64,000 nucleotides of DNA from Psychrobacillus sp. FSL K6-2836 (lineage in GTDB: Bacteria; Bacillota; Bacilli; Bacillales_A; Planococcaceae), in assembly GCF_038003085.1 (NCBI RefSeq), contig NZ_JBBOOM010000001.1, forward strand, positions 1,178,001 to 1,242,000, given 5' to 3'. The position numbers and the translations under genes were made by a program. Below are positions 1 through 64,000 of this stretch, piece after piece (within the stretch, counting starts at the first letter, position 1; each line of letters opens with the position of its first letter). The notes under the pieces are model-generated. The model saw only the letters and a program-made list of their open reading frames with translations, was not told where the DNA came from and searched no databases.

Positions 1-1652
1 CTAAGGAGACAATAAAGCGTATTAGTTGGCAAATCATAAGCAAAACCATTTCGAACAATTTGGCCCCAGTTGGATAAATCCTTCCGGAAAAGTATCTGTT
101 CTGTAGTGGGATTGCATACAAAGTAAATGCTTTGTTCCGTAAGACAATGTACACGGTCATATTCGTCGATAAAGATTTGAGCAATTTCACGGGCACCTTC
201 TATCGGAACAAAACTATTTTTCACCCTACGAGTCTCCCAATCTAATACATATAAATGAGCTTCTTTTTCTCGTGATCCTGCTCCACCAGGTGTTTCAATA
301 CTCGTTCCACCAACGATATTACCAGAGCTCAACTCACCAAGGCTAATCGTACTTTGGTTTTCCACTACTTTTTCATGTGTCAGTAGATCGTTTTTCTCGG
401 ATTCAATACAGTAGATTCCTAGAGATCCGCCGACCATTCCGTATCCGGGAAATCCTCCCCAAACTATATGTTTATGATTCTTTAAAGCAACGGCGCAACG
501 AGGTCGATGAATACTTTCTTCCTGCAACACCAATTTTGGATTTTCGTTCTTTTTAAATTTCTTCGCCATATCAAATACATATAGCTTTCCACCCGCGTAT
601 GCTGCTCCTATAAGTATATTTCCATTGGAAGCATAGGCTGCAATATTTCCCCCGCCACCTTTTTCAATAATCTCTCCACCAAAATTAGTTGTCTTATTCG
701 TAGAAATATTAAATTGAAAAAACTGTAGCGGATGCATAGATGTTCCGTATAGATGATCATCTGGTCCGAGATAAATTGTAGATAATTTTGCTCCATCCGA
801 AGTATAGTTAAAATGTATTTTTTTTGTCTTAGCTGTTTCTCTATGAACAAGTTCAATAAATCCTTCAGACAGGCTGTATCTCTCTATATGATAGCTTCCC
901 TCTTGATACCGATGAATCCTTTGAAATGCTGTACCAGTATAAAAAGAGGGCGATAGTTTTTCTGTATCGATAGTTTCGAATTCTCCATTAGAGAATTTCA
1001 TCCATTGCGAAGAACTAGAAGCTCCCATATGTCCGTATACAAATCCATCTATACCTAAATAGATATATCCTGTTCCCTTTTCCCTTTGTTGCTCTTCGAT
1101 AAGGTCTTTCCTCAAACCTTTTTCTAGATGGAATGCAACTATATTCTTCTTTTCCGTTCCTATTCCTATATATGCCCACCCTGTGTGATCGACTGCCACA
1201 CTTCCAGGGTACTTTTCAGTTAGATCCATACTGCCATAGTCCATGATTTCTTTTGAGTGAGGCGAATAACAAAGTAAATGACAATGAGGATACGACGTGA
1301 AATAGATATTGCCTAATATATCCTCCGCAAAGCTAAAGCCTACAATTTCTTCCCCGTTTTCAATCACCTTATAATAAATAAATTTCTCTAAAAAAGGGTC
1401 CAATACCATCAACATATTTGCAGCACCGGTATAAAATAATCCATTGCTGCTATACGAGGAATAAGGATATTCATCGTTGTTTTCAGGAAAAAATACTTGT
1501 TTTATATGATCATTTTCAAGATTAACAATAATAACGAACCCTTTGGCCGCAATAACGAACCGATACTCACCTTCTGCATTCATACATATTGCAGCTGTTC
1601 TTTCTTCCTCCGCTGAAACGGGAATACCGTAGTCTGTAAACAGATTGTTCAC
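1..1652 (-). CDS. Beta-propeller-like protein, 3' end beyond window
   Basis: An open frame runs without a stop from a GTG at 1652 to the window edge, about 550 codons. The GTG follows a near-perfect AAGGAGG ribosome binding site at a spacing of about 7, which decides the start; there is no upstream ATG. The protein starts MNNLFTDYGIPVSAEEE and has no signal peptide. It shows repeated short strand patterns such as GNIYFTSYP, GWAYIGIG, GFVYGHMG, DHLYGTSMHP and KLYVFDMA, as expected of WD40/NHL/YVTN-like propeller blades. No catalytic motif was recognised. It lies downstream of the DegT-type and deacetylase-like genes on the same strand, separated from them by a 130-bp palindromic repeat, and its repeats resemble those of the secreted protein at 5551-8373. 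Function is unknown; a role in sensing or handling a sugar or polymer is only an inference. Confidence 0.8.
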   Translation of the reverse strand, partial: MNNLFTDYGIPVSAEEERTAAICMNAEGEYRFVIAAKGFVIIVNLENDHIKQVFFPENNDEYPYSSYSSNGLFYTGAANMLMVLDPFLEKFIYYKVIENGEEIVGFSFAEDILGNIYFTSYPHCHLLCYSPHSKEIMDYGSMDLTEKYPGSVAVDHTGWAYIGIGTEKKNIVAFHLEKGLRKDLIEEQQREKGTGYIYLGIDGFVYGHMGASSSSQWMKFSNGEFETIDTEKLSPSFYTGTAFQRIHRYQEGSYHIERYSLSEGFIELVHRETAKTKKIHFNYTSDGAKLSTIYLGPDDHLYGTSMHPLQFFQFNISTNKTTNFGGEIIEKGGGGNIAAYASNGNILIGAAYAGGKLYVFDMAKKFKKNENPKLVLQEESIHRPRCAVALKNHKHIVWGGFPGYGMVGGSLGIYCIESEKNDLLTHEKVVENQSTISLGELSSGNIVGGTSIETPGGAGSREKEAHLYVLDWETRRVKNSFVPIEGAREIAQIFIDEYDRVHCLTEQSIYFVCNPTTEQILFRKDLSNWGQIVRNGFAYDLPTNTLYCLL

Positions 1653-1761
1653 TGTGACCCTCCTTCCAGAAATATTTACTTAATGAGTCAATCCCATAAT
1701 TACTTATTTCGGTTTAAAACAAGAATATTTATGTGATATTATATTCAATTATCCATTTATT

Positions 1762-1912
1762 TAAAGTGGACTTCGTTGATTGGAGCGCAAGGCGGCGACT
1801 CCAGCGGGAATAGCATGAGCTGAAAGCCCCGCAGGAACGCAGTGACGAGGAGATTGAAGCCATGCCCGCGGAAAGCGTCCGCCTGGAGCGGAAATCAACT
1901 TTGTTCGGATTT
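1762..1912. repeat. GC-rich palindromic intergenic repeat, copy 1
   Basis: This roughly 130-bp block is far more GC-rich than its surroundings and folds on itself: GTTGATT at 1775 pairs with AATCAAC at 1893, AGGCGG with CCGCCT, and GCATG with CATGC. Similar elements with the core GCGGCGACTCCAGCGGG are, from memory, scattered in many Bacillales genomes. A second full copy lies at 5310-5465 and a half copy near 5037. It sits between two same-strand genes and could fold in RNA or act as a non-autonomous mobile repeat. Confidence 0.75.
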
Positions 1913-1929
1913 TACTACTAATTACTTTA

Positions 1930-3174
1930 TTATGAATTAACTCTATTATAATAGGAAGAAACTTTATTGATTGCGACGATCATATCTTCTATATCTTGGT
2001 CAGTATAGAATTCATTTATATTTAGTCGAATGGCCGTTTCTAAAATATTCTCAGCGTTTGGACAGCTTCCAATAGAATAATCATAAGATCCAAGATCAAA
2101 TGGATAATGGCTATTCAAATATGCCTGTTTGTTTTGAAATAAAGGCTGTGCATATAACACCTTCGGAATATAACCAGGCTGGTTAGGAATTCCTTCTGCT
2201 GCTAAAGCTTCCGAAAACTCCTCTCTTGAGCACGTTAACTGTTCCAGATTTAAGGTGAGCATATAAAACCAATAGCTACACCAGCCTTCATCGGTAATTT
2301 TCATCGGATTGATCCCTTTAATAGTACCGAGTCCTTGCTTTAATCTTTCCCCTAACTCGTTGCGTCTTGTACAGATCCAGTTAAGCTTTTTTAACTGTGC
2401 AATGCCAACCGCACCTTGTAGCTCAGTCATACGATAATTCGGCGCTAAGTATTCTAAATCCTTCATCACAGTGTCTTCATGTCTACGATAATTTTTATCT
2501 GCAAATGCATGAGTAGTAAAATAATCTGATTCTTCCCCTGAGTTTACTGTCACCATTCCTCCGTCACCAGTAGAAATATGCTTAAAATCATTTGTGCTAA
2601 AACAGCCGTAATCCCCAATTGTACCGGTTAGTCTTCCTTTGTAAGTCGTTAAATAACTTTGAGCACAGTCCTCTACAACCTTAAGATTATATTTTCCTGC
2701 AAGTTCCATTATTGGATCCATATCACAAGGGTTACCTGCTAGATGAACAACAATTATTGCCTTCGTCTTAGCGGTTATTTTTTCTTCGATTGATTTAGCA
2801 GTTAACGTATAGCTATGTGGATCCAAATCAGCAAAGACTGGGATAGCATTTTGGTAAAGAATTCCCACTACTGTCCCTTGGTCTGTAATAGGACTTGTAA
2901 TAACTTCATCCCCAGCTGTAACTCCAGCTGCTCCAAGTGCGACATGTAGTGCAGCAGTCCCGGAAGAAGTAGCAACACTGTAATTAACTTTATAAAGATC
3001 GTTAAAATCCTGTAAAAACTGCTTTACTTTATTGCCAAAATGATAGAATAATGTATTTTGCTCAAGTGCTTCTAGTAATTCCTTTGCCTCCTCCAACCCA
3101 AAACGTTGTCCTGTACCAAAGTCGGTCACTTTCACCTTCGTACCGCCATTTAAAGCTAGTATATTTTCTCCCAT
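1930..3174 (-). CDS. DegT/DnrJ/EryC1/StrS family aminotransferase
   Basis: This 414-residue protein has the fold-type I PLP-enzyme signature of the sugar aminotransferase (DegT/StrS) family. SSGTAALHVAL (70-80) would bind the cofactor phosphate, D169 in EDCAQS would contact the pyridine nitrogen, and K198 in DFKHISTGDGG is the expected Schiff-base lysine. The family usually transfers an amino group to a keto-sugar nucleotide or scyllo-inosose; the substrate here is unknown. The start ATG follows GGGGGA. The gene lies 15 bp after the deacetylase-like gene, so the two are almost certainly cotranscribed. No nucleotide-sugar genes lie nearby, which is odd for a classical surface-sugar pathway. 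Confidence 0.88.
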   Translation of the reverse strand: MGENILALNGGTKVKVTDFGTGQRFGLEEAKELLEALEQNTLFYHFGNKVKQFLQDFNDLYKVNYSVATSSGTAALHVALGAAGVTAGDEVITSPITDQGTVVGILYQNAIPVFADLDPHSYTLTAKSIEEKITAKTKAIIVVHLAGNPCDMDPIMELAGKYNLKVVEDCAQSYLTTYKGRLTGTIGDYGCFSTNDFKHISTGDGGMVTVNSGEESDYFTTHAFADKNYRRHEDTVMKDLEYLAPNYRMTELQGAVGIAQLKKLNWICTRRNELGERLKQGLGTIKGINPMKITDEGWCSYWFYMLTLNLEQLTCSREEFSEALAAEGIPNQPGYIPKVLYAQPLFQNKQAYLNSHYPFDLGSYDYSIGSCPNAENILETAIRLNINEFYTDQDIEDMIVAINKVSSYYNRVNS

Positions 3175-3189
3175 TATTAGTCCCCCATA

Positions 3190-4863
3190 TTAGGATTTGT
3201 TCACTTTAACTTGCTTACAGCTAATGCCAAATCGCTTCACTACTACATCATCTGCATGGTTTTCATCTACAGGAATAAGTATCACAAAATCATTTTCTTC
3301 ATCCAGGGTAGTTAGCTTTATAGCTCCAGAAGGACTAATACCATCAATTGTTACTCTACGACGTGCGCGTTCCCAATCATTGATTTGCTTACTAGTCCAG
3401 AAAGCAAATCCCTGATCTTTAGCAGTCGTTATTAGATGAACAATGGCCTCTCTTACTTTTGGCTGGTTGTAAATATGGTATTGATGGAACAGAAAGTGCG
3501 CTACTCCATTTACACGCTTCACTCCATCTAGGAACGGCTGAATGACACTAACATCTGATAATGTATTGTGATTTAAATCCTGCGTTAAAAAGCCGATTTC
3601 TAAAACGTCATATAATCTATTTTTTTCATCTGCCCAAGCGATCGGAAAATAAGGGTGACATGTGCCAAATAAGAAACCAATATTCCCTTTTTTACTTGGG
3701 CCTCTCGATTGATCCACTTGTATTCCATTGTTTTCACACCAGGCGTATAACTCTCCCCAGCCCTCAAAACGAGTGTAGTGGTTTTTATTGGAGACAGTAT
3801 GAGTTGTATTCGTCGCTTTTTCTACCCACGCTAATTGCGTTTGAAAAGCTTCCGCGGACCAAATCCCCTCATCCTGTTCTAGTGCATTATAATGGAGGGC
3901 AATTTCATGACCATCTTTTTTAATTTGATCATATATGGAGGGACTGTAACCTGGAGCAATCATGCACCAAGTAGACTGAACATTTTCTGCCTTCAAGGTT
4001 TCTAATGTGATTTGAGCTGATTCATCTACATTTAAATCACTATCATGGGAAATCATCGCAACATGCTGTACATCAGCAGGCCAATAATCTAAGAACGGAA
4101 GAGTTAAGCCTTTGTCTAGCACTATCTTCAAAAGATGTTCGACTATTACTTCTTTCCAAAGGTCAGCATATGGATGTGGGAAGTAAGGCATTCCTGTTTC
4201 TGTAAATGCTCTGTCCAAAACCCAATCCAGTTCAAAGCCATCCTCTGCCTTTAAAATTTCCTCATCTAAATTTGCCGAACCGTCCGGAGCTGGTGTGCCA
4301 TCTTCCAATACAGGCTTCGTTCCCTGCTGCAGTCCAACTATCGTTTCAGGGATTGCAATAGACCAGCGTTCAATAGTTCCAGATCCGTATTTAATCTGTT
4401 GTAATGCCGATGCTCCTTGCCATGTTTTTGCCTCATCAGCTACAGAACCAAATTCTGTTACTTCTATATCGGTATCCTGTGTCCAAGGCTCTGCATTTAG
4501 AAAACGTAAAGGTGTTTCTTGGTTTAAGAAGCCAGATAAAACCGCATACCCTTTTTGAGGTGCAAACATATTAGAAAAACCTAACTTACCTTGAATGGCG
4601 TTCAATCCCCCGTAGGAAATCACTGTCCCACCCGCGGTTGCATATGCTAATATTTTGGCGCTAGCCTCTTCACTATTGTTTGAATGACTGACGATAAGTA
4701 CATCAAATGAATCGTACTCATCCATTACCTTTACTTTTTCATATGGAAGTCTAATATGATCAAGAATTTCAAATAAAAAACTTCCAAAAATATTCTGTCC
4801 TTCCGACCAATTTAACTCCGCTTCTTTTTCATCAAAAAGAATTCCAATTTTCGCTACTTTCAT
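3190..4863 (-). CDS. Polysaccharide deacetylase-like protein with N-terminal GATase/ThuA-like region
   Basis: The 557-residue protein seems to have two parts. Residues 1-170 resemble a flavodoxin-like or ThuA/GATase1-like fold (FDVLIVSHSNNS, GGTVISYGGLNAI). Residues 260-500 look like a NodB-type deacetylase: ISHDSD (271-276) would supply the catalytic and metal aspartates and GHEIALHYN (318-326) a metal histidine. The second histidine of the usual NodB motif is not evident, so the activity may differ. There is no signal peptide, so it probably acts in the cytoplasm. The start ATG has an AGGTG-type binding site. It heads an apparent operon with the DegT-type gene. Function beyond a carbohydrate-related role is unknown. 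Confidence 0.65.
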   Translation of the reverse strand: MKVAKIGILFDEKEAELNWSEGQNIFGSFLFEILDHIRLPYEKVKVMDEYDSFDVLIVSHSNNSEEASAKILAYATAGGTVISYGGLNAIQGKLGFSNMFAPQKGYAVLSGFLNQETPLRFLNAEPWTQDTDIEVTEFGSVADEAKTWQGASALQQIKYGSGTIERWSIAIPETIVGLQQGTKPVLEDGTPAPDGSANLDEEILKAEDGFELDWVLDRAFTETGMPYFPHPYADLWKEVIVEHLLKIVLDKGLTLPFLDYWPADVQHVAMISHDSDLNVDESAQITLETLKAENVQSTWCMIAPGYSPSIYDQIKKDGHEIALHYNALEQDEGIWSAEAFQTQLAWVEKATNTTHTVSNKNHYTRFEGWGELYAWCENNGIQVDQSRGPSKKGNIGFLFGTCHPYFPIAWADEKNRLYDVLEIGFLTQDLNHNTLSDVSVIQPFLDGVKRVNGVAHFLFHQYHIYNQPKVREAIVHLITTAKDQGFAFWTSKQINDWERARRRVTIDGISPSGAIKLTTLDEENDFVILIPVDENHADDVVVKRFGISCKQVKVNKS

Positions 4864-5036
4864 GTTCTCAGCACCTCTATGAAGTATTTTAGATACATGT
4901 ATTTTACATGTATCTAAACTCTTTTCTTAAATCATATTATAGTTTTCTATAATAATCAATGAATTATTTGAAATTTTAAATAATAAAAATTATGTAAAAG
5001 GCTTTTTTTAGGTTCTACTAAAAATTTTGATTTTTG

Positions 5037-5085
5037 TTCCAGGCAAACGCTTTCCGTCGGAGACGTCGCCTGAAACTAAATCAAT
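5037..5085. repeat. Truncated copy of the GC-rich palindromic repeat
   Basis: The stretch contains GCTTTCCGTCGGAGACG and GCCTGAAAC, matching one arm of the element at 1762-1912 (GCGGAAAGCGTCCGCCTGGAGC). Its partner arm is missing, so it is probably a decayed copy. Confidence 0.45.
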
Positions 5086-5309
5086 TTAATACATATTAAA
5101 AAACGGATAAAAGACATGCTCGGTCCATTAACAACAAAAACCTTAAATGTCTTTGTATGCCGTTGATTTCCTTTACAAAAACAGATAATTGGAATCAGGA
5201 TTAGCTAAATAAACGAAGATTATAGGATAAAACGTCAAGATTAAATTAAAGCTAATAATAAGGAAAACCTTATCATCTAAGTGATATGTTTTGCCCAATC
5301 ACCTATTGG

Positions 5310-5465
5310 AGTGATACTCATTACATTGATTGAAGTGAAAGGTGGCGACTCCGGCGGGATGAGGGAGACAGATGAAACATCACAACGTACCCGAAGGGGC
5401 GGTGATGGTTCATTGCTCCCCCCGCGGAACGCGTCCACCTGAAACGAAAATATGCGGTATCATTC
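5310..5465. repeat. GC-rich palindromic intergenic repeat, copy 2
   Basis: This block shares GGCGGGATG, GGTGGCGACTCC and CCCGCGGAACGCGTCCACCTG with copy 1, in the same orientation. The outer arms AGTGATAC (about 5311) and GTATCATT (about 5456) are also complementary, so the palindrome is longer than in copy 1. The central part has diverged. It lies between the end of the secreted propeller gene and the deacetylase-like gene. Confidence 0.7.
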
Positions 5466-5533
5466 TCTCTTTATATGTCGAGAACCCAGTATTCACGCTA
5501 CATTTTTATATACTTCCTTATCTTTTTAAAAAA

Positions 5534-5552
5534 GAAATTTTATAAAAATTTC
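5534..5552 (-). terminator. Weak AT-rich terminator
   Basis: The palindrome GAAATTTTATAAAAATTTC overlaps the stop codon of the secreted propeller gene and, on the minus strand, is followed by six T residues. The stem is all A-T, so termination may be weak. Confidence 0.4.
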
Positions 5553-8373
5553 ACTTATTGTTTCCACCTTTGTTATTGATCCAGACGGACACCGTATTAC
5601 TTTTAACAGTTACTCCATTCAATGTTACGTTCACTGTGATATTAGCTCTTCCACTTTTTTGTGCTGTCAAAACTCCATTGTTTATGGAAACCATCTTTGA
5701 ATTACTAACTGTATATTCAATAGTACTTCCTGCTAGTTCATAAGTGCTTCTATTATTCTCTAATATAGCTTTAACATGAAGCTGCGTAGTGTCTCCAACA
5801 GTAAGACGTTCTTCATCAACTGACAGCTCAGCACTCTTAATAGTTTGAAGCAAACTACTGTCCTCGTATTTATATAAGTTGATACCTTTTGATAAATAGA
5901 ATGCTCCAAAATCATCTTGGGCTAAATGTTCTACACCACTTGCAAGGAATTCATGCTGTTGACTGACTATATCAAACTTGAAAAACTTATTACCGATTAT
6001 TCCGTAAATGTTCCCATCTGTTCCAATTTCAAGAGAAGCATTTCTCCAGTTACTTGACGCTTTAGGGTCTATTTCCTTGCTAAAAATTACGGTATTTGTT
6101 GCAGGGTCAAATGCAAATAAAGTACCATCTGACATCCCCCAAATATTTTCGTCTGGACCAAGTACTAGTGCTGTTAATGCTCTTTTCCCTGGTACAGGGA
6201 CCATTTCAAAGGATTTCTCTTGTTTCTCAACATCCCATACAAATATTTTAGCTTCCGTTGTTGTAGGTGTAGAACCCTGTCCTCCAGCTACGGTAGTTCC
6301 GCCGTATACCTTTCCGTTAGCATAGGCTAATGAAACAATACTTTGGTCTTCCATTAAATTCCAATGAATTTCAGGTTCATTTTCTGTTCCTGGTTCATAT
6401 ATTGTAAATGCGCCACCTAAATTCCCGTTTTTCGGTACTGTTCCAATGAACAACTTGTTATAATCATCCACTCCAAGCATTGCGAATGGTCTATCTTGCT
6501 GTGTATAACCTGGTATGCTATCATTTTTTTCCAGGCTGAATAAAAGATCAGGATTTAAATTATTTGAATCCGTTCGATCCCATGCTTTAAATGGATCATA
6601 TTCATACATTTTGGCATTAGGATAAATTCCTAAATACATTTTATTGTTTAAGTTAGCCATTCCCTCACTTTGCCCAATCCCATCAAACCGAACAGTTTCC
6701 TGTGAAGTAGGGATAAATGCACTCATATTACCAGGTAGATAACCCGTACTATATATTTTTCCGTCTGGTCCCTTCGCTAATTCATGAATTAATACAGACT
6801 CAGAAGGTAAATCTAAGTTTGTCAACTTAAGGTTTCCATTTACTAAGTTATATTTGTAAAGCTGACCACCATTACCAGAAAGACCTACCAGTGTATATCC
6901 TGGAAATTCTTCCTCATTTAATTGGATGAATTTATAACTAATAGCGCTTCCCTTTAGATCTACATTCAACGATTGGAAGGTATTCGTATCCAAGTTGTAC
7001 TCATGTAATATTCCCATATGTGTGTAATAAACTTTATTGGCAACAGGAGATTTTTCTGAGACTCCTCTTGATGATTCAGGAATATCATATGTCTTCTCAC
7101 CTGTATCACCGTTCGTAGCCTCTACCAAATTTCCGGTTTCCGTATCATAAATAAACATTTCGTATTTAGATTCTTTTTGTGCAAATAATTTTCCGTCTAT
7201 AAAATTCATGTCATAAACAGAAATAATATCCGCATATTGTGCAGGTAGCACATTTCTCTTTTCACCAGAAGCAATATCGTATTCTATTAAATGTGCTTGA
7301 CTACCAACTCCCGCATATACTTTTTGATTTCCTTCATCTAGAGCAACACTTCTAACCCAAGACTGTCCTTCAGCCATTCTACCGAAATCCGTAAACTCTT
7401 CAGTTGCAGGATCATATTCATAAATACTTCCTGACCCATAAGTACCTCCATAAATTTTTCCATCACTTGCTGTAGCAAATGGATATAGCACAGCATCTGT
7501 ATCTTTAACTGGATGACCAAGATTGATTAGTTCATCGGTTTGAGGTAAATAACGATAAAGATAGCCTTTATTGTACGCACCCAAATAAACAGAACCATCT
7601 GAAGCAACCTTTACACCCCACGCACCAGACGTATCCTCTAACGTATAGCTTTTTATTAACTTTTCAGTAGCAACATCCACAATAGCAAATTTAGAAGGGA
7701 TGCCCGCCACAACTGTGTACAAAACATCATTTCCCTGAGAGTCTTTCCCAATATCCCCCAACATGACGGTTGTTTTCGTAACTTGTATTCCTAAATCCTC
7801 AGCAACTTCTTCAATTGGGTTTATAGGCTTTACCTCCATTAAACTAGCATCATCAAAATAGAAGGTTCCTATATTTGCTTTACCAGAATAAAACAAAATA
7901 GCAGCCGATGCTGCTGTTTCTGGCGCAATAGCTGTGATACTTATATCTGACCACGAAGTTGCTCCACTTAAAGACTTATTATACCCAGTGATATATGCAC
8001 CCTTCTGGTCAAAAAAACGAATGTATATTTCTCCAGAACCCGTCGAACCCGTTTTGATTTTTGCAGAAGCGGTATACTCTCTACCAGGTGTAACGGGAAC
8101 TGTATCACTTATTAAACCAAGGTTTTCATTTTTACTTGTATCTTTAATTTCTAAACTTTTCGTACCCGTATAAAATTCACTTTCTACGGTCGTAATGCTG
8201 GAAGTCCCAAAATTCTGTGTCCAACCTGGTATTCCCACACCGCCTGTAGAATCCTCAAAGCTGGGATTTTGTATAACCAAATCTTCCGCTGAAACTGAAT
8301 GCAGACTAGGAAATGAGAGGGTCACTATTAAAACCAAACTTAATAGAAAAACAAAATTTAATACAATCTTCAT
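5551..8373 (-). CDS. Secreted beta-propeller protein with carbohydrate-binding-like and Big2-like domains
   Basis: The 940-residue protein starts with a signal peptide (1-29, likely cut after SVSA). Residues 30-180 look like a jelly-roll carbohydrate-binding module (VIQNPSFEDS start, FYFDDASL end). Residues about 190-840 are repeated propeller blades with DGKIYGGTYGSG, DGNIYGIIGN and similar patterns. Residues about 850-930 form a bacterial Ig-like domain (ELSVDEERLTVGDTTQL). No SLH or LPXTG anchor is seen, so it is probably released or held by binding. The start has an AAAGGAGG site. It is upstream of the deacetylase-like and DegT-type genes, separated by repeats, and shares propeller-like patterns with the partial gene at 1-1652. 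A binding or polymer-handling role is likely; no enzyme activity can be assigned. Confidence 0.8.
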   Translation of the reverse strand: MKIVLNFVFLLSLVLIVTLSFPSLHSVSAEDLVIQNPSFEDSTGGVGIPGWTQNFGTSSITTVESEFYTGTKSLEIKDTSKNENLGLISDTVPVTPGREYTASAKIKTGSTGSGEIYIRFFDQKGAYITGYNKSLSGATSWSDISITAIAPETAASAAILFYSGKANIGTFYFDDASLMEVKPINPIEEVAEDLGIQVTKTTVMLGDIGKDSQGNDVLYTVVAGIPSKFAIVDVATEKLIKSYTLEDTSGAWGVKVASDGSVYLGAYNKGYLYRYLPQTDELINLGHPVKDTDAVLYPFATASDGKIYGGTYGSGSIYEYDPATEEFTDFGRMAEGQSWVRSVALDEGNQKVYAGVGSQAHLIEYDIASGEKRNVLPAQYADIISVYDMNFIDGKLFAQKESKYEMFIYDTETGNLVEATNGDTGEKTYDIPESSRGVSEKSPVANKVYYTHMGILHEYNLDTNTFQSLNVDLKGSAISYKFIQLNEEEFPGYTLVGLSGNGGQLYKYNLVNGNLKLTNLDLPSESVLIHELAKGPDGKIYSTGYLPGNMSAFIPTSQETVRFDGIGQSEGMANLNNKMYLGIYPNAKMYEYDPFKAWDRTDSNNLNPDLLFSLEKNDSIPGYTQQDRPFAMLGVDDYNKLFIGTVPKNGNLGGAFTIYEPGTENEPEIHWNLMEDQSIVSLAYANGKVYGGTTVAGGQGSTPTTTEAKIFVWDVEKQEKSFEMVPVPGKRALTALVLGPDENIWGMSDGTLFAFDPATNTVIFSKEIDPKASSNWRNASLEIGTDGNIYGIIGNKFFKFDIVSQQHEFLASGVEHLAQDDFGAFYLSKGINLYKYEDSSLLQTIKSAELSVDEERLTVGDTTQLHVKAILENNRSTYELAGSTIEYTVSNSKMVSINNGVLTAQKSGRANITVNVTLNGVTVKSNTVSVWINNKGGNNK

Positions 8374-8716
8374 TTTCTTCCTCCTTTAATAGTAGATTGA
8401 TGAGTACTTAGACTATACAAACCTCCTCCATTACAACCAATTATTTATACATGTATATGACATGTATTCAATAATAAATGTAAAATAAATAGACAGAAAA
8501 ATCAACCTATTTTAATAATTATATTTTTAAATAAAACCTATCAATTTGCAGAATATTTTGGCGAAAAAAATAGAAATTACCATTTTTTTAGCTTTTTTTA
8601 TAGAATAAAAGTCCTTTCAATTTATTTATCTGCTATAATTATTTATAGGTATATATGATGTAAAATAAAGAAAAAGAGCAAGTCAATAACAAGTATGGAA
8701 TTGAAAGGAAGATTTT
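8374..8716. other. Divergent promoter region
   Basis: This 343-bp AT-rich gap separates the minus-strand secreted protein from the plus-strand ABC-transporter operon and must hold both promoters. A good extended -10 for the plus strand lies at 8631-8639. Short direct copies of TACATGTAT-like sequence occur near 8450. I see no small gene here. Confidence 0.5.
8631..8639 (+). promoter_or_regulatory. Extended -10 promoter element
   Basis: TGCTATAAT is a perfect extended -10 for a vegetative sigma factor, about 78 bp before the start of the membrane-anchored protein. The -35 is poorly matched, as is usual for extended -10 promoters. Confidence 0.5.
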
Positions 8717-10213
8717 ATGAAGAAAAAAACATGGATTATTGCAATTATTTCTTTTTTTGTTGTAGCTGGAGGAGCATCGGCTTTTTTTCTAGTGAACAAA
8801 ACACCGAAGGAACAATATTTTTATTCGGAAGTTAAGACGATTCAACATATTCAAGAGCTTGTCGAAACACGCTATGAAAATGAAACGGAATGGGCAAAAT
8901 ATGGAACAACTAAAGTTATCGATAGCACATATGACTTCTCAGGTGAATATCAAGACGACACTAATCCCGAAATAGAGCAGGCTGTGAATAACTCTAATGT
9001 TGCAATACGAATAGCAAGTGATCCAAATAAGCAAGAGGTAGAAGCTGAGATCAACGCTACTATTCTTGGGGTAGATGTTGACCCTATAAAAGGCTATATC
9101 ACAACAGAAGAAATCATTTTAGGGCTTCCATTTTATGATCAATTACTTCAGTTGAAGGATAAAGACTACGGAAACTTAATGCGTGCAATAGATCCAAGCT
9201 ATTCAGGTAGCGAAAATCTTGGTTTAGAGAATTTCCTCGGTAAAAATAATATTTTATCCGAAGAAAATGTCGAATATTTAAAAGAAGAATACATGATGTA
9301 TCTATATGAATCATTGCCAGAAGAGGCATTTAACGTTTCGGATGAAAAAATTGATGTTAATGGGAAATCTATTAAAGCAGAAAAAGTCTCCATGACACTT
9401 ACAGAAGCCGAAGTGAAGAAGATTTTAACTGATGTACTTCAAAAAGCTCAGAAGGATCCAAAGTTTAAAGAAATGGTTGAGGATTACTTGGAAAGTTCGT
9501 TTGATCAGTTTACTGCCGTTAGTACTCCAGACACAACATTTGAATTTGATGAAGTAATGGATGACTTAATAAGCTCAGTAGACAAAATTGACCTACCCGA
9601 TGGTATAAAATCTACTATCTGGCATGATGCCGATTTAATCGTTAAACGCGCATTTAATGTAGAAACTCCTGAGGCAGGTACATTTGAAATTGCCGGGACT
9701 CAATCACTAGAGGAAGCTACACAAAACTGGGATTATTCAATAGGTATAGATAATAATTCATTGAAATTTACAGGTGACCTTTCAACTACTAAAGATGGAA
9801 CTTATACAGATGTAATTTCCATACTGGATAATAACAATGTGGGTCTAGCCTATAACGGAGAAGAAAAGTTATCAGGTGATGATAGAACATTCGAACGTAA
9901 ATTTACATTTGAAGATGAATACCAACCGATGGAGTTTTTGTGGACTGGAAAATCTAACTACAAAAAAGACTCTATGCAAGCAGACCATGAATTTGTTGTT
10001 GCAATAGATGAAAGTTCAAATGCTATTATAAAAGTTAATCAAGAAAGCAAAATCATTAAAAAAGTAAATCTACCAGCTGACTCCGAAAAAATAGTAAATA
10101 TCGGAACGATGGATTCTAATGCACTACAGCAATTACTAACCGAAGACATTTACCCTGAAATGGAAAGCTGGGGAATGAACATCATGCAGCAATTTGAACA
10201 AGAAATGTACTAA
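8717..10213 (+). CDS. Membrane-anchored extracytoplasmic protein, first gene of an ABC-transporter operon
   Basis: The 498-residue protein has one N-terminal membrane segment (residues 5-25) and a large, acidic, presumably external domain. It resembles proteins annotated as DUF6583-type in Bacillales, recalled rather than checked. No lipobox, catalytic motif or repeat is seen. The start ATG has GAAAGGAAG upstream. It lies 12 bp before two ABC-2 permease genes and an ATPase, so it probably works with that exporter, perhaps as a substrate-binding or accessory subunit; this is inferred from context only. Confidence 0.7.
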   Translation: MKKKTWIIAIISFFVVAGGASAFFLVNKTPKEQYFYSEVKTIQHIQELVETRYENETEWAKYGTTKVIDSTYDFSGEYQDDTNPEIEQAVNNSNVAIRIASDPNKQEVEAEINATILGVDVDPIKGYITTEEIILGLPFYDQLLQLKDKDYGNLMRAIDPSYSGSENLGLENFLGKNNILSEENVEYLKEEYMMYLYESLPEEAFNVSDEKIDVNGKSIKAEKVSMTLTEAEVKKILTDVLQKAQKDPKFKEMVEDYLESSFDQFTAVSTPDTTFEFDEVMDDLISSVDKIDLPDGIKSTIWHDADLIVKRAFNVETPEAGTFEIAGTQSLEEATQNWDYSIGIDNNSLKFTGDLSTTKDGTYTDVISILDNNNVGLAYNGEEKLSGDDRTFERKFTFEDEYQPMEFLWTGKSNYKKDSMQADHEFVVAIDESSNAIIKVNQESKIIKKVNLPADSEKIVNIGTMDSNALQQLLTEDIYPEMESWGMNIMQQFEQEMY

Positions 10214-10225
10214 ACCACTAAAGAA

Positions 10226-11461
10226 ATGAGTGAATGCATCTTGATCCAACTGAAAAAGATTGCTTTCTTTACGACTCAATATGGAAAAAGTATTCAGAAG
10301 AAGTGGAAATCGCTTCTTCTGCTTTTTCTTTTCCCCATTTTTCTGTTAGCTACTACACTCGGAATTGTCGCTGCTCTATTTGTTCCATCAGCTAAAGCAC
10401 CTATTACCGTTGCTTTTGTAGATGAAGATCAAACAGAAGAAACGAAAATGCTACTGGAATTTATGACACTCTCCATCGAAAAAGAAGAAGGCATTAAAAT
10501 TACTTCTATGACAAAGAAAGCTGCTAATCTTAAAATAGAGAACAATGAAATAAGTAGTTACATACTGTTCCCTAAGGAATTAACTAAAAAGTTATATAAA
10601 GGAAAGTCTGTCTCCTTAACTATTGTAGGTAATCCCTCCCAAACAGTTGATAGCTTCATCGTAAAGGAATTAGCAGAAAGTATGACGCGTTACATCTCCT
10701 CTGCTCAGGCTAATATTCTCACGGTTTATGACTATGCTGGTAATACATATATTCCTGAGGAGGATTTAGAAAAGCTTCTATTTAATACATTTATCGAATT
10801 TACTTTATATACATTAGGAAGCGGACAAATCCTAGATGAAGAAGAAGTTACGAATATTACAACTACCTCCCCGACTAATTATTATGTTGTAGCTGGTTGG
10901 TTTAGTGCATTTACTATTTGGTTATTTGGAAGCTATTCCTTGTTGAGGAAAGATACGCATGCTGCTATGCGAAATCGCTGGAAATTACTTGGAGTGACCC
11001 ACTGGCATACGACTGTTTCACAAATATTTGTTTCTCTACTAGTAAGTATTGTATTTGCTACTATTTCTTTTATCCCAATTAGCAAATACTTCGTAGTAGA
11101 GTTATTTATGTTAGATTATTTCCGGCTTTTCTTGTTCATCCTTTTGTATGGATTACTTCTAATAATAGGCTTAGCACTCATAGATTTATGGATTTCATCT
11201 AAAAAAATAGTGTTGCTCTTTCAATTTTTCTTTTTTTTATTTGGGATAGTTTCAAGTGGTGCATTAATTCCTACGATTTATTTTCCTTTATTCATCAAAA
11301 ACGCACTGCCATTTTTCTTCTCGTTTGAGAGCTTCCAATGGATTGTAGAAATTGTGTTAGTTGGACGAAACTATGCAAGCTTTACGTCGTTAGGAATTCA
11401 GGTCTTAATAGGTCTACTCCTTCTATGGATCTCAACACGGAGGAAGGATAGGTGGAAATGA
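10226..11461 (+). CDS. ABC-2 type transporter permease
   Basis: The 411-residue protein has a membrane segment at about 25-48, an external loop of about 170 residues and five or six further segments from 225 to 405. This is the arrangement of ABC2_membrane_3 (YhgE/NatB-like) permeases. It overlaps the next permease gene by the usual ATGA junction (11458-11461), so translation is coupled. Its ribosome binding site is weak, suggesting it depends on the upstream gene. Substrate unknown. Confidence 0.8.
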   Translation: MSECILIQLKKIAFFTTQYGKSIQKKWKSLLLLFLFPIFLLATTLGIVAALFVPSAKAPITVAFVDEDQTEETKMLLEFMTLSIEKEEGIKITSMTKKAANLKIENNEISSYILFPKELTKKLYKGKSVSLTIVGNPSQTVDSFIVKELAESMTRYISSAQANILTVYDYAGNTYIPEEDLEKLLFNTFIEFTLYTLGSGQILDEEEVTNITTTSPTNYYVVAGWFSAFTIWLFGSYSLLRKDTHAAMRNRWKLLGVTHWHTTVSQIFVSLLVSIVFATISFIPISKYFVVELFMLDYFRLFLFILLYGLLLIIGLALIDLWISSKKIVLLFQFFFFLFGIVSSGALIPTIYFPLFIKNALPFFFSFESFQWIVEIVLVGRNYASFTSLGIQVLIGLLLLWISTRRKDRWK

Positions 11462-12615
11462 TGAAAGCTATTTTAGGTATACAAGCGATACGAATGCGTA
11501 AAGAATGGAAGGTTTTACTAGCCTGGCTCTTACTTCCACTCCTTTTAACTATATTAACGTTCGGGATGTTAACTAAATTAGGGGATGAATCCAAGGTTCC
11601 AATTGGTTTAGTAATAGAGGAAAACTCTACTCTTTCGGATAATCTAGTTCAAAGAATAATGGATACAGATTATTTACAGGTAAACATACTAGATCTTCCA
11701 GAAGCTACAGATCTATTAGAAAAACATGAGCTCGATAGTGTATTTGTCATTAAGGATGGATACGAGGAAGATATTCTAGATAATCGTCGGTCTCAGCTAC
11801 TAGAGGCATATTCATCCAATAGATCCTTTGCTTACTTTGCTGTTGTAGAAACGATTAGCTCCTATGTTCAAGAAGAAGCAACTCGTACTAAAGCGGCAAC
11901 AGAAATTAAAGATTTATACGATAAGTATGGCTCCAGTGAGGAATGGGATCGAGAAGAAATTTTCAAAACGAGTAAAAAAAAGCAGGAAGAGAAACAGCTA
12001 ATTACAACAAGCTTTTCGTTCCAATGGACACCAACAGAAACGGCAAGTGAAAGCACCTCTCTTCTATCTGTTTGGGGTATTTGGGCCTTCTTCCAAATCA
12101 TCGCTACATTATTTCTATTTGATTGGGTCGTAAAAGCAAATAGCAAATTGATAAAAGTACGTTGGATATTTACTAAAATATCATTAAATAGCTATATTAG
12201 TTGGAATTTATTGTTCTACACGATTTTATTATTTGTTATGGACGTAGTTACTATTTATGTTCTCTACTTATTAGATTTAGCATCTCCAAGTGCTCAGCTG
12301 TTCTTTTCACTACTTGGCTTTAGGCTAACGATAAATATATTAGCTGCTTTAATCGCCAAAAATTTCACTAATAGTTTCTACTATTATATTAGTACCATTG
12401 CGATCTCCCTAATCCTAACGATATGTGGGGGTGCATTTATCCCGATTGATTCTATTATTAGTAGATGGTCATGGGTGGAGTCTTTCAGTCCTGTTTATTC
12501 ATTGTTACATGGTGGGTTCGCTTATGGATTTTTAATAGCTATTATGGTTATTTCAATAGTTAAAGGAGGTATTCAGCGTGCTACAAGTAAATTCCCTACA
12601 AAAAAGCTATCATAA
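11458..12615 (+). CDS. ABC-2 type transporter permease, second subunit
   Basis: This second permease has the same layout as its neighbour: a segment near the N-terminus, an external domain of about 180 residues, then several membrane helices. The frame could open at GTG 11452, but the ATG at 11458 overlaps the previous TGA in an ATGA junction and is preceded by GGAGGAAGG, so 11458 is preferred. Two different permeases with one ATPase suggest a heterodimeric exporter. Its 3' end overlaps the ATPase gene by 38 bp. Confidence 0.8.
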   Translation: MMKAILGIQAIRMRKEWKVLLAWLLLPLLLTILTFGMLTKLGDESKVPIGLVIEENSTLSDNLVQRIMDTDYLQVNILDLPEATDLLEKHELDSVFVIKDGYEEDILDNRRSQLLEAYSSNRSFAYFAVVETISSYVQEEATRTKAATEIKDLYDKYGSSEEWDREEIFKTSKKKQEEKQLITTSFSFQWTPTETASESTSLLSVWGIWAFFQIIATLFLFDWVVKANSKLIKVRWIFTKISLNSYISWNLLFYTILLFVMDVVTIYVLYLLDLASPSAQLFFSLLGFRLTINILAALIAKNFTNSFYYYISTIAISLILTICGGAFIPIDSIISRWSWVESFSPVYSLLHGGFAYGFLIAIMVISIVKGGIQRATSKFPTKKLS

Positions 12616-13252
12616 ACACAAAATATTAAACGATGTAAATCTTCTAGTGAACCCAGGTGAGGTTGTCGGCTTAGTTGGAGAAAATGGAGCGGGCAAATCA
12701 ACGCTATTGGAAATTTTAGCAACAGTGCTACCACAATCTGATGGCAGTGTATTATTGGAAAATAAGTCCTATTCAAAGGATATTAAAAGTATTCGCAAGC
12801 TAATTGGATATGTCCCACAGGAAATTTCCTTATGGGAGGAATTCACTGTAGCTGAAAACTTTTTGTTTTTCGAAAAGCTATCCTGGAAAAGAAGATCACT
12901 AGAAGAATGCAAGCAGCTTTGTCTCGATATGCAACTAAATAAATGGGATGAACCAGTAGAGTCTTTATCCGGTGGAATGAAAAGAAAACTAAATCTCGCA
13001 ATCAGTCTTATTCATGACCCAATATTAATACTACTAGACGAACCGACCGTAGGAATAGATATGAGATCCAAAGAAGAGATTGGAAATTACTTAGTGAATT
13101 TAGCAAAACGTGAAGGAAAAATGATCATCTATACGTCTCATGATATGAACGAAATTACTTCCTTTTGTGACCGCATATATTGTTTAGGAAAAGATCCTTT
13201 TTACGCTGAATTGCTAAAGTCTAGAGGGCTTACTGTGGAGGAATTGGCATAA
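12578..13252 (+). CDS. ABC transporter ATP-binding protein
   Basis: This 224-residue ATPase has every ABC motif: Walker A GENGAGKST (34-42), Q-loop VPQE (79-82), signature LSGGM (130-134), Walker B LILLDEPT (150-157) and the switch histidine H188 in TSHDM. The start is a GTG at 12578, chosen because AAAGGAGGT lies 7 bp upstream inside the previous gene. It would power the two permeases before it. It is a small single-domain ATPase, typical of ABC-2 exporters. The operon ends at a strong hairpin about 160 bp downstream. Confidence 0.92.
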   Translation: MLQVNSLQKSYHKHKILNDVNLLVNPGEVVGLVGENGAGKSTLLEILATVLPQSDGSVLLENKSYSKDIKSIRKLIGYVPQEISLWEEFTVAENFLFFEKLSWKRRSLEECKQLCLDMQLNKWDEPVESLSGGMKRKLNLAISLIHDPILILLDEPTVGIDMRSKEEIGNYLVNLAKREGKMIIYTSHDMNEITSFCDRIYCLGKDPFYAELLKSRGLTVEELA

Positions 13253-13290
13253 ACAGGGAATTGGAAATACTTCTAAGCAGGCATTGGAAC

Positions 13291-13375
13291 GTTTACTTGC
13301 GCTCGTGCGATGTTTACTTGTTTTAGATGGGAGCTTACTTGCTCTTCGTAGGGTCTTACTAGCTTTTCACTAGTT
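13291..13375. repeat. 21-bp tandem repeat, GTTTACTTG class
   Basis: Four units with TTACTTG or TTACTAG cores start at 13291, 13312, 13333 and about 13354, exactly 21 bp apart. The consensus (G-TTTACTTG then a variable G/T-rich part) is different from the TTATGTGG arrays, yet the period is the same. It lies after the ATPase gene and before the terminator, outside any convincing gene. Confidence 0.6.
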
Positions 13376-13413
13376 ATACTCATAAAAAGGATAATTCTTC
13401 TGTATATTTTTCA

Positions 13414-13458
13414 AACAAATACACCTGCGAGAACTCCAGTCTCACAGGTGTATTTGTT
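13414..13458. terminator. Bidirectional terminator with 14-bp stem
   Basis: AACAAATACACCTG (13414-13427) pairs perfectly with CAGGTGTATTTGTT (13445-13458) across a 17-base loop. It ends the plus-strand ABC operon and overlaps the stop of the minus-strand small protein gene, so it can serve both. Confidence 0.8.
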
Positions 13459-13609
13459 ATTTATCCTTGTTTTTCTCTAGCATCCCTCTTAATTGCTCGG
13501 ATAACTCCTCAATCAGCTCGTTTGCCTTAATCGTTTTATTTTCAGTTCCTAGCACATATCCGTATTCTAATACTTTTTTAAATTCTTCATTCAATTCTGT
13601 CGTGATCAT
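13457..13609 (-). CDS. Small 50-residue protein
   Basis: A 50-residue acidic, helical, charged peptide starts MITTELNEEFKKVLEYGYVL and ends LEKNKDK. It is supported by an AGGAGGAAA binding site 6 bp before the ATG and by a strong terminator at its end. It is somewhat like small Spo0E-type peptides in size and charge, but the SxxLD signature is absent, so I do not assign it. It stands alone on the minus strand. Confidence 0.6.
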   Translation of the reverse strand: MITTELNEEFKKVLEYGYVLGTENKTIKANELIEELSEQLRGMLEKNKDK

Positions 13610-13794
13610 ACAATTTCCTCCTGATAACTTGTTTATATGTAATTTTATTTATTGTAATACAAAAAATGTCGATATCAGACAATGTTACTAAGATTTAATA
13701 AACTAGTAATAAAGATCTCTGTTATGACATATCTGTTTCATATTCGACAACTCCTCTCTCTTCCAGAGCATAAAAGAGCGTGATAATGGTCTGT

Positions 13795-13919
13795 GCCACA
13801 TAAGTCACTCTATTTACCACATATACATCCCTAACAAACACATAACTCTCGTGATCTAACACATAAAGTTGTCTATCTACAACATACCCCTTACTAACCA
13901 CCACATAAACAACATAAAA
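13795..13919. repeat. CACATAA tandem array A
   Basis: About six degenerate copies of a CCACATAAN unit (written on the plus strand) fill the gap, each roughly 21 bp apart. It directly precedes, on the plus strand, the terminator hairpin of the 5'-nucleotidase gene, whose stem AACCACCACAGC contains the same ACCACCACA word. No convincing gene overlaps. Confidence 0.65.
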
Positions 13920-13950
13920 AACCACCACAGCTCAGGTGGCTGTGGTGGTT
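13920..13950 (-). terminator. Terminator of the 5'-nucleotidase gene
   Basis: AACCACCACAGC (13920-13931) pairs perfectly with GCTGTGGTGGTT (13939-13950); on the minus strand a run of Ts follows. The stem shares sequence with the array beside it. Confidence 0.8.
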
Positions 13951-13964
13951 TCAACTAACAAATA

Positions 13965-16316
13965 TTATTTAATAGAATACTTACCAAATCCGTCTGTACC
14001 TTCACCAACATATTTGATGCGGCCATCAGCAGGGATTACTTTTTCTGCTTGTTTAGACGATTCGAATACGATTGTTGCATTTGCTGGAAGTGCTGCGAAT
14101 TTCCAGTTGCCATCTGCAGATGGATCGATTGTTTTCTCTGCAAGAATGTAATCGATAATTGTTTGACGATTTTCATCTGGGTAGATTTCAATCGCTGTCG
14201 CATTACGCACGCCTGGGAATGTTCCATTCGCACGGTAGTTATTTGTTGCTACGATGAATTCTTGTTTTAAATCGATTGGTTTACCATCGTATTGGAGATT
14301 TGTAATACGGGATGAACCTTCATTTACTAGATTTCCGTCAGCATCGTATTTCGCTGGTTTTGTAACATCTATTTCGTATGTTACTCCGTCGATTACGTCA
14401 TAGTTATATGAGCGGAAGTCTGTATTGATAAGCTGTTGCTCGCCAGATTTCGTCGAGTCAATTTGGTTAAATTGGCCGGCAGACATTTCCAACCATTCTT
14501 TCACGTCAGCTCCTGTAACTTTTACAGTTGCCACAGTGTTATCGTATAAATATAGATCTGCTACGTTTTTAATAGCTAGTTCGCCTTTTGGTACATATGT
14601 GTAATACTCAGGGTCACTTCTTGTTCCAGCTTTAAATGGCGCACCTGCAGAAAGGACTGGAAGTTTTTCATTTGCTGTACCTTTTAGTTTTGCTTTTACA
14701 TATTCTGTTTGAGCATTTGTTACGATTTGGATAGATGGATCATCCTGCACTTGTGAGAAATAACTATGGATGTCGGCTGTTGTTGTTCCAACTGCTTGAC
14801 GTACATATTTAATAGTCCCCTCATGCGCTTGCTTTACTGCATCCACAATGGTTTTGTCCACATCCGTAGCTTCTTTCGCAATTGTGCGAACTTCTGCTTT
14901 AGATTGTTTTACTTCCCAGTCGTTCCCTTTTTTCACCAAATCTAAATCGATTACACCTAAGTGGCTACCAAATTTACCTGGCATAACAACCGGAACACCG
15001 TTAATCGTACCGTTTTCCACGTCGACATTTGTTAACGACTCATCCACTTCTCCAGGGAATACTTGGTGCGCATGACCAGTAATAATCGCATCTACATCTT
15101 TAACCTTTGTTAGTAAATACGTTACATCCTCTTCGCCAACCTCATGCTTCATATCGCCAAGACCAGAGTGGGAAAGGACTACAATTACATCTGCTCCAGC
15201 TTTCTTCATTTCTGGTACAATAGCCTCCACAGCTTGTACAGAATCGTCTACCTTCACTTTCCCTTCTAAATGAGACTTGTCCCACTTCAGAATTTGCGGT
15301 GGAACGATACCAGTTACACCAACTTGAATGGTAGATTTCTTTCCTTTGGAATCAACTACTTCTTTTTCGATCAAAACATATGGTTCATAAGCTAATTTAC
15401 CAGTGGCTCCATCACGAACATTCGCATTCACATACGGGAAATTTGCGTCATCCGTAACTTCAGCCAAATAATCTAAACCATAGTTAAATTCATGGTTTCC
15501 GAATGTAGCACCATCATATTTTAGCAATTCCATTGCTGTCACTGATGGATGTTCTTCACCGTCTTCTAGCTTATCCACTGATTGCTTATAAGAACCAAGT
15601 GGTGTACCTTGTATCGCATCACCATTGTCAAATAGTAAAGTATTACTATTTTCCGTTCTTGCATTTTTGATGAGTGTAGCAGTTTTTGCAAGACCTAAGC
15701 TGTTAGACTCTGTATCTTTGTAATAGTCATAGTTCACGATATTCGTATGAATGTCGGAAGTACCTAAGATTCTCAAAGAAACAGTCGAATCTGAACTTTT
15801 ATATTCCTTCAAAAAACGTTTTAAAATATTATTCATCTCATGTTTACTTACAATATTTGCAGGTTTTACGGTTTTATCTGGGTATCCATTTAAGAAACCT
15901 AATCCTACCGCTTTCGCAATTTCGTTTCGATTTGATGTACGGATTTTATTTTTATCTGTAAATTTGTTTAATAGATTTTCTGAGTAAGTTTTATTCGTAT
16001 CAATAGCTCTTGTCGCAATGATAAATGCATGCTCACGAGAAAGTTTTTCATCAGGAGCAAAAACAGTAGCTGACTTACCAGTAATTAGTTTTAACTCAAG
16101 CGCTTTCTCAATATAAGGCTTTAATGAATCTGGAACATCATTAAACTTCACGGATTTACCAGTACCTAACTCAACACCCATTGCATCGATCATTGTTTTT
16201 ACATACTCACCACGAGTGACATCTGGACTTTTTGCCGCAGATGCATAGTCAACATTACCATACCCACCAACTGCAAGCGACAAAGCAAGCGCCGAAGCTG
16301 AAACCTTTTTCCACAT
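13965..16316 (-). CDS. SLH-anchored 5'-nucleotidase / 2',3'-cyclic phosphodiesterase
   Basis: The 783-residue secreted enzyme has a signal peptide (1-27), SLH-like repeats (about 30-170), a metallophosphatase domain (about 180-430) and a 5'-nucleotidase C-terminal domain (about 470-740). Metal motifs are complete: GTSDIH (D188, H190), DNGDAIQ (D233), GNHEFN (N274, H275) and later GHAHQ. Such enzymes release nucleosides and phosphate from nucleotides at the cell surface. The SLH repeats, weakly conserved, would hold it to pyruvylated wall polymer. It has its own terminator and no close operon partner. Substrate range is unknown; CpdB/YfkN-like breadth is likely. Confidence 0.9.
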   Translation of the reverse strand: MWKKVSASALALSLAVGGYGNVDYASAAKSPDVTRGEYVKTMIDAMGVELGTGKSVKFNDVPDSLKPYIEKALELKLITGKSATVFAPDEKLSREHAFIIATRAIDTNKTYSENLLNKFTDKNKIRTSNRNEIAKAVGLGFLNGYPDKTVKPANIVSKHEMNNILKRFLKEYKSSDSTVSLRILGTSDIHTNIVNYDYYKDTESNSLGLAKTATLIKNARTENSNTLLFDNGDAIQGTPLGSYKQSVDKLEDGEEHPSVTAMELLKYDGATFGNHEFNYGLDYLAEVTDDANFPYVNANVRDGATGKLAYEPYVLIEKEVVDSKGKKSTIQVGVTGIVPPQILKWDKSHLEGKVKVDDSVQAVEAIVPEMKKAGADVIVVLSHSGLGDMKHEVGEEDVTYLLTKVKDVDAIITGHAHQVFPGEVDESLTNVDVENGTINGVPVVMPGKFGSHLGVIDLDLVKKGNDWEVKQSKAEVRTIAKEATDVDKTIVDAVKQAHEGTIKYVRQAVGTTTADIHSYFSQVQDDPSIQIVTNAQTEYVKAKLKGTANEKLPVLSAGAPFKAGTRSDPEYYTYVPKGELAIKNVADLYLYDNTVATVKVTGADVKEWLEMSAGQFNQIDSTKSGEQQLINTDFRSYNYDVIDGVTYEIDVTKPAKYDADGNLVNEGSSRITNLQYDGKPIDLKQEFIVATNNYRANGTFPGVRNATAIEIYPDENRQTIIDYILAEKTIDPSADGNWKFAALPANATIVFESSKQAEKVIPADGRIKYVGEGTDGFGKYSIK

Positions 16317-16464
16317 AAACTAATTTCCTTCTTTCTCATCTTGGAATATTAAACCAATATAATTGTAACAAAAACAAAAGTAAATAGTGTAATAAGTTTG
16401 TAAATTTTGAAAACTGTTAGTGAGTTAATAGGGAAAAGTGTTTTTTTAAGTCTTGATAAATGGG

Positions 16465-16835
16465 GTTATGTGGTGGTTAGCTAGGATTATGTGATGGTTA
16501 GCAGAATATGCGGTGACTAGCAGAGTTTATGTGGTAGTTAGCTAGGGTTATGTGGCGGTTAGCGGAGTATGTGGTGACTAGCAGAGTTTATGCGGTAATT
16601 AATTAGAATTATGTGGTGGTTGGAGTAGGTTATGTGGCGGTTAGCGGAGTATGTGGTAATTAAGTAGAATTATGTGGTGGTTAGCAGAGTTTATGCGACG
16701 GTTAGATAGGGTTATGTGGTGGTTAGAGAAGTTTATGTGGTAGTTAGCTAGGGTTATGTGGTGGCTAGAGAAGTTTATGTGGTAGTTAGCAGAGTTTATG
16801 TGGCAGTTAGATAGAATTATGTGGTGAGCGGAGTT
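16465..16835. repeat. TTATGTGG tandem array B
   Basis: At least 16 copies of a TTATGTGGTGGTTAGC-like unit run head to tail. Measured starts of the TATG core are 16467, 16488, 16507, 16528, 16549, 16568 and 16589, so steps are 21, 19, 21, 21, 19 and 21. It lies between the 5'-nucleotidase start and the transglycosylase terminator, and has no coding potential I would trust. Confidence 0.8.
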
Positions 16836-16843
16836 TATGACAT

Positions 16844-16873
16844 AAAAAAACGACTTCCCTCAGAAGGAAGTCG
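16844..16873 (-). terminator. Terminator of the SLH transglycosylase gene
   Basis: CGACTTCC (16851-16858) pairs with GGAAGTCG (16866-16873); on the minus strand seven Ts follow. It sits just past the stop codon and separates the gene from array B. Confidence 0.8.
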
Positions 16874-16889
16874 GTTCGACAATTTTTAG

Positions 16890-18341
16890 TTATTCTACGA
16901 TGTATGGGGAAGCGATATATCCATTCACACTTTTGCCGTTTACTATTGTTTGGACTGGATACCATACAAAATGATTGGTGGAGCTTTTGTTTTCATCAAA
17001 TACTGGTGAACCTATGATAGTCACTGCAGCACCTTTACTAATCGCAATAAGTGGCGACTGAGTGCTAGCTGATTTTCGGAGACCTGTTCCATTATATTTT
17101 ACTATATCTCCTTTGCCATATCCTTCGGTAGTTGGAGTGCTTGACGTCAAAGGAAATAACTTTTTATTAAATACAATGGAGTTATTTGTTTCCTCACCGT
17201 ATGTGAAGTCCTCTTTGTTGAAGTTTAGCAGGTCAACATTAGTTTCTAATAATCCAACGTTCTCTATTGCTTTGTAAACCCGCTCTTGGTATGCGTTCGT
17301 ATTTCTTTCACCAGTTGCTTGGAATACCGGGCTATTCACAGCTTTTGTTCCATTGTAAGCCATTATAGCAAAATACCAGCTCTCTAAGTCTTCTGGGCTA
17401 GTATTCTCGATTTTTGGTAAATCACTTCTCTTATAATTTTTCCCAAGTATATCGATTGCAGTCTCAATATTATACGCTAAATCATATTTTATACGTTCCA
17501 AGTCGTATCCTGCTGTATTCGTGATTTGCATCAATCCAATACCGCCGTCGCTACTTATAATTGGCTCACCATTCGATAGGAAATGAACCCACCCATTACT
17601 TTCCACGGAAGCCACTGCTTTCACGATTTCTGCTGGAATTGGCACATCAGCATTTTTAGCTGCTGTTGTTAGCAAGCAGTTCATCGTTTGACGATCTGGG
17701 TTTGATTTGGAATCTGGATTGTATCCACATGCATCCACTGTCAAACGTAAATCATCATTCAATGCTCTTGCCAAAAATCCAGCAAAATGTGCACGAGTGA
17801 CGGAATCATTCGGTTTAAACTCGCCATTAGCATACCCACTAACAACACCAAATGCAGTTGCCTTGCGAATATCCGAATATGCAGATGAATTCAGTGGAAC
17901 ATCCGCAAATGGAAGTGCCTCATCCTTCATCTTAAATGCTCGTGCTATAAAACTCGCCATTTGACCTCTTGTTACAAAATTATTCGGTTTAAAAGACCCA
18001 TCAGGATAACCATTAATAATTCCCGCATCTGCTGCAGATTGAATAGCACCAGATGCATGGTGATCAGCACCTACATCTTTAAAAACAGTTTTTTTGCCAG
18101 TTAAATCCAAATCCATAGCTCGAGCTACCATCAATGCAGCTTGGCTTCTCGTCACAAAATTACTCGGCTTATAATGATCGGCATCCACACCATTCACAAT
18201 TCCCTCGCCATGTAAATAATTGATATGCTCATAGAAAGGATGACTTGTCTTTACATCCTGAAAGCCCGCTGCTTGAGCAATAGATGAAAAGCTTAACCCG
18301 AATGCTAATAAAAAACTTAAACACAATATTAATTTCTTCAA
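16890..18341 (-). CDS. SLH-anchored lytic transglycosylase with SH3-like domain
   Basis: The 483-residue secreted protein has a signal peptide (1-25), three SLH repeats (about 27-195, with NFVTRSQAALMVARA and NFVTRGQMASFIARA) and a goose-type lysozyme-like SLT domain. The catalytic acid is E247 in ASVESNGW, followed by GGIGLMQIT and later AIMAYNGT. The C-terminus (about 405-483) resembles a bacterial SH3 domain. It probably cleaves glycan strands without hydrolysis at the wall. The start is a TTG after AAGGAGGAG. A single-gene unit with its own terminator. Combining SLH, SLT and SH3 in one protein is uncommon. Confidence 0.88.
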   Translation of the reverse strand: MKKLILCLSFLLAFGLSFSSIAQAAGFQDVKTSHPFYEHINYLHGEGIVNGVDADHYKPSNFVTRSQAALMVARAMDLDLTGKKTVFKDVGADHHASGAIQSAADAGIINGYPDGSFKPNNFVTRGQMASFIARAFKMKDEALPFADVPLNSSAYSDIRKATAFGVVSGYANGEFKPNDSVTRAHFAGFLARALNDDLRLTVDACGYNPDSKSNPDRQTMNCLLTTAAKNADVPIPAEIVKAVASVESNGWVHFLSNGEPIISSDGGIGLMQITNTAGYDLERIKYDLAYNIETAIDILGKNYKRSDLPKIENTSPEDLESWYFAIMAYNGTKAVNSPVFQATGERNTNAYQERVYKAIENVGLLETNVDLLNFNKEDFTYGEETNNSIVFNKKLFPLTSSTPTTEGYGKGDIVKYNGTGLRKSASTQSPLIAISKGAAVTIIGSPVFDENKSSTNHFVWYPVQTIVNGKSVNGYIASPYIVE

Positions 18342-18541
18342 ATACCTCTCCTCCTTATCTCTTAGTCTACTAGAAGACTCATATTATTAACAACGTACTG
18401 CAACTTAAAAAGTTTCGGAAAATTCTGTACACAAGTCTAGTAACTTTAAAACTATATAAATTTCACTAATGAGAAATAATGTTTATCCATAAAGTTCACA
18501 ACTACCATCGGCTGCTCCAATATTTATATAACTGAGAGTTA

Positions 18542-18660
18542 AACACATAAATTCTTTTAACTAACACATAAACTCTTCTATCCACCACATAACACCTTCC
18601 AAGTACCTCTTAAACTCTTCCAACCAACACTTAACCACTTTTAACCACCACACACTCCCT
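18542..18660. repeat. CACATAA tandem array C
   Basis: About six degenerate units with cores at 18544, 18565, 18586, about 18607, 18628 and about 18649, exactly 21 bp apart. It lies between the transglycosylase promoter and the terminator of the first protease gene. Confidence 0.7.
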
Positions 18661-18670
18661 CTAAACCCCC

Positions 18671-18715
18671 AAAAAAATAGGCCACTAGATACAATCTCGG
18701 TATCTACTAGCCTAT
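18671..18715 (-). terminator. Terminator of the first S8 protease gene
   Basis: ATAGGCCACTAGATAC (18678-18693) pairs with GTATCTACTAGCCTAT (18700-18715) with two mismatches; seven Ts follow on the minus strand. Confidence 0.75.
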
Positions 18716-18720
18716 ACTAT

Positions 18721-20094
18721 TCATTTTTTTGTTTTAAATCGCATCAAATATCTTTCTCCGTTTTGGATTTGAATTTCTAATAGATATTCGGTGTTTGTCT
18801 GATAGTTTTTCGTTGGAGATACGATAATTTTTTTATTTTTTAAATCTGGTGTGAGTTGAATGGGGATTTCATAGTTTTCAGTGTATAGTTTGACAGTAAC
18901 TGTTGAGTCGTCGGTGAATACTTGGTTGAATAGAATGGTCCATGTTTTGTCTAAAGGAACATTGGTATGCTCGGGTAAATTACTGTAATTGGTTGAATTA
19001 TATGCGCTGGTAATAAGGGAATTCTGTCCATAGTTAGAGACGTTGAGGATACCTTCTCCAAAGATCGGATCCCAGTTTACTGCGCCTTTATCGTCTACAT
19101 ATGTTTTTAATACTCTTTCTATTTCTTCTATGGATCTAGTAGGATCATCCACGAGAATCATAGCTGCTACGCCACTTACGTAAGGAGCTGCCATGGATGT
19201 GCCATGTAAGGCTGCATACTTTTCTCCAGGGACACTTGAAAGTATTCCGACACCTGGTGCTGAAACGTCGATAGATCCACCGGTGTTACTAAAGCTAGCT
19301 ATTTTATCGGATTGGTCAGTTGCGGAAACGACTAGCACTCTTTTTTCTGAGGCAGGGTAATAGTTTGCTGTATCATCACTTTTATTTCCAGAGGCTACGA
19401 CCACAAGTACATTGTTAGAAAGTGCATAGTCAATTGCCTCTGCTAGATGCTCGGAATATTCTTTTCCTTGAAAGCTCATGTTCACAATGGAAGCACCTTT
19501 ATCCACTGCGTAATGGATTCCTTTAGCAATATTGGAATCATAGCCATTACCATTTTCATTTAATGCGCGGATTGGCATGATTTTGACGTTGTCCGTAGTT
19601 GATTCGGCTATTATGCCAGCTATATGCGTACCATGAACATGCTCATCCATTGGATCCGAGTCATTATTCACAAAGTCATAACCAGCGATCATTCTATCCT
19701 TCAAGAAGGAATGGGTATAATCCACACCTGTATCGATAACTGCAACAATCACTTCTTCATCGTTCGTAGCAAACTGCGATTTCATCCAGTCTGTTCCGAC
19801 CCGCATTGCCCCCCATGATTTGGTATAATCCGCTGTTTGGACCATGCCGATTGTACGAATATAATCTGGCTGTAGCACGCTCACCTCGTCTTTCGATGAA
19901 GCGGCTACCCTAAAGAATGATTTTGGCTGCACTTCATCCACAGCAATGCTCTCGATCTCTTTATTTCCCTCTTTATCGGTTGTTTCGACTATTACTCTAT
20001 CTGATTCTCCTGAACTACTTAGAGCTATACTAGGAAAAAAGAAAACGATACTAAACGAACATCCTATCAACATTTTAAACAATAAACCCCTCAT
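18721..20094 (-). CDS. Secreted subtilisin-like serine protease
   Basis: The 457-residue protein has a signal peptide (about 1-27), a short propeptide (30-90; the inhibitor domain looks reduced) and an S8 catalytic domain with D121 in AVIDTG, H154 in HGTHIAG, N237 in ASGN and S300 in HGTSMAAP. A C-terminal Big_5/SbsA-like domain (about 365-457, VPLDKTWTILFN start) follows. It shares length and architecture with the protease at 28273-29646, so the two are paralogues. It has its own terminator. Extracellular protein breakdown or processing is expected. Confidence 0.9.
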   Translation of the reverse strand: MRGLLFKMLIGCSFSIVFFFPSIALSSSGESDRVIVETTDKEGNKEIESIAVDEVQPKSFFRVAASSKDEVSVLQPDYIRTIGMVQTADYTKSWGAMRVGTDWMKSQFATNDEEVIVAVIDTGVDYTHSFLKDRMIAGYDFVNNDSDPMDEHVHGTHIAGIIAESTTDNVKIMPIRALNENGNGYDSNIAKGIHYAVDKGASIVNMSFQGKEYSEHLAEAIDYALSNNVLVVVASGNKSDDTANYYPASEKRVLVVSATDQSDKIASFSNTGGSIDVSAPGVGILSSVPGEKYAALHGTSMAAPYVSGVAAMILVDDPTRSIEEIERVLKTYVDDKGAVNWDPIFGEGILNVSNYGQNSLITSAYNSTNYSNLPEHTNVPLDKTWTILFNQVFTDDSTVTVKLYTENYEIPIQLTPDLKNKKIIVSPTKNYQTNTEYLLEIQIQNGERYLMRFKTKK

Positions 20095-20183
20095 TTTCTC
20101 CCCACCCTATTGGCTATACTTTTCAAACAAGTACCCCTTAAGTAAAATATGTAAACCAGGAGATGTCGATTACTGTCAATAAG

Positions 20184-20218
20184 ATAAAAAAAACCTACAA
20201 ACCTTGTTGGTTTGTAGG
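20184..20218 (-). terminator. Terminator of the M14 carboxypeptidase gene
   Basis: CCTACAAACC (20194-20203) pairs perfectly with GGTTTGTAGG (20209-20218); a T-run follows on the minus strand. Confidence 0.8.
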
Positions 20219-20226
20219 TAATAAGA

Positions 20227-21825
20227 CTATCTTTTTGATGCTTCATTTGCGACAAATAAGCCAACCTTAGCATTTTCTTTCCAAATACGATCCCATCTAC
20301 TTAATGGGACAGGGTTTTCACCTGCATATGGCGAAATTTCAAGGACAATACCTGGCATTCCAGTTTCTTGGATAAAGTAATCTCCAGATGCCCCGGAGCC
20401 TGGAAGGTATTGTGGAGGCATAACCTTATATCCAGTAATTTGAGATAATTGATTGGCTAAGCCTTTATCTCTATTAAGCTCTGTCGGTTTTTGATAATTA
20501 AACCAGTACATAATTTGACCAGATGAGTGATAGGAGATATTGGTTTTAAATGGTCGACTCGTCATAAAGTTCCCTAAAGCCTGTGCTTCTGGCTCACTGA
20601 ATGCACTTGGACCTCTATATTGCATATAAGAAGGACCTGGCCGAGAATTGTTAATCTTGGACCATCTCGAATCAAAGTTATCATTCAAATCGACACCACG
20701 TACATTGGACTTCCAGCGATTAAAATTACTTGATCCATTAATAGCCAGAACACTAGACTTGTTCGCTACAGCATTTGTTCCCAATTGAACAAGCGTAACC
20801 CCGTCAGGATTAACCATTGGCACAAACCAGATAGCAGTCTTGTCTAAAACAGATTTAACATTGTATCCCTCGTAAGTACTACCTGCTGCATAGTGTGCAC
20901 TATATGTGTCTATCATTTCGAGCAAGACATTTGTCGTCATGTGCTCTCTTGCATGAACGGAACCATCAAATAATACTTCCTTTTTCCCATTTCCGATCCG
21001 GATTGCATAGATAGGACGTTTCTCTACGGAGGCTCCTATTTGTTTTAGTTCTGTGAAACTTGGATATTTTGCTGCAATCTGTTGTAAATAAGTCGTCATT
21101 TCTTGATGTGTGATGACTTGTTTAGGATTTACTATATTGCTAGTGTTTGGTGCTGGTGTTCCCTTTGAAAGAAAGCTTGCAACGACATATCCTTGCATAT
21201 CACCAGCTGTCACATAAGCCCAGCCTGCTAACTCCGAATGTACTAAGACAGCCTTTCCATTCGAAAGTGCACCAACACTTGCACCACTCGTACTCGCAAT
21301 ATTTTTCACGACCACTCCACTTTTGGATGCAACTGTTGCTGGATAAGTAGTAGGCTTCCCGATAAAGTTTGAGGCAACATAACCAGTAATATTGCCATAT
21401 TGGACGAATGACCACCCGTTTTCAGCGGAGAATTCTTCGATAATCATTTTATATTTTAGTGTTGCAAGATTCTTACTTGTTGCACTTGCAGATTCTCGAA
21501 CGATAACGCCACCTATTGAGCTTGCTATTTTAATAGTTCCTGTTGCTTTTTTCAAATAGCTTACCGGCGCATAACCACTTATTCCGTCCACTTGTAAATG
21601 AGCCCAACCGTTCTCATCAATCGAAAATACTGTACCATAAGTCCCGTAGGTCATGTGTTGTAGCGACGCAGATCCAGTAGATGGGGCTTCTCTTAGGAGT
21701 ACTCCCGATGCACTGTTTACGGTATATACTTCTCGAAAATCAGAAGCCTCCGTCACATTCATATAACTATTACAGATCAGGAGCATGATGAGAAATGCTC
21801 CAAGTAATTTTAATGATTTTTTCAT
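20227..21825 (-). CDS. Secreted M14 zinc carboxypeptidase with three SH3 domains
   Basis: The protein has a signal peptide, three SH3b repeats (roughly residues 30-220; each begins with a GV(L/I/V)(L/V)(R/K) motif and ends near SGYAPVSYL, TGYVASNFI or QGYVVASFL) and an M14 carboxypeptidase domain. Zinc ligands are seen in HAREH, SYHSSG carries the third histidine, and the base is the glutamate in VLEISPY. Such enzymes can trim peptidoglycan stem peptides (gamma-D-glutamyl-diamino acid type) at sites bound by the SH3 domains. The frame extends to 21837, but the ATG at 21825 has GGGGGA just upstream and starts MKKSLKLL, so 21825 is preferred. Confidence 0.88.
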   Translation of the reverse strand: MKKSLKLLGAFLIMLLICNSYMNVTEASDFREVYTVNSASGVLLREAPSTGSASLQHMTYGTYGTVFSIDENGWAHLQVDGISGYAPVSYLKKATGTIKIASSIGGVIVRESASATSKNLATLKYKMIIEEFSAENGWSFVQYGNITGYVASNFIGKPTTYPATVASKSGVVVKNIASTSGASVGALSNGKAVLVHSELAGWAYVTAGDMQGYVVASFLSKGTPAPNTSNIVNPKQVITHQEMTTYLQQIAAKYPSFTELKQIGASVEKRPIYAIRIGNGKKEVLFDGSVHAREHMTTNVLLEMIDTYSAHYAAGSTYEGYNVKSVLDKTAIWFVPMVNPDGVTLVQLGTNAVANKSSVLAINGSSNFNRWKSNVRGVDLNDNFDSRWSKINNSRPGPSYMQYRGPSAFSEPEAQALGNFMTSRPFKTNISYHSSGQIMYWFNYQKPTELNRDKGLANQLSQITGYKVMPPQYLPGSGASGDYFIQETGMPGIVLEISPYAGENPVPLSRWDRIWKENAKVGLFVANEASKR

Positions 21826-21989
21826 CGTTTCCCCCATTTCTTTATGTCCTTCCTTAAGTTTACTGTCGAATACTAGCGAATAATAGTTACATTATAACTA
21901 TTATTCGATAGGTATAAGACCTTTTTTATTGGCCTAGTTTACTACAAAATATATTTTGAGGTACAATACTCTTTATGGGAGGTTTTGAG

Positions 21990-22355
21990 ATGCGCAATGA
22001 GTTAATGAAGTTTATAATTGTCGGCGTTTTAAATACCCTTCACTATTATGGTTGGTATTTACTATTTTCTCAGGTAATAGACTGGCATTTTTTGCCGTCC
22101 CACTGGATAGCTTTTGTCATAAGTATGATTGGATCATTTTATTTGAATTCCTATTTTACATATAATACAAAGCCAACATGGCGAAAATTCTTTCAATTTC
22201 CTTTGACATATGTCATCCAAGTAATCATATCGACAATCGTATTATATATACTTTCTACATATTTCGGAGTGGATGATCGAATCGGGGCTCTCATTGCTTC
22301 TGTAGTTACGATTCCATTTACGTTTGTGTTATCCCGAAAAATATTAAAAAGATGA
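21990..22355 (+). CDS. GtrA family flippase-like membrane protein
   Basis: The protein of 121 residues has four predicted membrane segments and the GtrA/GtcA pattern (FIIVGVLNTLHYYGWYLLF, GSFYLNSYFTY). The frame can begin at 21975, but GGGAGG lies correctly before the ATG at 21990. GtrA-like proteins help move polyprenyl-phosphate sugars across the membrane. It converges with the GtrB-like glycosyltransferase, and the two gene ends share one terminator, so they probably work together though not in one operon. Confidence 0.85.
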   Translation: MRNELMKFIIVGVLNTLHYYGWYLLFSQVIDWHFLPSHWIAFVISMIGSFYLNSYFTYNTKPTWRKFFQFPLTYVIQVIISTIVLYILSTYFGVDDRIGALIASVVTIPFTFVLSRKILKR

Positions 22356-22387
22356 TTCACGCTTATTCAGCCGAATCATCTTTTTTT
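22346..22387. terminator. Shared bidirectional terminator
   Basis: GATGATTC (22351-22358) pairs with GAATCATC (22373-22380), flanked by A and T runs on both sides. It overlaps both gene ends. Confidence 0.8.
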
Positions 22388-23316
22388 ATAGTGGAAACAT
22401 ATTCTTCTACAAAATACACCGGTCGACCTTTTGTCTCATAGAAAACCTTCCCTAAATATTCTCCAATAATCCCTAATGATAAAAGCTGAATACCACCTAA
22501 AAATAGAATTACTGCCATAAGGGATGGATAACCAGGTACTGGATCGCCGAATAATAACGCTCGAATAACGACGAAAATCATGAAGAAAAAGGCTACGACA
22601 GAAATTATTACACCAAATAGAGAGGAGAACCGAAGTGGCGCAATCGTTGAAGATGTAATTCCATCGATAGCCAAATTAAATAGTTTTCCATAATTCCACT
22701 TAGTTTCCCCTGCTGCACGCGGATCACGGTCAAATAGAATTTCCTTCTTGTTAAAGCCAATCCAGCTATACATACCTTTTGTGTATCGCTGACTTTCACG
22801 CAACAGCTGCAATGCATCAATACAACGTCGATCCAACAAACGAAAATCACCCGTGTCACGCTGTACTGGAATATTCGAAAGAGTTTCCAGTATTTTATAA
22901 TACCTAGAGGACGACCATTTTTTAAACCAAGACTCCCCCGCTCTACTTCGACGCTTCGCAAACACATCATCGTAGCCTTGTTCCCAATATCCAATCATTT
23001 CAGGTATGAGTTCTGGAGGGTCTTGAAGGTCTGCATCAATAATGATAACCGCTTCACCTTTAGTATGGTCAAAGCCAGCAAGCATTGCCACTTCTTTTCC
23101 GAAATTCCGTGAGAGATTCACATATGACACATCGGTTCTATGTTCCACCAATTGTTTTAACAAAAAAAGTGTATTATCCGTACTTCCATCATTGACAAAT
23201 AAATACTCAAATTGATAATGCGGCAGTTCGCTTGTTACTGCATCTAAACGATTGATCAATGTATGTAGTACTTGCTCCTCATTATATGCTGGTATTAAGA
23301 TTGAGATTGTTTTCAT
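22363..23316 (-). CDS. GtrB/CsbB-like polyprenyl-phosphate glycosyltransferase
   Basis: This family 2 glycosyltransferase has ILIPAYNEE at the N-terminus, DADLQDPPE as its nucleotide-sugar/metal motif, QRDTGDFRLLDR and RYTKGMYSWIGF, then two C-terminal membrane helices. Proteins of this shape (CsbB, YkcC, GtrB) load glucose or GlcNAc onto undecaprenyl phosphate for wall polymer decoration. The frame opens at GTG 23325, but AGGTGAT before ATG 23316 makes the latter the likely start. It pairs with the facing GtrA-like gene. Confidence 0.9.
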   Translation of the reverse strand: MKTISILIPAYNEEQVLHTLINRLDAVTSELPHYQFEYLFVNDGSTDNTLFLLKQLVEHRTDVSYVNLSRNFGKEVAMLAGFDHTKGEAVIIIDADLQDPPELIPEMIGYWEQGYDDVFAKRRSRAGESWFKKWSSSRYYKILETLSNIPVQRDTGDFRLLDRRCIDALQLLRESQRYTKGMYSWIGFNKKEILFDRDPRAAGETKWNYGKLFNLAIDGITSSTIAPLRFSSLFGVIISVVAFFFMIFVVIRALLFGDPVPGYPSLMAVILFLGGIQLLSLGIIGEYLGKVFYETKGRPVYFVEEYVSTIKKDDSAE

Positions 23317-23403
23317 ATTTATCACCTAGTGAACATTATACCGTCTGGTGGCAGTTATGGCACTTAAATTAATTGGTATCTTACTAATTCATTATCTTTT
23401 TAA

Positions 23404-23440
23404 TAAAAATACTCTGCACTAATTTAAGTGCAGAGCATTT
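23404..23440. terminator. Terminator of the acyltransferase gene
   Basis: CTCTGCACT (23412-23420) pairs with AGTGCAGAG (23427-23435); T-runs flank on both strands. Confidence 0.75.
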
Positions 23441-23441
23441 T

Positions 23442-24473
23442 TTATTGTGTAATCGGTTCCAATTTGATAGATTTTGAAGTTTTTTTCTGCGTTTTCCCCA
23501 CAATATACTTTCCAAAAGGTAGCAGCGAGATAAGTTTGATAATAATCATAGTTAGTAGTAAAGAGATAAAAAACAGTGCCACAACTCTTGTACTTGTATG
23601 TTGAAAATAATTTGCCGTAATTGGTGCTAAAAACATCTGAACTGGCCAGTGTACTAGGTAAATTCCAAACGCATAGTTATTAAGCAATGTCATTACTTTA
23701 AAGCTAGGAATAGCTTGACCCCAAGCGAGCATAGCACAGGTAGCCGATATAACAAACGGGAACAGATCAAATCTACGTGAATGGACTAGTGTATTTCCTG
23801 CTTCATAGGAAAGAAAAACAAAGGAGAAAGCAACAGCTACGTATAATAAGGTTGCCCACCTATGCTTATATAGCTTTTCAGAAATAACCGTATAATGCTT
23901 TCCAACTACATAACCAAATGCAAAATAACCAAACCAAGCAATAAACGGTAATTTCAGCATATAGTTAAAATCCGGGAATATATCTGGATTGTTATTCATC
24001 CAATCCAAGTACCAAAGCATGATTAAAATACTTGCGGGAACCAACCAAGCCATGGATACTTTGTATTTTGTAACAAGATGATGCAAAAAATAAAACTGAA
24101 AAATAACAAGGATAAACCATCCTTCGAAGGAACCCGTCACTATATTCCTAAGCAACTTGTCCACAAAATAAGTATTTGAATTTGTGTAATATATAACTAA
24201 AGCATCGATTATTGCGAACGATATAAAGGGCAAAAAAATAAACTTAACTCGGCTTCCCCAAAAGTTGCTTGGCAATCTATCTGGATAACGATTTGCTAAT
24301 ATAATAACGGACAGAACGATGAATGTTGGAGTTGCGTAACATAGGAGAATTCGAAATAAGTGATAATACTCGATTTCCGGATACGAAACGATTGATGCTG
24401 TCTGCGTTGTACTATGTAAAAAAACAATACATAAACATGTAACAGCACGTAAAAAATTCCATTCTTTTATCAT
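23442..24473 (-). CDS. Acyltransferase family 3 membrane protein
   Basis: This 343-residue protein has about ten membrane segments and the acyltransferase 3 signature near its start (EWNFLRAVTCLCIVFLHSTTQ, with the family's histidine in FLHS). Such proteins O-acylate wall sugars, teichoic acids or peptidoglycan outside the membrane. The start ATG has AAGGAG upstream. It stands alone between the glycosyltransferase and a large repeat array; a link to wall decoration is inferred from the neighbours. Confidence 0.85.
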   Translation of the reverse strand: MIKEWNFLRAVTCLCIVFLHSTTQTASIVSYPEIEYYHLFRILLCYATPTFIVLSVIILANRYPDRLPSNFWGSRVKFIFLPFISFAIIDALVIYYTNSNTYFVDKLLRNIVTGSFEGWFILVIFQFYFLHHLVTKYKVSMAWLVPASILIMLWYLDWMNNNPDIFPDFNYMLKLPFIAWFGYFAFGYVVGKHYTVISEKLYKHRWATLLYVAVAFSFVFLSYEAGNTLVHSRRFDLFPFVISATCAMLAWGQAIPSFKVMTLLNNYAFGIYLVHWPVQMFLAPITANYFQHTSTRVVALFFISLLLTMIIIKLISLLPFGKYIVGKTQKKTSKSIKLEPITQ

Positions 24474-24545
24474 AGAGGACTCCTTAAAAATAGTACTATA
24501 TAAATGGTAAATTAATTAGCTTTGAAAGTCAAAGAAAGTTTGAAA

Positions 24546-24576
24546 TCAAAGTATTATTCTGACATAATACTTTTGA
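24546..24576. repeat. Hairpin at the edge of array D
   Basis: TCAAAGTATTAT (24546-24557) pairs with ATAATACTTTTGA (24564-24576) with one bulge. It lies between the acyltransferase start and the array, like the hairpins beside other arrays. Confidence 0.55.
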
Positions 24577-24577
24577 C

Positions 24578-25195
24578 TCACATATAAATACCCATATTCG
24601 CCACATAAATCCATTCAACCAACACATAAAATGGTGGCTTCCACTTAAATCCACTCAACCAACACATAAGCTCTTTCATCTACCACATAAACCCCTATAA
24701 CCAACACATAAAATAGTGGCTACCACATAAATCCATTCAACCAACACATAAGCTCTTTTATCTACCACATAAACTCCTATAACCAACACATAAAATGGCG
24801 GTCGCCACTTAAATCCATTCAACCAACACATAAGCTCTTTTATCTGCCACATAAACTCTTATAACCAACACATAAAATGGTGGCTACCACTTAAATCCAC
24901 TTAACCAACACATAAACTCTTTTAACTACCACATAAACTCCTCTAACCAACACATAAAATGTTGGCTGCCACTTAAATCCAATCAACCAACACATAAGCT
25001 CTTTTATCTACCACATAAACTCCCATAACCAACACATAAAATGGTGGCTGCCACTTAAATCCAATCAACCAACACATAAGCTCTTTTAACTACCACATAA
25101 ACTCCCATAGCCAACACATAAGCTCTTTTATCCAACACATAAACTCCTATAACCAACACATAAAATGACGGCTGCCACTTAAACCCGCTCAACCC
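24578..25195. repeat. 82-bp higher-order tandem repeat (array D)
   Basis: This is the longest array. The word AACACATAAGCTC recurs at 24661, 24743, 24825, 24907, 24989 and 25071, always 82 bp apart. Each 82-bp unit holds four CACATAA or CACTTAA boxes spaced 21, 21, 19 and 21 bp (for example 24745, 24766, 24787, 24806, 24827). The last part breaks the register, with a 42-bp step. About 29 boxes are present. It fills the divergent gap between the acyltransferase and FosB genes and has no coding potential. Not a CRISPR: there are no unique spacers. Confidence 0.9.
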
Positions 25196-25244
25196 CATAG
25201 TCGTTAATCTTATTAAACAAACGAAGGGCTTGATTCAAGAAGGA

Positions 25245-25272
25245 TTAACACCTTATTTGTCGAACTTATAAT
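25245..25272 (+). promoter_or_regulatory. Likely promoter of the fosB-nudix genes
   Basis: TTAACA (25245-25250) and TATAAT (25267-25272) are separated by 16 bp and lie about 55 bp before the FosB start, just past the array. Confidence 0.5.
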
Positions 25273-25326
25273 ACTAATGCAATGGATTAGTTGAATTTTA
25301 AAATTTTACCTTAGGAGGTGATAAAG

Positions 25327-25749
25327 ATGTCAATTAAAGGTCTCAACCATTTTCTATTTTCAGTTTCTGATTTGGAAAATTCTATTGATTTTTATCAAAA
25401 AGTATTTGAGGCTAAGTTGTTAGTAAAAGGTAGAAACACTGCCTACTTTGATATGAATGGTATGTGGCTTGCTCTTAATGTAGAGAATGACATACCGCGT
25501 GATGAAATAAGTCAGTCATACACACATATTGCTTTTTCAATTGAAGAAGCAGAATTTGACAAAATATATAACAAACTAAAGGCATTAAATGTAAATATAT
25601 TACCCGGTCGTCTAAGGGATGAAAGGGATAAGAAATCTATATATTTTACTGATCCGGATGGTCATAAATTTGAATTTCATACTGGTACTTTACAAGATAG
25701 ATTAGATTACTATAAACAGAACTTAAAGCATATGGAGTTTTTCGATTAA
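25327..25749 (+). CDS. fosB: Metallothiol transferase FosB (fosfomycin resistance)
   Basis: The 140-residue protein matches Fos[25 protein letters not shown] and [16 protein letters not shown]. Metal ligands H8, H67 and E117 are present. FosB adds bacillithiol (or cysteine) to fosfomycin and opens its ring, using a divalent metal. The frame begins at GTG 25318, but AGGAGGTG overlaps it, so the ATG at 25327, 6 bp downstream, is the real start. Chromosomal copies are common in Bacillales. It appears cotranscribed with the NUDIX gene 17 bp on. Confidence 0.92.
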
Positions 25750-25766
25750 AAAACATGGAGGAAACA

Positions 25767-26228
25767 ATGAGTTACATACAAACAATTCGTAAGTTAATTG
25801 GAAATGAAATGCTAATGACTGTAGGCTGTGGAATTATTATTGAACATGAGAATCAGATTTTACTACAACATCGGACAGATCAGGATGTTTGGGGTATTCC
25901 AGGGGGCGTTATGGAGCCTGGGGAAACGTTTCTTGAAGCTGCTGCACGAGAGACATTAGAGGAAACAGGATTGAAAGTTGAACAATTACAGCTGTTCGGT
26001 CTTTATTCAGGTGAAGAGGGATTTGCAGAATATCAGAATGGAGATAAGATTTTTAGCGTCCAGATTATATTCCATTCCAGTTGTTTTTCAGGAGAATTAC
26101 TACATAAAACGGAAGAAAGTCACGAGCATCGATTCTTTTCCCGTAATAATCTACCTCATTTGAATTCGCATCAAGAACGATTCATTCAAGATTGGGTAAA
26201 CAAAATAACTGTTCCAGTAATAAAATAA
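25767..26228 (+). CDS. NUDIX hydrolase
   Basis: The protein of about 153 residues contains a complete Nudix box, GGVMEPGETFLEAAARETLEETG in consensus terms (G-x5-E-x7-REUxEExGU), which binds Mg and hydrolyses nucleoside diphosphate derivatives. It starts MSYIQTIRKLIG, as in ADP-ribose pyrophosphatase-like members. The ATG at 25755 is in frame but the GGAGG inside that codon region serves the ATG at 25767, so the shorter form is preferred. Substrate unknown. Confidence 0.85.
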   Translation: MSYIQTIRKLIGNEMLMTVGCGIIIEHENQILLQHRTDQDVWGIPGGVMEPGETFLEAAARETLEETGLKVEQLQLFGLYSGEEGFAEYQNGDKIFSVQIIFHSSCFSGELLHKTEESHEHRFFSRNNLPHLNSHQERFIQDWVNKITVPVIK

Positions 26229-26339
26229 TATGACGAAAAAGTAGATACAGTGCCCCCTTCTGTATATCATAAAGTAATAATTTTTTGAAACGGACATATA
26301 GGAAAATAAATAATATAACATGCAAGGAGGATTGATTTT

Positions 26340-26366
26340 TTGAGAAAGAATACTATATTTGCATAG
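26340..26366 (+). CDS. Candidate 8-codon leader peptide
   Basis: AAGGAGG at 26324-26330 is followed 9 bp later by TTG AGA AAG AAT ACT ATA TTT GCA TAG. This eight-codon frame (MRKNTIFA) ends directly before a hairpin (26367-26402) and 75 bp before the next gene. The layout of SD, micro-ORF and hairpin resembles leader peptides of attenuated genes. It may also be the stub of a deleted gene. Confidence 0.3.
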   Translation: MRKNTIFA

Positions 26367-26402
26367 CAAAGGCTATTGCATAATGATAAAAATAGCCTTT
26401 GT
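26367..26402 (+). terminator. Hairpin terminator or attenuator
   Basis: AAAGGCTATT (26368-26377) pairs with AATAGCCTTT (26391-26400), followed by a short T-rich stretch. It could end the NUDIX unit or attenuate the CD3324-type gene. Confidence 0.6.
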
Positions 26403-26440
26403 TATTCCTAAAAGAAAAATTAACATTTAGGAGTGCAAAA

Positions 26441-26725
26441 ATGAGCTATAAAAAAGCAAAAAATGTTCTGCCAGCTGAGCTGGTAGAGTTAATACAAAAA
26501 TATGTTGATGGTGAATACATTTATATTCCACGTAGGGAAGAAAATAAAAAAAGTTGGGGCTCCAGTACTACTACAAGAAAAGAATTGGAATTAAGAAATT
26601 CTAATATTTATAATGATCATCTATCAGGAAAAGATATAGTTACTTTAGGCGAAAAATACTTTTTGTCATCTAAGAGCATTCAAAGAATAGTACTAATAGA
26701 AAAAAGAAAAAAGACAAATTTTTGA
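26441..26725 (+). CDS. CD3324 family helix-turn-helix protein
   Basis: The 94-residue protein starts MSYKKAKNVLPAELVELIQKY and contains YIYIPRREEN and a C-terminal helix-turn-helix-like segment (VTLGEKYFLSSKSIQRIV). This is the pattern of the CD3324 or Mor-activator-like family seen in Firmicutes. The frame extends to 26399, but AGGAGTG precedes ATG 26441. It is a probable small DNA-binding regulator with unknown target. Confidence 0.75.
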   Translation: MSYKKAKNVLPAELVELIQKYVDGEYIYIPRREENKKSWGSSTTTRKELELRNSNIYNDHLSGKDIVTLGEKYFLSSKSIQRIVLIEKRKKTNF

Positions 26726-26729
26726 ATTT

Positions 26730-26765
26730 AGCCAATGTAGTTTTTACTACATTGGCTTATTTTCT
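26730..26765 (+). terminator. Terminator after the CD3324-type gene
   Basis: AGCCAATGTAG (26730-26740) pairs perfectly with CTACATTGGCT (26747-26757), followed by a T-rich tail. Confidence 0.85.
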
Positions 26766-26980
26766 TTTATGAAATAAGAATGAGGTATTTCTAAGGAATG
26801 TACCTAAGATATAATCTACTCACACCTTATAATTGGCGAGAGGAAATGAACCAGCTACTAGTTTTAAATACACCCACTCATATTATTTTTTTTGAAAAAT
26901 GGAGGATAGCTATGCCAGATATTGAAAAATGATTCCACAACATAGATAAACTAAATCATATAAGAGATAGAGGGAAAATA

Positions 26981-27547
26981 ATGAACTTTTCGAAATTATT
27001 AGGAACGTTTCCGACAATACAAACTAAAAACATTATACTTAGAAAGTTGCAGTCGAAAGATGCTCTTAGCTTATTCAATTATTATTCAAATGAAAATGTA
27101 TATCGTCACCTAGATTGGAATGGACCAGGAACATTAGAAAGAAGTTATGAAGTAATCAATGCTTGGAACAAAGGATATGATGAAGGTTGGATTATTCGTT
27201 TTGCCATTGCTGACAAAGTAACAGATGAAGTTATTGGTACGATTTTCTTAAGTGAATTTGTAGGCAAACGAGCTGAAATTGGTTATGAATTATCTGAAGA
27301 ATATTGGTGTCGTGGTATTATGTCGGAAGCAGTACAGGAAGTATTATCAATTGGATTTAACGAGTTAGGCTTAGTAAGAATACAGGCATTCGTCACAGAT
27401 GAGAATATAGCTTCAAAGAAATTATTGACAAAATTCACCTTTAAGGAAGAAGGCTATTTAAGACAGTTTGAATGTCATAGTATTACGGGAGAATGTAAGG
27501 ATATGTTAGTCTATGGTTTGCTCCACACTGAATTTCCTGGGGAATAA
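26981..27547 (+). CDS. GNAT family N-acetyltransferase (RimJ/RimL-type)
   Basis: The 188-residue protein matches RimL-like GNAT enzymes: TKNIILRKLQSKDALSLF at the start, EIGYELSEEYWCRGIMSEA as the acetyl-CoA pyrophosphate-binding motif and NIASKKLLTKFTFKEEG near the end. GAGGG lies before the ATG. These enzymes acetylate protein N-termini or small amines; the substrate is unknown. It precedes a frameshifted second GNAT gene. Confidence 0.88.
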   Translation: MNFSKLLGTFPTIQTKNIILRKLQSKDALSLFNYYSNENVYRHLDWNGPGTLERSYEVINAWNKGYDEGWIIRFAIADKVTDEVIGTIFLSEFVGKRAEIGYELSEEYWCRGIMSEAVQEVLSIGFNELGLVRIQAFVTDENIASKKLLTKFTFKEEGYLRQFECHSITGECKDMLVYGLLHTEFPGE

Positions 27548-27602
27548 TTTACATTTATTGTAACAAGAAATATATAAAAGAAGGCAAAAGGAGAAATCAA
27601 AG

Positions 27603-28024
27603 ATGAATTTGCTTATTACTAATGAAATAAATAAAAATGATAAACAATATATTAATGATGAGCTTTATAAGTTTAATCTAGAACATTTTCCAGTAAATTT
27701 AAGAGGCAGATACGAAGAAGTTAATTTATATCTTAAGGATGAAAATGGCATTACACGTGGCGGAATACTCGCTGAAGTGTGCTGGATTTGTTAGAAATTC
27801 ATACCTTTATGATTGATGAGGATATTCGAAAATCAGGATTTGGAACGAAATTATTATTAGAACTTGAGAATATCGCTATAGAAAAGGAATGCGATTTCAT
27901 AAAGGTAGATACATTAAGCTTTCAAGCATTAGGTTTTTATAAAAAAAATGGATATGAAGTTTTTGGTAGTTTAGATAATGTAGGACGAGATTTTAAACAT
28001 TACTATTTAAAAAAAGATTTATAA
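27603..28024 (+). pseudogene. Frameshifted GNAT acetyltransferase
   Basis: Two overlapping frames, 27603-27794 and 27779-28024, together make one GNAT protein: the first ends GGILAEVCW, the second continues with LEIHTFMIDEDIRKSGFGTKLLLE and ends NGYEVFGSL..HYYLKKDL. Five bases lie where six are expected between the TGG (27782-27784) and the TTA leucine codon, so one base is probably lost near 27785-27790. The acetyl-CoA motif lies in the second part. It may be a real mutation or a sequencing error. Confidence 0.75.
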
Positions 28025-28042
28025 AACAAGCAATAACCGAAA

Positions 28043-28087
28043 AAGAAACCATTTTGATCAATCTTAGTTCAAGATGGTTTCTTTTTG
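28043..28087 (+). terminator. Terminator of the GNAT pseudogene
   Basis: AAGAAACCATTTTGA (28043-28057) pairs with TCAAGATGGTTTCTT (28069-28083) with one wobble; a T-run follows. Confidence 0.8.
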
Positions 28088-28114
28088 TTAAATTTTACTC
28101 AATCACTGCAATCT

Positions 28115-28181
28115 ACCACATAAGTCCAAGTAACCCACACCAAAACCGTCACAGCCACTATATAAACTTCCTCAACCACCA
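28115..28181. repeat. Short CACATAA array E
   Basis: Three or four degenerate units (CACATAA, CACACC, CACTATATAA, CACCACAA) lie between two facing terminators in a convergent gap. It is the smallest of the arrays. Confidence 0.5.
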
Positions 28182-28215
28182 CAAAAAAACCAATTGCCTC
28201 ATGCGCAATTGGTTT
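28182..28215 (-). terminator. Terminator of the second S8 protease gene
   Basis: AAACCAATTGC (28187-28197) pairs perfectly with GCAATTGGTTT (28205-28215), followed by Ts on the minus strand. Confidence 0.8.
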
Positions 28216-28272
28216 CCAATACTATCCATTATTCTACATATTGTAACTCACTAATCCAATTCTCTTAAACTA

Positions 28273-29646
28273 TCACTCTTCAACTGTAGCTGTTTGGAAG
28301 TTCATCATATATCGATCACCACCAGCTACTCGTATGTCAAGCAGATAAGGAGAATTTTCTTCAAAATTAGCTTCAGGTGTTACCATTAACTTATCTGTCC
28401 CCCTTGTAAAGGAGACCTTAATTGGTACTTCTTTTTCATCGGAGTACATAAAGACAGAGATGATTTTAGTATCTGTGAGGACACGATTAAAGTTGATCGT
28501 CCATTTTTTATCAAGTGGGACATTTGTATATTTTGGTAGCGAGATGTAGTCAGCTGATGCCAGTGTTTGCTCGATGATGGAATACTTTTCGTAGGAGGAG
28601 ACATTTACAATACCTTCTCCGTATAGTGAATCCCAGTTTGCCTCACCTTTATCATCCGCATATCGTTTGAGTAAGTCTTCTATTTCCTTAATGTTTCTAG
28701 TAGGATCATCTAATTTTAACATGGAGGCAACTGCACTAATATGGGGAGCAGCCATTGATGTGCCATCCATTAGAGCATATTTTCCTCCAGGGATACTCGA
28801 AAGAATACTTACACCCGGTGCTGAAATGTCAATCGATGCCCCTGTATTGCTAAAATCTGTTACCCGATCATTTTGATCTGTCGCAGATACGACAATTACT
28901 CTTTGTTCAGAGGCAGGATAAAATTTTTCGGTATCCATTCCCTTATTCCCCGAGGCAACTATTATAAGAACATTATGCTGAATCGCATATTCAATGGCAT
29001 TTGCCAAATAAGTACTATAGTTTTCTCCTGCCAAACTCAGATTAATAATAGATGCTCCGTTATCTACAGCATAATGAATTCCTTTAGCAATATTCGTGTC
29101 GTACCCATTCCCATCCGCATCCAAGGAACGTATTGGAAGTACTTTCACATGCTTAGGTGTAGACTGTGCAATAATTCCCGCGACATGTGTTCCATGCATA
29201 TGTTTGTCCATTGGATCATTGTCATTATCTACGAAATCGTATCCACCTATTACTCTATCAGCTAGCAAAGGATGCGTATTATCTACTCCCGTATCAATAA
29301 TAGCCACAATTATGTCATCTTTTTTCGATAATAACTGCTCCTTCATGTGCTCCACACCAATTCGCTTTGCTGACCAAGTAGGATTCATCGCTATATTAGT
29401 ATCAACAACACCGATGGAGCGTATATAATCCGGTTCTAACACTTCAACCTGTTGTACTTCTTCTATCTTATCTAACTCATCCCAAGTTAAACTTTCAATC
29501 TCTTCCTGCCCATCCTCATTTAGAACCTCGACTATCACTCTATCCGTCCCAGATGATTTCTGATCAGTTCCAGTCGCATAGGAAATACCAGGTAACAAAA
29601 GCACTAATGCAAATAAAACTACGGGGTAAATAAAATATTTCATCAC
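28273..29646 (-). CDS. Secreted subtilisin-like serine protease, paralogue
   Basis: This 457-residue protein has the same architecture as that at 18721-20094: signal peptide (1-25), reduced propeptide, S8 domain with D118 (AIIDTG), H151 (HGTHVAG), S297 (DGTSMAAP), and a Big_5-like C-terminal domain (VPLDKKWTINFN start). Both genes are exactly 1374 bp. Catalytic residues are intact. It stands alone, with its own terminator. The pair suggests a duplication within the window followed by divergence. Confidence 0.9.
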   Translation of the reverse strand: MMKYFIYPVVLFALVLLLPGISYATGTDQKSSGTDRVIVEVLNEDGQEEIESLTWDELDKIEEVQQVEVLEPDYIRSIGVVDTNIAMNPTWSAKRIGVEHMKEQLLSKKDDIIVAIIDTGVDNTHPLLADRVIGGYDFVDNDNDPMDKHMHGTHVAGIIAQSTPKHVKVLPIRSLDADGNGYDTNIAKGIHYAVDNGASIINLSLAGENYSTYLANAIEYAIQHNVLIIVASGNKGMDTEKFYPASEQRVIVVSATDQNDRVTDFSNTGASIDISAPGVSILSSIPGGKYALMDGTSMAAPHISAVASMLKLDDPTRNIKEIEDLLKRYADDKGEANWDSLYGEGIVNVSSYEKYSIIEQTLASADYISLPKYTNVPLDKKWTINFNRVLTDTKIISVFMYSDEKEVPIKVSFTRGTDKLMVTPEANFEENSPYLLDIRVAGGDRYMMNFQTATVEE

Positions 29647-29910
29647 ATACTACTCTCCAATCTTACAAGTACCAATCCATACTCGTTTTCCTATATGTAT
29701 AGCGGCAAGATAGACTAAGTAAAATCTATAATAGCCAAAACCAGCTACCTCTTACCTTCAACTTCCTTTATCTACTTGAATTTTCAAAATGGTATTCATA
29801 AAGCTTTTGATCAGACGATGCCATTTTTCCCCTTCTTTTACTGTTTACTCCTTATACTTGTTATTATAAACGTTCCGATCGAAATGAACTACACATAAAA
29901 TCAGCAGAAT

Positions 29911-29938
29911 TAAAAAGAACGCCATTTCTGACGCTCTT
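29911..29938 (-). terminator. Terminator-like hairpin beyond array F
   Basis: AAGAACGCC (29915-29923) pairs with GACGCTCTT (29930-29938) with two wobbles; a T-run follows on the minus strand. Transcription from the transketolase genes would run through array F before reaching it. Confidence 0.55.
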
Positions 29939-29959
29939 AATATGTTCTAACTATTTTAC

Positions 29960-30120
29960 ACCACTTAAATCTGCCTAACTACCACATAAAACTCCCTAAT
30001 TAACACATAACCTATCTGCCACCACTTAAACTAACATAACGACCACATATTAACTTATAACCACCACATAATTCTACCTAACTACCACATATAACTTCCT
30101 AACCACCACATAATTCCACA
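29960..30120. repeat. CACATAA tandem array F
   Basis: Boxes lie at 29962, 29983, 30004, 30023, 30044, 30065, 30086 and 30107, so steps are 21, 21, 19, 21, 21, 21, 21. It immediately follows the stop of the transketolase C-terminal gene, with no terminator between. Confidence 0.75.
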
Positions 30121-30124
30121 GGCC

Positions 30125-31057
30125 TCACTGTAAGCTTAACAATACATTACACAATGACTTTCTAATTTCCTCCACCGATAGTCCATTTGCCTCCAACAGC
30201 TCTTCATCCGTCCCACACCCCAAAAATCTATCGGGAACTCCAATTCTATACACTCTCTTTGGTAGTTCTTCCGATAAAATTTCCGAAACGATACTTCCAA
30301 GACCACCACGTATATAATGCTCTTCTACTGTTACTACTAGTTGAACTTTTCTAGCACCTTCCAATAACAATTCTTTGTCGAATGGCTTGAGTGTTGGAAA
30401 GTGCTGGTGGGCAATTGACACATCTTCTTCCATTTGTTTAATAACCTCCGCTACCCGGTAGGTTGTACTCCCAGTTGTTACTATTAAGACGTCCGTCCCT
30501 TCCGCAAGCGTTTTACCCTTTCCAATTTCGAACGTAGAATCAGACAAGAAGGAAGGAATTGTTTCATCCCTAGTTAGCCTTAAATACATTGGCCCAGCTG
30601 TTTGATGCATTGCTTTCATAGCAGCTACCGTTTCACTTGCGTCGCCAGGGGCAATGACAGTCATATTTGGTATCGTCGTCATGATCGCTATATCATCTAA
30701 AGAATGATGTGTTTTACCAGTGTTGCTTGTCAGCAATCCGCTATAACTGCCAACTAACTTCACATCGAAATTAGTCTGTGCCACACTGACTACAATTTGA
30801 TCTAATGCTCTTTTCGTTAAAAAAGTGGCAAAACTGCATACCCAAGGCTGAAATCCGACAGAAGCTAAGCCTGCTGCCACACCCACCATATTTTGCTCCG
30901 CAATCCCCATTTGTAAAAAGGAATCGACAGTTTCTTTCTCTATCGAATCTAGACGTGTCGAGTTTCCAAGATCCCCATCTAAAGCAAGAACTCTGGAATC
31001 ATCTTTTGCTATTTGTGCCAGGTGCTTTCCAAATTGATCACGTACACTTATCGACAT
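30125..31057 (-). CDS. Transketolase, C-terminal subunit
   Basis: This 310-residue protein is the pyrimidine-binding and C-terminal half of a split transketolase: SFLQMGIAEQNMVGVAAGLA carries the expected catalytic glutamate (AEQN) and TSNTGKTHHSLDD follows. It needs its N-terminal partner for activity: transfer of two-carbon units between ketose and aldose phosphates using thiamine diphosphate. The start follows the partner's stop by 5 bp. With the PTS upstream it probably channels an imported pentose-type sugar into the pentose phosphate pathway. Confidence 0.9.
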   Translation of the reverse strand: MSISVRDQFGKHLAQIAKDDSRVLALDGDLGNSTRLDSIEKETVDSFLQMGIAEQNMVGVAAGLASVGFQPWVCSFATFLTKRALDQIVVSVAQTNFDVKLVGSYSGLLTSNTGKTHHSLDDIAIMTTIPNMTVIAPGDASETVAAMKAMHQTAGPMYLRLTRDETIPSFLSDSTFEIGKGKTLAEGTDVLIVTTGSTTYRVAEVIKQMEEDVSIAHQHFPTLKPFDKELLLEGARKVQLVVTVEEHYIRGGLGSIVSEILSEELPKRVYRIGVPDRFLGCGTDEELLEANGLSVEEIRKSLCNVLLSLQ

Positions 31058-31062
31058 GCTTG

Positions 31063-31899
31063 TTAATCTTCCTCCTCTAGTTCGTTTAAAGCTATAATAT
31101 ACTCCTCATCATTAGGGGCTTTCGAGTGCCAGACATAATTATTTTCCATAAACCGAACACCCTTACCTTTTGTTGTATTTGCAATAATGGCTTTAGGGAA
31201 ACCATTCTCCCTCCCCTTTACTTCAGTTAGAACAGTGACTAAATCCTCCATACAATGTCCATCTACTTCCCATGTTTCAAAACCAAAACTCTCAAACTTT
31301 CTTTTTCCATTACTCTCTGGGTTCATTCTTTTATTGCCATTTTTCCAACCGTATTGCTGCAGACCGTTTTGATCCAAAATAACAATCAGATTATCTAACT
31401 TATATTTTTCAGCTATATTTGCCGCTTCCCAAATTTGTCCCTCCTGAGACTCCCCATCCCCTATCAAACAATAGACATGGAAATCCTTCTTCAACCTTTT
31501 CGCACCAATAGCCATTCCAACAGCCGTTGATAATCCTTGTCCTAAAGATCCTGTAGACATATCTAACGCATCTAGCTTAGTCATATCCGGATGTGCCTGT
31601 AGTCGCGAATCATATTGATCGAAGGTTTTAAGCTCTTCTTCGGAAATGTATCCTCTCAATGCTAATGTCGCATAGAGACCCAATGCCGTGTGCCCCTTTG
31701 ACAACACAAATCGATCCCTATCCTCCCATTTTGGATTAGATGGATCGATCGATAATTGGTGAAAATATAAACTAACTAAAATATCCGCACAGGATAGGGA
31801 ACCACCGACATGCCCCTGTTTTTTATAATAAGCAGTAGATAATATCCTTTTTCTCAGCACAGTAGCTGTCAGTTTTAATTGATCAATTGAATGTAGCAA
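31063..31899 (-). CDS. Transketolase, N-terminal subunit
   Basis: This subunit has KKQGHVGGSLS and the thiamine diphosphate motif GDGESQEGQIWEAA...ILDQN (GDG-x-N). The frame is open to ATG 31947, but that start lies inside a 26-bp hairpin (31930-31955). The region starting TTG at 31899, with GAGGTG 5 bp upstream, gives the normal start LLHSIDQLKLTATVLRK, so it is preferred with moderate trust. It is followed at once by the C-terminal subunit. Confidence 0.85.
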   Translation of the reverse strand: MLHSIDQLKLTATVLRKRILSTAYYKKQGHVGGSLSCADILVSLYFHQLSIDPSNPKWEDRDRFVLSKGHTALGLYATLALRGYISEEELKTFDQYDSRLQAHPDMTKLDALDMSTGSLGQGLSTAVGMAIGAKRLKKDFHVYCLIGDGESQEGQIWEAANIAEKYKLDNLIVILDQNGLQQYGWKNGNKRMNPESNGKRKFESFGFETWEVDGHCMEDLVTVLTEVKGRENGFPKAIIANTTKGKGVRFMENNYVWHSKAPNDEEYIIALNELEEED

Positions 31900-31929
31900 T
31901 GAAACACCTCTTCCTCTACTCATAAAATT

Positions 31930-31955
31930 AGTGGGGGTTTTCTTCATCCCCCACT
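31930..31955 (-). terminator. Hairpin between the PTS and transketolase genes
   Basis: AGTGGGGG (31930-31937) pairs with CCCCCACT (31948-31955), followed by AATTTT on the minus strand. It may partly terminate PTS transcription, or stabilise it. Confidence 0.55.
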
Positions 31956-31971
31956 GATTGAAGCAAATAAC

Positions 31972-31986
31972 GCCGCATCATGCGGC
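31972..31986. repeat. Short GC palindrome
   Basis: GCCGCATCATGCGGC is a near-perfect palindrome between the PTS IIC and transketolase genes. Function unknown. Confidence 0.4.
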
Positions 31987-32073
31987 AATTCCTAAGTAAA
32001 CAACATCCTGTTAATGGGGATAAAATTAGGTAACCCACTCCTTATTCCTCAAAAGAAGGCTACCTAAATAATT

Positions 32074-33339
32074 TTAGCTAAATAGACTTGCAATAAATCC
32101 AATAATAATGCCAATTACACCAAAATCTGAATCACCAAATGTTGTATTTGCAAATCCGAGTTCTCCCAAAACAGGCAACAAAAATGCTGGCAAGAAGCTT
32201 ATCAAAACACCATTTACAAACCCACCCGCAGCAGCACCAATTCGACCTCCTGTTGCATTACCGAAAACTCCCGCACCCGCTCCTGTAAAGAAATGTGGCA
32301 CAAGTCCTGGAATAATTAGTGGTAATGACAATACACCTAACAACGCCATACTAATAAGTCCTCCAGCAAAGCTAAAAAGGAAACCAATCATTACAGCAGT
32401 TGGGGCAAATGGGAAAACAATTGGGATATCTAGAGCAGGTTTTGCACCAGGAACAAGCTTATCTGCAATACCTTTAAAAGCAGGCACGATTTCATTTAGA
32501 ATCATACGTACACCGAGTAAAATAATACTCAAACCAGCAGCGAACATGATACCTTGCATAATACTGAACATAATATAATTTTGGTCACCGGAGAAACTAG
32601 ACACAACATCCGAGCCAGCTAGAACAGCTAATATGATGAAAATAGCTATCATAGTTAAAGCAGTAGATATCAATGAATCCTTCAGAAATGACCACTTCTC
32701 TGAGATTTTAATATCCTCAGTGGATTTCGCTTTATTGCCAAACCATTTCCCTATTAAGCCAGCAGAAATATAACCAAATGTTCCAAAATGACCAATCGCA
32801 ATATCGTCATTTCCAGTTACTTGCCTCATAAAAGGTTGGCCAAGTGCTGGCATTGCAACCATGAAAAATCCTAATAGTAAGGAACCGACAATTACTAAAG
32901 TTGCCCCTTCCATGCCAGATGTTCCTAAAACGGCAGATAGCAAAGCGGCCATAAAGAATGTATGATGTCCCGTTAAAAAGATATATTTCCAAGGTGTAAA
33001 ACGGGCAAATAAAATATTCGCAATGAATCCAAATCCCATAATAAGTGCTGTTTCCGTACCAAACATTTGCTGAGCAATAGCAACAACCGCTTCATTATTC
33101 GGAATAACACCTTGTATATGGAAGGCCTCTTCAATAATTCCGCCTAGCGAATCTAATGAGCCTACAATTACTCCCGCACCTGCTCCTAAAATAAGAAAAC
33201 CTATAATACTTTTAAGAGTCCCAGACATCACTTTCGTAGTAGCAGCACGCTGAGCAACAAGTCCGATAAATACCATTAAACCAACTAACACAGCAGGAAT
33301 GCTTAAAATTTCATTCATCAAGAATTCAACAAAAGCCAT
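32074..33339 (-). CDS. PTS transporter, ascorbate-type IIC component
   Basis: The 421-residue membrane protein has about ten membrane helices and the UlaA/SgaT family pattern (LTGHHTFFMAALLSAVLG, GHFGTFGYISAGLIGKWFG). It forms the transmembrane channel that phosphorylates and imports its sugar with the IIB and IIA partners. It follows IIB by 12 bp. The family contains ascorbate and related transporters, so the substrate here, perhaps a pentose or pentitol, is not certain. Confidence 0.9.
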   Translation of the reverse strand: MAFVEFLMNEILSIPAVLVGLMVFIGLVAQRAATTKVMSGTLKSIIGFLILGAGAGVIVGSLDSLGGIIEEAFHIQGVIPNNEAVVAIAQQMFGTETALIMGFGFIANILFARFTPWKYIFLTGHHTFFMAALLSAVLGTSGMEGATLVIVGSLLLGFFMVAMPALGQPFMRQVTGNDDIAIGHFGTFGYISAGLIGKWFGNKAKSTEDIKISEKWSFLKDSLISTALTMIAIFIILAVLAGSDVVSSFSGDQNYIMFSIMQGIMFAAGLSIILLGVRMILNEIVPAFKGIADKLVPGAKPALDIPIVFPFAPTAVMIGFLFSFAGGLISMALLGVLSLPLIIPGLVPHFFTGAGAGVFGNATGGRIGAAAGGFVNGVLISFLPAFLLPVLGELGFANTTFGDSDFGVIGIIIGFIASLFS

Positions 33340-33351
33340 ACTCTATCCCCC

Positions 33352-33621
33352 TTATGTGTTTAATACTGTCTCCAATGCACCTCTAACTTCATTTGTATCT
33401 GCAATATTTTTTACACTAACAACCTTTACTTTTCCTCCTTCCAATTGTTTAGCAAATTCTTCGTTAGTAAAAATGATATCTGCATAGATACTCGAAGCTG
33501 TTGTAAAATCGGCAGTCTCTACATCCGCTGTTATGCCTTTTTCCTTTAATATTTTTTCAATTGTTATTTTCAACATCATGCTTGATCCAAAACCCATTCC
33601 GCAGACTGCTAGTATTTTCAT
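33352..33621 (-). CDS. PTS transporter, lactose/ascorbate-type IIB component
   Basis: This 89-residue protein has the IIB loop CGMGFGSSMM, with C8 the phosphorylated cysteine, at the expected position. It passes phosphate from IIA to the sugar. Its ATG overlaps the IIA stop (ATGA), so translation is coupled. Confidence 0.9.
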   Translation of the reverse strand: MKILAVCGMGFGSSMMLKITIEKILKEKGITADVETADFTTASSIYADIIFTNEEFAKQLEGGKVKVVSVKNIADTNEVRGALETVLNT

Positions 33622-34124
33622 GGCCTATGCTCCTCTTTTTCTTGGAATAACTGAAAAATTTCATCATGCTCAGTTGCATTTTTAAGTTGCTCTATCGAAT
33701 CCGTTTTGGAAATCACCTCCGCAATTTTTTGTAAAATGTCAATATGTGTTTCATTATTTAAAGCGGCCAAGCCGATTAATACCTTAAACTCCTTACCAGG
33801 CTTAAAAGCAATCTCTTCCTTCAAGACAACGACACTAATTCCCTCTTGAACAACCCCATCTTCCGGACGCGCATGAGGCATGGCTACACCAGGAGCTATT
33901 AAAATATATGGTCCAAGCTCATGAATATTACGAATCATTGCATCCACATAAGTCGCTGCTACTTTTCCCGTTTTTATAAGTATTTCACCGCAAATACGTA
34001 CAGCATCTTCCCAGTCTTTCGCTGTGACATCTAGCAGTATTCCTTGCTTTTCTAGTATTCTACGATTCAGTGTTTTTGCTCCTTTGTTGCTTTTTGTATT
34101 ATATGCTTGTTTGAGTTTGAACAT
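33618..34124 (-). CDS. PTS transporter, IIA component
   Basis: The protein of up to 168 residues is a PTS_EIIA_2 domain with the active histidine in GVAMPHARPEDG. It takes phosphate from HPr. The ATG at 34124 has no convincing binding site, whereas AAAGGAG lies 8 bp before an in-frame CTG at 34070; the mature start may therefore be there, giving about 150 residues starting LNRRILEKQGI. A TATAAT-like box lies between the two. It leads the PTS-transketolase operon, and no dedicated regulator is present nearby. Confidence 0.85.
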   Translation of the reverse strand: MFKLKQAYNTKSNKGAKTLNRRILEKQGILLDVTAKDWEDAVRICGEILIKTGKVAATYVDAMIRNIHELGPYILIAPGVAMPHARPEDGVVQEGISVVVLKEEIAFKPGKEFKVLIGLAALNNETHIDILQKIAEVISKTDSIEQLKNATEHDEIFQLFQEKEEHRP

Positions 34125-34186
34125 GAGAGGTGACAGTAGTCTTTGATCTAGTATTTAAAAAGAACTAACATATAAAATACGGAAAC

Positions 34187-34216
34187 AAAAAAGCATCTGA
34201 AAATAGCTTCAGACGC
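34187..34216 (-). terminator. Terminator of the comK gene
   Basis: GCATCTGAA (34193-34201) pairs with TTCAGACGC (34208-34216) with a wobble; a T-run follows on the minus strand. It separates comK from the PTS operon. Confidence 0.75.
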
Positions 34217-34330
34217 CACAACGTTAAAATATTTAGTTAGGAGACAATATTTTTGTACACTTCAATGCCAGTGTCTAGCTTTTAAGTTACATAAACAATA
34301 GAAACGTATACTTTAAGGTTCCTATGTACC

Positions 34331-34798
34331 CTACTTATTTCGATGGTGGATACCATATATATTTAACGAGGTGTGTAGTCTTTGATGTTGTTTGAGCAAT
34401 ACATGCTTCGAAGCATTAACAAGAACAGAGATTCCATTTGAAAAAAGGATGATTGACTTTCTCTTGCCCACCTCTTTCACATGAAAAGGGTGATTGAAAA
34501 TCCATACACATTCCACATGCGTATAGGACATAGTTGGAAAAGCGCCAAAATGATTCGGTTCTATTAGTAGTGGTGTCTTTACCGAATAATTCATTAATTT
34601 TTTCGTTGCCTTCAAGCGTCCCTCTAACGTGGATGCAAATCGATTACATGCATCTTCAAGCAAGTTCAATGTACTCTCTTCTGAATAATATACTCCATGG
34701 GTCGTCACGATTCGCGTCTTTACCTTATCTTTAAAAACGGATTCAAGCATTAATGTTTGACTATCAATCAATTCAGAATTACTTTTATTATCCTTCAA
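34331..34798 (-). CDS. comK: Competence transcription factor ComK
   Basis: The 155-residue protein matches ComK across its core: NRFASTLEGRLKATKK (like SSYAGRKAGT), TPLLIEPNHFGAFPTMS and HPFHVKEV, with SNGISVLVNASKH at the end. ComK binds AT-boxes and turns on DNA-uptake and recombination genes. It is shorter than the 192-residue B. subtilis form, lacking the C-terminal tail. The start is TTG with GGGGGA upstream. A single-gene unit with its own terminator. A sigma-factor gene lies upstream on the same strand. Confidence 0.82.
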   Translation of the reverse strand: MKDNKSNSELIDSQTLMLESVFKDKVKTRIVTTHGVYYSEESTLNLLEDACNRFASTLEGRLKATKKLMNYSVKTPLLIEPNHFGAFPTMSYTHVECVWIFNHPFHVKEVGKRKSIILFSNGISVLVNASKHVLLKQHQRLHTSLNIYGIHHRNK

Positions 34799-34991
34799 AA
34801 CATTTCCCCCTTTTTTGTCTCCTCCCTATAAGTCTATCCTATCAAACGACAATATATCTTACTAGTCTAAATATACTAAAAATATACAATATTTTAAAAA
34901 TAATTCCTAAATCCCCCTATCCTAATGCTGATTTATAGAATTTGGTCCTATACTAGAAAAATATTTTCTGTCCTGATAGTAGAAAATAACT

Positions 34992-35029
34992 GAAAAAATA
35001 CCGAGAAGTGATAACTATCACTTTCTCGG
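34992..35029 (-). terminator. Terminator of the sigma-factor gene
   Basis: CCGAGAAGTGAT (35001-35012) pairs with ATCACTTTCTCGG (35017-35029), followed by a T-run on the minus strand. It keeps the sigma gene and comK in separate units. Confidence 0.8.
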
Positions 35030-35045
35030 CATCCAATAGTAAATC

Positions 35046-35528
35046 CTATTTTTCAATACGTTCTCTCAATTTTGCAAGCATTCTTTCCCGCCTCTTTTTA
35101 ATACCCGGTATTGTGATACCAACTCTGGTCGCAGCCTGCTGCAGCGAGACGCCTTCCACGAATATCCACATCAACAGTTCTCGCTCATTTGACTGCAATG
35201 ATTCAATCGCTGTTTCTAAATCCTCTCGCAATAAGCTTGTCGCCATAGATTGTTCAAGTAAAAACCCCAATTTTTCATCCTCCATGGGATCAACTTGCTC
35301 CTCCTGACGCTTTTCTCGTTTTAATTCGTCAAGTATTCCCCCATATATGGATCGGTACGCATAGGGTGCAAAATCTCCTTTTTCCACATCGAACTTAACC
35401 CATGCCTTCCATAACGCAATTCTACCAGCCTGTCTATAAAGCTCATGATTTTTATATATGCTTAGCTTTCGAATGCAGGCAGAAATCATCGGCTCAAACT
35501 GCTTCAATACTTCTTCAAAATTAGTCAA
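35046..35528 (-). CDS. Small sigma-70 family RNA polymerase sigma factor
   Basis: The 160-residue protein has a sigma region 2-like half (residues about 25-80, YRQAGRIALWKAWVKFDVEKGDF, YAYRSIYGGILDELKRE) and a region 4 helix-turn-helix (about 110-155, GVSLQQAATRVGITIPGIKKRRERM). It is smaller than group 3 sigmas and resembles ECF- or SigH/ComX-like factors. The start is TTG with AAAGGAA upstream. Adjacency to comK hints at a competence or stationary-phase role; no anti-sigma gene is seen. Confidence 0.75.
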   Translation of the reverse strand: MTNFEEVLKQFEPMISACIRKLSIYKNHELYRQAGRIALWKAWVKFDVEKGDFAPYAYRSIYGGILDELKREKRQEEQVDPMEDEKLGFLLEQSMATSLLREDLETAIESLQSNERELLMWIFVEGVSLQQAATRVGITIPGIKKRRERMLAKLRERIEK

Positions 35529-35781
35529 AGTTATATTCCTTTTGAGTCATGCACGATTCGCTTATTCCTAGGTAGCCTAAGAATAATAAACTCATCAGGT
35601 ATAATCCAATGACCGTTTAAGGAGTAATGACGTTGCAAACGTTATGTTTTTGTGTCTGGTACTGTGAATGTTCGGAGGTGAAACATTTAAAACTAAACTA
35701 TTTTGAGAGTGTTCCCTTTGTAAGAAGCATTTCAGAGTTGTATCCAAACCGTTTCTTATACAGAGATATAACTATTGGAAG

Positions 35782-35905
35782 TTTATGTGGTGGTTGGATC
35801 GGGTTATGTGGTGGTTGGATCGGGTTATGTGGTGGTTATCGGTGTTTATGTGGTGGTTGGATTGGGTTATGTGGTAGTTATGAGCGGTTATGTGCGTTGG
35901 AGGAT
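35782..35905. repeat. TTATGTGG tandem array G, exact 21-bp period
   Basis: TATG cores lie at 35784, 35805, 35826, 35847, 35868 and 35889, always 21 bp apart. The unit is TTATGTGGTGGTTGGATCGGG. It is joined to the hairpin at 35928 by a block that recurs after array H. Confidence 0.85.
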
Positions 35906-35927
35906 TTGAGGGGTTTTACTTTTAAAA

Positions 35928-35974
35928 AACTGCACCTCCATTGTTAGATTGTGTCTAACAATGGAGGTGCAGTT
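35928..35974 (-). terminator. Long perfect hairpin, module copy 1
   Basis: A perfect 21-bp stem runs from AACTGCACCTCC (35928) to GGAGGTGCAGTT (ending 35974) with a 5-base loop; on the minus strand Ts follow. The same hairpin, with few changes, lies at 49554-49600. Confidence 0.8.
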
Positions 35975-36040
35975 CAATATCAAAACGGCTTTTATCAGAT
36001 TGAAACTCTACTATTTTTTCATATCTTGGAAAAACGTCAC

Positions 36041-36415
36041 TTACGCTGTTTCAGTTCCTCTATAATCAAAAAAATAATCCGTCCATTCAAAACGATTACC
36101 TGTTGTTCTAGTAAACCATAGTGGACGGTTTGATTTTGTGATGGCAAATTGTATTTGTGTTATTGAATCACCAGGTATCAATGACTTATTAATAACAGGA
36201 GACTCTTTTGGTTTGTCCATAGCTAAGGCCGTAGTCGGTACCTTATAGAGTGCTCCATTATATTCAATCACCGAAGTTTTGACACCTTCCGATAAAAGTT
36301 TTACTTCATCAAAACGCTTGAAATCAGTTTTATATCTATAAGTTCCATTAAACGACATTGAATGAACCCCATAAACAATATAACGAGTACCTACATTCTT
36401 TAACGGTTGCAGCAA
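36041..36415 (-). CDS. Hypothetical protein, possibly a gene remnant
   Basis: The 124-residue frame begins at a TTG with no good binding site; a stop lies only 13 codons further upstream. It contains FNGTYRYKTDFKRFDEVKL and WTDYFFDYRGTETA, a plausible beta-rich sequence, but no family is recognised. It may be the C-terminal part of a decayed gene. The hairpin at 35928 would terminate it. Confidence 0.4.
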   Translation of the reverse strand: MLQPLKNVGTRYIVYGVHSMSFNGTYRYKTDFKRFDEVKLLSEGVKTSVIEYNGALYKVPTTALAMDKPKESPVINKSLIPGDSITQIQFAITKSNRPLWFTRTTGNRFEWTDYFFDYRGTETA

Positions 36416-36496
36416 TTCTGATTTTAAAGTGGAAATTTTTATCGGAATTTACTCGGGGGACTACCAACAGTGGAGCCAATTCTAACTTTTGTAAGT

Positions 36497-36534
36497 ACAA
36501 AATAACGCCCACCTGTTTGCCAGGTGAGCGTTAT
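36497..36534 (-). terminator. Terminator of the 1215-residue SLH protein gene
   Basis: ATAACGCCCACCTG (36502-36515) pairs with CAGGTGAGCGTTAT (36521-36534) with a single mismatch; Ts follow on the minus strand. Confidence 0.85.
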
Positions 36535-36567
36535 ATGCTATTGCTTATTTAATCGTAAATTATCTGA

Positions 36568-39500
36568 TTAGTTGGGAATTGTTTCTGACACAGGAACACG
36601 ATATTCCTTTCCATCTGTGTCTATCGTGAATATATGCTCTCTAGTTGCTTCTTCGATCTCTGCGAATGCCCAATGAGTTGTTGGGACATCCTTGTAGGTC
36701 GAAGTTTTAACTTCGGTTAATGGGTCACGTTTGAAGAGATGGTTGAGAACTTTTACTGCTTGAGCTCGTGTTAGTTTTTCATCTGGTTTGAAGATACTAT
36801 CATCATATCCATTCATGAAATTTGTCATCTTCATGAAGTCAATCGCTTCAACTGCCCAGTGATTCGTTGAAACATCCTTATAATTCGCTTGGCTGAGACT
36901 TGTAAGAGAAGCACAGCTGTCAAAAGAGGAAGCATTCTTCTTGCATTCCTGTTGAATCCAACGGTACCCAATCATTGCCATTTGAGCGCGGGTGATTGTC
37001 CCTTCAGGATTGAATTTATCTGTACTTGTCCCTAACATAATGCCTGCATTTTTTGCTTTCAGTATGTCATTATATGCCCAGTGGGTTTTGCTGACATCCA
37101 TGTAGGATAGTAGATTGATAGAATCTACATCTGACAAATTCCGAGCTAACATCTTGGCCATTTGTGCACGCGTTACCTTCGCATTTGGACGGAAGGTTCC
37201 GTCTCCTACCCCGTTAATATAAGCTTTATGGATTTGCTTCTGTTCATCCTGGAATTCCTTCCAGCCATCCATATAGATTAATGTGAACGTACTGAATTTC
37301 GTAACCGTAAATTCAATACCTTCAGAGCCATCCTTCATCTTGATAAGTTTACCTTGCATTAGCTCCTTTGTTCCATCGCTATGCTCGATGAATACACCAA
37401 GGTTATCGAAGATTTCTTGACGCTTGTTCGCATCCGACGGCAAACTATCTTTTAATGGAAGAACAATCGAAACTTCTCTACTCTGCATATTTGTTTCGAT
37501 TTCCATCGGGCGACCTAATACTTGCACGGTTTGATTTTGTGCGACATCTTGTATCATTTCTTCCTTCTTCGCACGTTCTTCTACTAGTTTTCGTTGTTGT
37601 TCCGTTTTCATCGGTACGATGCGGAAGTATAAATCTTCTGCAAATCCAGAAATCGATTTAGTTGGTATAGATATCACACCATAATCTGTAACAATTTCTA
37701 GCTTCAGGTTGCCATCATTTAGCTGTTTTAATGCGGACTTCGGAATGTCCACCTTGATTTCAGCTACTTTATCCTTTGCATCTGGAATGACAATTCTTGC
37801 TGTATCGACACCTTGTTGTTTCGCTTTCGCTACTATTTCTTTAGCGAGTGTCTCTGTCATTGCAACTTTATCCTTAACGGTACCATTCGGCTCAGTCGTA
37901 CGAGTGACTGGCGTTTTCGTTAAGTTTGTCCCATCTTCACCATCAACATCGACCTCGACTTGTTCGGTTGTTGGACCGGTTGGTGCCGGTGTTGGTGCCG
38001 GAGTTGGTGTTGGATTAGGTACTGATGCTGGATTCTTCAGTATTGTCACTTGAAACTCCTTCGTCGTTGTTACACCATTCTTTGAAATTGTCGCTGTGAC
38101 AGTGATATTCTTGTCTGCATTTGAAGAGCGGAGCACTGTTCCATCTTCCAATATAGATCCAGCAGGATTACTTGACCAGGTAATGGTTGTTGCTTCCGGT
38201 CCTGAAGTTGGGAGAGTAAGCTTTTGTTTTACACTTGATTCACTATCTCCAGGTGAGTAGCTTATAGTTAACGATTCTTTTGCTATATTCACCGACTCTA
38301 AATCCGTAATTGGTAGCTTTATAACTTTCAGTTTAAAGGTTTTTATTACTGAAGTGTCTCCTTTTGTAATAGTAGCAGTTAAAATGATATCTGAATCTCC
38401 AGTTAAATAGGTAGGACGGTTAACTGCACCATCCTCATTAATGATTCCAGGTGTGTTTGAAGACCAACTAATCTGCGTCCCATTCATCCCTTTCGTAGGA
38501 AGCACTACGTCGTTAGTAACGTTAGACTCATTGTCTTCTTCCCCATATCCTATAACTAATTTTTCTAATTCGTTTGCAACTGCTTCCTCATCCGATATTC
38601 CAGGACCTGCTTCATTTTCTATATCCCCTATTGTTTTATCGATATCGCTATCTAAGCTATAGAAATATTCTATTGTTTCTGTTTGCCCAGGGGATAAATT
38701 ACCTAAAGTAAATGTTAATCCTATCATAGCATCTTCCGTAATTTCTGCGGTTGTACCATTGTCATTAAATGCCTGTTCAGAATATGGGTCTGTAGTAATC
38801 AGTGATGCCCTAGATCTTGAATCAGTCGACATTAACACAAGAGAATTTCCCGTAATAGGGCCTTTTGCTAATGCTACAGATTTTGAATCACTAGGAAAAT
38901 TATATGGAACCGAATTAATAGTATCAAAGGTACCACTCATATCAAGATCTACGTCTGGATCTACTGAACGCATATATCTCACATCATTCAACATGCTATC
39001 CGTATTATTTGTGATTAACACTGTCATTTTAAAAAATTTATCATTTTCATTGAATGATACGGTTTGTTCTACCTTCAGCATATCATCTGACGTAAAACCA
39101 ATTGTTTTAGCCGCTAACATTTTTTCAGTAGATATATCTTCAATAGATATACTTGGTATCCGTATGCTTGAGCTTCTTTCGGCATTTAAAAAAGTTACTG
39201 GACTTTCCTCATTTTTATAACCAACAATAAATCCTTCATATGGACCACCTGGTAAGAAGTAGTCTCCACTAGTCATGGCTTTGCCAGTATCAAAACCGTC
39301 TCCATCAAAGACGAATCCTAAATTTAAACGGTCAATCGGATGAAATCCATCAGGGGCGTTATTTTTTGTTCCAAATGAGCCACTTTTCGATATACCTACC
39401 TCGATATACTTTCCACCTAAGAAAACTTCATCTTCTACACGAACATGTCTACCAGTACTAGTAGAGAAGTCAATAAACTCGGGGATTTCAATTTTTAGTT

Positions 39501-40215
39501 TTTCACTGGTATTTTCTTTCTCATCTTTAACTATTATATAAATATCCTTTGCACCAAACTCTAAATCTGTTAAATTAATCGTTTCTTCTTCAGTCGATAC
39601 TGGTTTTCCTTCTGTTGTCCCTATTATTTCAGTAGAGGACTTACCACTCTCCACTATTTCATAATAGTAGTGTCCAAGTTTACTTGATGTAAATTTTACC
39701 GTGGCAGTTGTTTGGGATAAACGCTCCACTAGTCCTGCAATTAGAACCGGTGCTATCTCTTCTGCCAATTCTAGTACTGTTACATTGAATACTTTTGTAT
39801 CTGATACTTCACCTTTAGAAATTGTTGCAGTTAATGTTACTAACTGACTCCCTGTTGAAGTAAGAGGTTGGGTAACTTTTCCATCACTCGCTATAATTTC
39901 TGGTTTATCTGAGTGCCAGCTTATAACTGCGTCCTCTATACCTGTCGTAAGGAGAATTAAATTCTTGGACGTACTCGATGCGTCATCCTCATCCGTATAA
40001 CTAATGGCTAATGCTTCCTTTGCCTTTTTTACAACTTCTTCATCTGATAATTTTGGATCAACGGATAAAATTTTATCCTCATCATTTGTATCTGAAGTAA
40101 TACTAGTTTCATCATTGGTCAATACTGCCGCACTTACTATACCAACATTACTAAGTATGCTATAAAGTGGAAGTATAAAAATAAGTGACCATAATAATAA
40201 TCTGTTTTGCTTCAA
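36568..40215 (-). CDS. Large SLH-anchored surface protein with atrophied Ig-like domains
   Basis: The 1215-residue protein has a signal peptide (1-29), an aBig-type domain (about 50-150, LSDEEVVKKAKEAL, ISWHSDKPEII), an Fn3-like domain (about 155-245), a central beta-rich domain of about 300 residues without a recognised family, two further aBig repeats (about 550-730), a proline/threonine linker (PTPTPAPTPAPT), an unrecognised domain and three C-terminal SLH repeats (about 1010-1195, GTFRPNAKVTRAQMAKMLAR). It is anchored to the wall by the SLH part. The start is a TTG after AGGGGGA. No enzyme motif is seen, so an adhesin or structural role is inferred. Confidence 0.85.
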   Translation of the reverse strand: MKQNRLLLWSLIFILPLYSILSNVGIVSAAVLTNDETSITSDTNDEDKILSVDPKLSDEEVVKKAKEALAISYTDEDDASSTSKNLILLTTGIEDAVISWHSDKPEIIASDGKVTQPLTSTGSQLVTLTATISKGEVSDTKVFNVTVLELAEEIAPVLIAGLVERLSQTTATVKFTSSKLGHYYYEIVESGKSSTEIIGTTEGKPVSTEEETINLTDLEFGAKDIYIIVKDEKENTSEKLKIEIPEFIDFSTSTGRHVRVEDEVFLGGKYIEVGISKSGSFGTKNNAPDGFHPIDRLNLGFVFDGDGFDTGKAMTSGDYFLPGGPYEGFIVGYKNEESPVTFLNAERSSSIRIPSISIEDISTEKMLAAKTIGFTSDDMLKVEQTVSFNENDKFFKMTVLITNNTDSMLNDVRYMRSVDPDVDLDMSGTFDTINSVPYNFPSDSKSVALAKGPITGNSLVLMSTDSRSRASLITTDPYSEQAFNDNGTTAEITEDAMIGLTFTLGNLSPGQTETIEYFYSLDSDIDKTIGDIENEAGPGISDEEAVANELEKLVIGYGEEDNESNVTNDVVLPTKGMNGTQISWSSNTPGIINEDGAVNRPTYLTGDSDIILTATITKGDTSVIKTFKLKVIKLPITDLESVNIAKESLTISYSPGDSESSVKQKLTLPTSGPEATTITWSSNPAGSILEDGTVLRSSNADKNITVTATISKNGVTTTKEFQVTILKNPASVPNPTPTPAPTPAPTGPTTEQVEVDVDGEDGTNLTKTPVTRTTEPNGTVKDKVAMTETLAKEIVAKAKQQGVDTARIVIPDAKDKVAEIKVDIPKSALKQLNDGNLKLEIVTDYGVISIPTKSISGFAEDLYFRIVPMKTEQQRKLVEERAKKEEMIQDVAQNQTVQVLGRPMEIETNMQSREVSIVLPLKDSLPSDANKRQEIFDNLGVFIEHSDGTKELMQGKLIKMKDGSEGIEFTVTKFSTFTLIYMDGWKEFQDEQKQIHKAYINGVGDGTFRPNAKVTRAQMAKMLARNLSDVDSINLLSYMDVSKTHWAYNDILKAKNAGIMLGTSTDKFNPEGTITRAQMAMIGYRWIQQECKKNASSFDSCASLTSLSQANYKDVSTNHWAVEAIDFMKMTNFMNGYDDSIFKPDEKLTRAQAVKVLNHLFKRDPLTEVKTSTYKDVPTTHWAFAEIEEATREHIFTIDTDGKEYRVPVSETIPN

Positions 40216-40306
40216 AAATATTCCCCCTAGTTGTTTTATATCAGTTCACTTAAAGAAGTCTAGCACTTTAGTCTAGACATTTTCTAAACATTGCTGACAA
40301 AAAACG

Positions 40307-40345
40307 ACAAAAAATCCATCTTATAAGTAATAATAAGATGGATTT
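40307..40345 (-). terminator. Terminator of the two-component operon
   Basis: AAATCCATCTTAT (40312-40324) pairs perfectly with ATAAGATGGATTT (40333-40345); a T-run follows on the minus strand. Confidence 0.85.
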
Positions 40346-40353
40346 AGTCATAA

Positions 40354-41448
40354 TTATATATTTTTTATCAAATCTTCTAGTTTTTTCTGTGGCTTTATTC
40401 CTAACTCCTGCCAAAGATTAGTTTTATAGTTATTGAAGGTTTGTATTGCTGCTCGATGGTTTTCATGATAGATATAATACTGAACTAATTTTATTGTATA
40501 TCGTTCTTCCCAAGGGTCCATTTCTATAAGCTTTTCAATAGCTTCTTTTAATATACTGTCTGTTTTTGTTTCCTTATGATGAGTAGCGATAAATTTTTCG
40601 AAAAACTGTATAGTCCTTTTTTGTAATTGTTCTCGCTCTTCCGCCGCCCAATCATAATATTCTTCGGCTAAGTAATGATTCTTATATAAATCTATGAGTT
40701 TCTTTACATCTTCTGTTTTGACTTGTGTTTGATTGAAGATTTTTTTTATGTCCTTTACATCGCTATTTAACTCTATCGATAAAGAATAACGCTCATCTAC
40801 ATACTTGATCGAATCATGATACCCATGATTTTTTAGTTCTTTTCGCAAATGATATACACTTGTGTGCAACGCTACGGATGCTTTATCTAACGTACGGTCT
40901 GACCATAACTCTTCCATAATTTTTTCTCTGTGTACAGGTTTATTTTGATGGATGAGATAGGCGCAAAACTCTTTCACTTTTTTTGTTCTCCACTTGATCG
41001 GTTCATGTTGGTCGTATAGTAGTCGAAAGCCACCAAGAAAATTTGCTTTTAAAGATGGTTCCTTATGAGAAGGAAGATCCGGCTGTTTTCTACGTTGTTG
41101 GATTCGACGCACTGTCTTTTCTAGACGACTCTTTTCAATCGGCTTGAGGATGTAATCTACTGCATGGACATTAAATGCTTCCAGTGCATATTCATCGTAA
41201 GCTGTAACAAATACAATATCCATTTTAGAATCCAATGATTCGATTTTTTCTGCTAATTTTATACCGTTCATCTCTTTCATCTCTATATCAAGAAATAAGA
41301 TATCAGGCTTATGTGCTGCAAAACTTTCTAATCCTTCTAATGGGTTGGAATACTTACCTATAATTTCGATGCCTCCAATTTCTTTTAGCATTGCATCTAA
41401 TAATTCAATCGCTAAAAATTCATCATCAACTAATACTGCTTTCAACAT
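40354..41448 (-). CDS. Response regulator with BTAD-type transcriptional activator domain
   Basis: The 364-residue protein has a receiver domain (1-120; VDDE, D54 in LFLDIEM, T and K in TAYDEYA/ILKP), a short helix-turn-helix (about 145-230, KVKEFCAYLIHQNKPVHREKIMEELW) and a helical BTAD domain (about 250-364). This is SARP-like rather than an OmpR or LytR regulator. Its ATG follows the kinase stop directly (TAAATG), so the two are cotranscribed and coupled. It is presumed to be phosphorylated by the hybrid kinase. Target genes are unknown. Confidence 0.88.
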   Translation of the reverse strand: MLKAVLVDDEFLAIELLDAMLKEIGGIEIIGKYSNPLEGLESFAAHKPDILFLDIEMKEMNGIKLAEKIESLDSKMDIVFVTAYDEYALEAFNVHAVDYILKPIEKSRLEKTVRRIQQRRKQPDLPSHKEPSLKANFLGGFRLLYDQHEPIKWRTKKVKEFCAYLIHQNKPVHREKIMEELWSDRTLDKASVALHTSVYHLRKELKNHGYHDSIKYVDERYSLSIELNSDVKDIKKIFNQTQVKTEDVKKLIDLYKNHYLAEEYYDWAAEEREQLQKRTIQFFEKFIATHHKETKTDSILKEAIEKLIEMDPWEERYTIKLVQYYIYHENHRAAIQTFNNYKTNLWQELGIKPQKKLEDLIKNI

Positions 41449-44400
41449 TTAATGTCCCTCCTTTTCACTTTGTATTAGTGGAAACCTTAACTCCACTACA
41501 GTACCTATATTTTCTTCGCTAGTTATTTCAATAGATGCATTTTCATAATATTTTAATCGTTTCTCTATATTCCGCAGTCCCACACTTTGCCTATTATTCT
41601 TTTCTACACTCCAAATCTGTCGAATTTGCTGCTTCGACATCCCTTTTCCATCATCTTCCACCAAGAAAGTAATTAGGTCATTTTCCCTTTTCACAGTAAG
41701 TTTTACTGTTCCTTGACCTTCCTTCATATCCAGACCGTGAAGAATCGCATTTTCTACGATTGGTTGTAATAGTAATGGGGGAATAAGGCAATGGAACGCT
41801 TCTTCCATTTCGACTTCCCATTCTAACCGCTCCGGAAACCTAGTGCGCTGAATATTCACATAGGATTGAATTAGGGAAAGTTCTTTCTTCAACGGCACTA
41901 GACTATGCGTATTCTCAAAAGAAAAGCTTCCTCTCATGAAGTTTGCGAAATCCGTAATCATGACACGAGCCTTATCCAAATCAATATAACTAAGTGAAAG
42001 AATTGAATTTAATACGTTAAAAATGAAATGAGGTTTTATTTGGGCTTGTAAAAAAGCTACTTCCATCTTCACAGCATTTTCGGCTGATTCCTTTATTAAT
42101 AGTAAGTTTCTTATTCTAGTTTTTAACTCTGATGTATCTAATGGTTTGTGCAGAAAATCATTCGCACCAGACTGGAAAGCTGCGATCATATCTTCCGGTC
42201 GAACGGCAGCAGTAAGCATTAATATAGGGAGCTCAGAAGGTAGAAAAGACTTCCTCAATTGTTGACTTACTTCATAACCAGAAAACTCTGGCATCATAAT
42301 GTCTAAAATGACAAGATCCACATCTTGATGCTTTCTTATCTGCTCCAAAACTGCCTTTCCACTATCAACCGCAACGATATAATAGTTCTCTGTCATAAGG
42401 GCATCTATAAGCACTTTCAAATTTACATGATCATCGTCTGCAATAATCACTTTTTTTCTTCCTTTATTTTCGATAATTGAAGGGATAGGAAGAGAAAAAT
42501 GATGTTGCTCAACCTCATTGAATTGAGTTGGTTTAGGAAGCGTAACCGAAAAGGTAGTTCCCTTATTCACCGCTGAAGCTAGAGTGATAGTCCCTCCTTG
42601 AATTTGAACTAGTTCTTTCGTAACACTTAATCCTAATCCCGTCCCCCCACTCGAATTACTATATTGGCGGAAAGGCTCGAATATAAATTTTAAATTCTCC
42701 GGAGCAATTCCAATGCCAGTATCACTAACTTCTATCACTAAGTTTTCTTTTTGTTCGGAGCACTTAATCTCTACTTTCCCGCGGATAGTATATTTAACCG
42801 CATTATCTATTAAATTATATAAAATTTGACGGAGTCTATCCTCGTCAGCCATTACAAATTGCCCTCTCTGGATGTGATTTACAATCTTCACATCTTTGTC
42901 TACCATGTACGTAAAAGTTTCCACTACGACATGCGTAATAGCAAATAGATCCACCGTGGTAATACGAACCCGTAGGTCTCCTTCTTTCAATTTTGAAAAG
43001 TCTAAAATATCATTCACAAGATTAGACAAACGCTGAGCGGTCCCTATGATTAAACCCATTTTCTCTTCTTCATCTATCGTCAAGGAAGATTTTCTATCCT
43101 CCAGCATCGATTGGGAAATAGCAATAATTCCATGCAAAGGTGTTCGAAATTCATGAGACGTCTTCGCAAGAAACCCATCCTTCAACTTGTCCACTCGTAG
43201 AAGTGCTTTGGACAACTCTTCTTTCTTTAAGAATGAATCCAAGAAACGATGAGAAATATAGAGAGACAGCATCGTCAAACAAATAAACGGAAATAAAGGC
43301 GGTATTAAGTTAATTGCATAATTTGCCGAAACATTTAAAGTTCCGACAGTAAAATAAATAAAAATAGTGAAACTACTAAAGATTAGATAGGAGGCACCTA
43401 CAGCCCTTTTGGATATGGCAATAATTTGTAAATAAATGATATACACTAAAATGATAAATATATAAAGAGAATAGTAGAATTGAAGGCTAGAGTTAATTTT
43501 TACTGGTAGCAGGGCAGATCCAGTGAGTAAAATACTCAAAATATATAAAAACTTCACTATTTTTTTATTAGCAAATGGTTTTAAAGATGTTGCAAAAAAA
43601 CTTAACATAAACAAACCGATCCAAATACTTGATAACGATTGGATCCTTTCAAATATCGCGTAGGGTGTCGAAGGGAACAACTCCAAAAAAACCTTCTCAC
43701 CATGGGAAACGGCATATAATATATTGGCAAAACAAAATAAGGAAAAGAAAAGCTGTTCCATCCCTATCCTCGCATGCAAATATGAGCCTAAAAAATAGAT
43801 AAACATCGTAGAAAAAGCTGCAATTGTTATCCAATCATAAGCAAGAGAACTTTCACGAAGTTTTCCGATACTTTCCTGATCTCCTAGATAGATAGAACCT
43901 AAAATCCCTCCACCAGATGCGTAATCAAAATTAGCAATATGTACAATCATTTCTATCTCCTCTGCGTCAGGAGAAAAATAAGAGACATATGGGATATTAT
44001 GAGGTGTGTATGCAGAATCCTCTGCTGGAACTCCACTTTTACCTAAGAGTTTTCCATCCATATAAATGGCATTCGACATACGAATATTTGTTGTTTTTAT
44101 CCCTAACACTTCTGTCGAATCATTTATTAAAACTCTTAACCGATAGGTACCACTAGTATACTTGGGTACTTGTTCACCATCTAGATCGTATTCTGTCCAT
44201 AGTGATGGAACTGGAACAGGATATGATTGTTGCTTATCAAATTCTGGAGAGTCTAATAGCTTACCAGGGACAAACTCCCACTCTCCATTCATTTCTATTG
44301 GTTCGTTCCCATTGAATTCATAATTACGTAAATCTAAAACACCATCCACTGCCTTTGGTGAAATCGTTTTGTCTTGCACTAGAATGGAATTCAAGGCAAA

Positions 44401-44457
44401 TGCACTTATAAGTAATATTCCAATAATAGTGATGATTTTTATATAGTTTTTTTTCAT
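41449..44457 (-). CDS. Hybrid sensor kinase with two kinase modules
   Basis: The about 1002-residue protein has an external N-terminal sensing domain (about 30-190), seven membrane segments (about 190-395, 7TMR-DISM-like), a HisKA/HATPase pair (H435 in TSHEFRTP, N-box LIDNAVKYT, GGTGLGLSV), a receiver domain (D719 in LVILDIMMPEFSG) and then a second, LytS-type kinase module (H810 in KPHFIFNVLNS, N-box PIVENAILHGL, GKGMS). The double kinase is unusual. The ORF extends to 44523, but AAGGGAA lies before ATG 44457 and MKKNYIKI starts a typical signal anchor, so 44457 is preferred. Confidence 0.85.
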   Translation of the reverse strand: MKKNYIKIITIIGILLISAFALNSILVQDKTISPKAVDGVLDLRNYEFNGNEPIEMNGEWEFVPGKLLDSPEFDKQQSYPVPVPSLWTEYDLDGEQVPKYTSGTYRLRVLINDSTEVLGIKTTNIRMSNAIYMDGKLLGKSGVPAEDSAYTPHNIPYVSYFSPDAEEIEMIVHIANFDYASGGGILGSIYLGDQESIGKLRESSLAYDWITIAAFSTMFIYFLGSYLHARIGMEQLFFSLFCFANILYAVSHGEKVFLELFPSTPYAIFERIQSLSSIWIGLFMLSFFATSLKPFANKKIVKFLYILSILLTGSALLPVKINSSLQFYYSLYIFIILVYIIYLQIIAISKRAVGASYLIFSSFTIFIYFTVGTLNVSANYAINLIPPLFPFICLTMLSLYISHRFLDSFLKKEELSKALLRVDKLKDGFLAKTSHEFRTPLHGIIAISQSMLEDRKSSLTIDEEEKMGLIIGTAQRLSNLVNDILDFSKLKEGDLRVRITTVDLFAITHVVVETFTYMVDKDVKIVNHIQRGQFVMADEDRLRQILYNLIDNAVKYTIRGKVEIKCSEQKENLVIEVSDTGIGIAPENLKFIFEPFRQYSNSSGGTGLGLSVTKELVQIQGGTITLASAVNKGTTFSVTLPKPTQFNEVEQHHFSLPIPSIIENKGRKKVIIADDDHVNLKVLIDALMTENYYIVAVDSGKAVLEQIRKHQDVDLVILDIMMPEFSGYEVSQQLRKSFLPSELPILMLTAAVRPEDMIAAFQSGANDFLHKPLDTSELKTRIRNLLLIKESAENAVKMEVAFLQAQIKPHFIFNVLNSILSLSYIDLDKARVMITDFANFMRGSFSFENTHSLVPLKKELSLIQSYVNIQRTRFPERLEWEVEMEEAFHCLIPPLLLQPIVENAILHGLDMKEGQGTVKLTVKRENDLITFLVEDDGKGMSKQQIRQIWSVEKNNRQSVGLRNIEKRLKYYENASIEITSEENIGTVVELRFPLIQSEKEGH

Positions 44458-44523
44458 GCTATTTTCCCTTAGATTCATGTTATTTGATATGTTGATTGTA
44501 TGCGGTAATACTACTTTATACAA

Positions 44524-44814
44524 TATTTTTTTGATGGATTTTTGTGGTGGAGATTTGTATATTGGGTTAGTCCCAGTGTAAGACGCAATTGGGACACTAC
44601 TCTGAATTGTTTTATAGTAGTGTCATACACAGGGACGCAACTCTAAAATTGAACTTAACAATTTTTTGCGGTAAAGTAGTATTCTAGAATTCTTTCGGCT
44701 GGTTATATCGTGGCGATTTAACCTTAGTAGAAAAGGATTCTTTTTTCACTATTAAAGAATTATAACTCATTTAAATTAGGGTATATATTATATAAAAAGT
44801 TTTAGGAGGACAAC
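44524..44814. other. Divergent gap with palindromic repeat
   Basis: The 290-bp gap between the kinase and the GGDEF/EAL gene holds a 67-bp palindrome (44570-44636) and an AT-rich stretch with promoter-like TATATTATATA near 44783. AGGAGGACAAC serves the next gene. Confidence 0.5.
44570..44636. repeat. TCCCTGTG-type palindromic repeat, long copy
   Basis: GTCCCAGTGTA (44570-44580) pairs with TACACAGGGAC (44626-44636), and ACACTACT (44594-44601) pairs with AGTAGTGT (44616-44623), so the element nests two stems. Its arms match those at 47036 and 49116. Confidence 0.75.
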
Positions 44815-47034
44815 ATGAACACAACGGAACCATACTATATTACAGAATCTAAGAGAATGTGCGCAGAGGCAGGAATGGATCCGAATGAGATATCAAGACC
44901 AAAGAACTTTTTAAGCGAAGTAGAGTTTGATCAGAAGCGAAAATCTTACAGTGAAATACTATCAGTTGTGCGTTTTTTCTCAAATAAGTTACTAGATTCC
45001 TTAAAAGGCACACCGATACTAGTTGTTGTGTCGGATGCAACGGGTTACCTTTTGGAAATTGAAGGAGATGAAACGATCAAGTCCGTCATTGAACAATTCG
45101 GGATTATGCCTGGAAGTCTATTCGTCCAAGAAGATACGGGCACGAATGTTATTAGTCTTTCATTGCAGCAAAGACATCCTATCAGTCTTATTGGCGAACA
45201 TCATTATCATAAGTTTCTTCATGAAATTGCTTGTTATGGGACGGCATTTCACTATACAGATGAAAACAACTTGCTTGGTAGTGTCTCTATCATGATGCCT
45301 ATCCAGTTTCAGAATACACTTTTCTTAACGATGTTAGCTCAGGTGGTCGATTCGATCGAAAGAGAATTATTATTAAGAAAACAAAATAAGAAGCTTAATA
45401 TTATGAATCAGATTATGTTAAGTAAAACTAGAAATGGAATTGTTATTACCGATGAGAAAGGAATCACTACCGAGTTTAATAATTTTGCTGAAAAAATTTC
45501 AAATAACAGCAGAGATTCGGTTATGGGAAGAAATATTCGTGAGTCACATTTAACTGGAGACTATTTTAAAGAAGTGTTAGAACAAGGAAAAATTTTTAAA
45601 AATGAAGAATTAAAATTTAAGGATGATGCTGGCAACATTATAGTCTGTCTGTTCGATGCACAGCCAATTTATGAAGAAGATAAAATGATCGGGGCCTTTG
45701 GACAGTTCAGAGACATCTCTGATCGTTACTTGCTACAGGAAAAATATAATTACTTAGCATATCATGATGATTTAACAAATCTGTCTAACAGACGGCATAT
45801 AAAAAAAGAATTAGAAGCCATTATCCAGGATATACATGCCGGGCATCATCGGACCTTGGCTCTTTTATTCGTAGATCTGGATCGTTTTAAAATCATTAAT
45901 GATAACTTTAGTCATTCTTATGGAGATAGATTTTTAATCGAGGTAAGCAAACGGTTACGAGGTTGTCTTGGGGAGAAGGATATACTTGCACGATTTGGGG
46001 GCGATGAATTTATATTCCTATTGAAAGATTTTGTTGATTTGGATTATGTCACCAAAAAAGCGGAAGAGATACTTCAGCTATTTCAACAACCTTTTCATGT
46101 TGGCGAGAAAGAGTTGCATACGACTGCGAGTATCGGGGTCGCCATTTATCCCGACTATTCAATTACAATGGAACAGCTTATGGTTTACGCTGATAATGCC
46201 ATGTACCAAGCAAAATTTCAAGGGAAAAACCGCTATGTCGTTCATACGTCTGAATTATTAGATGTAATGATGGATGAATATAGGCTCGAAGTCGATTTAA
46301 GAAGTGCACTAGAGAATAATGAATTTGTTCTTCATTATCAGCCTCAAGTTAATAATGATACCGGCAAATTGGTTGGATTTGAAGCGTTAATCCGCTGGCA
46401 GCATCCTACGTTAGGTCTAATACCTCCAGGAAAGTTTATAAAACTAGCCGAAGAAAATGGATTGATCACTCAAATAGGTGAGTGGGTTATCGATGAGGCC
46501 TGTTCACAAAACAAAAAATGGCAAGATGCTGGAATGACTCCAGTAAAAATGTCCGTTAACCTATCCACACAGCAATTTCTTACAAGAGATCTCCTAACAT
46601 TTATGGAAGAGGTGCTAGAACGTACTGCTATCGATCCAGCATATATTGTCGTGGAAATTACCGAATATATGGCAATGGAATATGAATACTCCATTCACGT
46701 TTTAGAACAGCTAAAAGCTCTCGGTATTGGCATTAGCATTGATGATTTTGGAACAGGCTATAGCTCGCTCAATTATCTAAAAAATTTTCCGATTGACTAT
46801 ATTAAGATCGACAAATCCTTTGTGAGTGAATTAATGAATAATGAGGAGGATGCCGTCATTGTAAAAGCAATTATCTCGTTAGCGCACAACCTGCATAAGG
46901 AGGTGATCGCTGAAGGGGTTGAAACAAAGGAACAGCTTAAGTTTCTGAAAAATCATCAATGTGATATCTCGCAGGGGTATTTCTTTAGCAAACCACTTCC
47001 TGCAGATGAGATTGAGAAGATTTATATTAAATAG
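44815..47034 (+). CDS. Diguanylate cyclase/phosphodiesterase with GAF-like and PAS domains
   Basis: The 739-residue protein has a GAF-like N-terminal domain (about 30-190), a PAS domain (about 195-310), a GGDEF domain (about 320-480) with intact RFGGDEF (393-399) and an EAL domain (about 490-735) with E523-A-L and DDFGTGYSS. Both catalytic motifs are intact, so it may make or break c-di-GMP depending on ligand. The N-terminal domain resembles those of AcoR/PrpR-type regulators. No signal peptide: it is cytosolic. It precedes the TPP enzyme, with a palindrome between, and may be cotranscribed. Confidence 0.9.
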   Translation: MNTTEPYYITESKRMCAEAGMDPNEISRPKNFLSEVEFDQKRKSYSEILSVVRFFSNKLLDSLKGTPILVVVSDATGYLLEIEGDETIKSVIEQFGIMPGSLFVQEDTGTNVISLSLQQRHPISLIGEHHYHKFLHEIACYGTAFHYTDENNLLGSVSIMMPIQFQNTLFLTMLAQVVDSIERELLLRKQNKKLNIMNQIMLSKTRNGIVITDEKGITTEFNNFAEKISNNSRDSVMGRNIRESHLTGDYFKEVLEQGKIFKNEELKFKDDAGNIIVCLFDAQPIYEEDKMIGAFGQFRDISDRYLLQEKYNYLAYHDDLTNLSNRRHIKKELEAIIQDIHAGHHRTLALLFVDLDRFKIINDNFSHSYGDRFLIEVSKRLRGCLGEKDILARFGGDEFIFLLKDFVDLDYVTKKAEEILQLFQQPFHVGEKELHTTASIGVAIYPDYSITMEQLMVYADNAMYQAKFQGKNRYVVHTSELLDVMMDEYRLEVDLRSALENNEFVLHYQPQVNNDTGKLVGFEALIRWQHPTLGLIPPGKFIKLAEENGLITQIGEWVIDEACSQNKKWQDAGMTPVKMSVNLSTQQFLTRDLLTFMEEVLERTAIDPAYIVVEITEYMAMEYEYSIHVLEQLKALGIGISIDDFGTGYSSLNYLKNFPIDYIKIDKSFVSELMNNEEDAVIVKAIISLAHNLHKEVIAEGVETKEQLKFLKNHQCDISQGYFFSKPLPADEIEKIYIK

Positions 47035-47035
47035 G

Positions 47036-47078
47036 TCCCTGTGAAGGACACCATTCTGAATCGTTTCCTACACAGGGA
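47036..47078. repeat. TCCCTGTG-type palindromic repeat
   Basis: TCCCTGTG (47036-47043) pairs with CACAGGGA (47071-47078) across CCATTCTGAATCG. It is followed by As on the plus strand, so it is not a normal terminator there. Confidence 0.65.
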
Positions 47079-47098
47079 AAAAATAGGAGAATGACAGT

Positions 47099-48733
47099 AT
47101 GAAAACAATTTCATCCGTATTAGTAGCGAATTTTAAACATTGGGGTATTCATCATATTTTCGGCATTCCTGGAAAGGCAGTATCTCCTATATTATTCGAA
47201 ATATTACACCATGAATTGGAATTTGTATTAAGTAAACACGAAGCAGCTGCAGGGTTTGAGGCTTCAGGCTATGCCCTGATGAATCAAAAAATCGGGGTCG
47301 CAGTTGGTACGTCTGGCCCTGGTGGCACTAACCTACTTACAGCTGCCGGTCAGGCGAAAGCATCTAATCTTCCTCTAATCATCATCACTGGGCATCCTTC
47401 GATGAAAGATACTGGAAAAGCAATGGGACAAGACTCCAGTCTGTTTGGCACTGATCTTGTAGATATGTTCAAATCTGTCACCAAGTTTAGCGCACGGGTG
47501 GAACGAGGAGATATGCTACAGCCCTTCCTGCAACATGCTCTAGAAAAAGCATTATCCGGTGTAAAAGGCCCTGTGCATCTAGCCATTCCTTTTGATATTT
47601 TGTTAGAACAGATTGAACCGTTCCAACTGGAGCTACCAGTGTCGCATGAAATGATTTCACCTAAAACGAGTGCTGTGATCGATAAACTGAATATGGCTAA
47701 ACGTCCTCTTCTCTTTCTAGGAAAAGGTGTTCATTCGAGTAAAGCCTATGAAGAAGTTCAGCATCTTGCAGAGTATTGGAACATCCCTGTCATCACCACT
47801 CCAGGAGGAAAAGGTGTATTCCCTTCCAATCACACACTTTCATTGGGAGCATTTGGATTAGGTGGTACGATTGAAGCAACCGCATACTTACAAGAGAAAG
47901 TCGACCTACTCCTCGTTATCGGCTCAAGACTAAGTGATATGTCTATCGCTGGATTTTCGGAAGCAATGTATCCAGAGCACGTCATTCACCTCGATTATGA
48001 CCCAACCTTTATTGGGAAGTCGATCCAAGTGCCAACTACTCCAGTGCTTGGTAATATAAAAGCAAATTTGCTAGCTATTTTAAAGGATATACCGAAAACG
48101 GATAGCGAATCATTTTTAACACCAATCGAGTTGATCCAACTGGAGGAGAACAAACCAGGAAATCGAGTGTCTGCGGTTCAAGCATTACGGGCGATGCGTT
48201 ACGCACTTCCGAATGATGCGATTATTTTTGGAGATGATGGAAGTCACTCTTTTTACGGCATCAAACACTTTGACATTTATAAACCTGGTACTTTCTTCTT
48301 TGATGATATATTCGGAGCGATGGGCAACGGAATTGGCTATTCCATCGGTGCAAAGCTAGCTGCTCCTGAAAAAACTATTGTATGTTTAGTAGGGGATGGA
48401 TGTATGTTCATGCATGGGACGGAGCTATCCACGGCGTACAATTATAATTCTGCTGTTTTATTCGTCGTTTTGAATAATGGACGATTGGATATGGTGGAAA
48501 AAGGAATGCAAAAAATGATCGGCACATCTATCGGCGGTGTGTATGAGACTCCACTTGATGTAACTCGATTTGCCGAATCTATGGGACTGAAAGCATATAC
48601 CTGTCACAACCCTTATGATTTAGCCGATAGAATAAAAGAATCATTACATAAGATGAAAGAAACAAGCAAGCCAATTGTCATTGAAGTATTAGTCGATGAA
48701 AACGAAATACCACCAACTATGGGGAGGCAATAA
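47099..48733 (+). CDS. Thiamine diphosphate-dependent enzyme, acetolactate synthase-like
   Basis: This 544-residue protein belongs to the TPP enzyme family of acetolactate synthase, pyruvate oxidase and benzoylformate decarboxylase. E48 in SKHEAAAG is the catalytic cofactor-activating glutamate, TSGPGG (about 91-96) marks the domain start and GDG (432-434) with NN about 25 residues on binds TPP and Mg. The exact reaction is unclear: the protein lacks an obvious FAD motif. The downstream gene encodes a carboxymuconolactone decarboxylase-family protein, so it may belong to a 2-keto acid pathway. Confidence 0.88.
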   Translation: MKTISSVLVANFKHWGIHHIFGIPGKAVSPILFEILHHELEFVLSKHEAAAGFEASGYALMNQKIGVAVGTSGPGGTNLLTAAGQAKASNLPLIIITGHPSMKDTGKAMGQDSSLFGTDLVDMFKSVTKFSARVERGDMLQPFLQHALEKALSGVKGPVHLAIPFDILLEQIEPFQLELPVSHEMISPKTSAVIDKLNMAKRPLLFLGKGVHSSKAYEEVQHLAEYWNIPVITTPGGKGVFPSNHTLSLGAFGLGGTIEATAYLQEKVDLLLVIGSRLSDMSIAGFSEAMYPEHVIHLDYDPTFIGKSIQVPTTPVLGNIKANLLAILKDIPKTDSESFLTPIELIQLEENKPGNRVSAVQALRAMRYALPNDAIIFGDDGSHSFYGIKHFDIYKPGTFFFDDIFGAMGNGIGYSIGAKLAAPEKTIVCLVGDGCMFMHGTELSTAYNYNSAVLFVVLNNGRLDMVEKGMQKMIGTSIGGVYETPLDVTRFAESMGLKAYTCHNPYDLADRIKESLHKMKETSKPIVIEVLVDENEIPPTMGRQ

Positions 48734-48734
48734 G

Positions 48735-49109
48735 ATGGAAAATAACAAGCGATACGAGTCCGGTTTACGTGCAATGGAAGAATTATTTTCCCCAGAAGTA
48801 CGAACGGGTATGGAAGAAATGAAGAAAATTTCACCGGACTTTTGGGAGATGATTGTGTCCTCTGGTTTTGGCGATCTCTATGGCAGAAACACCCTTTCTC
48901 ACGCACAAAGGGAAATTATCACACTGACGACCCTTATCACCCAGGGAGCCTTCGATCAGCTGAGAGTTCACTTGCAAGCAGCACTAAATGTTGGACTTAC
49001 CAAAGAAGAGATTATCGAAATTATCATCCACTGTGTCGGATATGTTGGGTTTCCAAAAGCGGTTCAGGCAATGGGAATTGCCGGGGAAGTTTTTGAGGAA
49101 GCAAAATAA
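48735..49109 (+). CDS. Carboxymuconolactone decarboxylase family protein
   Basis: The 124-residue helical protein resembles the CMD family (LYGRNTLSHAQREIITLTTLIT, LQAALNVGLTKEEIIEII, GFPKAVQAM). The AhpD CxxC pair is absent, so it is the decarboxylase-like kind rather than a peroxidase partner. GGGGAGG lies 7 bp before ATG 48735; the longer frame from 48696 overlaps the TPP gene and is rejected. It is coupled with the TPP enzyme. Substrate unknown. Confidence 0.85.
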   Translation: MENNKRYESGLRAMEELFSPEVRTGMEEMKKISPDFWEMIVSSGFGDLYGRNTLSHAQREIITLTTLITQGAFDQLRVHLQAALNVGLTKEEIIEIIIHCVGYVGFPKAVQAMGIAGEVFEEAK

Positions 49110-49115
49110 TAAACG

Positions 49116-49166
49116 TCCCTGTGTACGAGACAATTCTGAATTGTTTCTTACACAGGGAAGTTTTTT
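49116..49166 (+). terminator. Terminator built from a TCCCTGTG palindrome
   Basis: TCCCTGTGTA (49116-49125) pairs with TACACAGGGA (49149-49158), enclosing the inner palindrome CAATTCTGAATTG; TTTTTT follows at 49161. So here the repeat acts as a terminator. Confidence 0.8.
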
Positions 49167-49530
49167 ATGTGGTGGTTGTCGACTTTTGTGGTGGTTATTG
49201 GTGTTTATGTGGTGGTTGGATTGGGTTATGTGGTGGTTGGATTGGGTTATGTGGCGGTTGTCGATTTTTGTGCTGGTTGCGATGAGTTTGGTGGTGGTTA
49301 TGGATATTTAAGTGGTGGTTTGTTTGGTTTATGTGGTGGTTGTCGACTTTTATGGTGGTTGGATCGAGTTTTTTGGTAGTTATGGATGTTTATGTGGTGA
49401 TTTGTTTGGTTTATGTGGTGGTTATGGATGTTTATGTGGTGGTTTGATCGAATTATGTGGTGGTTGTCGACTTTTGTGGTGGTTGGATTGGGTTATGTGG
49501 TGGTTATGGATGTTTATGTGGCGTTGGAGG
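49166..49530. repeat. TTATGTGG tandem array H with 82-bp period
   Basis: The array has about 18 units. GTGG cores lie at 49169, 49188, 49209, 49230, 49251, 49270, 49291, 49312, 49333 and 49352, so steps are 19,21,21,21,19,21,21,21,19. The short (19-bp) steps come at 82-bp intervals (49188 to 49270 to 49352). It is in a convergent gap between the CMD gene and the FadR-type regulator. Confidence 0.85.
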
Positions 49531-49547
49531 ATATAAGGGGTTTTACT

Positions 49548-49600
49548 TAAAAAAACTGCACCTCCACTGTTAGATTGTGTCTAACAATTGGGGTGCAGTT
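49548..49600 (-). terminator. Hairpin terminator, module copy 2
   Basis: AACTGCACCTCC (49554 on) pairs with GGGGTGCAGTT (to 49600) with a few mismatches; on the minus strand Ts follow. It matches the hairpin at 35928-35974 and ends the FadR-type gene. Confidence 0.75.
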
Positions 49601-49861
49601 CATATAGAGTGGGTTTCTTTTTGCAAAAGGTACAAGCCTTTTATTGAGTTTTGCATTGTATGAGAAGCTGGTTTGTAAAAATTGTTTCTTTCACAGGGAC
49701 GAAACGGCTAAAAACCTTACTAATATGGCTCTCTAACCCTCGAAATTCGTTAATAGCGAATTTGTACTTTTTATTAATGTCGTACCAACATATCTTGTTA
49801 GTAGAATCTTTAACGAACAGAATATCGTAAAATTATTTCTGAAAAAGGACGAGTTTTATGA

Positions 49862-50551
49862 TTATTCTTTTTCATAGTCATCTAATATTTTTTCCCTTAC
49901 ATATCTTAAATGCTTATACATTTGTTTGAACGATTCATGAGGATCTCTTTTTTTCAACGCTTCATATATAGCTAAATGATGTTCGACCGTAATAGAAGGC
50001 TCACGGTAAGTGATCAAGCTATCTGTTTTTTCATGTGTAATAAGAAGGGAGTCGATCATCCCTTCTACTACAGGATTATTTGCACTTTGCGCAATAAGCC
50101 GATGAAATTCCTTATCTAATTTTCCGTAATCACTATTTGGATTTTCTTGAATTCTATCAATTGTTTCTTTTATTCTTTCAAGTTGATCATCGGATATTTT
50201 TTCAGCTGCAATTGTGACGAGTCCCAATTCTAAAGTCATTCGAGCTTCAATAACGGCAGGGATATTATTAATGGACAATGCGAGCATTGCCTTGAACGGA
50301 CTGCTCCCCACTCTATCATTGACAAATGTACCACTCCGGGGTCTTCTTGTAATAATTTCTAACGTTTCCAATGACCCTAGGGCCTCACGTAATACTGGTC
50401 GGCTTACATCAAGCTGTTCCATCAATGCCATTTCAGCTGGTAGTTTATCGCCTGGCTTCAATTGTCCACTTGTTATCATAAAAATAATTTGTTCTAACAC
50501 CTGCTGTGACAAAGTACTCCTACGGATGGTGTTCATTGTATACTCCTTCAT
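49862..50551 (-). CDS. FadR/GntR-family transcriptional regulator (FCD)
   Basis: The protein of 229 residues has a GntR winged helix (about 10-75, LKPGDKLPAEMALMEQLDVSRPVLREAL, SGTFVN) and an FCD ligand-binding helical domain (about 90-225). It begins ATG 50551 after AGGTGGGAT; a TTG at 50554 is also possible. It lies beside the TRAP transporter genes and is likely the local regulator of the sugar acid-like catabolic genes. Confidence 0.88.
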   Translation of the reverse strand: MKEYTMNTIRRSTLSQQVLEQIIFMITSGQLKPGDKLPAEMALMEQLDVSRPVLREALGSLETLEIITRRPRSGTFVNDRVGSSPFKAMLALSINNIPAVIEARMTLELGLVTIAAEKISDDQLERIKETIDRIQENPNSDYGKLDKEFHRLIAQSANNPVVEGMIDSLLITHEKTDSLITYREPSITVEHHLAIYEALKKRDPHESFKQMYKHLRYVREKILDDYEKE

Positions 50552-50590
50552 CAAATCCCACCTTTCTTTAAAAATAATTGAGATTTTCTA

Positions 50591-50603
50591 TATGACAATT
50601 ATA
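50591..50603. promoter_or_regulatory. Candidate regulator operator half-site
   Basis: TATGACAATTATA upstream of the FadR-type gene shares GACAATTATA with a perfect palindrome upstream of the kdgD-like gene. A shared operator is possible but unproven. Confidence 0.3.
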
Positions 50604-50703
50604 CACTATAATCCCCAAGGAATTTCACATTACTATGTAAAAAGGAGTGAAGTTGTTGTAACACTACATTCTCCCTCTTCGTTAATCTACTTATTCAAAC
50701 ATT

Positions 50704-52011
50704 TTAACTAAGTCCAACTAAAGACGGTAGAAATGTTGAAAACCATGGAATATACGTTACAAGCAAAAGTACAATAAAAATGGCTACATAAAATTTGAGC
50801 AGGTGTGGCATAACTCTTTCCAATTTTACGTTTGATACTTTAATACCGGCAAAAAGAATATTCCCTACAGGTGGTGTTATAGTTCCAATACATAGATTAA
50901 ACGTAAGCATAATACCGAAATGCAAAGGAGTCATTCCTAATGCTAAACACACAGGAAGTAGTATTGGTGTAAAGATTAAAATTGCTGGTGTAAGATCCAT
51001 AAATGTGCCTACGAACAACAATAAAATATTTATAGCTAACAAAATGATAATTGGATTATCCGAAATGCCTAATATCACGTTTGCCATCATATCAGGAATT
51101 CCAGTAAACGACATAACCCAAGCCATAATATTAGATGCCCCAATTAAAAACATAATAATAGCAGACAACTTCGAACTATCTATCAAAATAGTATATAATT
51201 CTCTTAAGTTGATCGTTTTATAAAATATAGTAGATAAAAGCAAACTATAGACAACTGCAATTGCAGAGCCTTCTGTAGCAGTAAATATACCTCCAACAAT
51301 ACCAAAAACGACAATGACGATTAGTAGCAAACTTGGTATTGCTTCCAATGCAACTTTTAGGAATTCATTTAAGGATATTTGCTTTTTACCAACATACCCT
51401 TTCTTTTTCGCATAAAAGAATGCAACGATCATACAACTTATTCCCCATAAGACACCAGGAATTATGCCACCAAGAAAAAGAGCAGCTACTGAAGTTCCTC
51501 CACTTACTAAAGCATATGTGATTAAAGCAGTACTCGGTGGTATCAATAATCCAGTAGGAGCGGTTGCTATATTTATAGCAGCTGTAAAGTTCTCATCATA
51601 GCCTTCTTTTTTTTGAATAGGACCCATGATAGACCCCATTGCTGATACCGCAGCTGTTCCAGAACCAGATACAGATCCAAATAGCATATTTGCAACTACA
51701 TTCGTCTGAGCAAGTGATCCTGGTATTCTGCCAGTCATAGCGGTTGCTAAGTTAATCAGCCGAACGGCTATACCACCTTTATTCATAATATTCCCTGCAA
51801 GTATAAAGAAAGGAATGGCCAATAAAGTAAATATATTAATACCTTGAAACATTTTCAAAGCTGATGAGGGAATTGCCGCTGAAAAACCTAATACTTGTGT
51901 AATCGCTAGGATCGAGGCAACAATGAGTGCTATTCCTATTGGAATACCGATAAGTAATAGAATAACAATTGTAAAAAAAATCAATAAACCTGCTGTTACT
52001 GCTACACTCAT
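50704..52011 (-). CDS. dctM: TRAP transporter large permease (DctM)
   Basis: The 435-residue protein has about 12 membrane helices and the DctM pattern (GIPIGIALIVAS, PPSTALITYALVSGG, GTFMDLTPAILIFTPILLPV). It moves the substrate using a sodium or proton gradient, with the small subunit and a binding protein. It overlaps DctQ by 4 bp. Confidence 0.92.
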   Translation of the reverse strand: MSVAVTAGLLIFFTIVILLLIGIPIGIALIVASILAITQVLGFSAAIPSSALKMFQGINIFTLLAIPFFILAGNIMNKGGIAVRLINLATAMTGRIPGSLAQTNVVANMLFGSVSGSGTAAVSAMGSIMGPIQKKEGYDENFTAAINIATAPTGLLIPPSTALITYALVSGGTSVAALFLGGIIPGVLWGISCMIVAFFYAKKKGYVGKKQISLNEFLKVALEAIPSLLLIVIVVFGIVGGIFTATEGSAIAVVYSLLLSTIFYKTINLRELYTILIDSSKLSAIIMFLIGASNIMAWVMSFTGIPDMMANVILGISDNPIIILLAINILLLFVGTFMDLTPAILIFTPILLPVCLALGMTPLHFGIMLTFNLCIGTITPPVGNILFAGIKVSNVKLERVMPHLLKFYVAIFIVLLLVTYIPWFSTFLPSLVGLS

Positions 52012-52502
52012 AGAATCCCCTCCTTTTTGCTTTCTGTGAATCGTTGTACTAATTGGATAATATTAATGACGTTATAGACAACTATCAATACGCCACTTAT
52101 TGGAAGCACAATATAAATCCATTCCATAGAAATATTTAACGTTGGTGATATTTGTATTGCGCCTACTCCAACAACCTGTGTACCTCCAAATAAAAAGACA
52201 ATTACCGCAATAGTCATGATGAGTAACTCGGTAAAAATGGATAATGCAAACAGCTTTATCCCTGTGAACTTATCCGAAAATATAGATAATTTCATATGGT
52301 CTTTTTGACCAAATACTAACGCTGTACCGAGCAAAGATACCCAAACAAAGGAATAACTCAACAAATCTTCAGACATCGTACTTGGACTACTAAATACATA
52401 TCGTGAAATCACTTGATAAGTAGCAAGTAGCGTCATAAAAGACAATAAAGCGGCGCAAACACCTGATAACACCTTATCCATTATGTTCTTTACTATTTCC
52501 AT
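52008..52502 (-). CDS. dctQ: TRAP transporter small permease (DctQ)
   Basis: The small subunit has four membrane helices and the ISRYVFSSPSTMSEDLLSYSFVW pattern. The frame opens at 52511, but AGAAGGTG precedes ATG 52502 (MEIVKNIMDKV). It pairs with DctM. Confidence 0.85.
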   Translation of the reverse strand: MEIVKNIMDKVLSGVCAALLSFMTLLATYQVISRYVFSSPSTMSEDLLSYSFVWVSLLGTALVFGQKDHMKLSIFSDKFTGIKLFALSIFTELLIMTIAVIVFLFGGTQVVGVGAIQISPTLNISMEWIYIVLPISGVLIVVYNVINIIQLVQRFTESKKEGIL

Positions 52503-52516
52503 TAAATACACCTTCT

Positions 52517-53527
52517 TTAGTTTTGGATTTGTTGAATCTTGTCATAAAGTGGTTGCAAATCCGGGTTGGAGATTAATAATTCCTCTTTTACTGGTTTTTG
52601 CATTTCTTCGAATAATGCCTTATCCACAGTGATGAATTCTACTCCCATTTCCGTTGCTTCTTCTGTCACTTCAGTAATCCGTTTATCCCATGCTTCATTT
52701 GCAACTTGACTGCTTAATTTGAATCCATCTTGGAAAACTTCTCTTTCCTCTGTCGAAAGCGAATCTAAAAAGTCTGTATTTGCAACAAGCATGTCGGTAA
52801 AAATCTGATGTTCTGTGCGAGAATAGTATTTTGCAACTTCCCCATGCTTCATATCAACTAGCGCCATCTCAGGATTAGTACCAGCGTCAATGACACGGTT
52901 CTGTAAAGCTGTATACACTTCTCCATAAGCCATAACAACAGCTGCCGCATCAAATCCTTGTACAAGCTTCACATTTGCTTCACTAGACTGAACACGAATC
53001 TTTAATCCCTTTAAGTCTTCTGGAGTTTCAATTTTCTTTGAAGCATAAAAATTATTTACCCCATTGGAAAACCAAGCTACACCTTGGATTCCTTTGTCAG
53101 CTGTCGAATTATAAATTATATCTGTAAATTCTTCCTCGTTCATCACTTTACGAAAGCTTGCTTCATCGTTAAATAAATAAGGTAAACCAAAAATCTTATA
53201 CTCATTTGCAAAAGCTTCCAAATTACTTCCACTCGTAGCAACTAAATCTAGTGATCCCATTTGTAACAATTCGAGTGCCTCTGAATTTCCACCAATTACA
53301 CCATTAGTAAACAGTTTGATCTCGAATTTATCTCCCATTTCTTCTTCTACATATTCTTTAAATGCATTTAAACCAAGATAAATTGCATGGTTCTCAGGTT
53401 GAACGGTTGCCACACTAATAATTCGTTTACTACTTACCGCTCCATTAGCTGAAGCAGAACATCCAGCCAACACTATCATCAATGCAAGACCTAGTATAAT
53501 TGCCGTAACTTTATTCTTCTTTTTCAT
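52517..53527 (-). CDS. dctP: TRAP transporter substrate-binding lipoprotein (DctP)
   Basis: The 336-residue protein has a lipoprotein signal (VLAGC, C22 expected to be lipidated) and a DctP fold (RIISVATVQPENHAIYLGL, LKGLKIRVQSSEANVKLVQG, RVIDAGTNPEMALVDM). It binds the substrate outside and delivers it to DctQM; organic acids are usual. GAGGTGG precedes the ATG. A perfect cre-like palindrome lies just upstream. Confidence 0.9.
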   Translation of the reverse strand: MKKKNKVTAIILGLALMIVLAGCSASANGAVSSKRIISVATVQPENHAIYLGLNAFKEYVEEEMGDKFEIKLFTNGVIGGNSEALELLQMGSLDLVATSGSNLEAFANEYKIFGLPYLFNDEASFRKVMNEEEFTDIIYNSTADKGIQGVAWFSNGVNNFYASKKIETPEDLKGLKIRVQSSEANVKLVQGFDAAAVVMAYGEVYTALQNRVIDAGTNPEMALVDMKHGEVAKYYSRTEHQIFTDMLVANTDFLDSLSTEEREVFQDGFKLSSQVANEAWDKRITEVTEEATEMGVEFITVDKALFEEMQKPVKEELLISNPDLQPLYDKIQQIQN

Positions 53528-53563
53528 TCAGCCACCTCATTCTTTATATATTAAATATATATT

Positions 53564-53577
53564 TGTAAGCGCTTACT
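53564..53577. promoter_or_regulatory. cre site for CcpA
   Basis: TGTAAGCGCTTACT matches the CcpA consensus TGWAANCGNTNWCA at nearly every position and is a 12-bp perfect palindrome (GTAAGCGCTTAC). It lies 37 bp before dctP, so carbon catabolite repression of the TRAP genes is likely. Confidence 0.75.
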
Positions 53578-53671
53578 TTCAAAGTTAAATATATTATCAC
53601 AACAGGAGACTCTTGGTATTCTAACTAGGCTATTCCTAAGTAGCACACCAAGAGTTTTTGCCCAAAATTTA

Positions 53672-54643
53672 TTAAACTAGCAATTCTCCATCTTTCATAA
53701 TATCTCGCCCATCAATATTACATGTAACTGTTTTAATAATCATGTCTAAATGCAATGGCGAATCGACATGCCCACCAAAATTTAAATTCTTTCCAATACC
53801 AATATGAATATTCCCAAATGACCCTTCATCTGGCGCCATATGTCCGCATAGGAAATTTTCTTTATTGAGTCCAAGTCCAAGCTCTGCAATATTATAAACG
53901 GTTGGATCGTTGAAGTCAGCCAGCATCTTACGCAATATATCTGCCTCATGTCCACCGGTTATCTCTGTAATGTAGCCGTCCTTCACTGTGCATGTAATCG
54001 GTTCTTCGATTAAATTTAATAATGGGTGTGGGATACTTCCATCAAATACCAATACACCGTTTGCAGTTCCTTCAACTGGTCCTAACGCAACTTCTGCATT
54101 CGGAGGAAATGAAGCAGATCCAGGTACTGTTGCCGTTCCATGATCCAGCACAGGTTCACGTCCTTCTATGCTACAAACCATATTAGTACCACCAGGAGCA
54201 GTGAGTGTAAATGTTTTGCCTTTATAAAATGGTGCAACTCGATTAACAACTCGTGTAACTTCATCGAAGTCTGCAGTTAGTCCACCTTCTTCGAACATAT
54301 GAAGAGCATAATCTTGAAGCCCAATCCATCGTAGTCGTCCATTTTTACTTGTATTTAAGCGCGCTTTTGAATGATACAAGGAGTAAGTAGTAGCACCAAA
54401 TGCAACATCACAATTATTTAATGCTGCAATAACAGCTTCTGTCGGTTCTGCACCATGTCCTTCAGTTGGAGGCATAACAATCATGGAAGTTTCAAAAAAT
54501 TGTTTGGCATATTTATAAACAAATTCACCAATCTCTCTTTTATCATCATCCGTGATGACCAGAACTTTTTCCCCTTCTTTCAAGTGAGTAATACTCGTAA
54601 ATAATTGTTTAATACCTAATGGTAGATCGTTCATATTTTTCAT
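53672..54643 (-). CDS. M29/NicX-like metal-dependent enzyme
   Basis: The 323-residue protein resembles 2,5-dihydroxypyridine 5,6-dioxygenase (NicX) and M29 aminopeptidase-like proteins. HVDSPLHLDMI near the C-terminus and the GHEAD segment carry likely metal ligands. NicX opens the pyridine ring in nicotinate breakdown; peptidase activity is the alternative. The neighbours suggest a ring-opening or amide-cleaving role, but the substrate is unknown. AAAGGAG precedes the ATG. Confidence 0.65.
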   Translation of the reverse strand: MKNMNDLPLGIKQLFTSITHLKEGEKVLVITDDDKREIGEFVYKYAKQFFETSMIVMPPTEGHGAEPTEAVIAALNNCDVAFGATTYSLYHSKARLNTSKNGRLRWIGLQDYALHMFEEGGLTADFDEVTRVVNRVAPFYKGKTFTLTAPGGTNMVCSIEGREPVLDHGTATVPGSASFPPNAEVALGPVEGTANGVLVFDGSIPHPLLNLIEEPITCTVKDGYITEITGGHEADILRKMLADFNDPTVYNIAELGLGLNKENFLCGHMAPDEGSFGNIHIGIGKNLNFGGHVDSPLHLDMIIKTVTCNIDGRDIMKDGELLV

Positions 54644-54686
54644 CTGTCAGACTCCTTTTGTAGTTATTTTGCGCGTTAATCAATTA

Positions 54687-55139
54687 TTACACTTCAACAA
54701 TAATTTCAACTTCTACAGGTGTTCCTTCTGGTAGTGAAGATGTTCCAATCGAAGCCCTACTATGTTTTCCTACATCTCCAAATATCTCAATTGCCAATGC
54801 AGAAACTTCATCCATCACTTTTGGTTGGTCAGTGAATTCAGGAGTGCTTGCCACATAACCTTTAATATTAACAATCCTTTTCATAGAATCCAAATTACCT
54901 ATCATATTTTTAACTGTTGCTAAACAATTTACAAAGGCAATTTTACCTGCATCCTGTGCTTGCTCCATCGTAACTGTGTCGCCTACAATCCCTTTATATT
55001 TTAATACACCTTCTACTTTCGCTGCATTACCACTAACAAAGATTAAATTTCCAGTTCTGACTCCTGCTTCAAATATTCGCTTATTTGCTTGTGTTGGAAA
55101 TTTATATCCTTTGCTTTCTAATTTCTCTTCGTAATTCAC
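54687..55139 (-). CDS. RidA family enamine/imine deaminase
   Basis: The 150-residue protein has the RidA/YjgF/UK114 pattern (FVSGNAAKV, NIKGYVASTPEFTDQP, HSRASIGTSSLPEGTPVEVEIIVEV). Rid proteins hydrolyse reactive enamines and imines. This is one of the longer kinds. It starts GTG 55139 after GGAGGTG. In this cluster it may clear an imine or aminoacrylate-type intermediate. Confidence 0.88.
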   Translation of the reverse strand: MNYEEKLESKGYKFPTQANKRIFEAGVRTGNLIFVSGNAAKVEGVLKYKGIVGDTVTMEQAQDAGKIAFVNCLATVKNMIGNLDSMKRIVNIKGYVASTPEFTDQPKVMDEVSALAIEIFGDVGKHSRASIGTSSLPEGTPVEVEIIVEV

Positions 55140-55168
55140 CCTAACACCTCCATTGTAACGATTTCACT

Positions 55169-56629
55169 TTATTTAATGAACACTGTTTTAATAGCCGTGT
55201 AAAACTCTTTTGCCGCTTGTCCTTGTTCACGAGAGTGAGAACTAGACTGTTTCATCCCACCAAATGGAGCTTGCAATTCAACTCCGGCACTTTCAGCGTT
55301 AATACGCACTAACCCTGCATCCATTTCATTTATAAATGAAAGCATATTACTTATTTTTGTTGTAAAAATAGAAGCGCTTAATCCATATTCTGAGTCATTT
55401 GCTAATTCTAGTGCCTCTTCAATAGTATCTACTTTCATAAGTGCAAGAACAGGTCCAAAAATCTCTTCTCGAGCAAGTGTCATAGTAGATGATACGTCTT
55501 CAAATACCGTCGGCTCAACGTAATACCCATTCAAGCCTTCCTTTTCTACTTTATCTCCTCCAAAGAGAAGTGTAGCCCCTTCTGATTTTCCTTTTGCAAT
55601 AGCTGAGAGTACTGTGTTCAACTGATTTTCGCTTGAGGAAGGGCCCATCCATGTACCTTCTTCCATGCCATCTCCAATTGTAATGTCTGCCACTTTTTGT
55701 AGTAGCTTTTCTTTAAATTGTGCATAAACTTCTGATTGGACAATAACTCTGCTCGTAGCTGTACATTTTTGGCCAGAAGATTTTAATCCACCACTAATCG
55801 TTGCGTCCACCGCTAAATCTAGGTCTGCATCATTCGCAACAATTACAGGATTTTTGCCTCCCATTTCAAGTTGGTATTTAATACCTCTTGAAATAGCTGT
55901 TTGTGCGAGCTGCTTGCCTACTGCGTTGGATCCTGTAAATGTAATCGCATCTATTTCAGTGTGATTTGCCATTTCTGTTCCAATTAAAGATCCAGAACCC
56001 GTCACCATGTTTATAACTCCTGCTGGAATTCCCGCATCATGCAAACACGCTATCACTTTTGCACAAGTAACCGCTGTTTCGCTTGCTGGTTTAATAACAA
56101 CCGTATTACCGTAAATAAGTGCTGGTGCCATCTTCCATAGAGGTATGGCTACTGGAAAGTTCCAAGGTGTAATAACGCCTACAACACCAAGAGGTACTCT
56201 AGTTGTGAACATAAGTGCTTCACTATCAGTAGGAGGGATTACATCCCCAATCGGTCGCATTCCTTCTCCTGCGTAATAACGCAAGATAGCTACCCCACGT
56301 GCAGTTTCTCCTTTTGCCTCTGCAAATGTCTTACCCATTTCTTTTGTCATAGCGGTTGCTACTTCTTCTATTCGTTCTTCTAAAATAGTGGCAGCTTTTA
56401 GTAAATAATCTCCTCTTACATTTCCAGTAAGCTTGCGCCATGCTTTTTGTGCTTTTCTTGCGGAAGTAGCAGCTTGATCAAAGTCATTGGCTGAAGATAG
56501 TTGGTAAAGACCAACCACTTCATCCTTATTTGCCGGATTTTTACTCTCGGCCGTTTCTCTTGTTTCCGAAGCAATCCATTCGCCATTTATATAATTCAAA
56601 TACGTTTTTTCTTTAGCTATAGTTGTCAT
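55169..56629 (-). CDS. Aldehyde dehydrogenase, 2-oxoglutarate semialdehyde type
   Basis: The 486-residue protein has all aldehyde dehydrogenase motifs: PWNFP (N157), LEMGGKNP (E255) and [11 protein letters not shown] (C289). Its overall pattern fits the GucD/YcbD-like 2,5-dioxovalerate dehydrogenase, which oxidises 2-oxoglutarate semialdehyde to 2-oxoglutarate with NAD(P). It follows the KdgD-like gene by 16 bp, which strengthens that assignment. Confidence 0.85.
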
Positions 56630-56645
56630 TTAAAAGAACCTCCTA

Positions 56646-57575
56646 TTATATAACTCTTGATGGAGCAGGATATTTTTCCAATGCGTGCTCAATAATTTTC
56701 TTCAATTCTTCATAATGTTCTTTTTCAACAGTGGCAATAGGTGCTCTAACGTTCGTTGTCACTGGTAGGCCAACAATTTGCATTCCCGCCTTAATAAGAG
56801 AAACTGCATAGCCCTTTTTCTGTTTACGAATCCGATGAATTGGTAAAATAACGTCTTCATGCAATTCATGCGCAACTTCTTTATTTCCATTTAGCAGTGC
56901 CTCGTAATACATAGCTGAAATATGTGGTATGTAGTTGGAAATTGCGGAAGAATAGGATGTAAAGCCTAAGTTCACATAAGCAGCCATTGTCACTTCTGCT
57001 AATGGCATACCGTTCACCCACTCCAGACGATCTCCGATTATATGTGTAAACTCAATATTATTCTCCATGTTTCCAACACCGTCTTTAAACCCTACAAGTT
57101 GGGGAAGTTCACATAGTTTTTTTAGTGTCTTAGAATCTAGAATACAATTATCTCTTTGGTAGACAATTGAGTTTAAGTCAGTGCTTTGGATAATCGTTCT
57201 TAAATATTCGTAAATTCCATCCTGAGAAGGATCAATCAAAAATGGCGGTAAAATCAAGTAACCTTCCGCTCCTAGCTCTTCCGAAATTTTTGCTTGTTCT
57301 ATAGCATGTGAAATGTTTCCTCCTACTCCTGTATAAAGAGGAACCTTCCCTTGCGTTTTTTTCACAGCAACTTCCACCATTGATCTATACTCTTCATTGC
57401 TAATTGCATGCAACTCACCTGCTCCACATGCAACAAATATAGAACTTAAACCTCCCTCTATTAAAAATTCAATATTTTTCCCTAATGCGTCTAAATCTAG
57501 CTTACCTTCTGCATTCATTGGCGCAACCGGAAATCCTAAAATTCCTTTCGGTGCTTGTCTCTTACTCGTCTTCAT
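56646..57575 (-). CDS. kdgD: 5-dehydro-4-deoxyglucarate dehydratase-like enzyme
   Basis: This 309-residue DHDPS-fold protein starts GILGFPVAPM and has VYQRDN (Y139) and K164 in GFKDGVGN as the Schiff-base lysine. It resembles KdgD/YcbC, which converts 5-keto-4-deoxy-glucarate to 2-oxoglutarate semialdehyde with loss of water and CO2. The alternative is a pyrroline-hydroxycarboxylate deaminase of the same family, which also gives the semialdehyde. The next gene would oxidise it. No glucarate dehydratase lies in the window. Confidence 0.78.
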   Translation of the reverse strand: MKTSKRQAPKGILGFPVAPMNAEGKLDLDALGKNIEFLIEGGLSSIFVACGAGELHAISNEEYRSMVEVAVKKTQGKVPLYTGVGGNISHAIEQAKISEELGAEGYLILPPFLIDPSQDGIYEYLRTIIQSTDLNSIVYQRDNCILDSKTLKKLCELPQLVGFKDGVGNMENNIEFTHIIGDRLEWVNGMPLAEVTMAAYVNLGFTSYSSAISNYIPHISAMYYEALLNGNKEVAHELHEDVILPIHRIRKQKKGYAVSLIKAGMQIVGLPVTTNVRAPIATVEKEHYEELKKIIEHALEKYPAPSRVI

Positions 57576-57627
57576 ACAAATTCCACCCTTCTAATAAACT
57601 TAAGAATTATAATTTTCTATAAATTTT

Positions 57628-57640
57628 ATTGTAAGACAAT
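57628..57640. promoter_or_regulatory. Candidate operator palindrome
   Basis: ATTGTAAGACAAT is a perfect inverted repeat with a 3-bp centre, about 55 bp upstream of the kdgD-like gene. It shares GACAATTATA with the region before the FadR-type gene. Confidence 0.45.
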
Positions 57641-57879
57641 TATATTGTTGTGTCAAACGCTTTTTTTGAAAAGTAAAATAATTTAAATAGATTCATTCTA
57701 AATTTGGAACCAAAAATAACACTTCTCTATTACAGAGAAGCGGCTGTGGCTTTACTATTAAACGAAAACTTATTTTGTTAAAAATTTTTACCTTAAACTA
57801 TCTCATCTGACCAACATGGCCGTTAATGAGAAACCAACAGTTACAGATTCAAATATCTCGGCATATCCTGTTATAACGC

Positions 57880-58086
57880 CTTTATAACGAAAAGAAGGGA
57901 AATGACTTTGAGAGTAAATGGGATAGCTATAAAAGGGTTCTTATTAATCATGTTTGCTTCGACGAAGAAATTACATAGGATTGGTTGTATTATATTTTTA
58001 CTCGATTTGAAGAGGCAGGAGATTATAAAATTAAAGGTTTTAGAAAAGAAGTTGAGAGAAGAAGAGGGGACTTTCCAGTAACTTGA
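57880..58086 (+). pseudogene. Decayed coding fragment
   Basis: Frame 57880-58086 reads YNEKKGNDFESKWDSYKRV then, after an internal TAG at 57974-57976, DWLYYIFTRFEEAGDYKIKG and ends in VT. The composition is protein-like and the stop probably a mutation, but no family is recognised and no binding site is seen. Confidence 0.35.
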
Positions 58087-58204
58087 ATAGCTAATCCTTT
58101 GGCGCGAACGATTTCTTTATCCATTTAAAATTTTGATGTCCTCTGCTTCAAGCACTTGTAAAATCATTGTAGGTGATCTAGAACTTCCTACTTCATTCCA
58201 TACT

Positions 58205-58241
58205 AAAAAGGACTTCGACAAGACCAGTCGAACTCCTTTTT
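58205..58241. terminator. Strong bidirectional hairpin
   Basis: AAAAAGGACTTCGAC (58205-58219) pairs with GTCGAACTCCTTTTT (58227-58241) with one mismatch. It follows the minus-strand coding remnant, so it was probably that gene's terminator. Confidence 0.7.
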
Positions 58242-58454
58242 AAATAATTGCTTTGCAGAAACTTATAATGCAGTGAATTCATCAATCCATTTTTCATGAT
58301 TTGGTACTTCTATTATCCAAATACATATAGTACGTTATTAAAGTTTAAGAATAAATATTGAATTGTATTCTATTATCAGAGTTGTTTCTTGCACAGGCAT
58401 GATTTTTATCCGAATATTGAAAAATCTTTTGACATACAAAGACAAATATGTTTC

Positions 58455-59765
58455 TCAAACAGTAAAACGGTCTGGTGCTACTTTCTTTTTGATTTTCATG
58501 GCAATAATATATACTGCGATGGAAACTAATAGAGATTGAACAGCAGGTAATCCCATTGGGCTAACATATTGTGTGATGTAGCCTACGATAATCCCCGCAA
58601 CTACTGCGATGGTAGCCATCCAGTTCCAACCTGGGATGTCTTTCCATTCCTGTCTGCGAATGAAGAAAAAGTCGCCCATCATAACGCCTGCGATTGCTGG
58701 GTACAATAGGGCCGTTAAGTATAAGAAGTCCTCAAAATATTGTAAAATCCCCATTAAGGCAATGATGATTGCGATTATTGTCCCAATTAACGTAAGAAGC
58801 GCACGTCCTTTACCGGAATTTACATTTAATACGTTAGCTAGTGCAAGACCCATACTATAATTGTTTACTAGTTGGGACGTCCAAGTTGCAAACCAAAGAA
58901 TAAGAAAGCCCCATACTGGAAAGCCAAGGTTCATCATAACATTAACAATATCCGGATCTCCAACTCCAACAGACATAATTGCTCCAACTATAAATAACGG
59001 AAACCCAATTAATACGATACCACTCGGGATAATCCAGTTGTCTCTCCAAGTTGGTTTTGCGTAACGTGTATAGTCAGATGCGATTACCCATTGTGAAACA
59101 TTTACACCAATAACTAAACTGATAGCTGCAAAAATAGTCATCGTAGGTTCAGGATTCCAAGAGCTTATCGTTTCCCACCCTGTGTTTTTTAAAGCAAGGT
59201 AAATCCCACCGATGATTAATATAAGTCCGGATGGTACAGCAAGATAGTCCGTCCATTTCATCGAACCATAGCCTATGATAGAAGGTGCTGCGAATAATAG
59301 TCCGGCAATAGTTGTAACAATTGCCCATCCAATCCAATTCGTTTCATAGTCGATACCAAACATGGCAGACATCGCATTACCGGCAACCGCAGTTTGTAGC
59401 GCCCACCAACCCAGGGATACAACAAATATCGTTAATCCAACGATCACCTTTGCTTGAAGGGATCCGAAGCTTGTTTTTGCAATAACGGAAGAAGTTCTAC
59501 CTGTTTTTGCACCAATATATCCTTGTAAAGTGTTACCAACCCATTGAAATCCAAACAATGCAATGATTAAAATAAATAGTATTTTGCTTAAACCAAAGCT
59601 AGCAGTTAATGCGGCTCCTACCATTAATACTGGAATCGTAAACTCTAGTCCACCGAAAATCATTGCTGGTGTTATCCAATGTTGACGATCTTTTTCGGGA
59701 ATAGCCGATAAGGCAGGATCGTTTCCTAAAAATGATGTTTTTTCTTCCGATTTATAATTCTCCAT
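58455..59765 (-). CDS. NCS1 family permease (cytosine/purine/hydantoin type)
   Basis: The 436-residue protein has about 12 membrane helices and NCS1 features (GFQWVGNTLQGYIGAKTGRT, GWWALQTAVAGNAMS, SQWVIASDYTRYAKP). It is closest to CodB-type proton/sodium symporters of nucleobases and related rings. Downstream of hyuA/hyuB-like genes, it probably brings in their substrate, a hydantoin or related N-heterocycle. Confidence 0.88.
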   Translation of the reverse strand: MENYKSEEKTSFLGNDPALSAIPEKDRQHWITPAMIFGGLEFTIPVLMVGAALTASFGLSKILFILIIALFGFQWVGNTLQGYIGAKTGRTSSVIAKTSFGSLQAKVIVGLTIFVVSLGWWALQTAVAGNAMSAMFGIDYETNWIGWAIVTTIAGLLFAAPSIIGYGSMKWTDYLAVPSGLILIIGGIYLALKNTGWETISSWNPEPTMTIFAAISLVIGVNVSQWVIASDYTRYAKPTWRDNWIIPSGIVLIGFPLFIVGAIMSVGVGDPDIVNVMMNLGFPVWGFLILWFATWTSQLVNNYSMGLALANVLNVNSGKGRALLTLIGTIIAIIIALMGILQYFEDFLYLTALLYPAIAGVMMGDFFFIRRQEWKDIPGWNWMATIAVVAGIIVGYITQYVSPMGLPAVQSLLVSIAVYIIAMKIKKKVAPDRFTV

Positions 59766-59813
59766 TTATAACACCCCTTTTTTATAATGGGGGCTATCAA
59801 CCCCCATTATTTG

Positions 59814-60128
59814 TTAAGCCTTGACTAACGCAAATACTAATTCCACTGGCTCGTCTCCATCATTAATACACCAATGCTGTTCACCCGCAGGAATTAGCGA
59901 CGATTCTCCCGCAGTTATTTCATATGGTTCTCCACCAGATACGCCTCGTAGAGTTCCTTTTAGCATATAAGAGTATTCTTGCTCCTCATGTGCATTCGTT
60001 CCTTCTTTAGGCAATCTTTCTCCTACTGGAACAGTTACAAATCCAAACTTCACTTCTGTATTTGGATATTGATCATGGAATAAGTTTTGCACAATTTCGT
60101 TTGTTACTTGTACTGTTTGTTTTTTCAT
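59814..60128 (-). CDS. Small cupin protein
   Basis: The 104-residue protein has a cupin fold: E and H in HEEQEYSYMLKG and H in GEQHWCIN. Such small cupins bind metal and often act as isomerases or regulators in ring catabolism. It lies between the permease and hyuB. Role unknown. Confidence 0.8.
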   Translation of the reverse strand: MKKQTVQVTNEIVQNLFHDQYPNTEVKFGFVTVPVGERLPKEGTNAHEEQEYSYMLKGTLRGVSGGEPYEITAGESSLIPAGEQHWCINDGDEPVELVFALVKA

Positions 60129-60147
60129 TTAAATAATCTCCTTTTAT

Positions 60148-61878
60148 TTAGCTTCTTCCTGGTAATTCTTGATATTCGAATGTCTCTCCATCTACATCTA
60201 CTAAGAAATACTCGCGAGCCTCTTCTGCTGTAAAGTAACCATTTTTTACGTCTGATGCAACTTGAGCGGCAGAACGTTCTAGAGGATCTCCGTAACCTCC
60301 ACCAGTTCCAGTCATCAGTTGAACGACATCATTTGTATTCAACTTATAACGTGGATAAACTCCGTAAGGACCATCTACTTCGCCTGTAGATTTCTTCACG
60401 TAAAATTCATTTGGAGAACCTTGATGTCCTTTTTCAATTCCCCAAGGCAAAAACTTATTGCGGCCAAATGTTACAGTTACTGCTTGTCCATCAGAAAGTG
60501 CGCGGTAGGAGCGAATAACACCTTTACCTCCAACAAATTTTCCTGCACCTGCTCCATTACCATCTTGTCGAAGGCTATATTCGTCGAGTAATACTCCATA
60601 CCTAGTCTCCGCAACTTCTACAGGCACATTGTAAGTTTCTCCATCGGAAAAACAGAATTGTCCAGAAGCACCATCTTTATCGATTGAACCTCCCCAACCT
60701 CCTACAGAAGGTTCCACTATTAAAAATGGTTCATCGGTATCTTGATGGTTTCCTGATAATGTTACAGCACATACCGATAAAAATTGTCCCGCATTTAAGC
60801 GAGTCGGAATATGAGGAGCCATTGCTTTCCAAACTAAGTCTAAGCTGCCAAGTAGTGTTTCAAAATAATTTGAAACAGGAACTGGCCGTTCTGCTGACAT
60901 GATAGATTTTGGATCCACGATGATTTTTAATGGTCTAAATACCCCATCATTTACGTCTTGCTCAGGGTTTGTAATAGCTAGGAAGATTGCACGGACAGCA
61001 GATACAAGTCCCGTATAAGAACAGTTCATCGGACCTGGAACCTGCGGTGAGCTGCCTCTAAAATCACATATAAACTCATCATCCGTTATAGTAACCTTTA
61101 CTTTAATAGGGAAAGGTCCATTGCCAATTCCGTCTGTATCGATAAAGTCCTCCGCATAGAAATCACCTTTTGGAAGTTTCTTCAACTCTTGTCGAGAAAT
61201 AGCTTCCCCATGATCTAAGTGATATTCAATAGCCGCTAGAATAGTTTCTATAGAATGCTTTTCACATAATTCTCTTACTCGTTTATCTCCTGTTCGAAGA
61301 GCAGCTACTTGGGCAAACATATCTCCTAATGATAAGTCAGGGAATCGAACATTAGAGCGGATAATTTCTACGATACCTTCATTTAATTTCCCTTCGTCAT
61401 AAAGCTTAATGCAGGAAAATTGAAGCCCTTCCTGAAAGATATCTACTGAATCATTTGTAAAGGAACCTGGATCTTTCCCACCTACTTCAGTCCAGTGAGC
61501 TTTGTTTGCAGAAAAAGCTACAAGCTCACCTTGATAGAAAATTGGCATTACCAGACCTACATCCGATAAATGGGAACCCCCTCCCTGATAAGGATCATTA
61601 ATAATAATGATATCTCCCTCTTTTAATTTCTCCCCAGGGTATTTTCTTAATGTTTCTTTTACCATAAACGTCAGCATACCAATGAACCCCGTTACACCAT
61701 TTCCTTGTGTTAATAGATTCCCGTGTGCATCTGTTAAGCCACTTGCATAATCCAATACTTCATAAATAATTGGACTCATAGAAGTACGCGCTAATGCAAC
61801 GAACATCTCATCTCCTGCGGATAGTAGAGAGTCTTTTACAATCTCAAGTGTGAATGGATCTAGTTTAGTTGTTGTCAT
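60148..61878 (-). CDS. Hydantoinase/oxoprolinase subunit B
   Basis: The 576-residue protein matches the HyuB/oxoprolinase B family: DPFTLEIVKDSLLSAGDEMF, NDPYQGGGSHLSDVGLV, and the C-terminal GGGYGDPLER. With HyuA it hydrolyses hydantoins, 5-oxoproline or similar amides using ATP. The ORF reaches 61920, but ATG 61878 follows GGAGGAAAAC and sits right after the HyuA stop, so it is the start. Confidence 0.88.
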   Translation of the reverse strand: MTTTKLDPFTLEIVKDSLLSAGDEMFVALARTSMSPIIYEVLDYASGLTDAHGNLLTQGNGVTGFIGMLTFMVKETLRKYPGEKLKEGDIIIINDPYQGGGSHLSDVGLVMPIFYQGELVAFSANKAHWTEVGGKDPGSFTNDSVDIFQEGLQFSCIKLYDEGKLNEGIVEIIRSNVRFPDLSLGDMFAQVAALRTGDKRVRELCEKHSIETILAAIEYHLDHGEAISRQELKKLPKGDFYAEDFIDTDGIGNGPFPIKVKVTITDDEFICDFRGSSPQVPGPMNCSYTGLVSAVRAIFLAITNPEQDVNDGVFRPLKIIVDPKSIMSAERPVPVSNYFETLLGSLDLVWKAMAPHIPTRLNAGQFLSVCAVTLSGNHQDTDEPFLIVEPSVGGWGGSIDKDGASGQFCFSDGETYNVPVEVAETRYGVLLDEYSLRQDGNGAGAGKFVGGKGVIRSYRALSDGQAVTVTFGRNKFLPWGIEKGHQGSPNEFYVKKSTGEVDGPYGVYPRYKLNTNDVVQLMTGTGGGYGDPLERSAAQVASDVKNGYFTAEEAREYFLVDVDGETFEYQELPGRS

Positions 61879-61879
61879 C

Positions 61880-63922
61880 TCAGTTTTCCTCCTTCTCAAT
61901 GATAATGTTGCCGTAATCATCTAGATAGAGTTTTTGCTGCCTATATATAACCGTTACAGCAGCTTTTTCTTCCACGATTGCTGGACCTTGTACTACTTCA
62001 CCAGGTGGTAATTTATCACGATCGTAAATTGGGGTATCCACCCAACCATCCTCTTCGTAATACACATTTCTATTTTCTTTTTTCGCTTCTTCTAATGTTC
62101 CTACCCGCTCTAATTTTTTTAGCTTTGGCTTAGGAACTTTACCAAAGGCAGTTACATGAATATTAACAATTTCTGTTTGGGATTCTGGTAGATTGAATGT
62201 AAAATTCTTCTCATGCAATTGGTGGAAATCCTCAATTGCTTGTAGTTTTTCCAGCTCTGACCAATTTCCATTAGAAACAGGTACCTTCACTGTATGCTCT
62301 TGCCCTAAATAACGCATATCCGCAAAGCGTTGGAATTCTACATTATTTGCCTCCATCCCCTCTTCATCAAAGTGATGGAATGCATTCTTTTCGATTTCTG
62401 CCCATTGCTGATTAATCTCTTCGATTGTCAATTCATTCATGCGTTTGATATACGTTTGGATATAATCATGTCGAAGATCTGTCATGAGCATTCCCCAAGC
62501 AGAAAATACTGGGGATGCAACAGGAATAACTACTTTCTTCACCCCTAGTTCCAAAGCAAGTGCTGGTGCATGCATAGATCCTCCACCACCAAATGCGAGC
62601 AAGGTGAAATCTTGCGGATTATGTCCTTTTCGAATAGAGATTAGTTTTAAAGCATTTAACATATTTGAGTTTGCAATTCGGATAATTCCGAGTGCCGCTT
62701 CCTCTGCCGACATCTTAAAATGATCTCCAATTTTTGAAGAAATAGCAGACTTCACCTTTTCTAAATTAACGTCATAATCGAAATTGGAAGAAGAGAGTCT
62801 ACCTGTTACGAGATTTGCATCAGTAGTCGTTGGTTCTGTTCCCCCTTGACCATATGCAACTGGACCAGGACTTGCACCAGCTGACTGCGGACCAACCTTC
62901 AAGGAACCAGCCTCATCAATCCATGCAATAGAACCTCCGCCATTTCCAATTTCCACGATATCTACAACTGGCGTTTTTATTGGGTATCCTGCATTTCGAC
63001 TATCTTTTTCGATATAATAGTCAGTCGAAACTTTTACTTCTCCATTTTCGATAAGCGAACATTTTGCCGTGGTTCCTCCAATGTCGAAGGCAATGATATT
63101 CTTTTCGCCAATTATTTCTCCTAATACAGCTGCACCAAGGATTCCTGCCACAGGTCCAGACTCTACCATATTAATAGGAGATTCCTTCGCTTTTGCAAAC
63201 TTGGTAGTCCCTCCGTTGGACTGCATAATATAACGCTGCTCAATTTTGACTTGTTCGGATAATTTCCGCTCCAAATTATCTATATATGTAGTCGCAGCTG
63301 GTTGTACATATGCATTCAATACTGCTGTATTCGTTCTTTCATATTCCCGCCATTCTTGTGTAATATCACTAGATGCAGTTACTTTCACTTCTGGCCAAAT
63401 CTCTTTGATTAATTGAACTGTTTGTTTTTCATGAGAAGGATTCACATAGGAATGAAGATACGAAACCGCAATCGCTTCTACTCCTTCTGTTTTAAAATAT
63501 TCAACAGCCTCTTTCACTTCATCCATGTTTAATGATTCTAAAACTTCCCCTTTGTAGTTCAAACGTTCACTTACTTCCTTGCGTAAATAACGTTCCACAA
63601 ATGGTTTAGGCTTATCATATTTAACATTGAATAAATCCGGTCGATTACCTCGAGCAATTTCAAGTACATCACGGAAGCCTTTCGTTGTTATTAATGCAGT
63701 TTTTGCACCTTTTCTTTCTGTTAAAGAATTAATAATTACAGTAGTACCATGTATGAACATTGTTAGCGGATACTTATCGACTCCACTTTTCTTAATAACA
63801 TTCAGTACTCCCTCTTCAAAATGGGGAGGTGTCGTATTACTTTTAGCAATTCCAAAATTTCCATTATTATCTACATATACTAAATCTGTAAATGTGCCGC
63901 CTATATCTGTAGCAACTCTCAC
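61880..63922 (-). CDS. Hydantoinase/oxoprolinase subunit A
   Basis: The protein of about 680 residues begins RVATDIGGTFTDLVYV and has FDIGGTTAKCSL and LLAFGGGGSMH, the HyuA/oxoprolinase A ATP-binding pattern. It forms the ATP-dependent enzyme with HyuB. The frame is open to GTG 63931, but 63922 gives the normal MRVATDIGGTFTD start with AGGAG upstream; this choice is uncertain. The gene starts near the window edge, and its promoter is probably in the last 70 bp. Confidence 0.88.
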   Translation of the reverse strand: MRVATDIGGTFTDLVYVDNNGNFGIAKSNTTPPHFEEGVLNVIKKSGVDKYPLTMFIHGTTVIINSLTERKGAKTALITTKGFRDVLEIARGNRPDLFNVKYDKPKPFVERYLRKEVSERLNYKGEVLESLNMDEVKEAVEYFKTEGVEAIAVSYLHSYVNPSHEKQTVQLIKEIWPEVKVTASSDITQEWREYERTNTAVLNAYVQPAATTYIDNLERKLSEQVKIEQRYIMQSNGGTTKFAKAKESPINMVESGPVAGILGAAVLGEIIGEKNIIAFDIGGTTAKCSLIENGEVKVSTDYYIEKDSRNAGYPIKTPVVDIVEIGNGGGSIAWIDEAGSLKVGPQSAGASPGPVAYGQGGTEPTTTDANLVTGRLSSSNFDYDVNLEKVKSAISSKIGDHFKMSAEEAALGIIRIANSNMLNALKLISIRKGHNPQDFTLLAFGGGGSMHAPALALELGVKKVVIPVASPVFSAWGMLMTDLRHDYIQTYIKRMNELTIEEINQQWAEIEKNAFHHFDEEGMEANNVEFQRFADMRYLGQEHTVKVPVSNGNWSELEKLQAIEDFHQLHEKNFTFNLPESQTEIVNIHVTAFGKVPKPKLKKLERVGTLEEAKKENRNVYYEEDGWVDTPIYDRDKLPPGEVVQGPAIVEEKAAVTVIYRQQKLYLDDYGNIIIEKEEN

Positions 63923-64000
63923 ATTGATCACACTCCTATTTTAGTTAAAATATAATTGGGGTTACGACACTTAACACAACCGATTCTGTTTCAAGTGGGT

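Follow-up and report, generated by a model that had tools for sequence, protein, structure and literature searches.

The 64-kb window, by which we mean the whole stretch of DNA that was analysed, carries eight arrays of short direct repeats, A to H (Table 1). A position-weight scan with chaining recovered all eight arrays of the original prediction, in both orientations as it had stated (five minus, three plus), and its claim of a common motif with a 21/19-bp step was borne out: all steps in the window are 21 or 19 bp, apart from a single 24 in array A and two degenerate units of array E that can alternatively be read as steps of 20 and 22 bp. There are 46 copies of the word TTATGTGG in the window, whereas the expectation from 100 dinucleotide shuffles is 2.67, with a maximum of 8. 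Three lone matches to this word (16311, 33944 and 54851) fall within open reading frames (ORFs) or at their start, and are not arrays. The flanking genes have mixed functions, and arrays B and C lie face to face with one gene between them. The arrays had been described as never inside genes, and as far as can be told they are intergenic, but mechanical ORFs of 106-107 aa overlap arrays G and H, and ORFs of ~70 aa that pass a crude filter overlap arrays A and E. These were taken as chance ORFs.

Table 1. Repeat arrays and adjoining hairpins in window coordinates; unit numbers are from the scan with chaining, and G137 is the second species discussed in the text.
Feature	Position	Strand	Units	Description
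Array A	13783..13932	-	7	Chained units, first step 24 then 21; first 'unit' shares sequence with the hairpin terminator of the SLH/5'-nucleotidase gene; 6-unit orthologous array in G137
Array B	16466..16837	+	18	Steps 21 and 19; 4 units in the same G137 gap
Array C	18530..18676	-	7	Degenerate units, step 21; begins at a terminator T-tract; one unit-like remnant in G137 (by eye)
Array D	24567..25182	-	30	82-bp super-repeat (21+21+21+19); divergent genes on either side; 8 units in the corresponding gap of G137; no terminator call within 120 bp
Array E	28103..28186	-	4	Degenerate units; convergent genes, terminator at each side; contracted in G137
Array F	29948..30113	-	8	Steps 21 plus one 19; no terminator called within 120 bp
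Array G	35783..35887	+	5	Step 21
Tail of G	35888..35980	.		Long-stem terminator hairpin, -34.2 kcal/mol; near-copy of the H tail
Array H	49165..49534	+	18	Steps 21 and 19; 82-bp super-repeat; plus-strand gene on one side, minus-strand gene on the other
Tail of H	49535..49605	.		Terminator hairpin, -25.4 kcal/mol; near-copy of the G tail

The family is not limited to the window. In the stretches fetched from the host chromosome (G000) we found 279 units in 22 arrays, and the dispersed arrays range from 4 to 42 units, with 41-42 units in the array at 3.494 Mb. The same scan on reversed sequence called 3 arrays in 996 kb of stretches from this and other genomes, compared to 41 real ones (22+14+3+2) in those stretches. 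Only 7 of the 279 units score near the cut-off of 5 (below 7), and 195 score 15 or more. Each unit consists of a conserved 13-bp core, TTATGTGGTRGTT, flanked on both sides by purine preferences, and an 8- or 6-bp spacer that is mostly unconstrained. Among the 205 G000 units with a 21-bp step, positions 1-13 hold 1.15-1.92 bits of information, with 0.89 at position 10, a core figure that is inflated because units were picked by their core, and the spacer positions 14-21 hold 0.04-0.76 bits. Of the 257 steps between neighbouring G000 units, 205 are 21 bp, 43 are 19 bp, one is 20 bp and none is 22 bp, the chaining having placed an equal penalty on 19- and 20-bp steps. In G137, steps of 20 and 22 bp occur once each among 93.

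G137, a second species with ~90% DNA identity, has 13 arrays at matching gaps; their unit numbers and spacers have changed, but core and step have not, and the spacing is conserved despite the variation in unit number. In six orthologous arrays, which were selected for alignment in register, divergence is 6-28% at positions 1-9, 23-47% over the remaining positions of the unit and 9-33% in the flanks, and core divergence is below that of the rest of the unit in five of them. At 1.396 Mb the core has diverged as much as the spacer and faster than the flanks, and at 1.009 Mb core and flank divergence are alike. The share of G000 positions absent from G137 is 0-10% in the core, 0-5% in the rest of the unit and 4-18% in the flanks. 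That word and spacing are largely kept while the intervening DNA changes fast suggests that something in the cell reads the arrays.

Our preferred reading, which we hold tentatively, is that the arrays may be rows of recognition sites for a putative DNA-binding factor, set along one helix face between transcription units. B-DNA has ~10.5 bp per turn, and a two-turn spacing is relevant to DNA rather than to RNA. The 13-bp word would be kept on one face of the DNA by the 8-bp, sometimes 6-bp, spacer of largely free sequence, and a putative sequence-specific factor would read the word and assemble along the array at two-turn intervals. No binding protein for the arrays emerged from the analysis, which bore on such a factor only indirectly. 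The 19-bp steps (17% of the G000 steps) are not explained by helix phase, because 20 bp would hold the helical face better; a single ancestral 82-bp super-repeat may be their origin. Among the candidates put forward originally was a chromosome-organising protein. The core, the freer spacer and the two-turn step favour a sequence-specific DNA-binding factor, but nothing found here shows an organising role: in two syntenic genomes the arrays of this family are clustered at 1.0-1.4 Mb, whereas a sister family in the congener G141 is spread over many contigs.

Nearly as likely as a row of binding sites is a satellite with no host function, that is, a 21-bp family that expands by slippage and unequal exchange, is occasionally copied between loci and survives in neutral space behind terminators, its core and step reflecting common descent. 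The fast change of unit number and presence between the two species would fit such a satellite, as would the super-repeat or tail types that, by eye, are common to distant loci (units of array D and the 3.494-Mb array; 1.137, 1.157 and 1.161 Mb; G and H; 1.392 and 4.120 Mb). Its occurrence is also patchy. The strict pattern was found in 2 of 261 genomes of the family, and a loose two-unit pattern in 5 of 19 congeneric genomes, the host's own included and G138 counted on a single match, which is the level of the reversed-pattern control (one match in each of five genomes). The array family is therefore dispensable. From these whole-unit changes, the shared super-repeats and the patchiness it is evident that slippage, listed in the original prediction as selfish expansion, also takes place, as does copying. 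However, units that decay from a common ancestor should lose core and spacer at equal rates, whereas a strong difference is seen, and steps of 20 and 22 bp are almost absent. A further point against a satellite is that different words have one step in common, although the words are perhaps related by descent, in which case the common step was possibly inherited.

Arrays with a 21-bp step and other cores are present both in congeners and in G000 itself. Of 85 noncoding tandem repeats with a period of at least 8, from stretches that were largely chosen for arrays, 56 have a 21-bp period; in stretches not chosen for arrays, the proportion was 2 of 2 in G000 and 3 of 7 in G141, and ten stretches of other congeners gave no 21-bp excess (1 of 8). 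G141 carries a stereotyped, dispersed module of 4-5 units of a sister word, whose left edge is sharp and coincides with the first unit, and at 5 of the 6 loci given to Rfam a Bacillaceae-1 repeat lies behind the module, an arrangement that favours the satellite. By eye, the words TGGTRCTTGCCCTCGG and GGTACTTGCTCTCG overlap. The 21-bp spacing with different words extends to other genera of the order. A scan of named genomes returned at least 119 stretches; among the matches listed, many are exact tandem repeats that seem unrelated, or cyanobacterial element ends. Close inspection covered one set of 21 loci and another of 17, two of the 17 being labelled Chryseobacterium sp. ISL-80.

With regard to placement, an intrinsic terminator points into the array within 120 bp in 19 of 22 G000 arrays and 12 of 14 G137 arrays, compared to 102 of 300 control points that were unmatched in gap length or in their distance from gene ends. 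These numbers come from the looser of two callers, which uses folding energies. The stricter caller, based on perfect stems, gave 8 of 22 and 8 of 14 arrays versus 44 of 400 control points, so that with both callers the array rate exceeds its own control. There was no clear preference for a gap type, as arrays occupy 12 of 70 tandem, 3 of 28 convergent and 2 of 20 divergent gaps in G000, and 7 of 49, 3 of 22 and 1 of 19, respectively, in G137. Because the arrays sit between transcription units, a bound array might, more speculatively, stop read-through and antisense transcription in the manner of a barrier or insulator. This position beside terminators agrees with the transcription buffer that had been proposed, if it is one that separates transcription units. 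The CCACATAA strand corresponds to the leading strand in 16 of the 22 G000 arrays (one-sided binomial 0.026), in 11 of 14 arrays of the second species and in 3 of 3 of the third, with dnaA at C1:2.198 Mb and the terminus assumed to be opposite; 5 of the 6 G000 exceptions are arrays of the 64-kb window.

The terminators also bear on a role as back-up Rho-loading (rut-like) sites, in which read-through RNA would enter a C-rich, G-poor and weakly structured stretch where Rho loads and ends transcription. We regard this as improbable. The composition is suitable, with 33.8% C and 5.8% G on the CCACATAA strand; four C-strand stretches of 108-146 nt fold weakly (-1.0 to -12.6 kcal/mol), yet with somewhat more structure than shuffles (z -1.5 to -3.9), and a rho gene is present. 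A terminator feeds C-strand RNA in only 16 of the 22 G000 arrays: it lies on that side only in 10, on the other side only in 3, on both in 6 and on neither in 3, and arrays C, F and the one at 1.084 Mb, all between co-directional genes, point the opposite way. On the same strand, the sister families are less skewed, with 29% C and 18% G in 17 G141 arrays, 32% and 17% in 5 arrays of other congeners, and 22% and 11% in 16 Mesobacillus/Cytobacillus-type arrays. Nor do they have a clear terminator side (G141: none 12, tail 3, both 1, head 1; G139: head, tail and none one each; two further arrays: head; Mesobacillus type: none 5, head 4, tail 4, both 3). Moreover, rut sites are not known to require a fixed word or a fixed two-turn step. 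A Rho-loading role fits the composition of this array family better than that of its sisters, and with less skew and no clear side in the latter we rejected it as a general explanation.

A purely structural account, in which phased and intrinsically curved DNA results from the 21-bp repeat, seems very improbable. A two-turn repeat sums any bend in its unit, and a wedge model gave a mean end-to-end ratio over 105 bp of 0.932 for the 19 arrays that were long enough, against 0.955 with jittered spacer lengths and 0.949 for shuffled sequence. This predicted bend is small, and curvature would not need a conserved word, so intrinsic curvature was set aside. We give slightly less credence still to the arrays being multi-site ends of a Tn7/TniA-like transposon or of its non-autonomous copies. 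The G141 modules, with their sharp left edge and some five direct 21-bp sites, the ATGTGGT repeats of cyanobacteria, which form inverted pairs that resemble element ends, and the opposed orientation of B and C across one gene are in line with such ends. However, arrays reach 42 units and mostly lack an inverted partner, and the array-poor gaps checked (C, E and 3.0776 Mb) hold, by eye, remnant units and not an insertion footprint. Among the six genomes searched, PF09299 (Mu-transpos_C) has two matches each in G000 and G127 and is absent from G141, G139, G137 and G132; with a TnsB/TniA-type protein missing from 4 of the 6 genomes, array-rich G141 among them, this explanation was dismissed.

How do the arrays compare with known repeats? 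CRISPR repeats are ~23-50 bp long with unique spacers of similar length, a pattern that the 13-bp core with its 8- or 6-bp spacers does not match. The iterons of plasmid origins are direct repeats of about two helical turns that are read by a protein; here, in contrast, there are many dispersed chromosomal arrays of 4-42 units. A phage or plasmid origin was rejected, as array H had no plasmid match and array D no phage match at blastn sensitivity; the sole match among viral contigs (L227) is coding sequence in which no array was called. The BIME/REP elements of enterobacteria are tandem intergenic units of variable number near gene 3' ends, but REP units are palindromic hairpins, whereas four G-strand stretches of the arrays fold at shuffle level (z 0.02 to 1.31). 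The RemA-binding regions of Bacillus subtilis share with the arrays the repetition of direct sites, to which in their case an oligomer binds along the helix; they are reported as AT-rich 7-bp protections, 3 bp apart and modestly conserved (PMC8481266). This ~10-bp repeat of poorly conserved AT-rich sites was rejected as a match for a 21-bp repeat with a strongly conserved G-rich core.

Among described repeats, the STAR elements of Staphylococcus come closest. These are reported to be interspersed intergenic direct repeats of unknown function, whose unit number expands and contracts and whose last spacer is distinct, with a 14-bp core, T(G/A/T)TGTTG(G/T)GGCCC(C/A), and at least 40 bp between cores (PMC3532100). 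The arrays described here are likewise interspersed intergenic direct repeats in a Bacillota genome, with a conserved core, locus-specific spacers, a distinct last spacer and a variable unit number, but their core is TTATGTGGTRGTT and the 8 or 6 bp between cores make a two-turn step. STAR loci reportedly differ between species (PMC3532100), whereas 13 loci are common to two species here. In outline, the arrays may work like a STAR element. Among open-licence papers, searched by title and the start of the abstract, no description of the arrays themselves was found. The original statement that no described system fits nevertheless went too far, given that the STAR architecture is similar in outline, and overall the interpretation first given to the arrays is partly supported.

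It is conceivable, if rather doubtful, that Psychrobacillus and its relatives possess a general class of helix-phased arrays with many words, several per genome, the word being replaced between species in some of the same gaps. Such a class would be a bacterial counterpart of satellite chromatin, with fast-diverging DNA-binding factors that coat short stretches between transcription units. A word and a two-turn spacing that stay constant amid changing DNA provide a concrete bait for pull-down. If a factor binds the arrays, they would represent an unrecognised layer of organisation between transcription units, and if none does, they would be a clean example of a satellite in bacteria, the length rule of which would call for a mutational explanation.

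The window contains 46 copies of the word TTATGTGG, versus 2.67 expected, and a scan for the repeat unit, a 13-bp core word followed by a spacer of 8 or 6 bp, recovered all eight intergenic arrays (A to H) of the original prediction, with 4 to 30 units each, confirming that they are real; Tandem Repeats Finder found six of the eight (B, C, D, F, G, and H). The repeats also reach beyond the window, since exact searches showed the family concentrated at 1.0-1.4 Mb of the host genome (G000), with more arrays at 1.957, 2.508, 3.494, and 4.120 Mb. Arrays were then called with a weight matrix and chaining on fetched stretches containing clusters, from which weak arrays elsewhere would escape, and this gave 22 arrays (279 units) in G000, 14 (107 units) in a second species, G137, and three and two in the congeners G127 and G132, respectively. 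The reversed-sequence control gave 3 arrays in 996 kb, and ten further 20-kb G000 stretches spread along the chromosome contained no TTATGTGG-family arrays.

Neighbouring units are mostly 21 bp apart. Among 257 steps in G000, 205 were 21 bp, 43 were 19 bp, two each were 18 and 12 bp, and 16, 20, 24, 42, and 57 bp occurred once each; in G137 (93 steps) the corresponding counts were 74 for 21 bp, 12 for 19 bp, three for 18 bp, and one each for 20, 22, 40, and 43 bp. Several arrays show a super-period of 82 bp (21+21+21+19). Among the 19-bp units the spacer takes several forms and the core is relaxed in its 3' half. Read along the TTATGTGG strand, many arrays by eye have TTATGTGGC as their last unit, at the 3' end. 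The puzzling abundance of 19-bp steps beside the near-absence of 20-bp ones is most simply explained by common descent of the 82-bp super-repeat; such descent would weaken the helix-phase argument for the 19-bp steps, but not for the dominance of 21 bp. That the arrays act by intrinsic curvature is a weak alternative. In the 205 units with a 21-bp step, core positions 1-13 hold 1.15-1.92 bits, except position 10 (0.89), and spacer positions 14-21 hold 0.04-0.76 bits, a contrast that is inflated because units were picked by their core, although only 7 of the 279 score near the cut-off.

G137 is syntenic with G000 over the array region at approximately 90% DNA identity, and 13 loci have arrays in the same gaps (see table). 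Only remnants of arrays C and E are left in G137, the segments with the 1.137-Mb array and with G and H are absent, and a 3.0776-Mb array was called in G137 only, where by eye G000 has a unit-like remnant. In six in-register arrays, picked for alignability, the two genomes differ at 6-28% of core positions 1-9, 23-47% of the rest of the unit, and 9-33% of the flanks; the core differed less than the rest of the unit in five of the six, and was below the flanks in four, equal in one, and above in one. Positions absent in G137 amounted to 0-10%, 0-5%, and 4-18%, respectively, G137 insertions being outside this count. This comparison is the chief evidence for conservation of word and step alongside spacer turnover.

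Features of the arrays and related loci (C1, a contig of G000)
Feature	Position	Remark
Window	C1:1178001-1242000	4.23-Mb contig, 4.54-Mb genome
Array gaps common to G000 and G137	1.009, 1.157, 1.161, A, B, D, 1.349, 1.352, 1.392, 1.394, 1.396, 1.957, 2.508 Mb	
CTCTCGTATAG arrays, G000	C1:1329105, 1342697, 1344932, 1399571, 1400988, 1412570	21/20-bp steps, up to ~20 units
TGCGCAACRTTYGGG 21-bp arrays, G000	C1:1014790-1015271	several consecutive blocks
ComK-family protein (PF06338)	window 34331-34798	~1 kb from array G
Acetyltransferase-like gene	window 27604-28024	early stop, directly ahead of array E (by eye)
CCCATAAA-core arrays, G136	L251 14208-14472, 17499-17568	22-bp step

By eye, G and H have a tail and terminator hairpin in common, as do the 1.392- and 4.120-Mb arrays, D shares super-repeat units with the 3.494-Mb array, and the 1.137-, 1.157-, and 1.161-Mb arrays form one group; thus, arrays appear to have been copied at times from locus to locus. 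The nearest rival reading is a satellite without host function.

Arrays with a 21-bp step also occur with other words. In the congener G139, arrays of TTTGTCGYGTTC occupy the gaps on both sides of the orthologous 5'-nucleotidase gene; this word is also found in G133, and the G136 word is ATTGTMGTAAA. The CCCATAAA-core arrays of G136 are an exception to the 21-bp rule. Additional 21-bp words of G000 include CTCTCGTATAG, whose family lies in the same chromosomal region, TGCGCAACRTTYGGG, and GGTACTTGCTCTCGATGG. Partial overlaps between some of these words, seen by eye, mean that common descent is possible. A three-unit TTTGTCG pattern was found in 8 of 261 family genomes (4 of 19 genera), a count that alone proves little since its reversed control matched in five (20 matches in one of them). 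Dispersed TTTGTCG arrays were present in G141 (44 matches), G139 (8), and G043, of another genus (4); G141 had 93 adjacent pairs versus 1 in the control, many within a stereotyped module of 4-5 units. The Bacillaceae-1 repeat (RF01690) was found at five of six G141 loci submitted to Rfam, and at loci L200, L208, L211, L212, and L223 it follows the TTTGTCG arrays, as if dispersed jointly. In arrays of ATGTGGTCGAATTA or ATGTGGTCGATATATT in Mesobacillus, Cytobacillus, and Bacillus sp. ISL-37, 72 of 87 steps were 21 bp, although word and step are partly built in, because the search used ATGTGGT at 19-21 bp. Such arrays were also seen in L062 and L102, labelled Chryseobacterium sp. ISL-80, a label that may be wrong. 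Inverted pairs of ATGTGGT-containing direct repeats in cyanobacteria (L047, L071, L107, and L114), mostly separated by ~400 bp (3.7 kb for L107), probably mark the termini of small mobile elements and differ in kind from the Psychrobacillus arrays, for which transposon ends are a weak explanation.

In a motif-free census, 56 of 85 noncoding tandem repeats with a period of at least 8 had period 21 (1.63 Mb of fetched Psychrobacillus sequence, largely array-chosen). In stretches not array-chosen this was 2 of 2 in G000 and 3 of 7 in G141, where a single locus accounts for two of the three as its halves. G133 gave 3 of 7 (one beside the nucleotidase gene, two in a single 20-kb stretch also containing two of period 20). 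The count was 1 of 8 in ten stretches from other congeners and 4 of 10 in G043, all four being TTTGTCG arrays around which most of the G043 stretches were chosen.

A hairpin with T-tract directed into the array lay within 120 bp for 19 of 22 arrays in G000 and 12 of 14 in G137, compared with 102 of 300 points placed at random in gaps lacking arrays. Such terminators stood only on the side giving CCACATAA RNA in 10 G000 arrays, only on the other in 3, on both in 6, and on neither in 3 (9, 2, 1, and 2 in G137). As to the strand bias relative to replication that had been raised earlier, the leading strand carried CCACATAA in 16 of 22, 11 of 14, and 3 of 3 arrays in three species, but most genes of the region run in the direction of replication, so that effects of replication and of gene direction cannot be told apart. 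Arrays had no clear preference for gap type. Genes beside the arrays of the window form a mixed set (S-layer/5'-nucleotidase, SLT, subtilase, acyltransferase, glyoxalase, transketolase, carboxymuconolactone decarboxylase, and GntR), and one of the ten scanned proteins had no family. The ComK-family protein near array G belongs to a competence regulator family.

Literature searches of open-licence papers found no description of these arrays. The STAR elements of staphylococci, which have no known function (PMC3532100), resemble them in outline architecture, but have another word and a far longer spacer. Rho loading at the arrays suits the composition of the TTATGTGG family better than that of the sister families. 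Retention of a two-turn step across words that differ suggests DNA, not RNA, as the relevant molecule; the conserved word with its freer spacer suggests recognition by a factor, and the location behind terminators suggests a setting between transcription units. These sequence features lead us to infer that a putative factor would recognise the conserved word, and that the DNA-bound array may serve as a barrier or insulator between transcription units.
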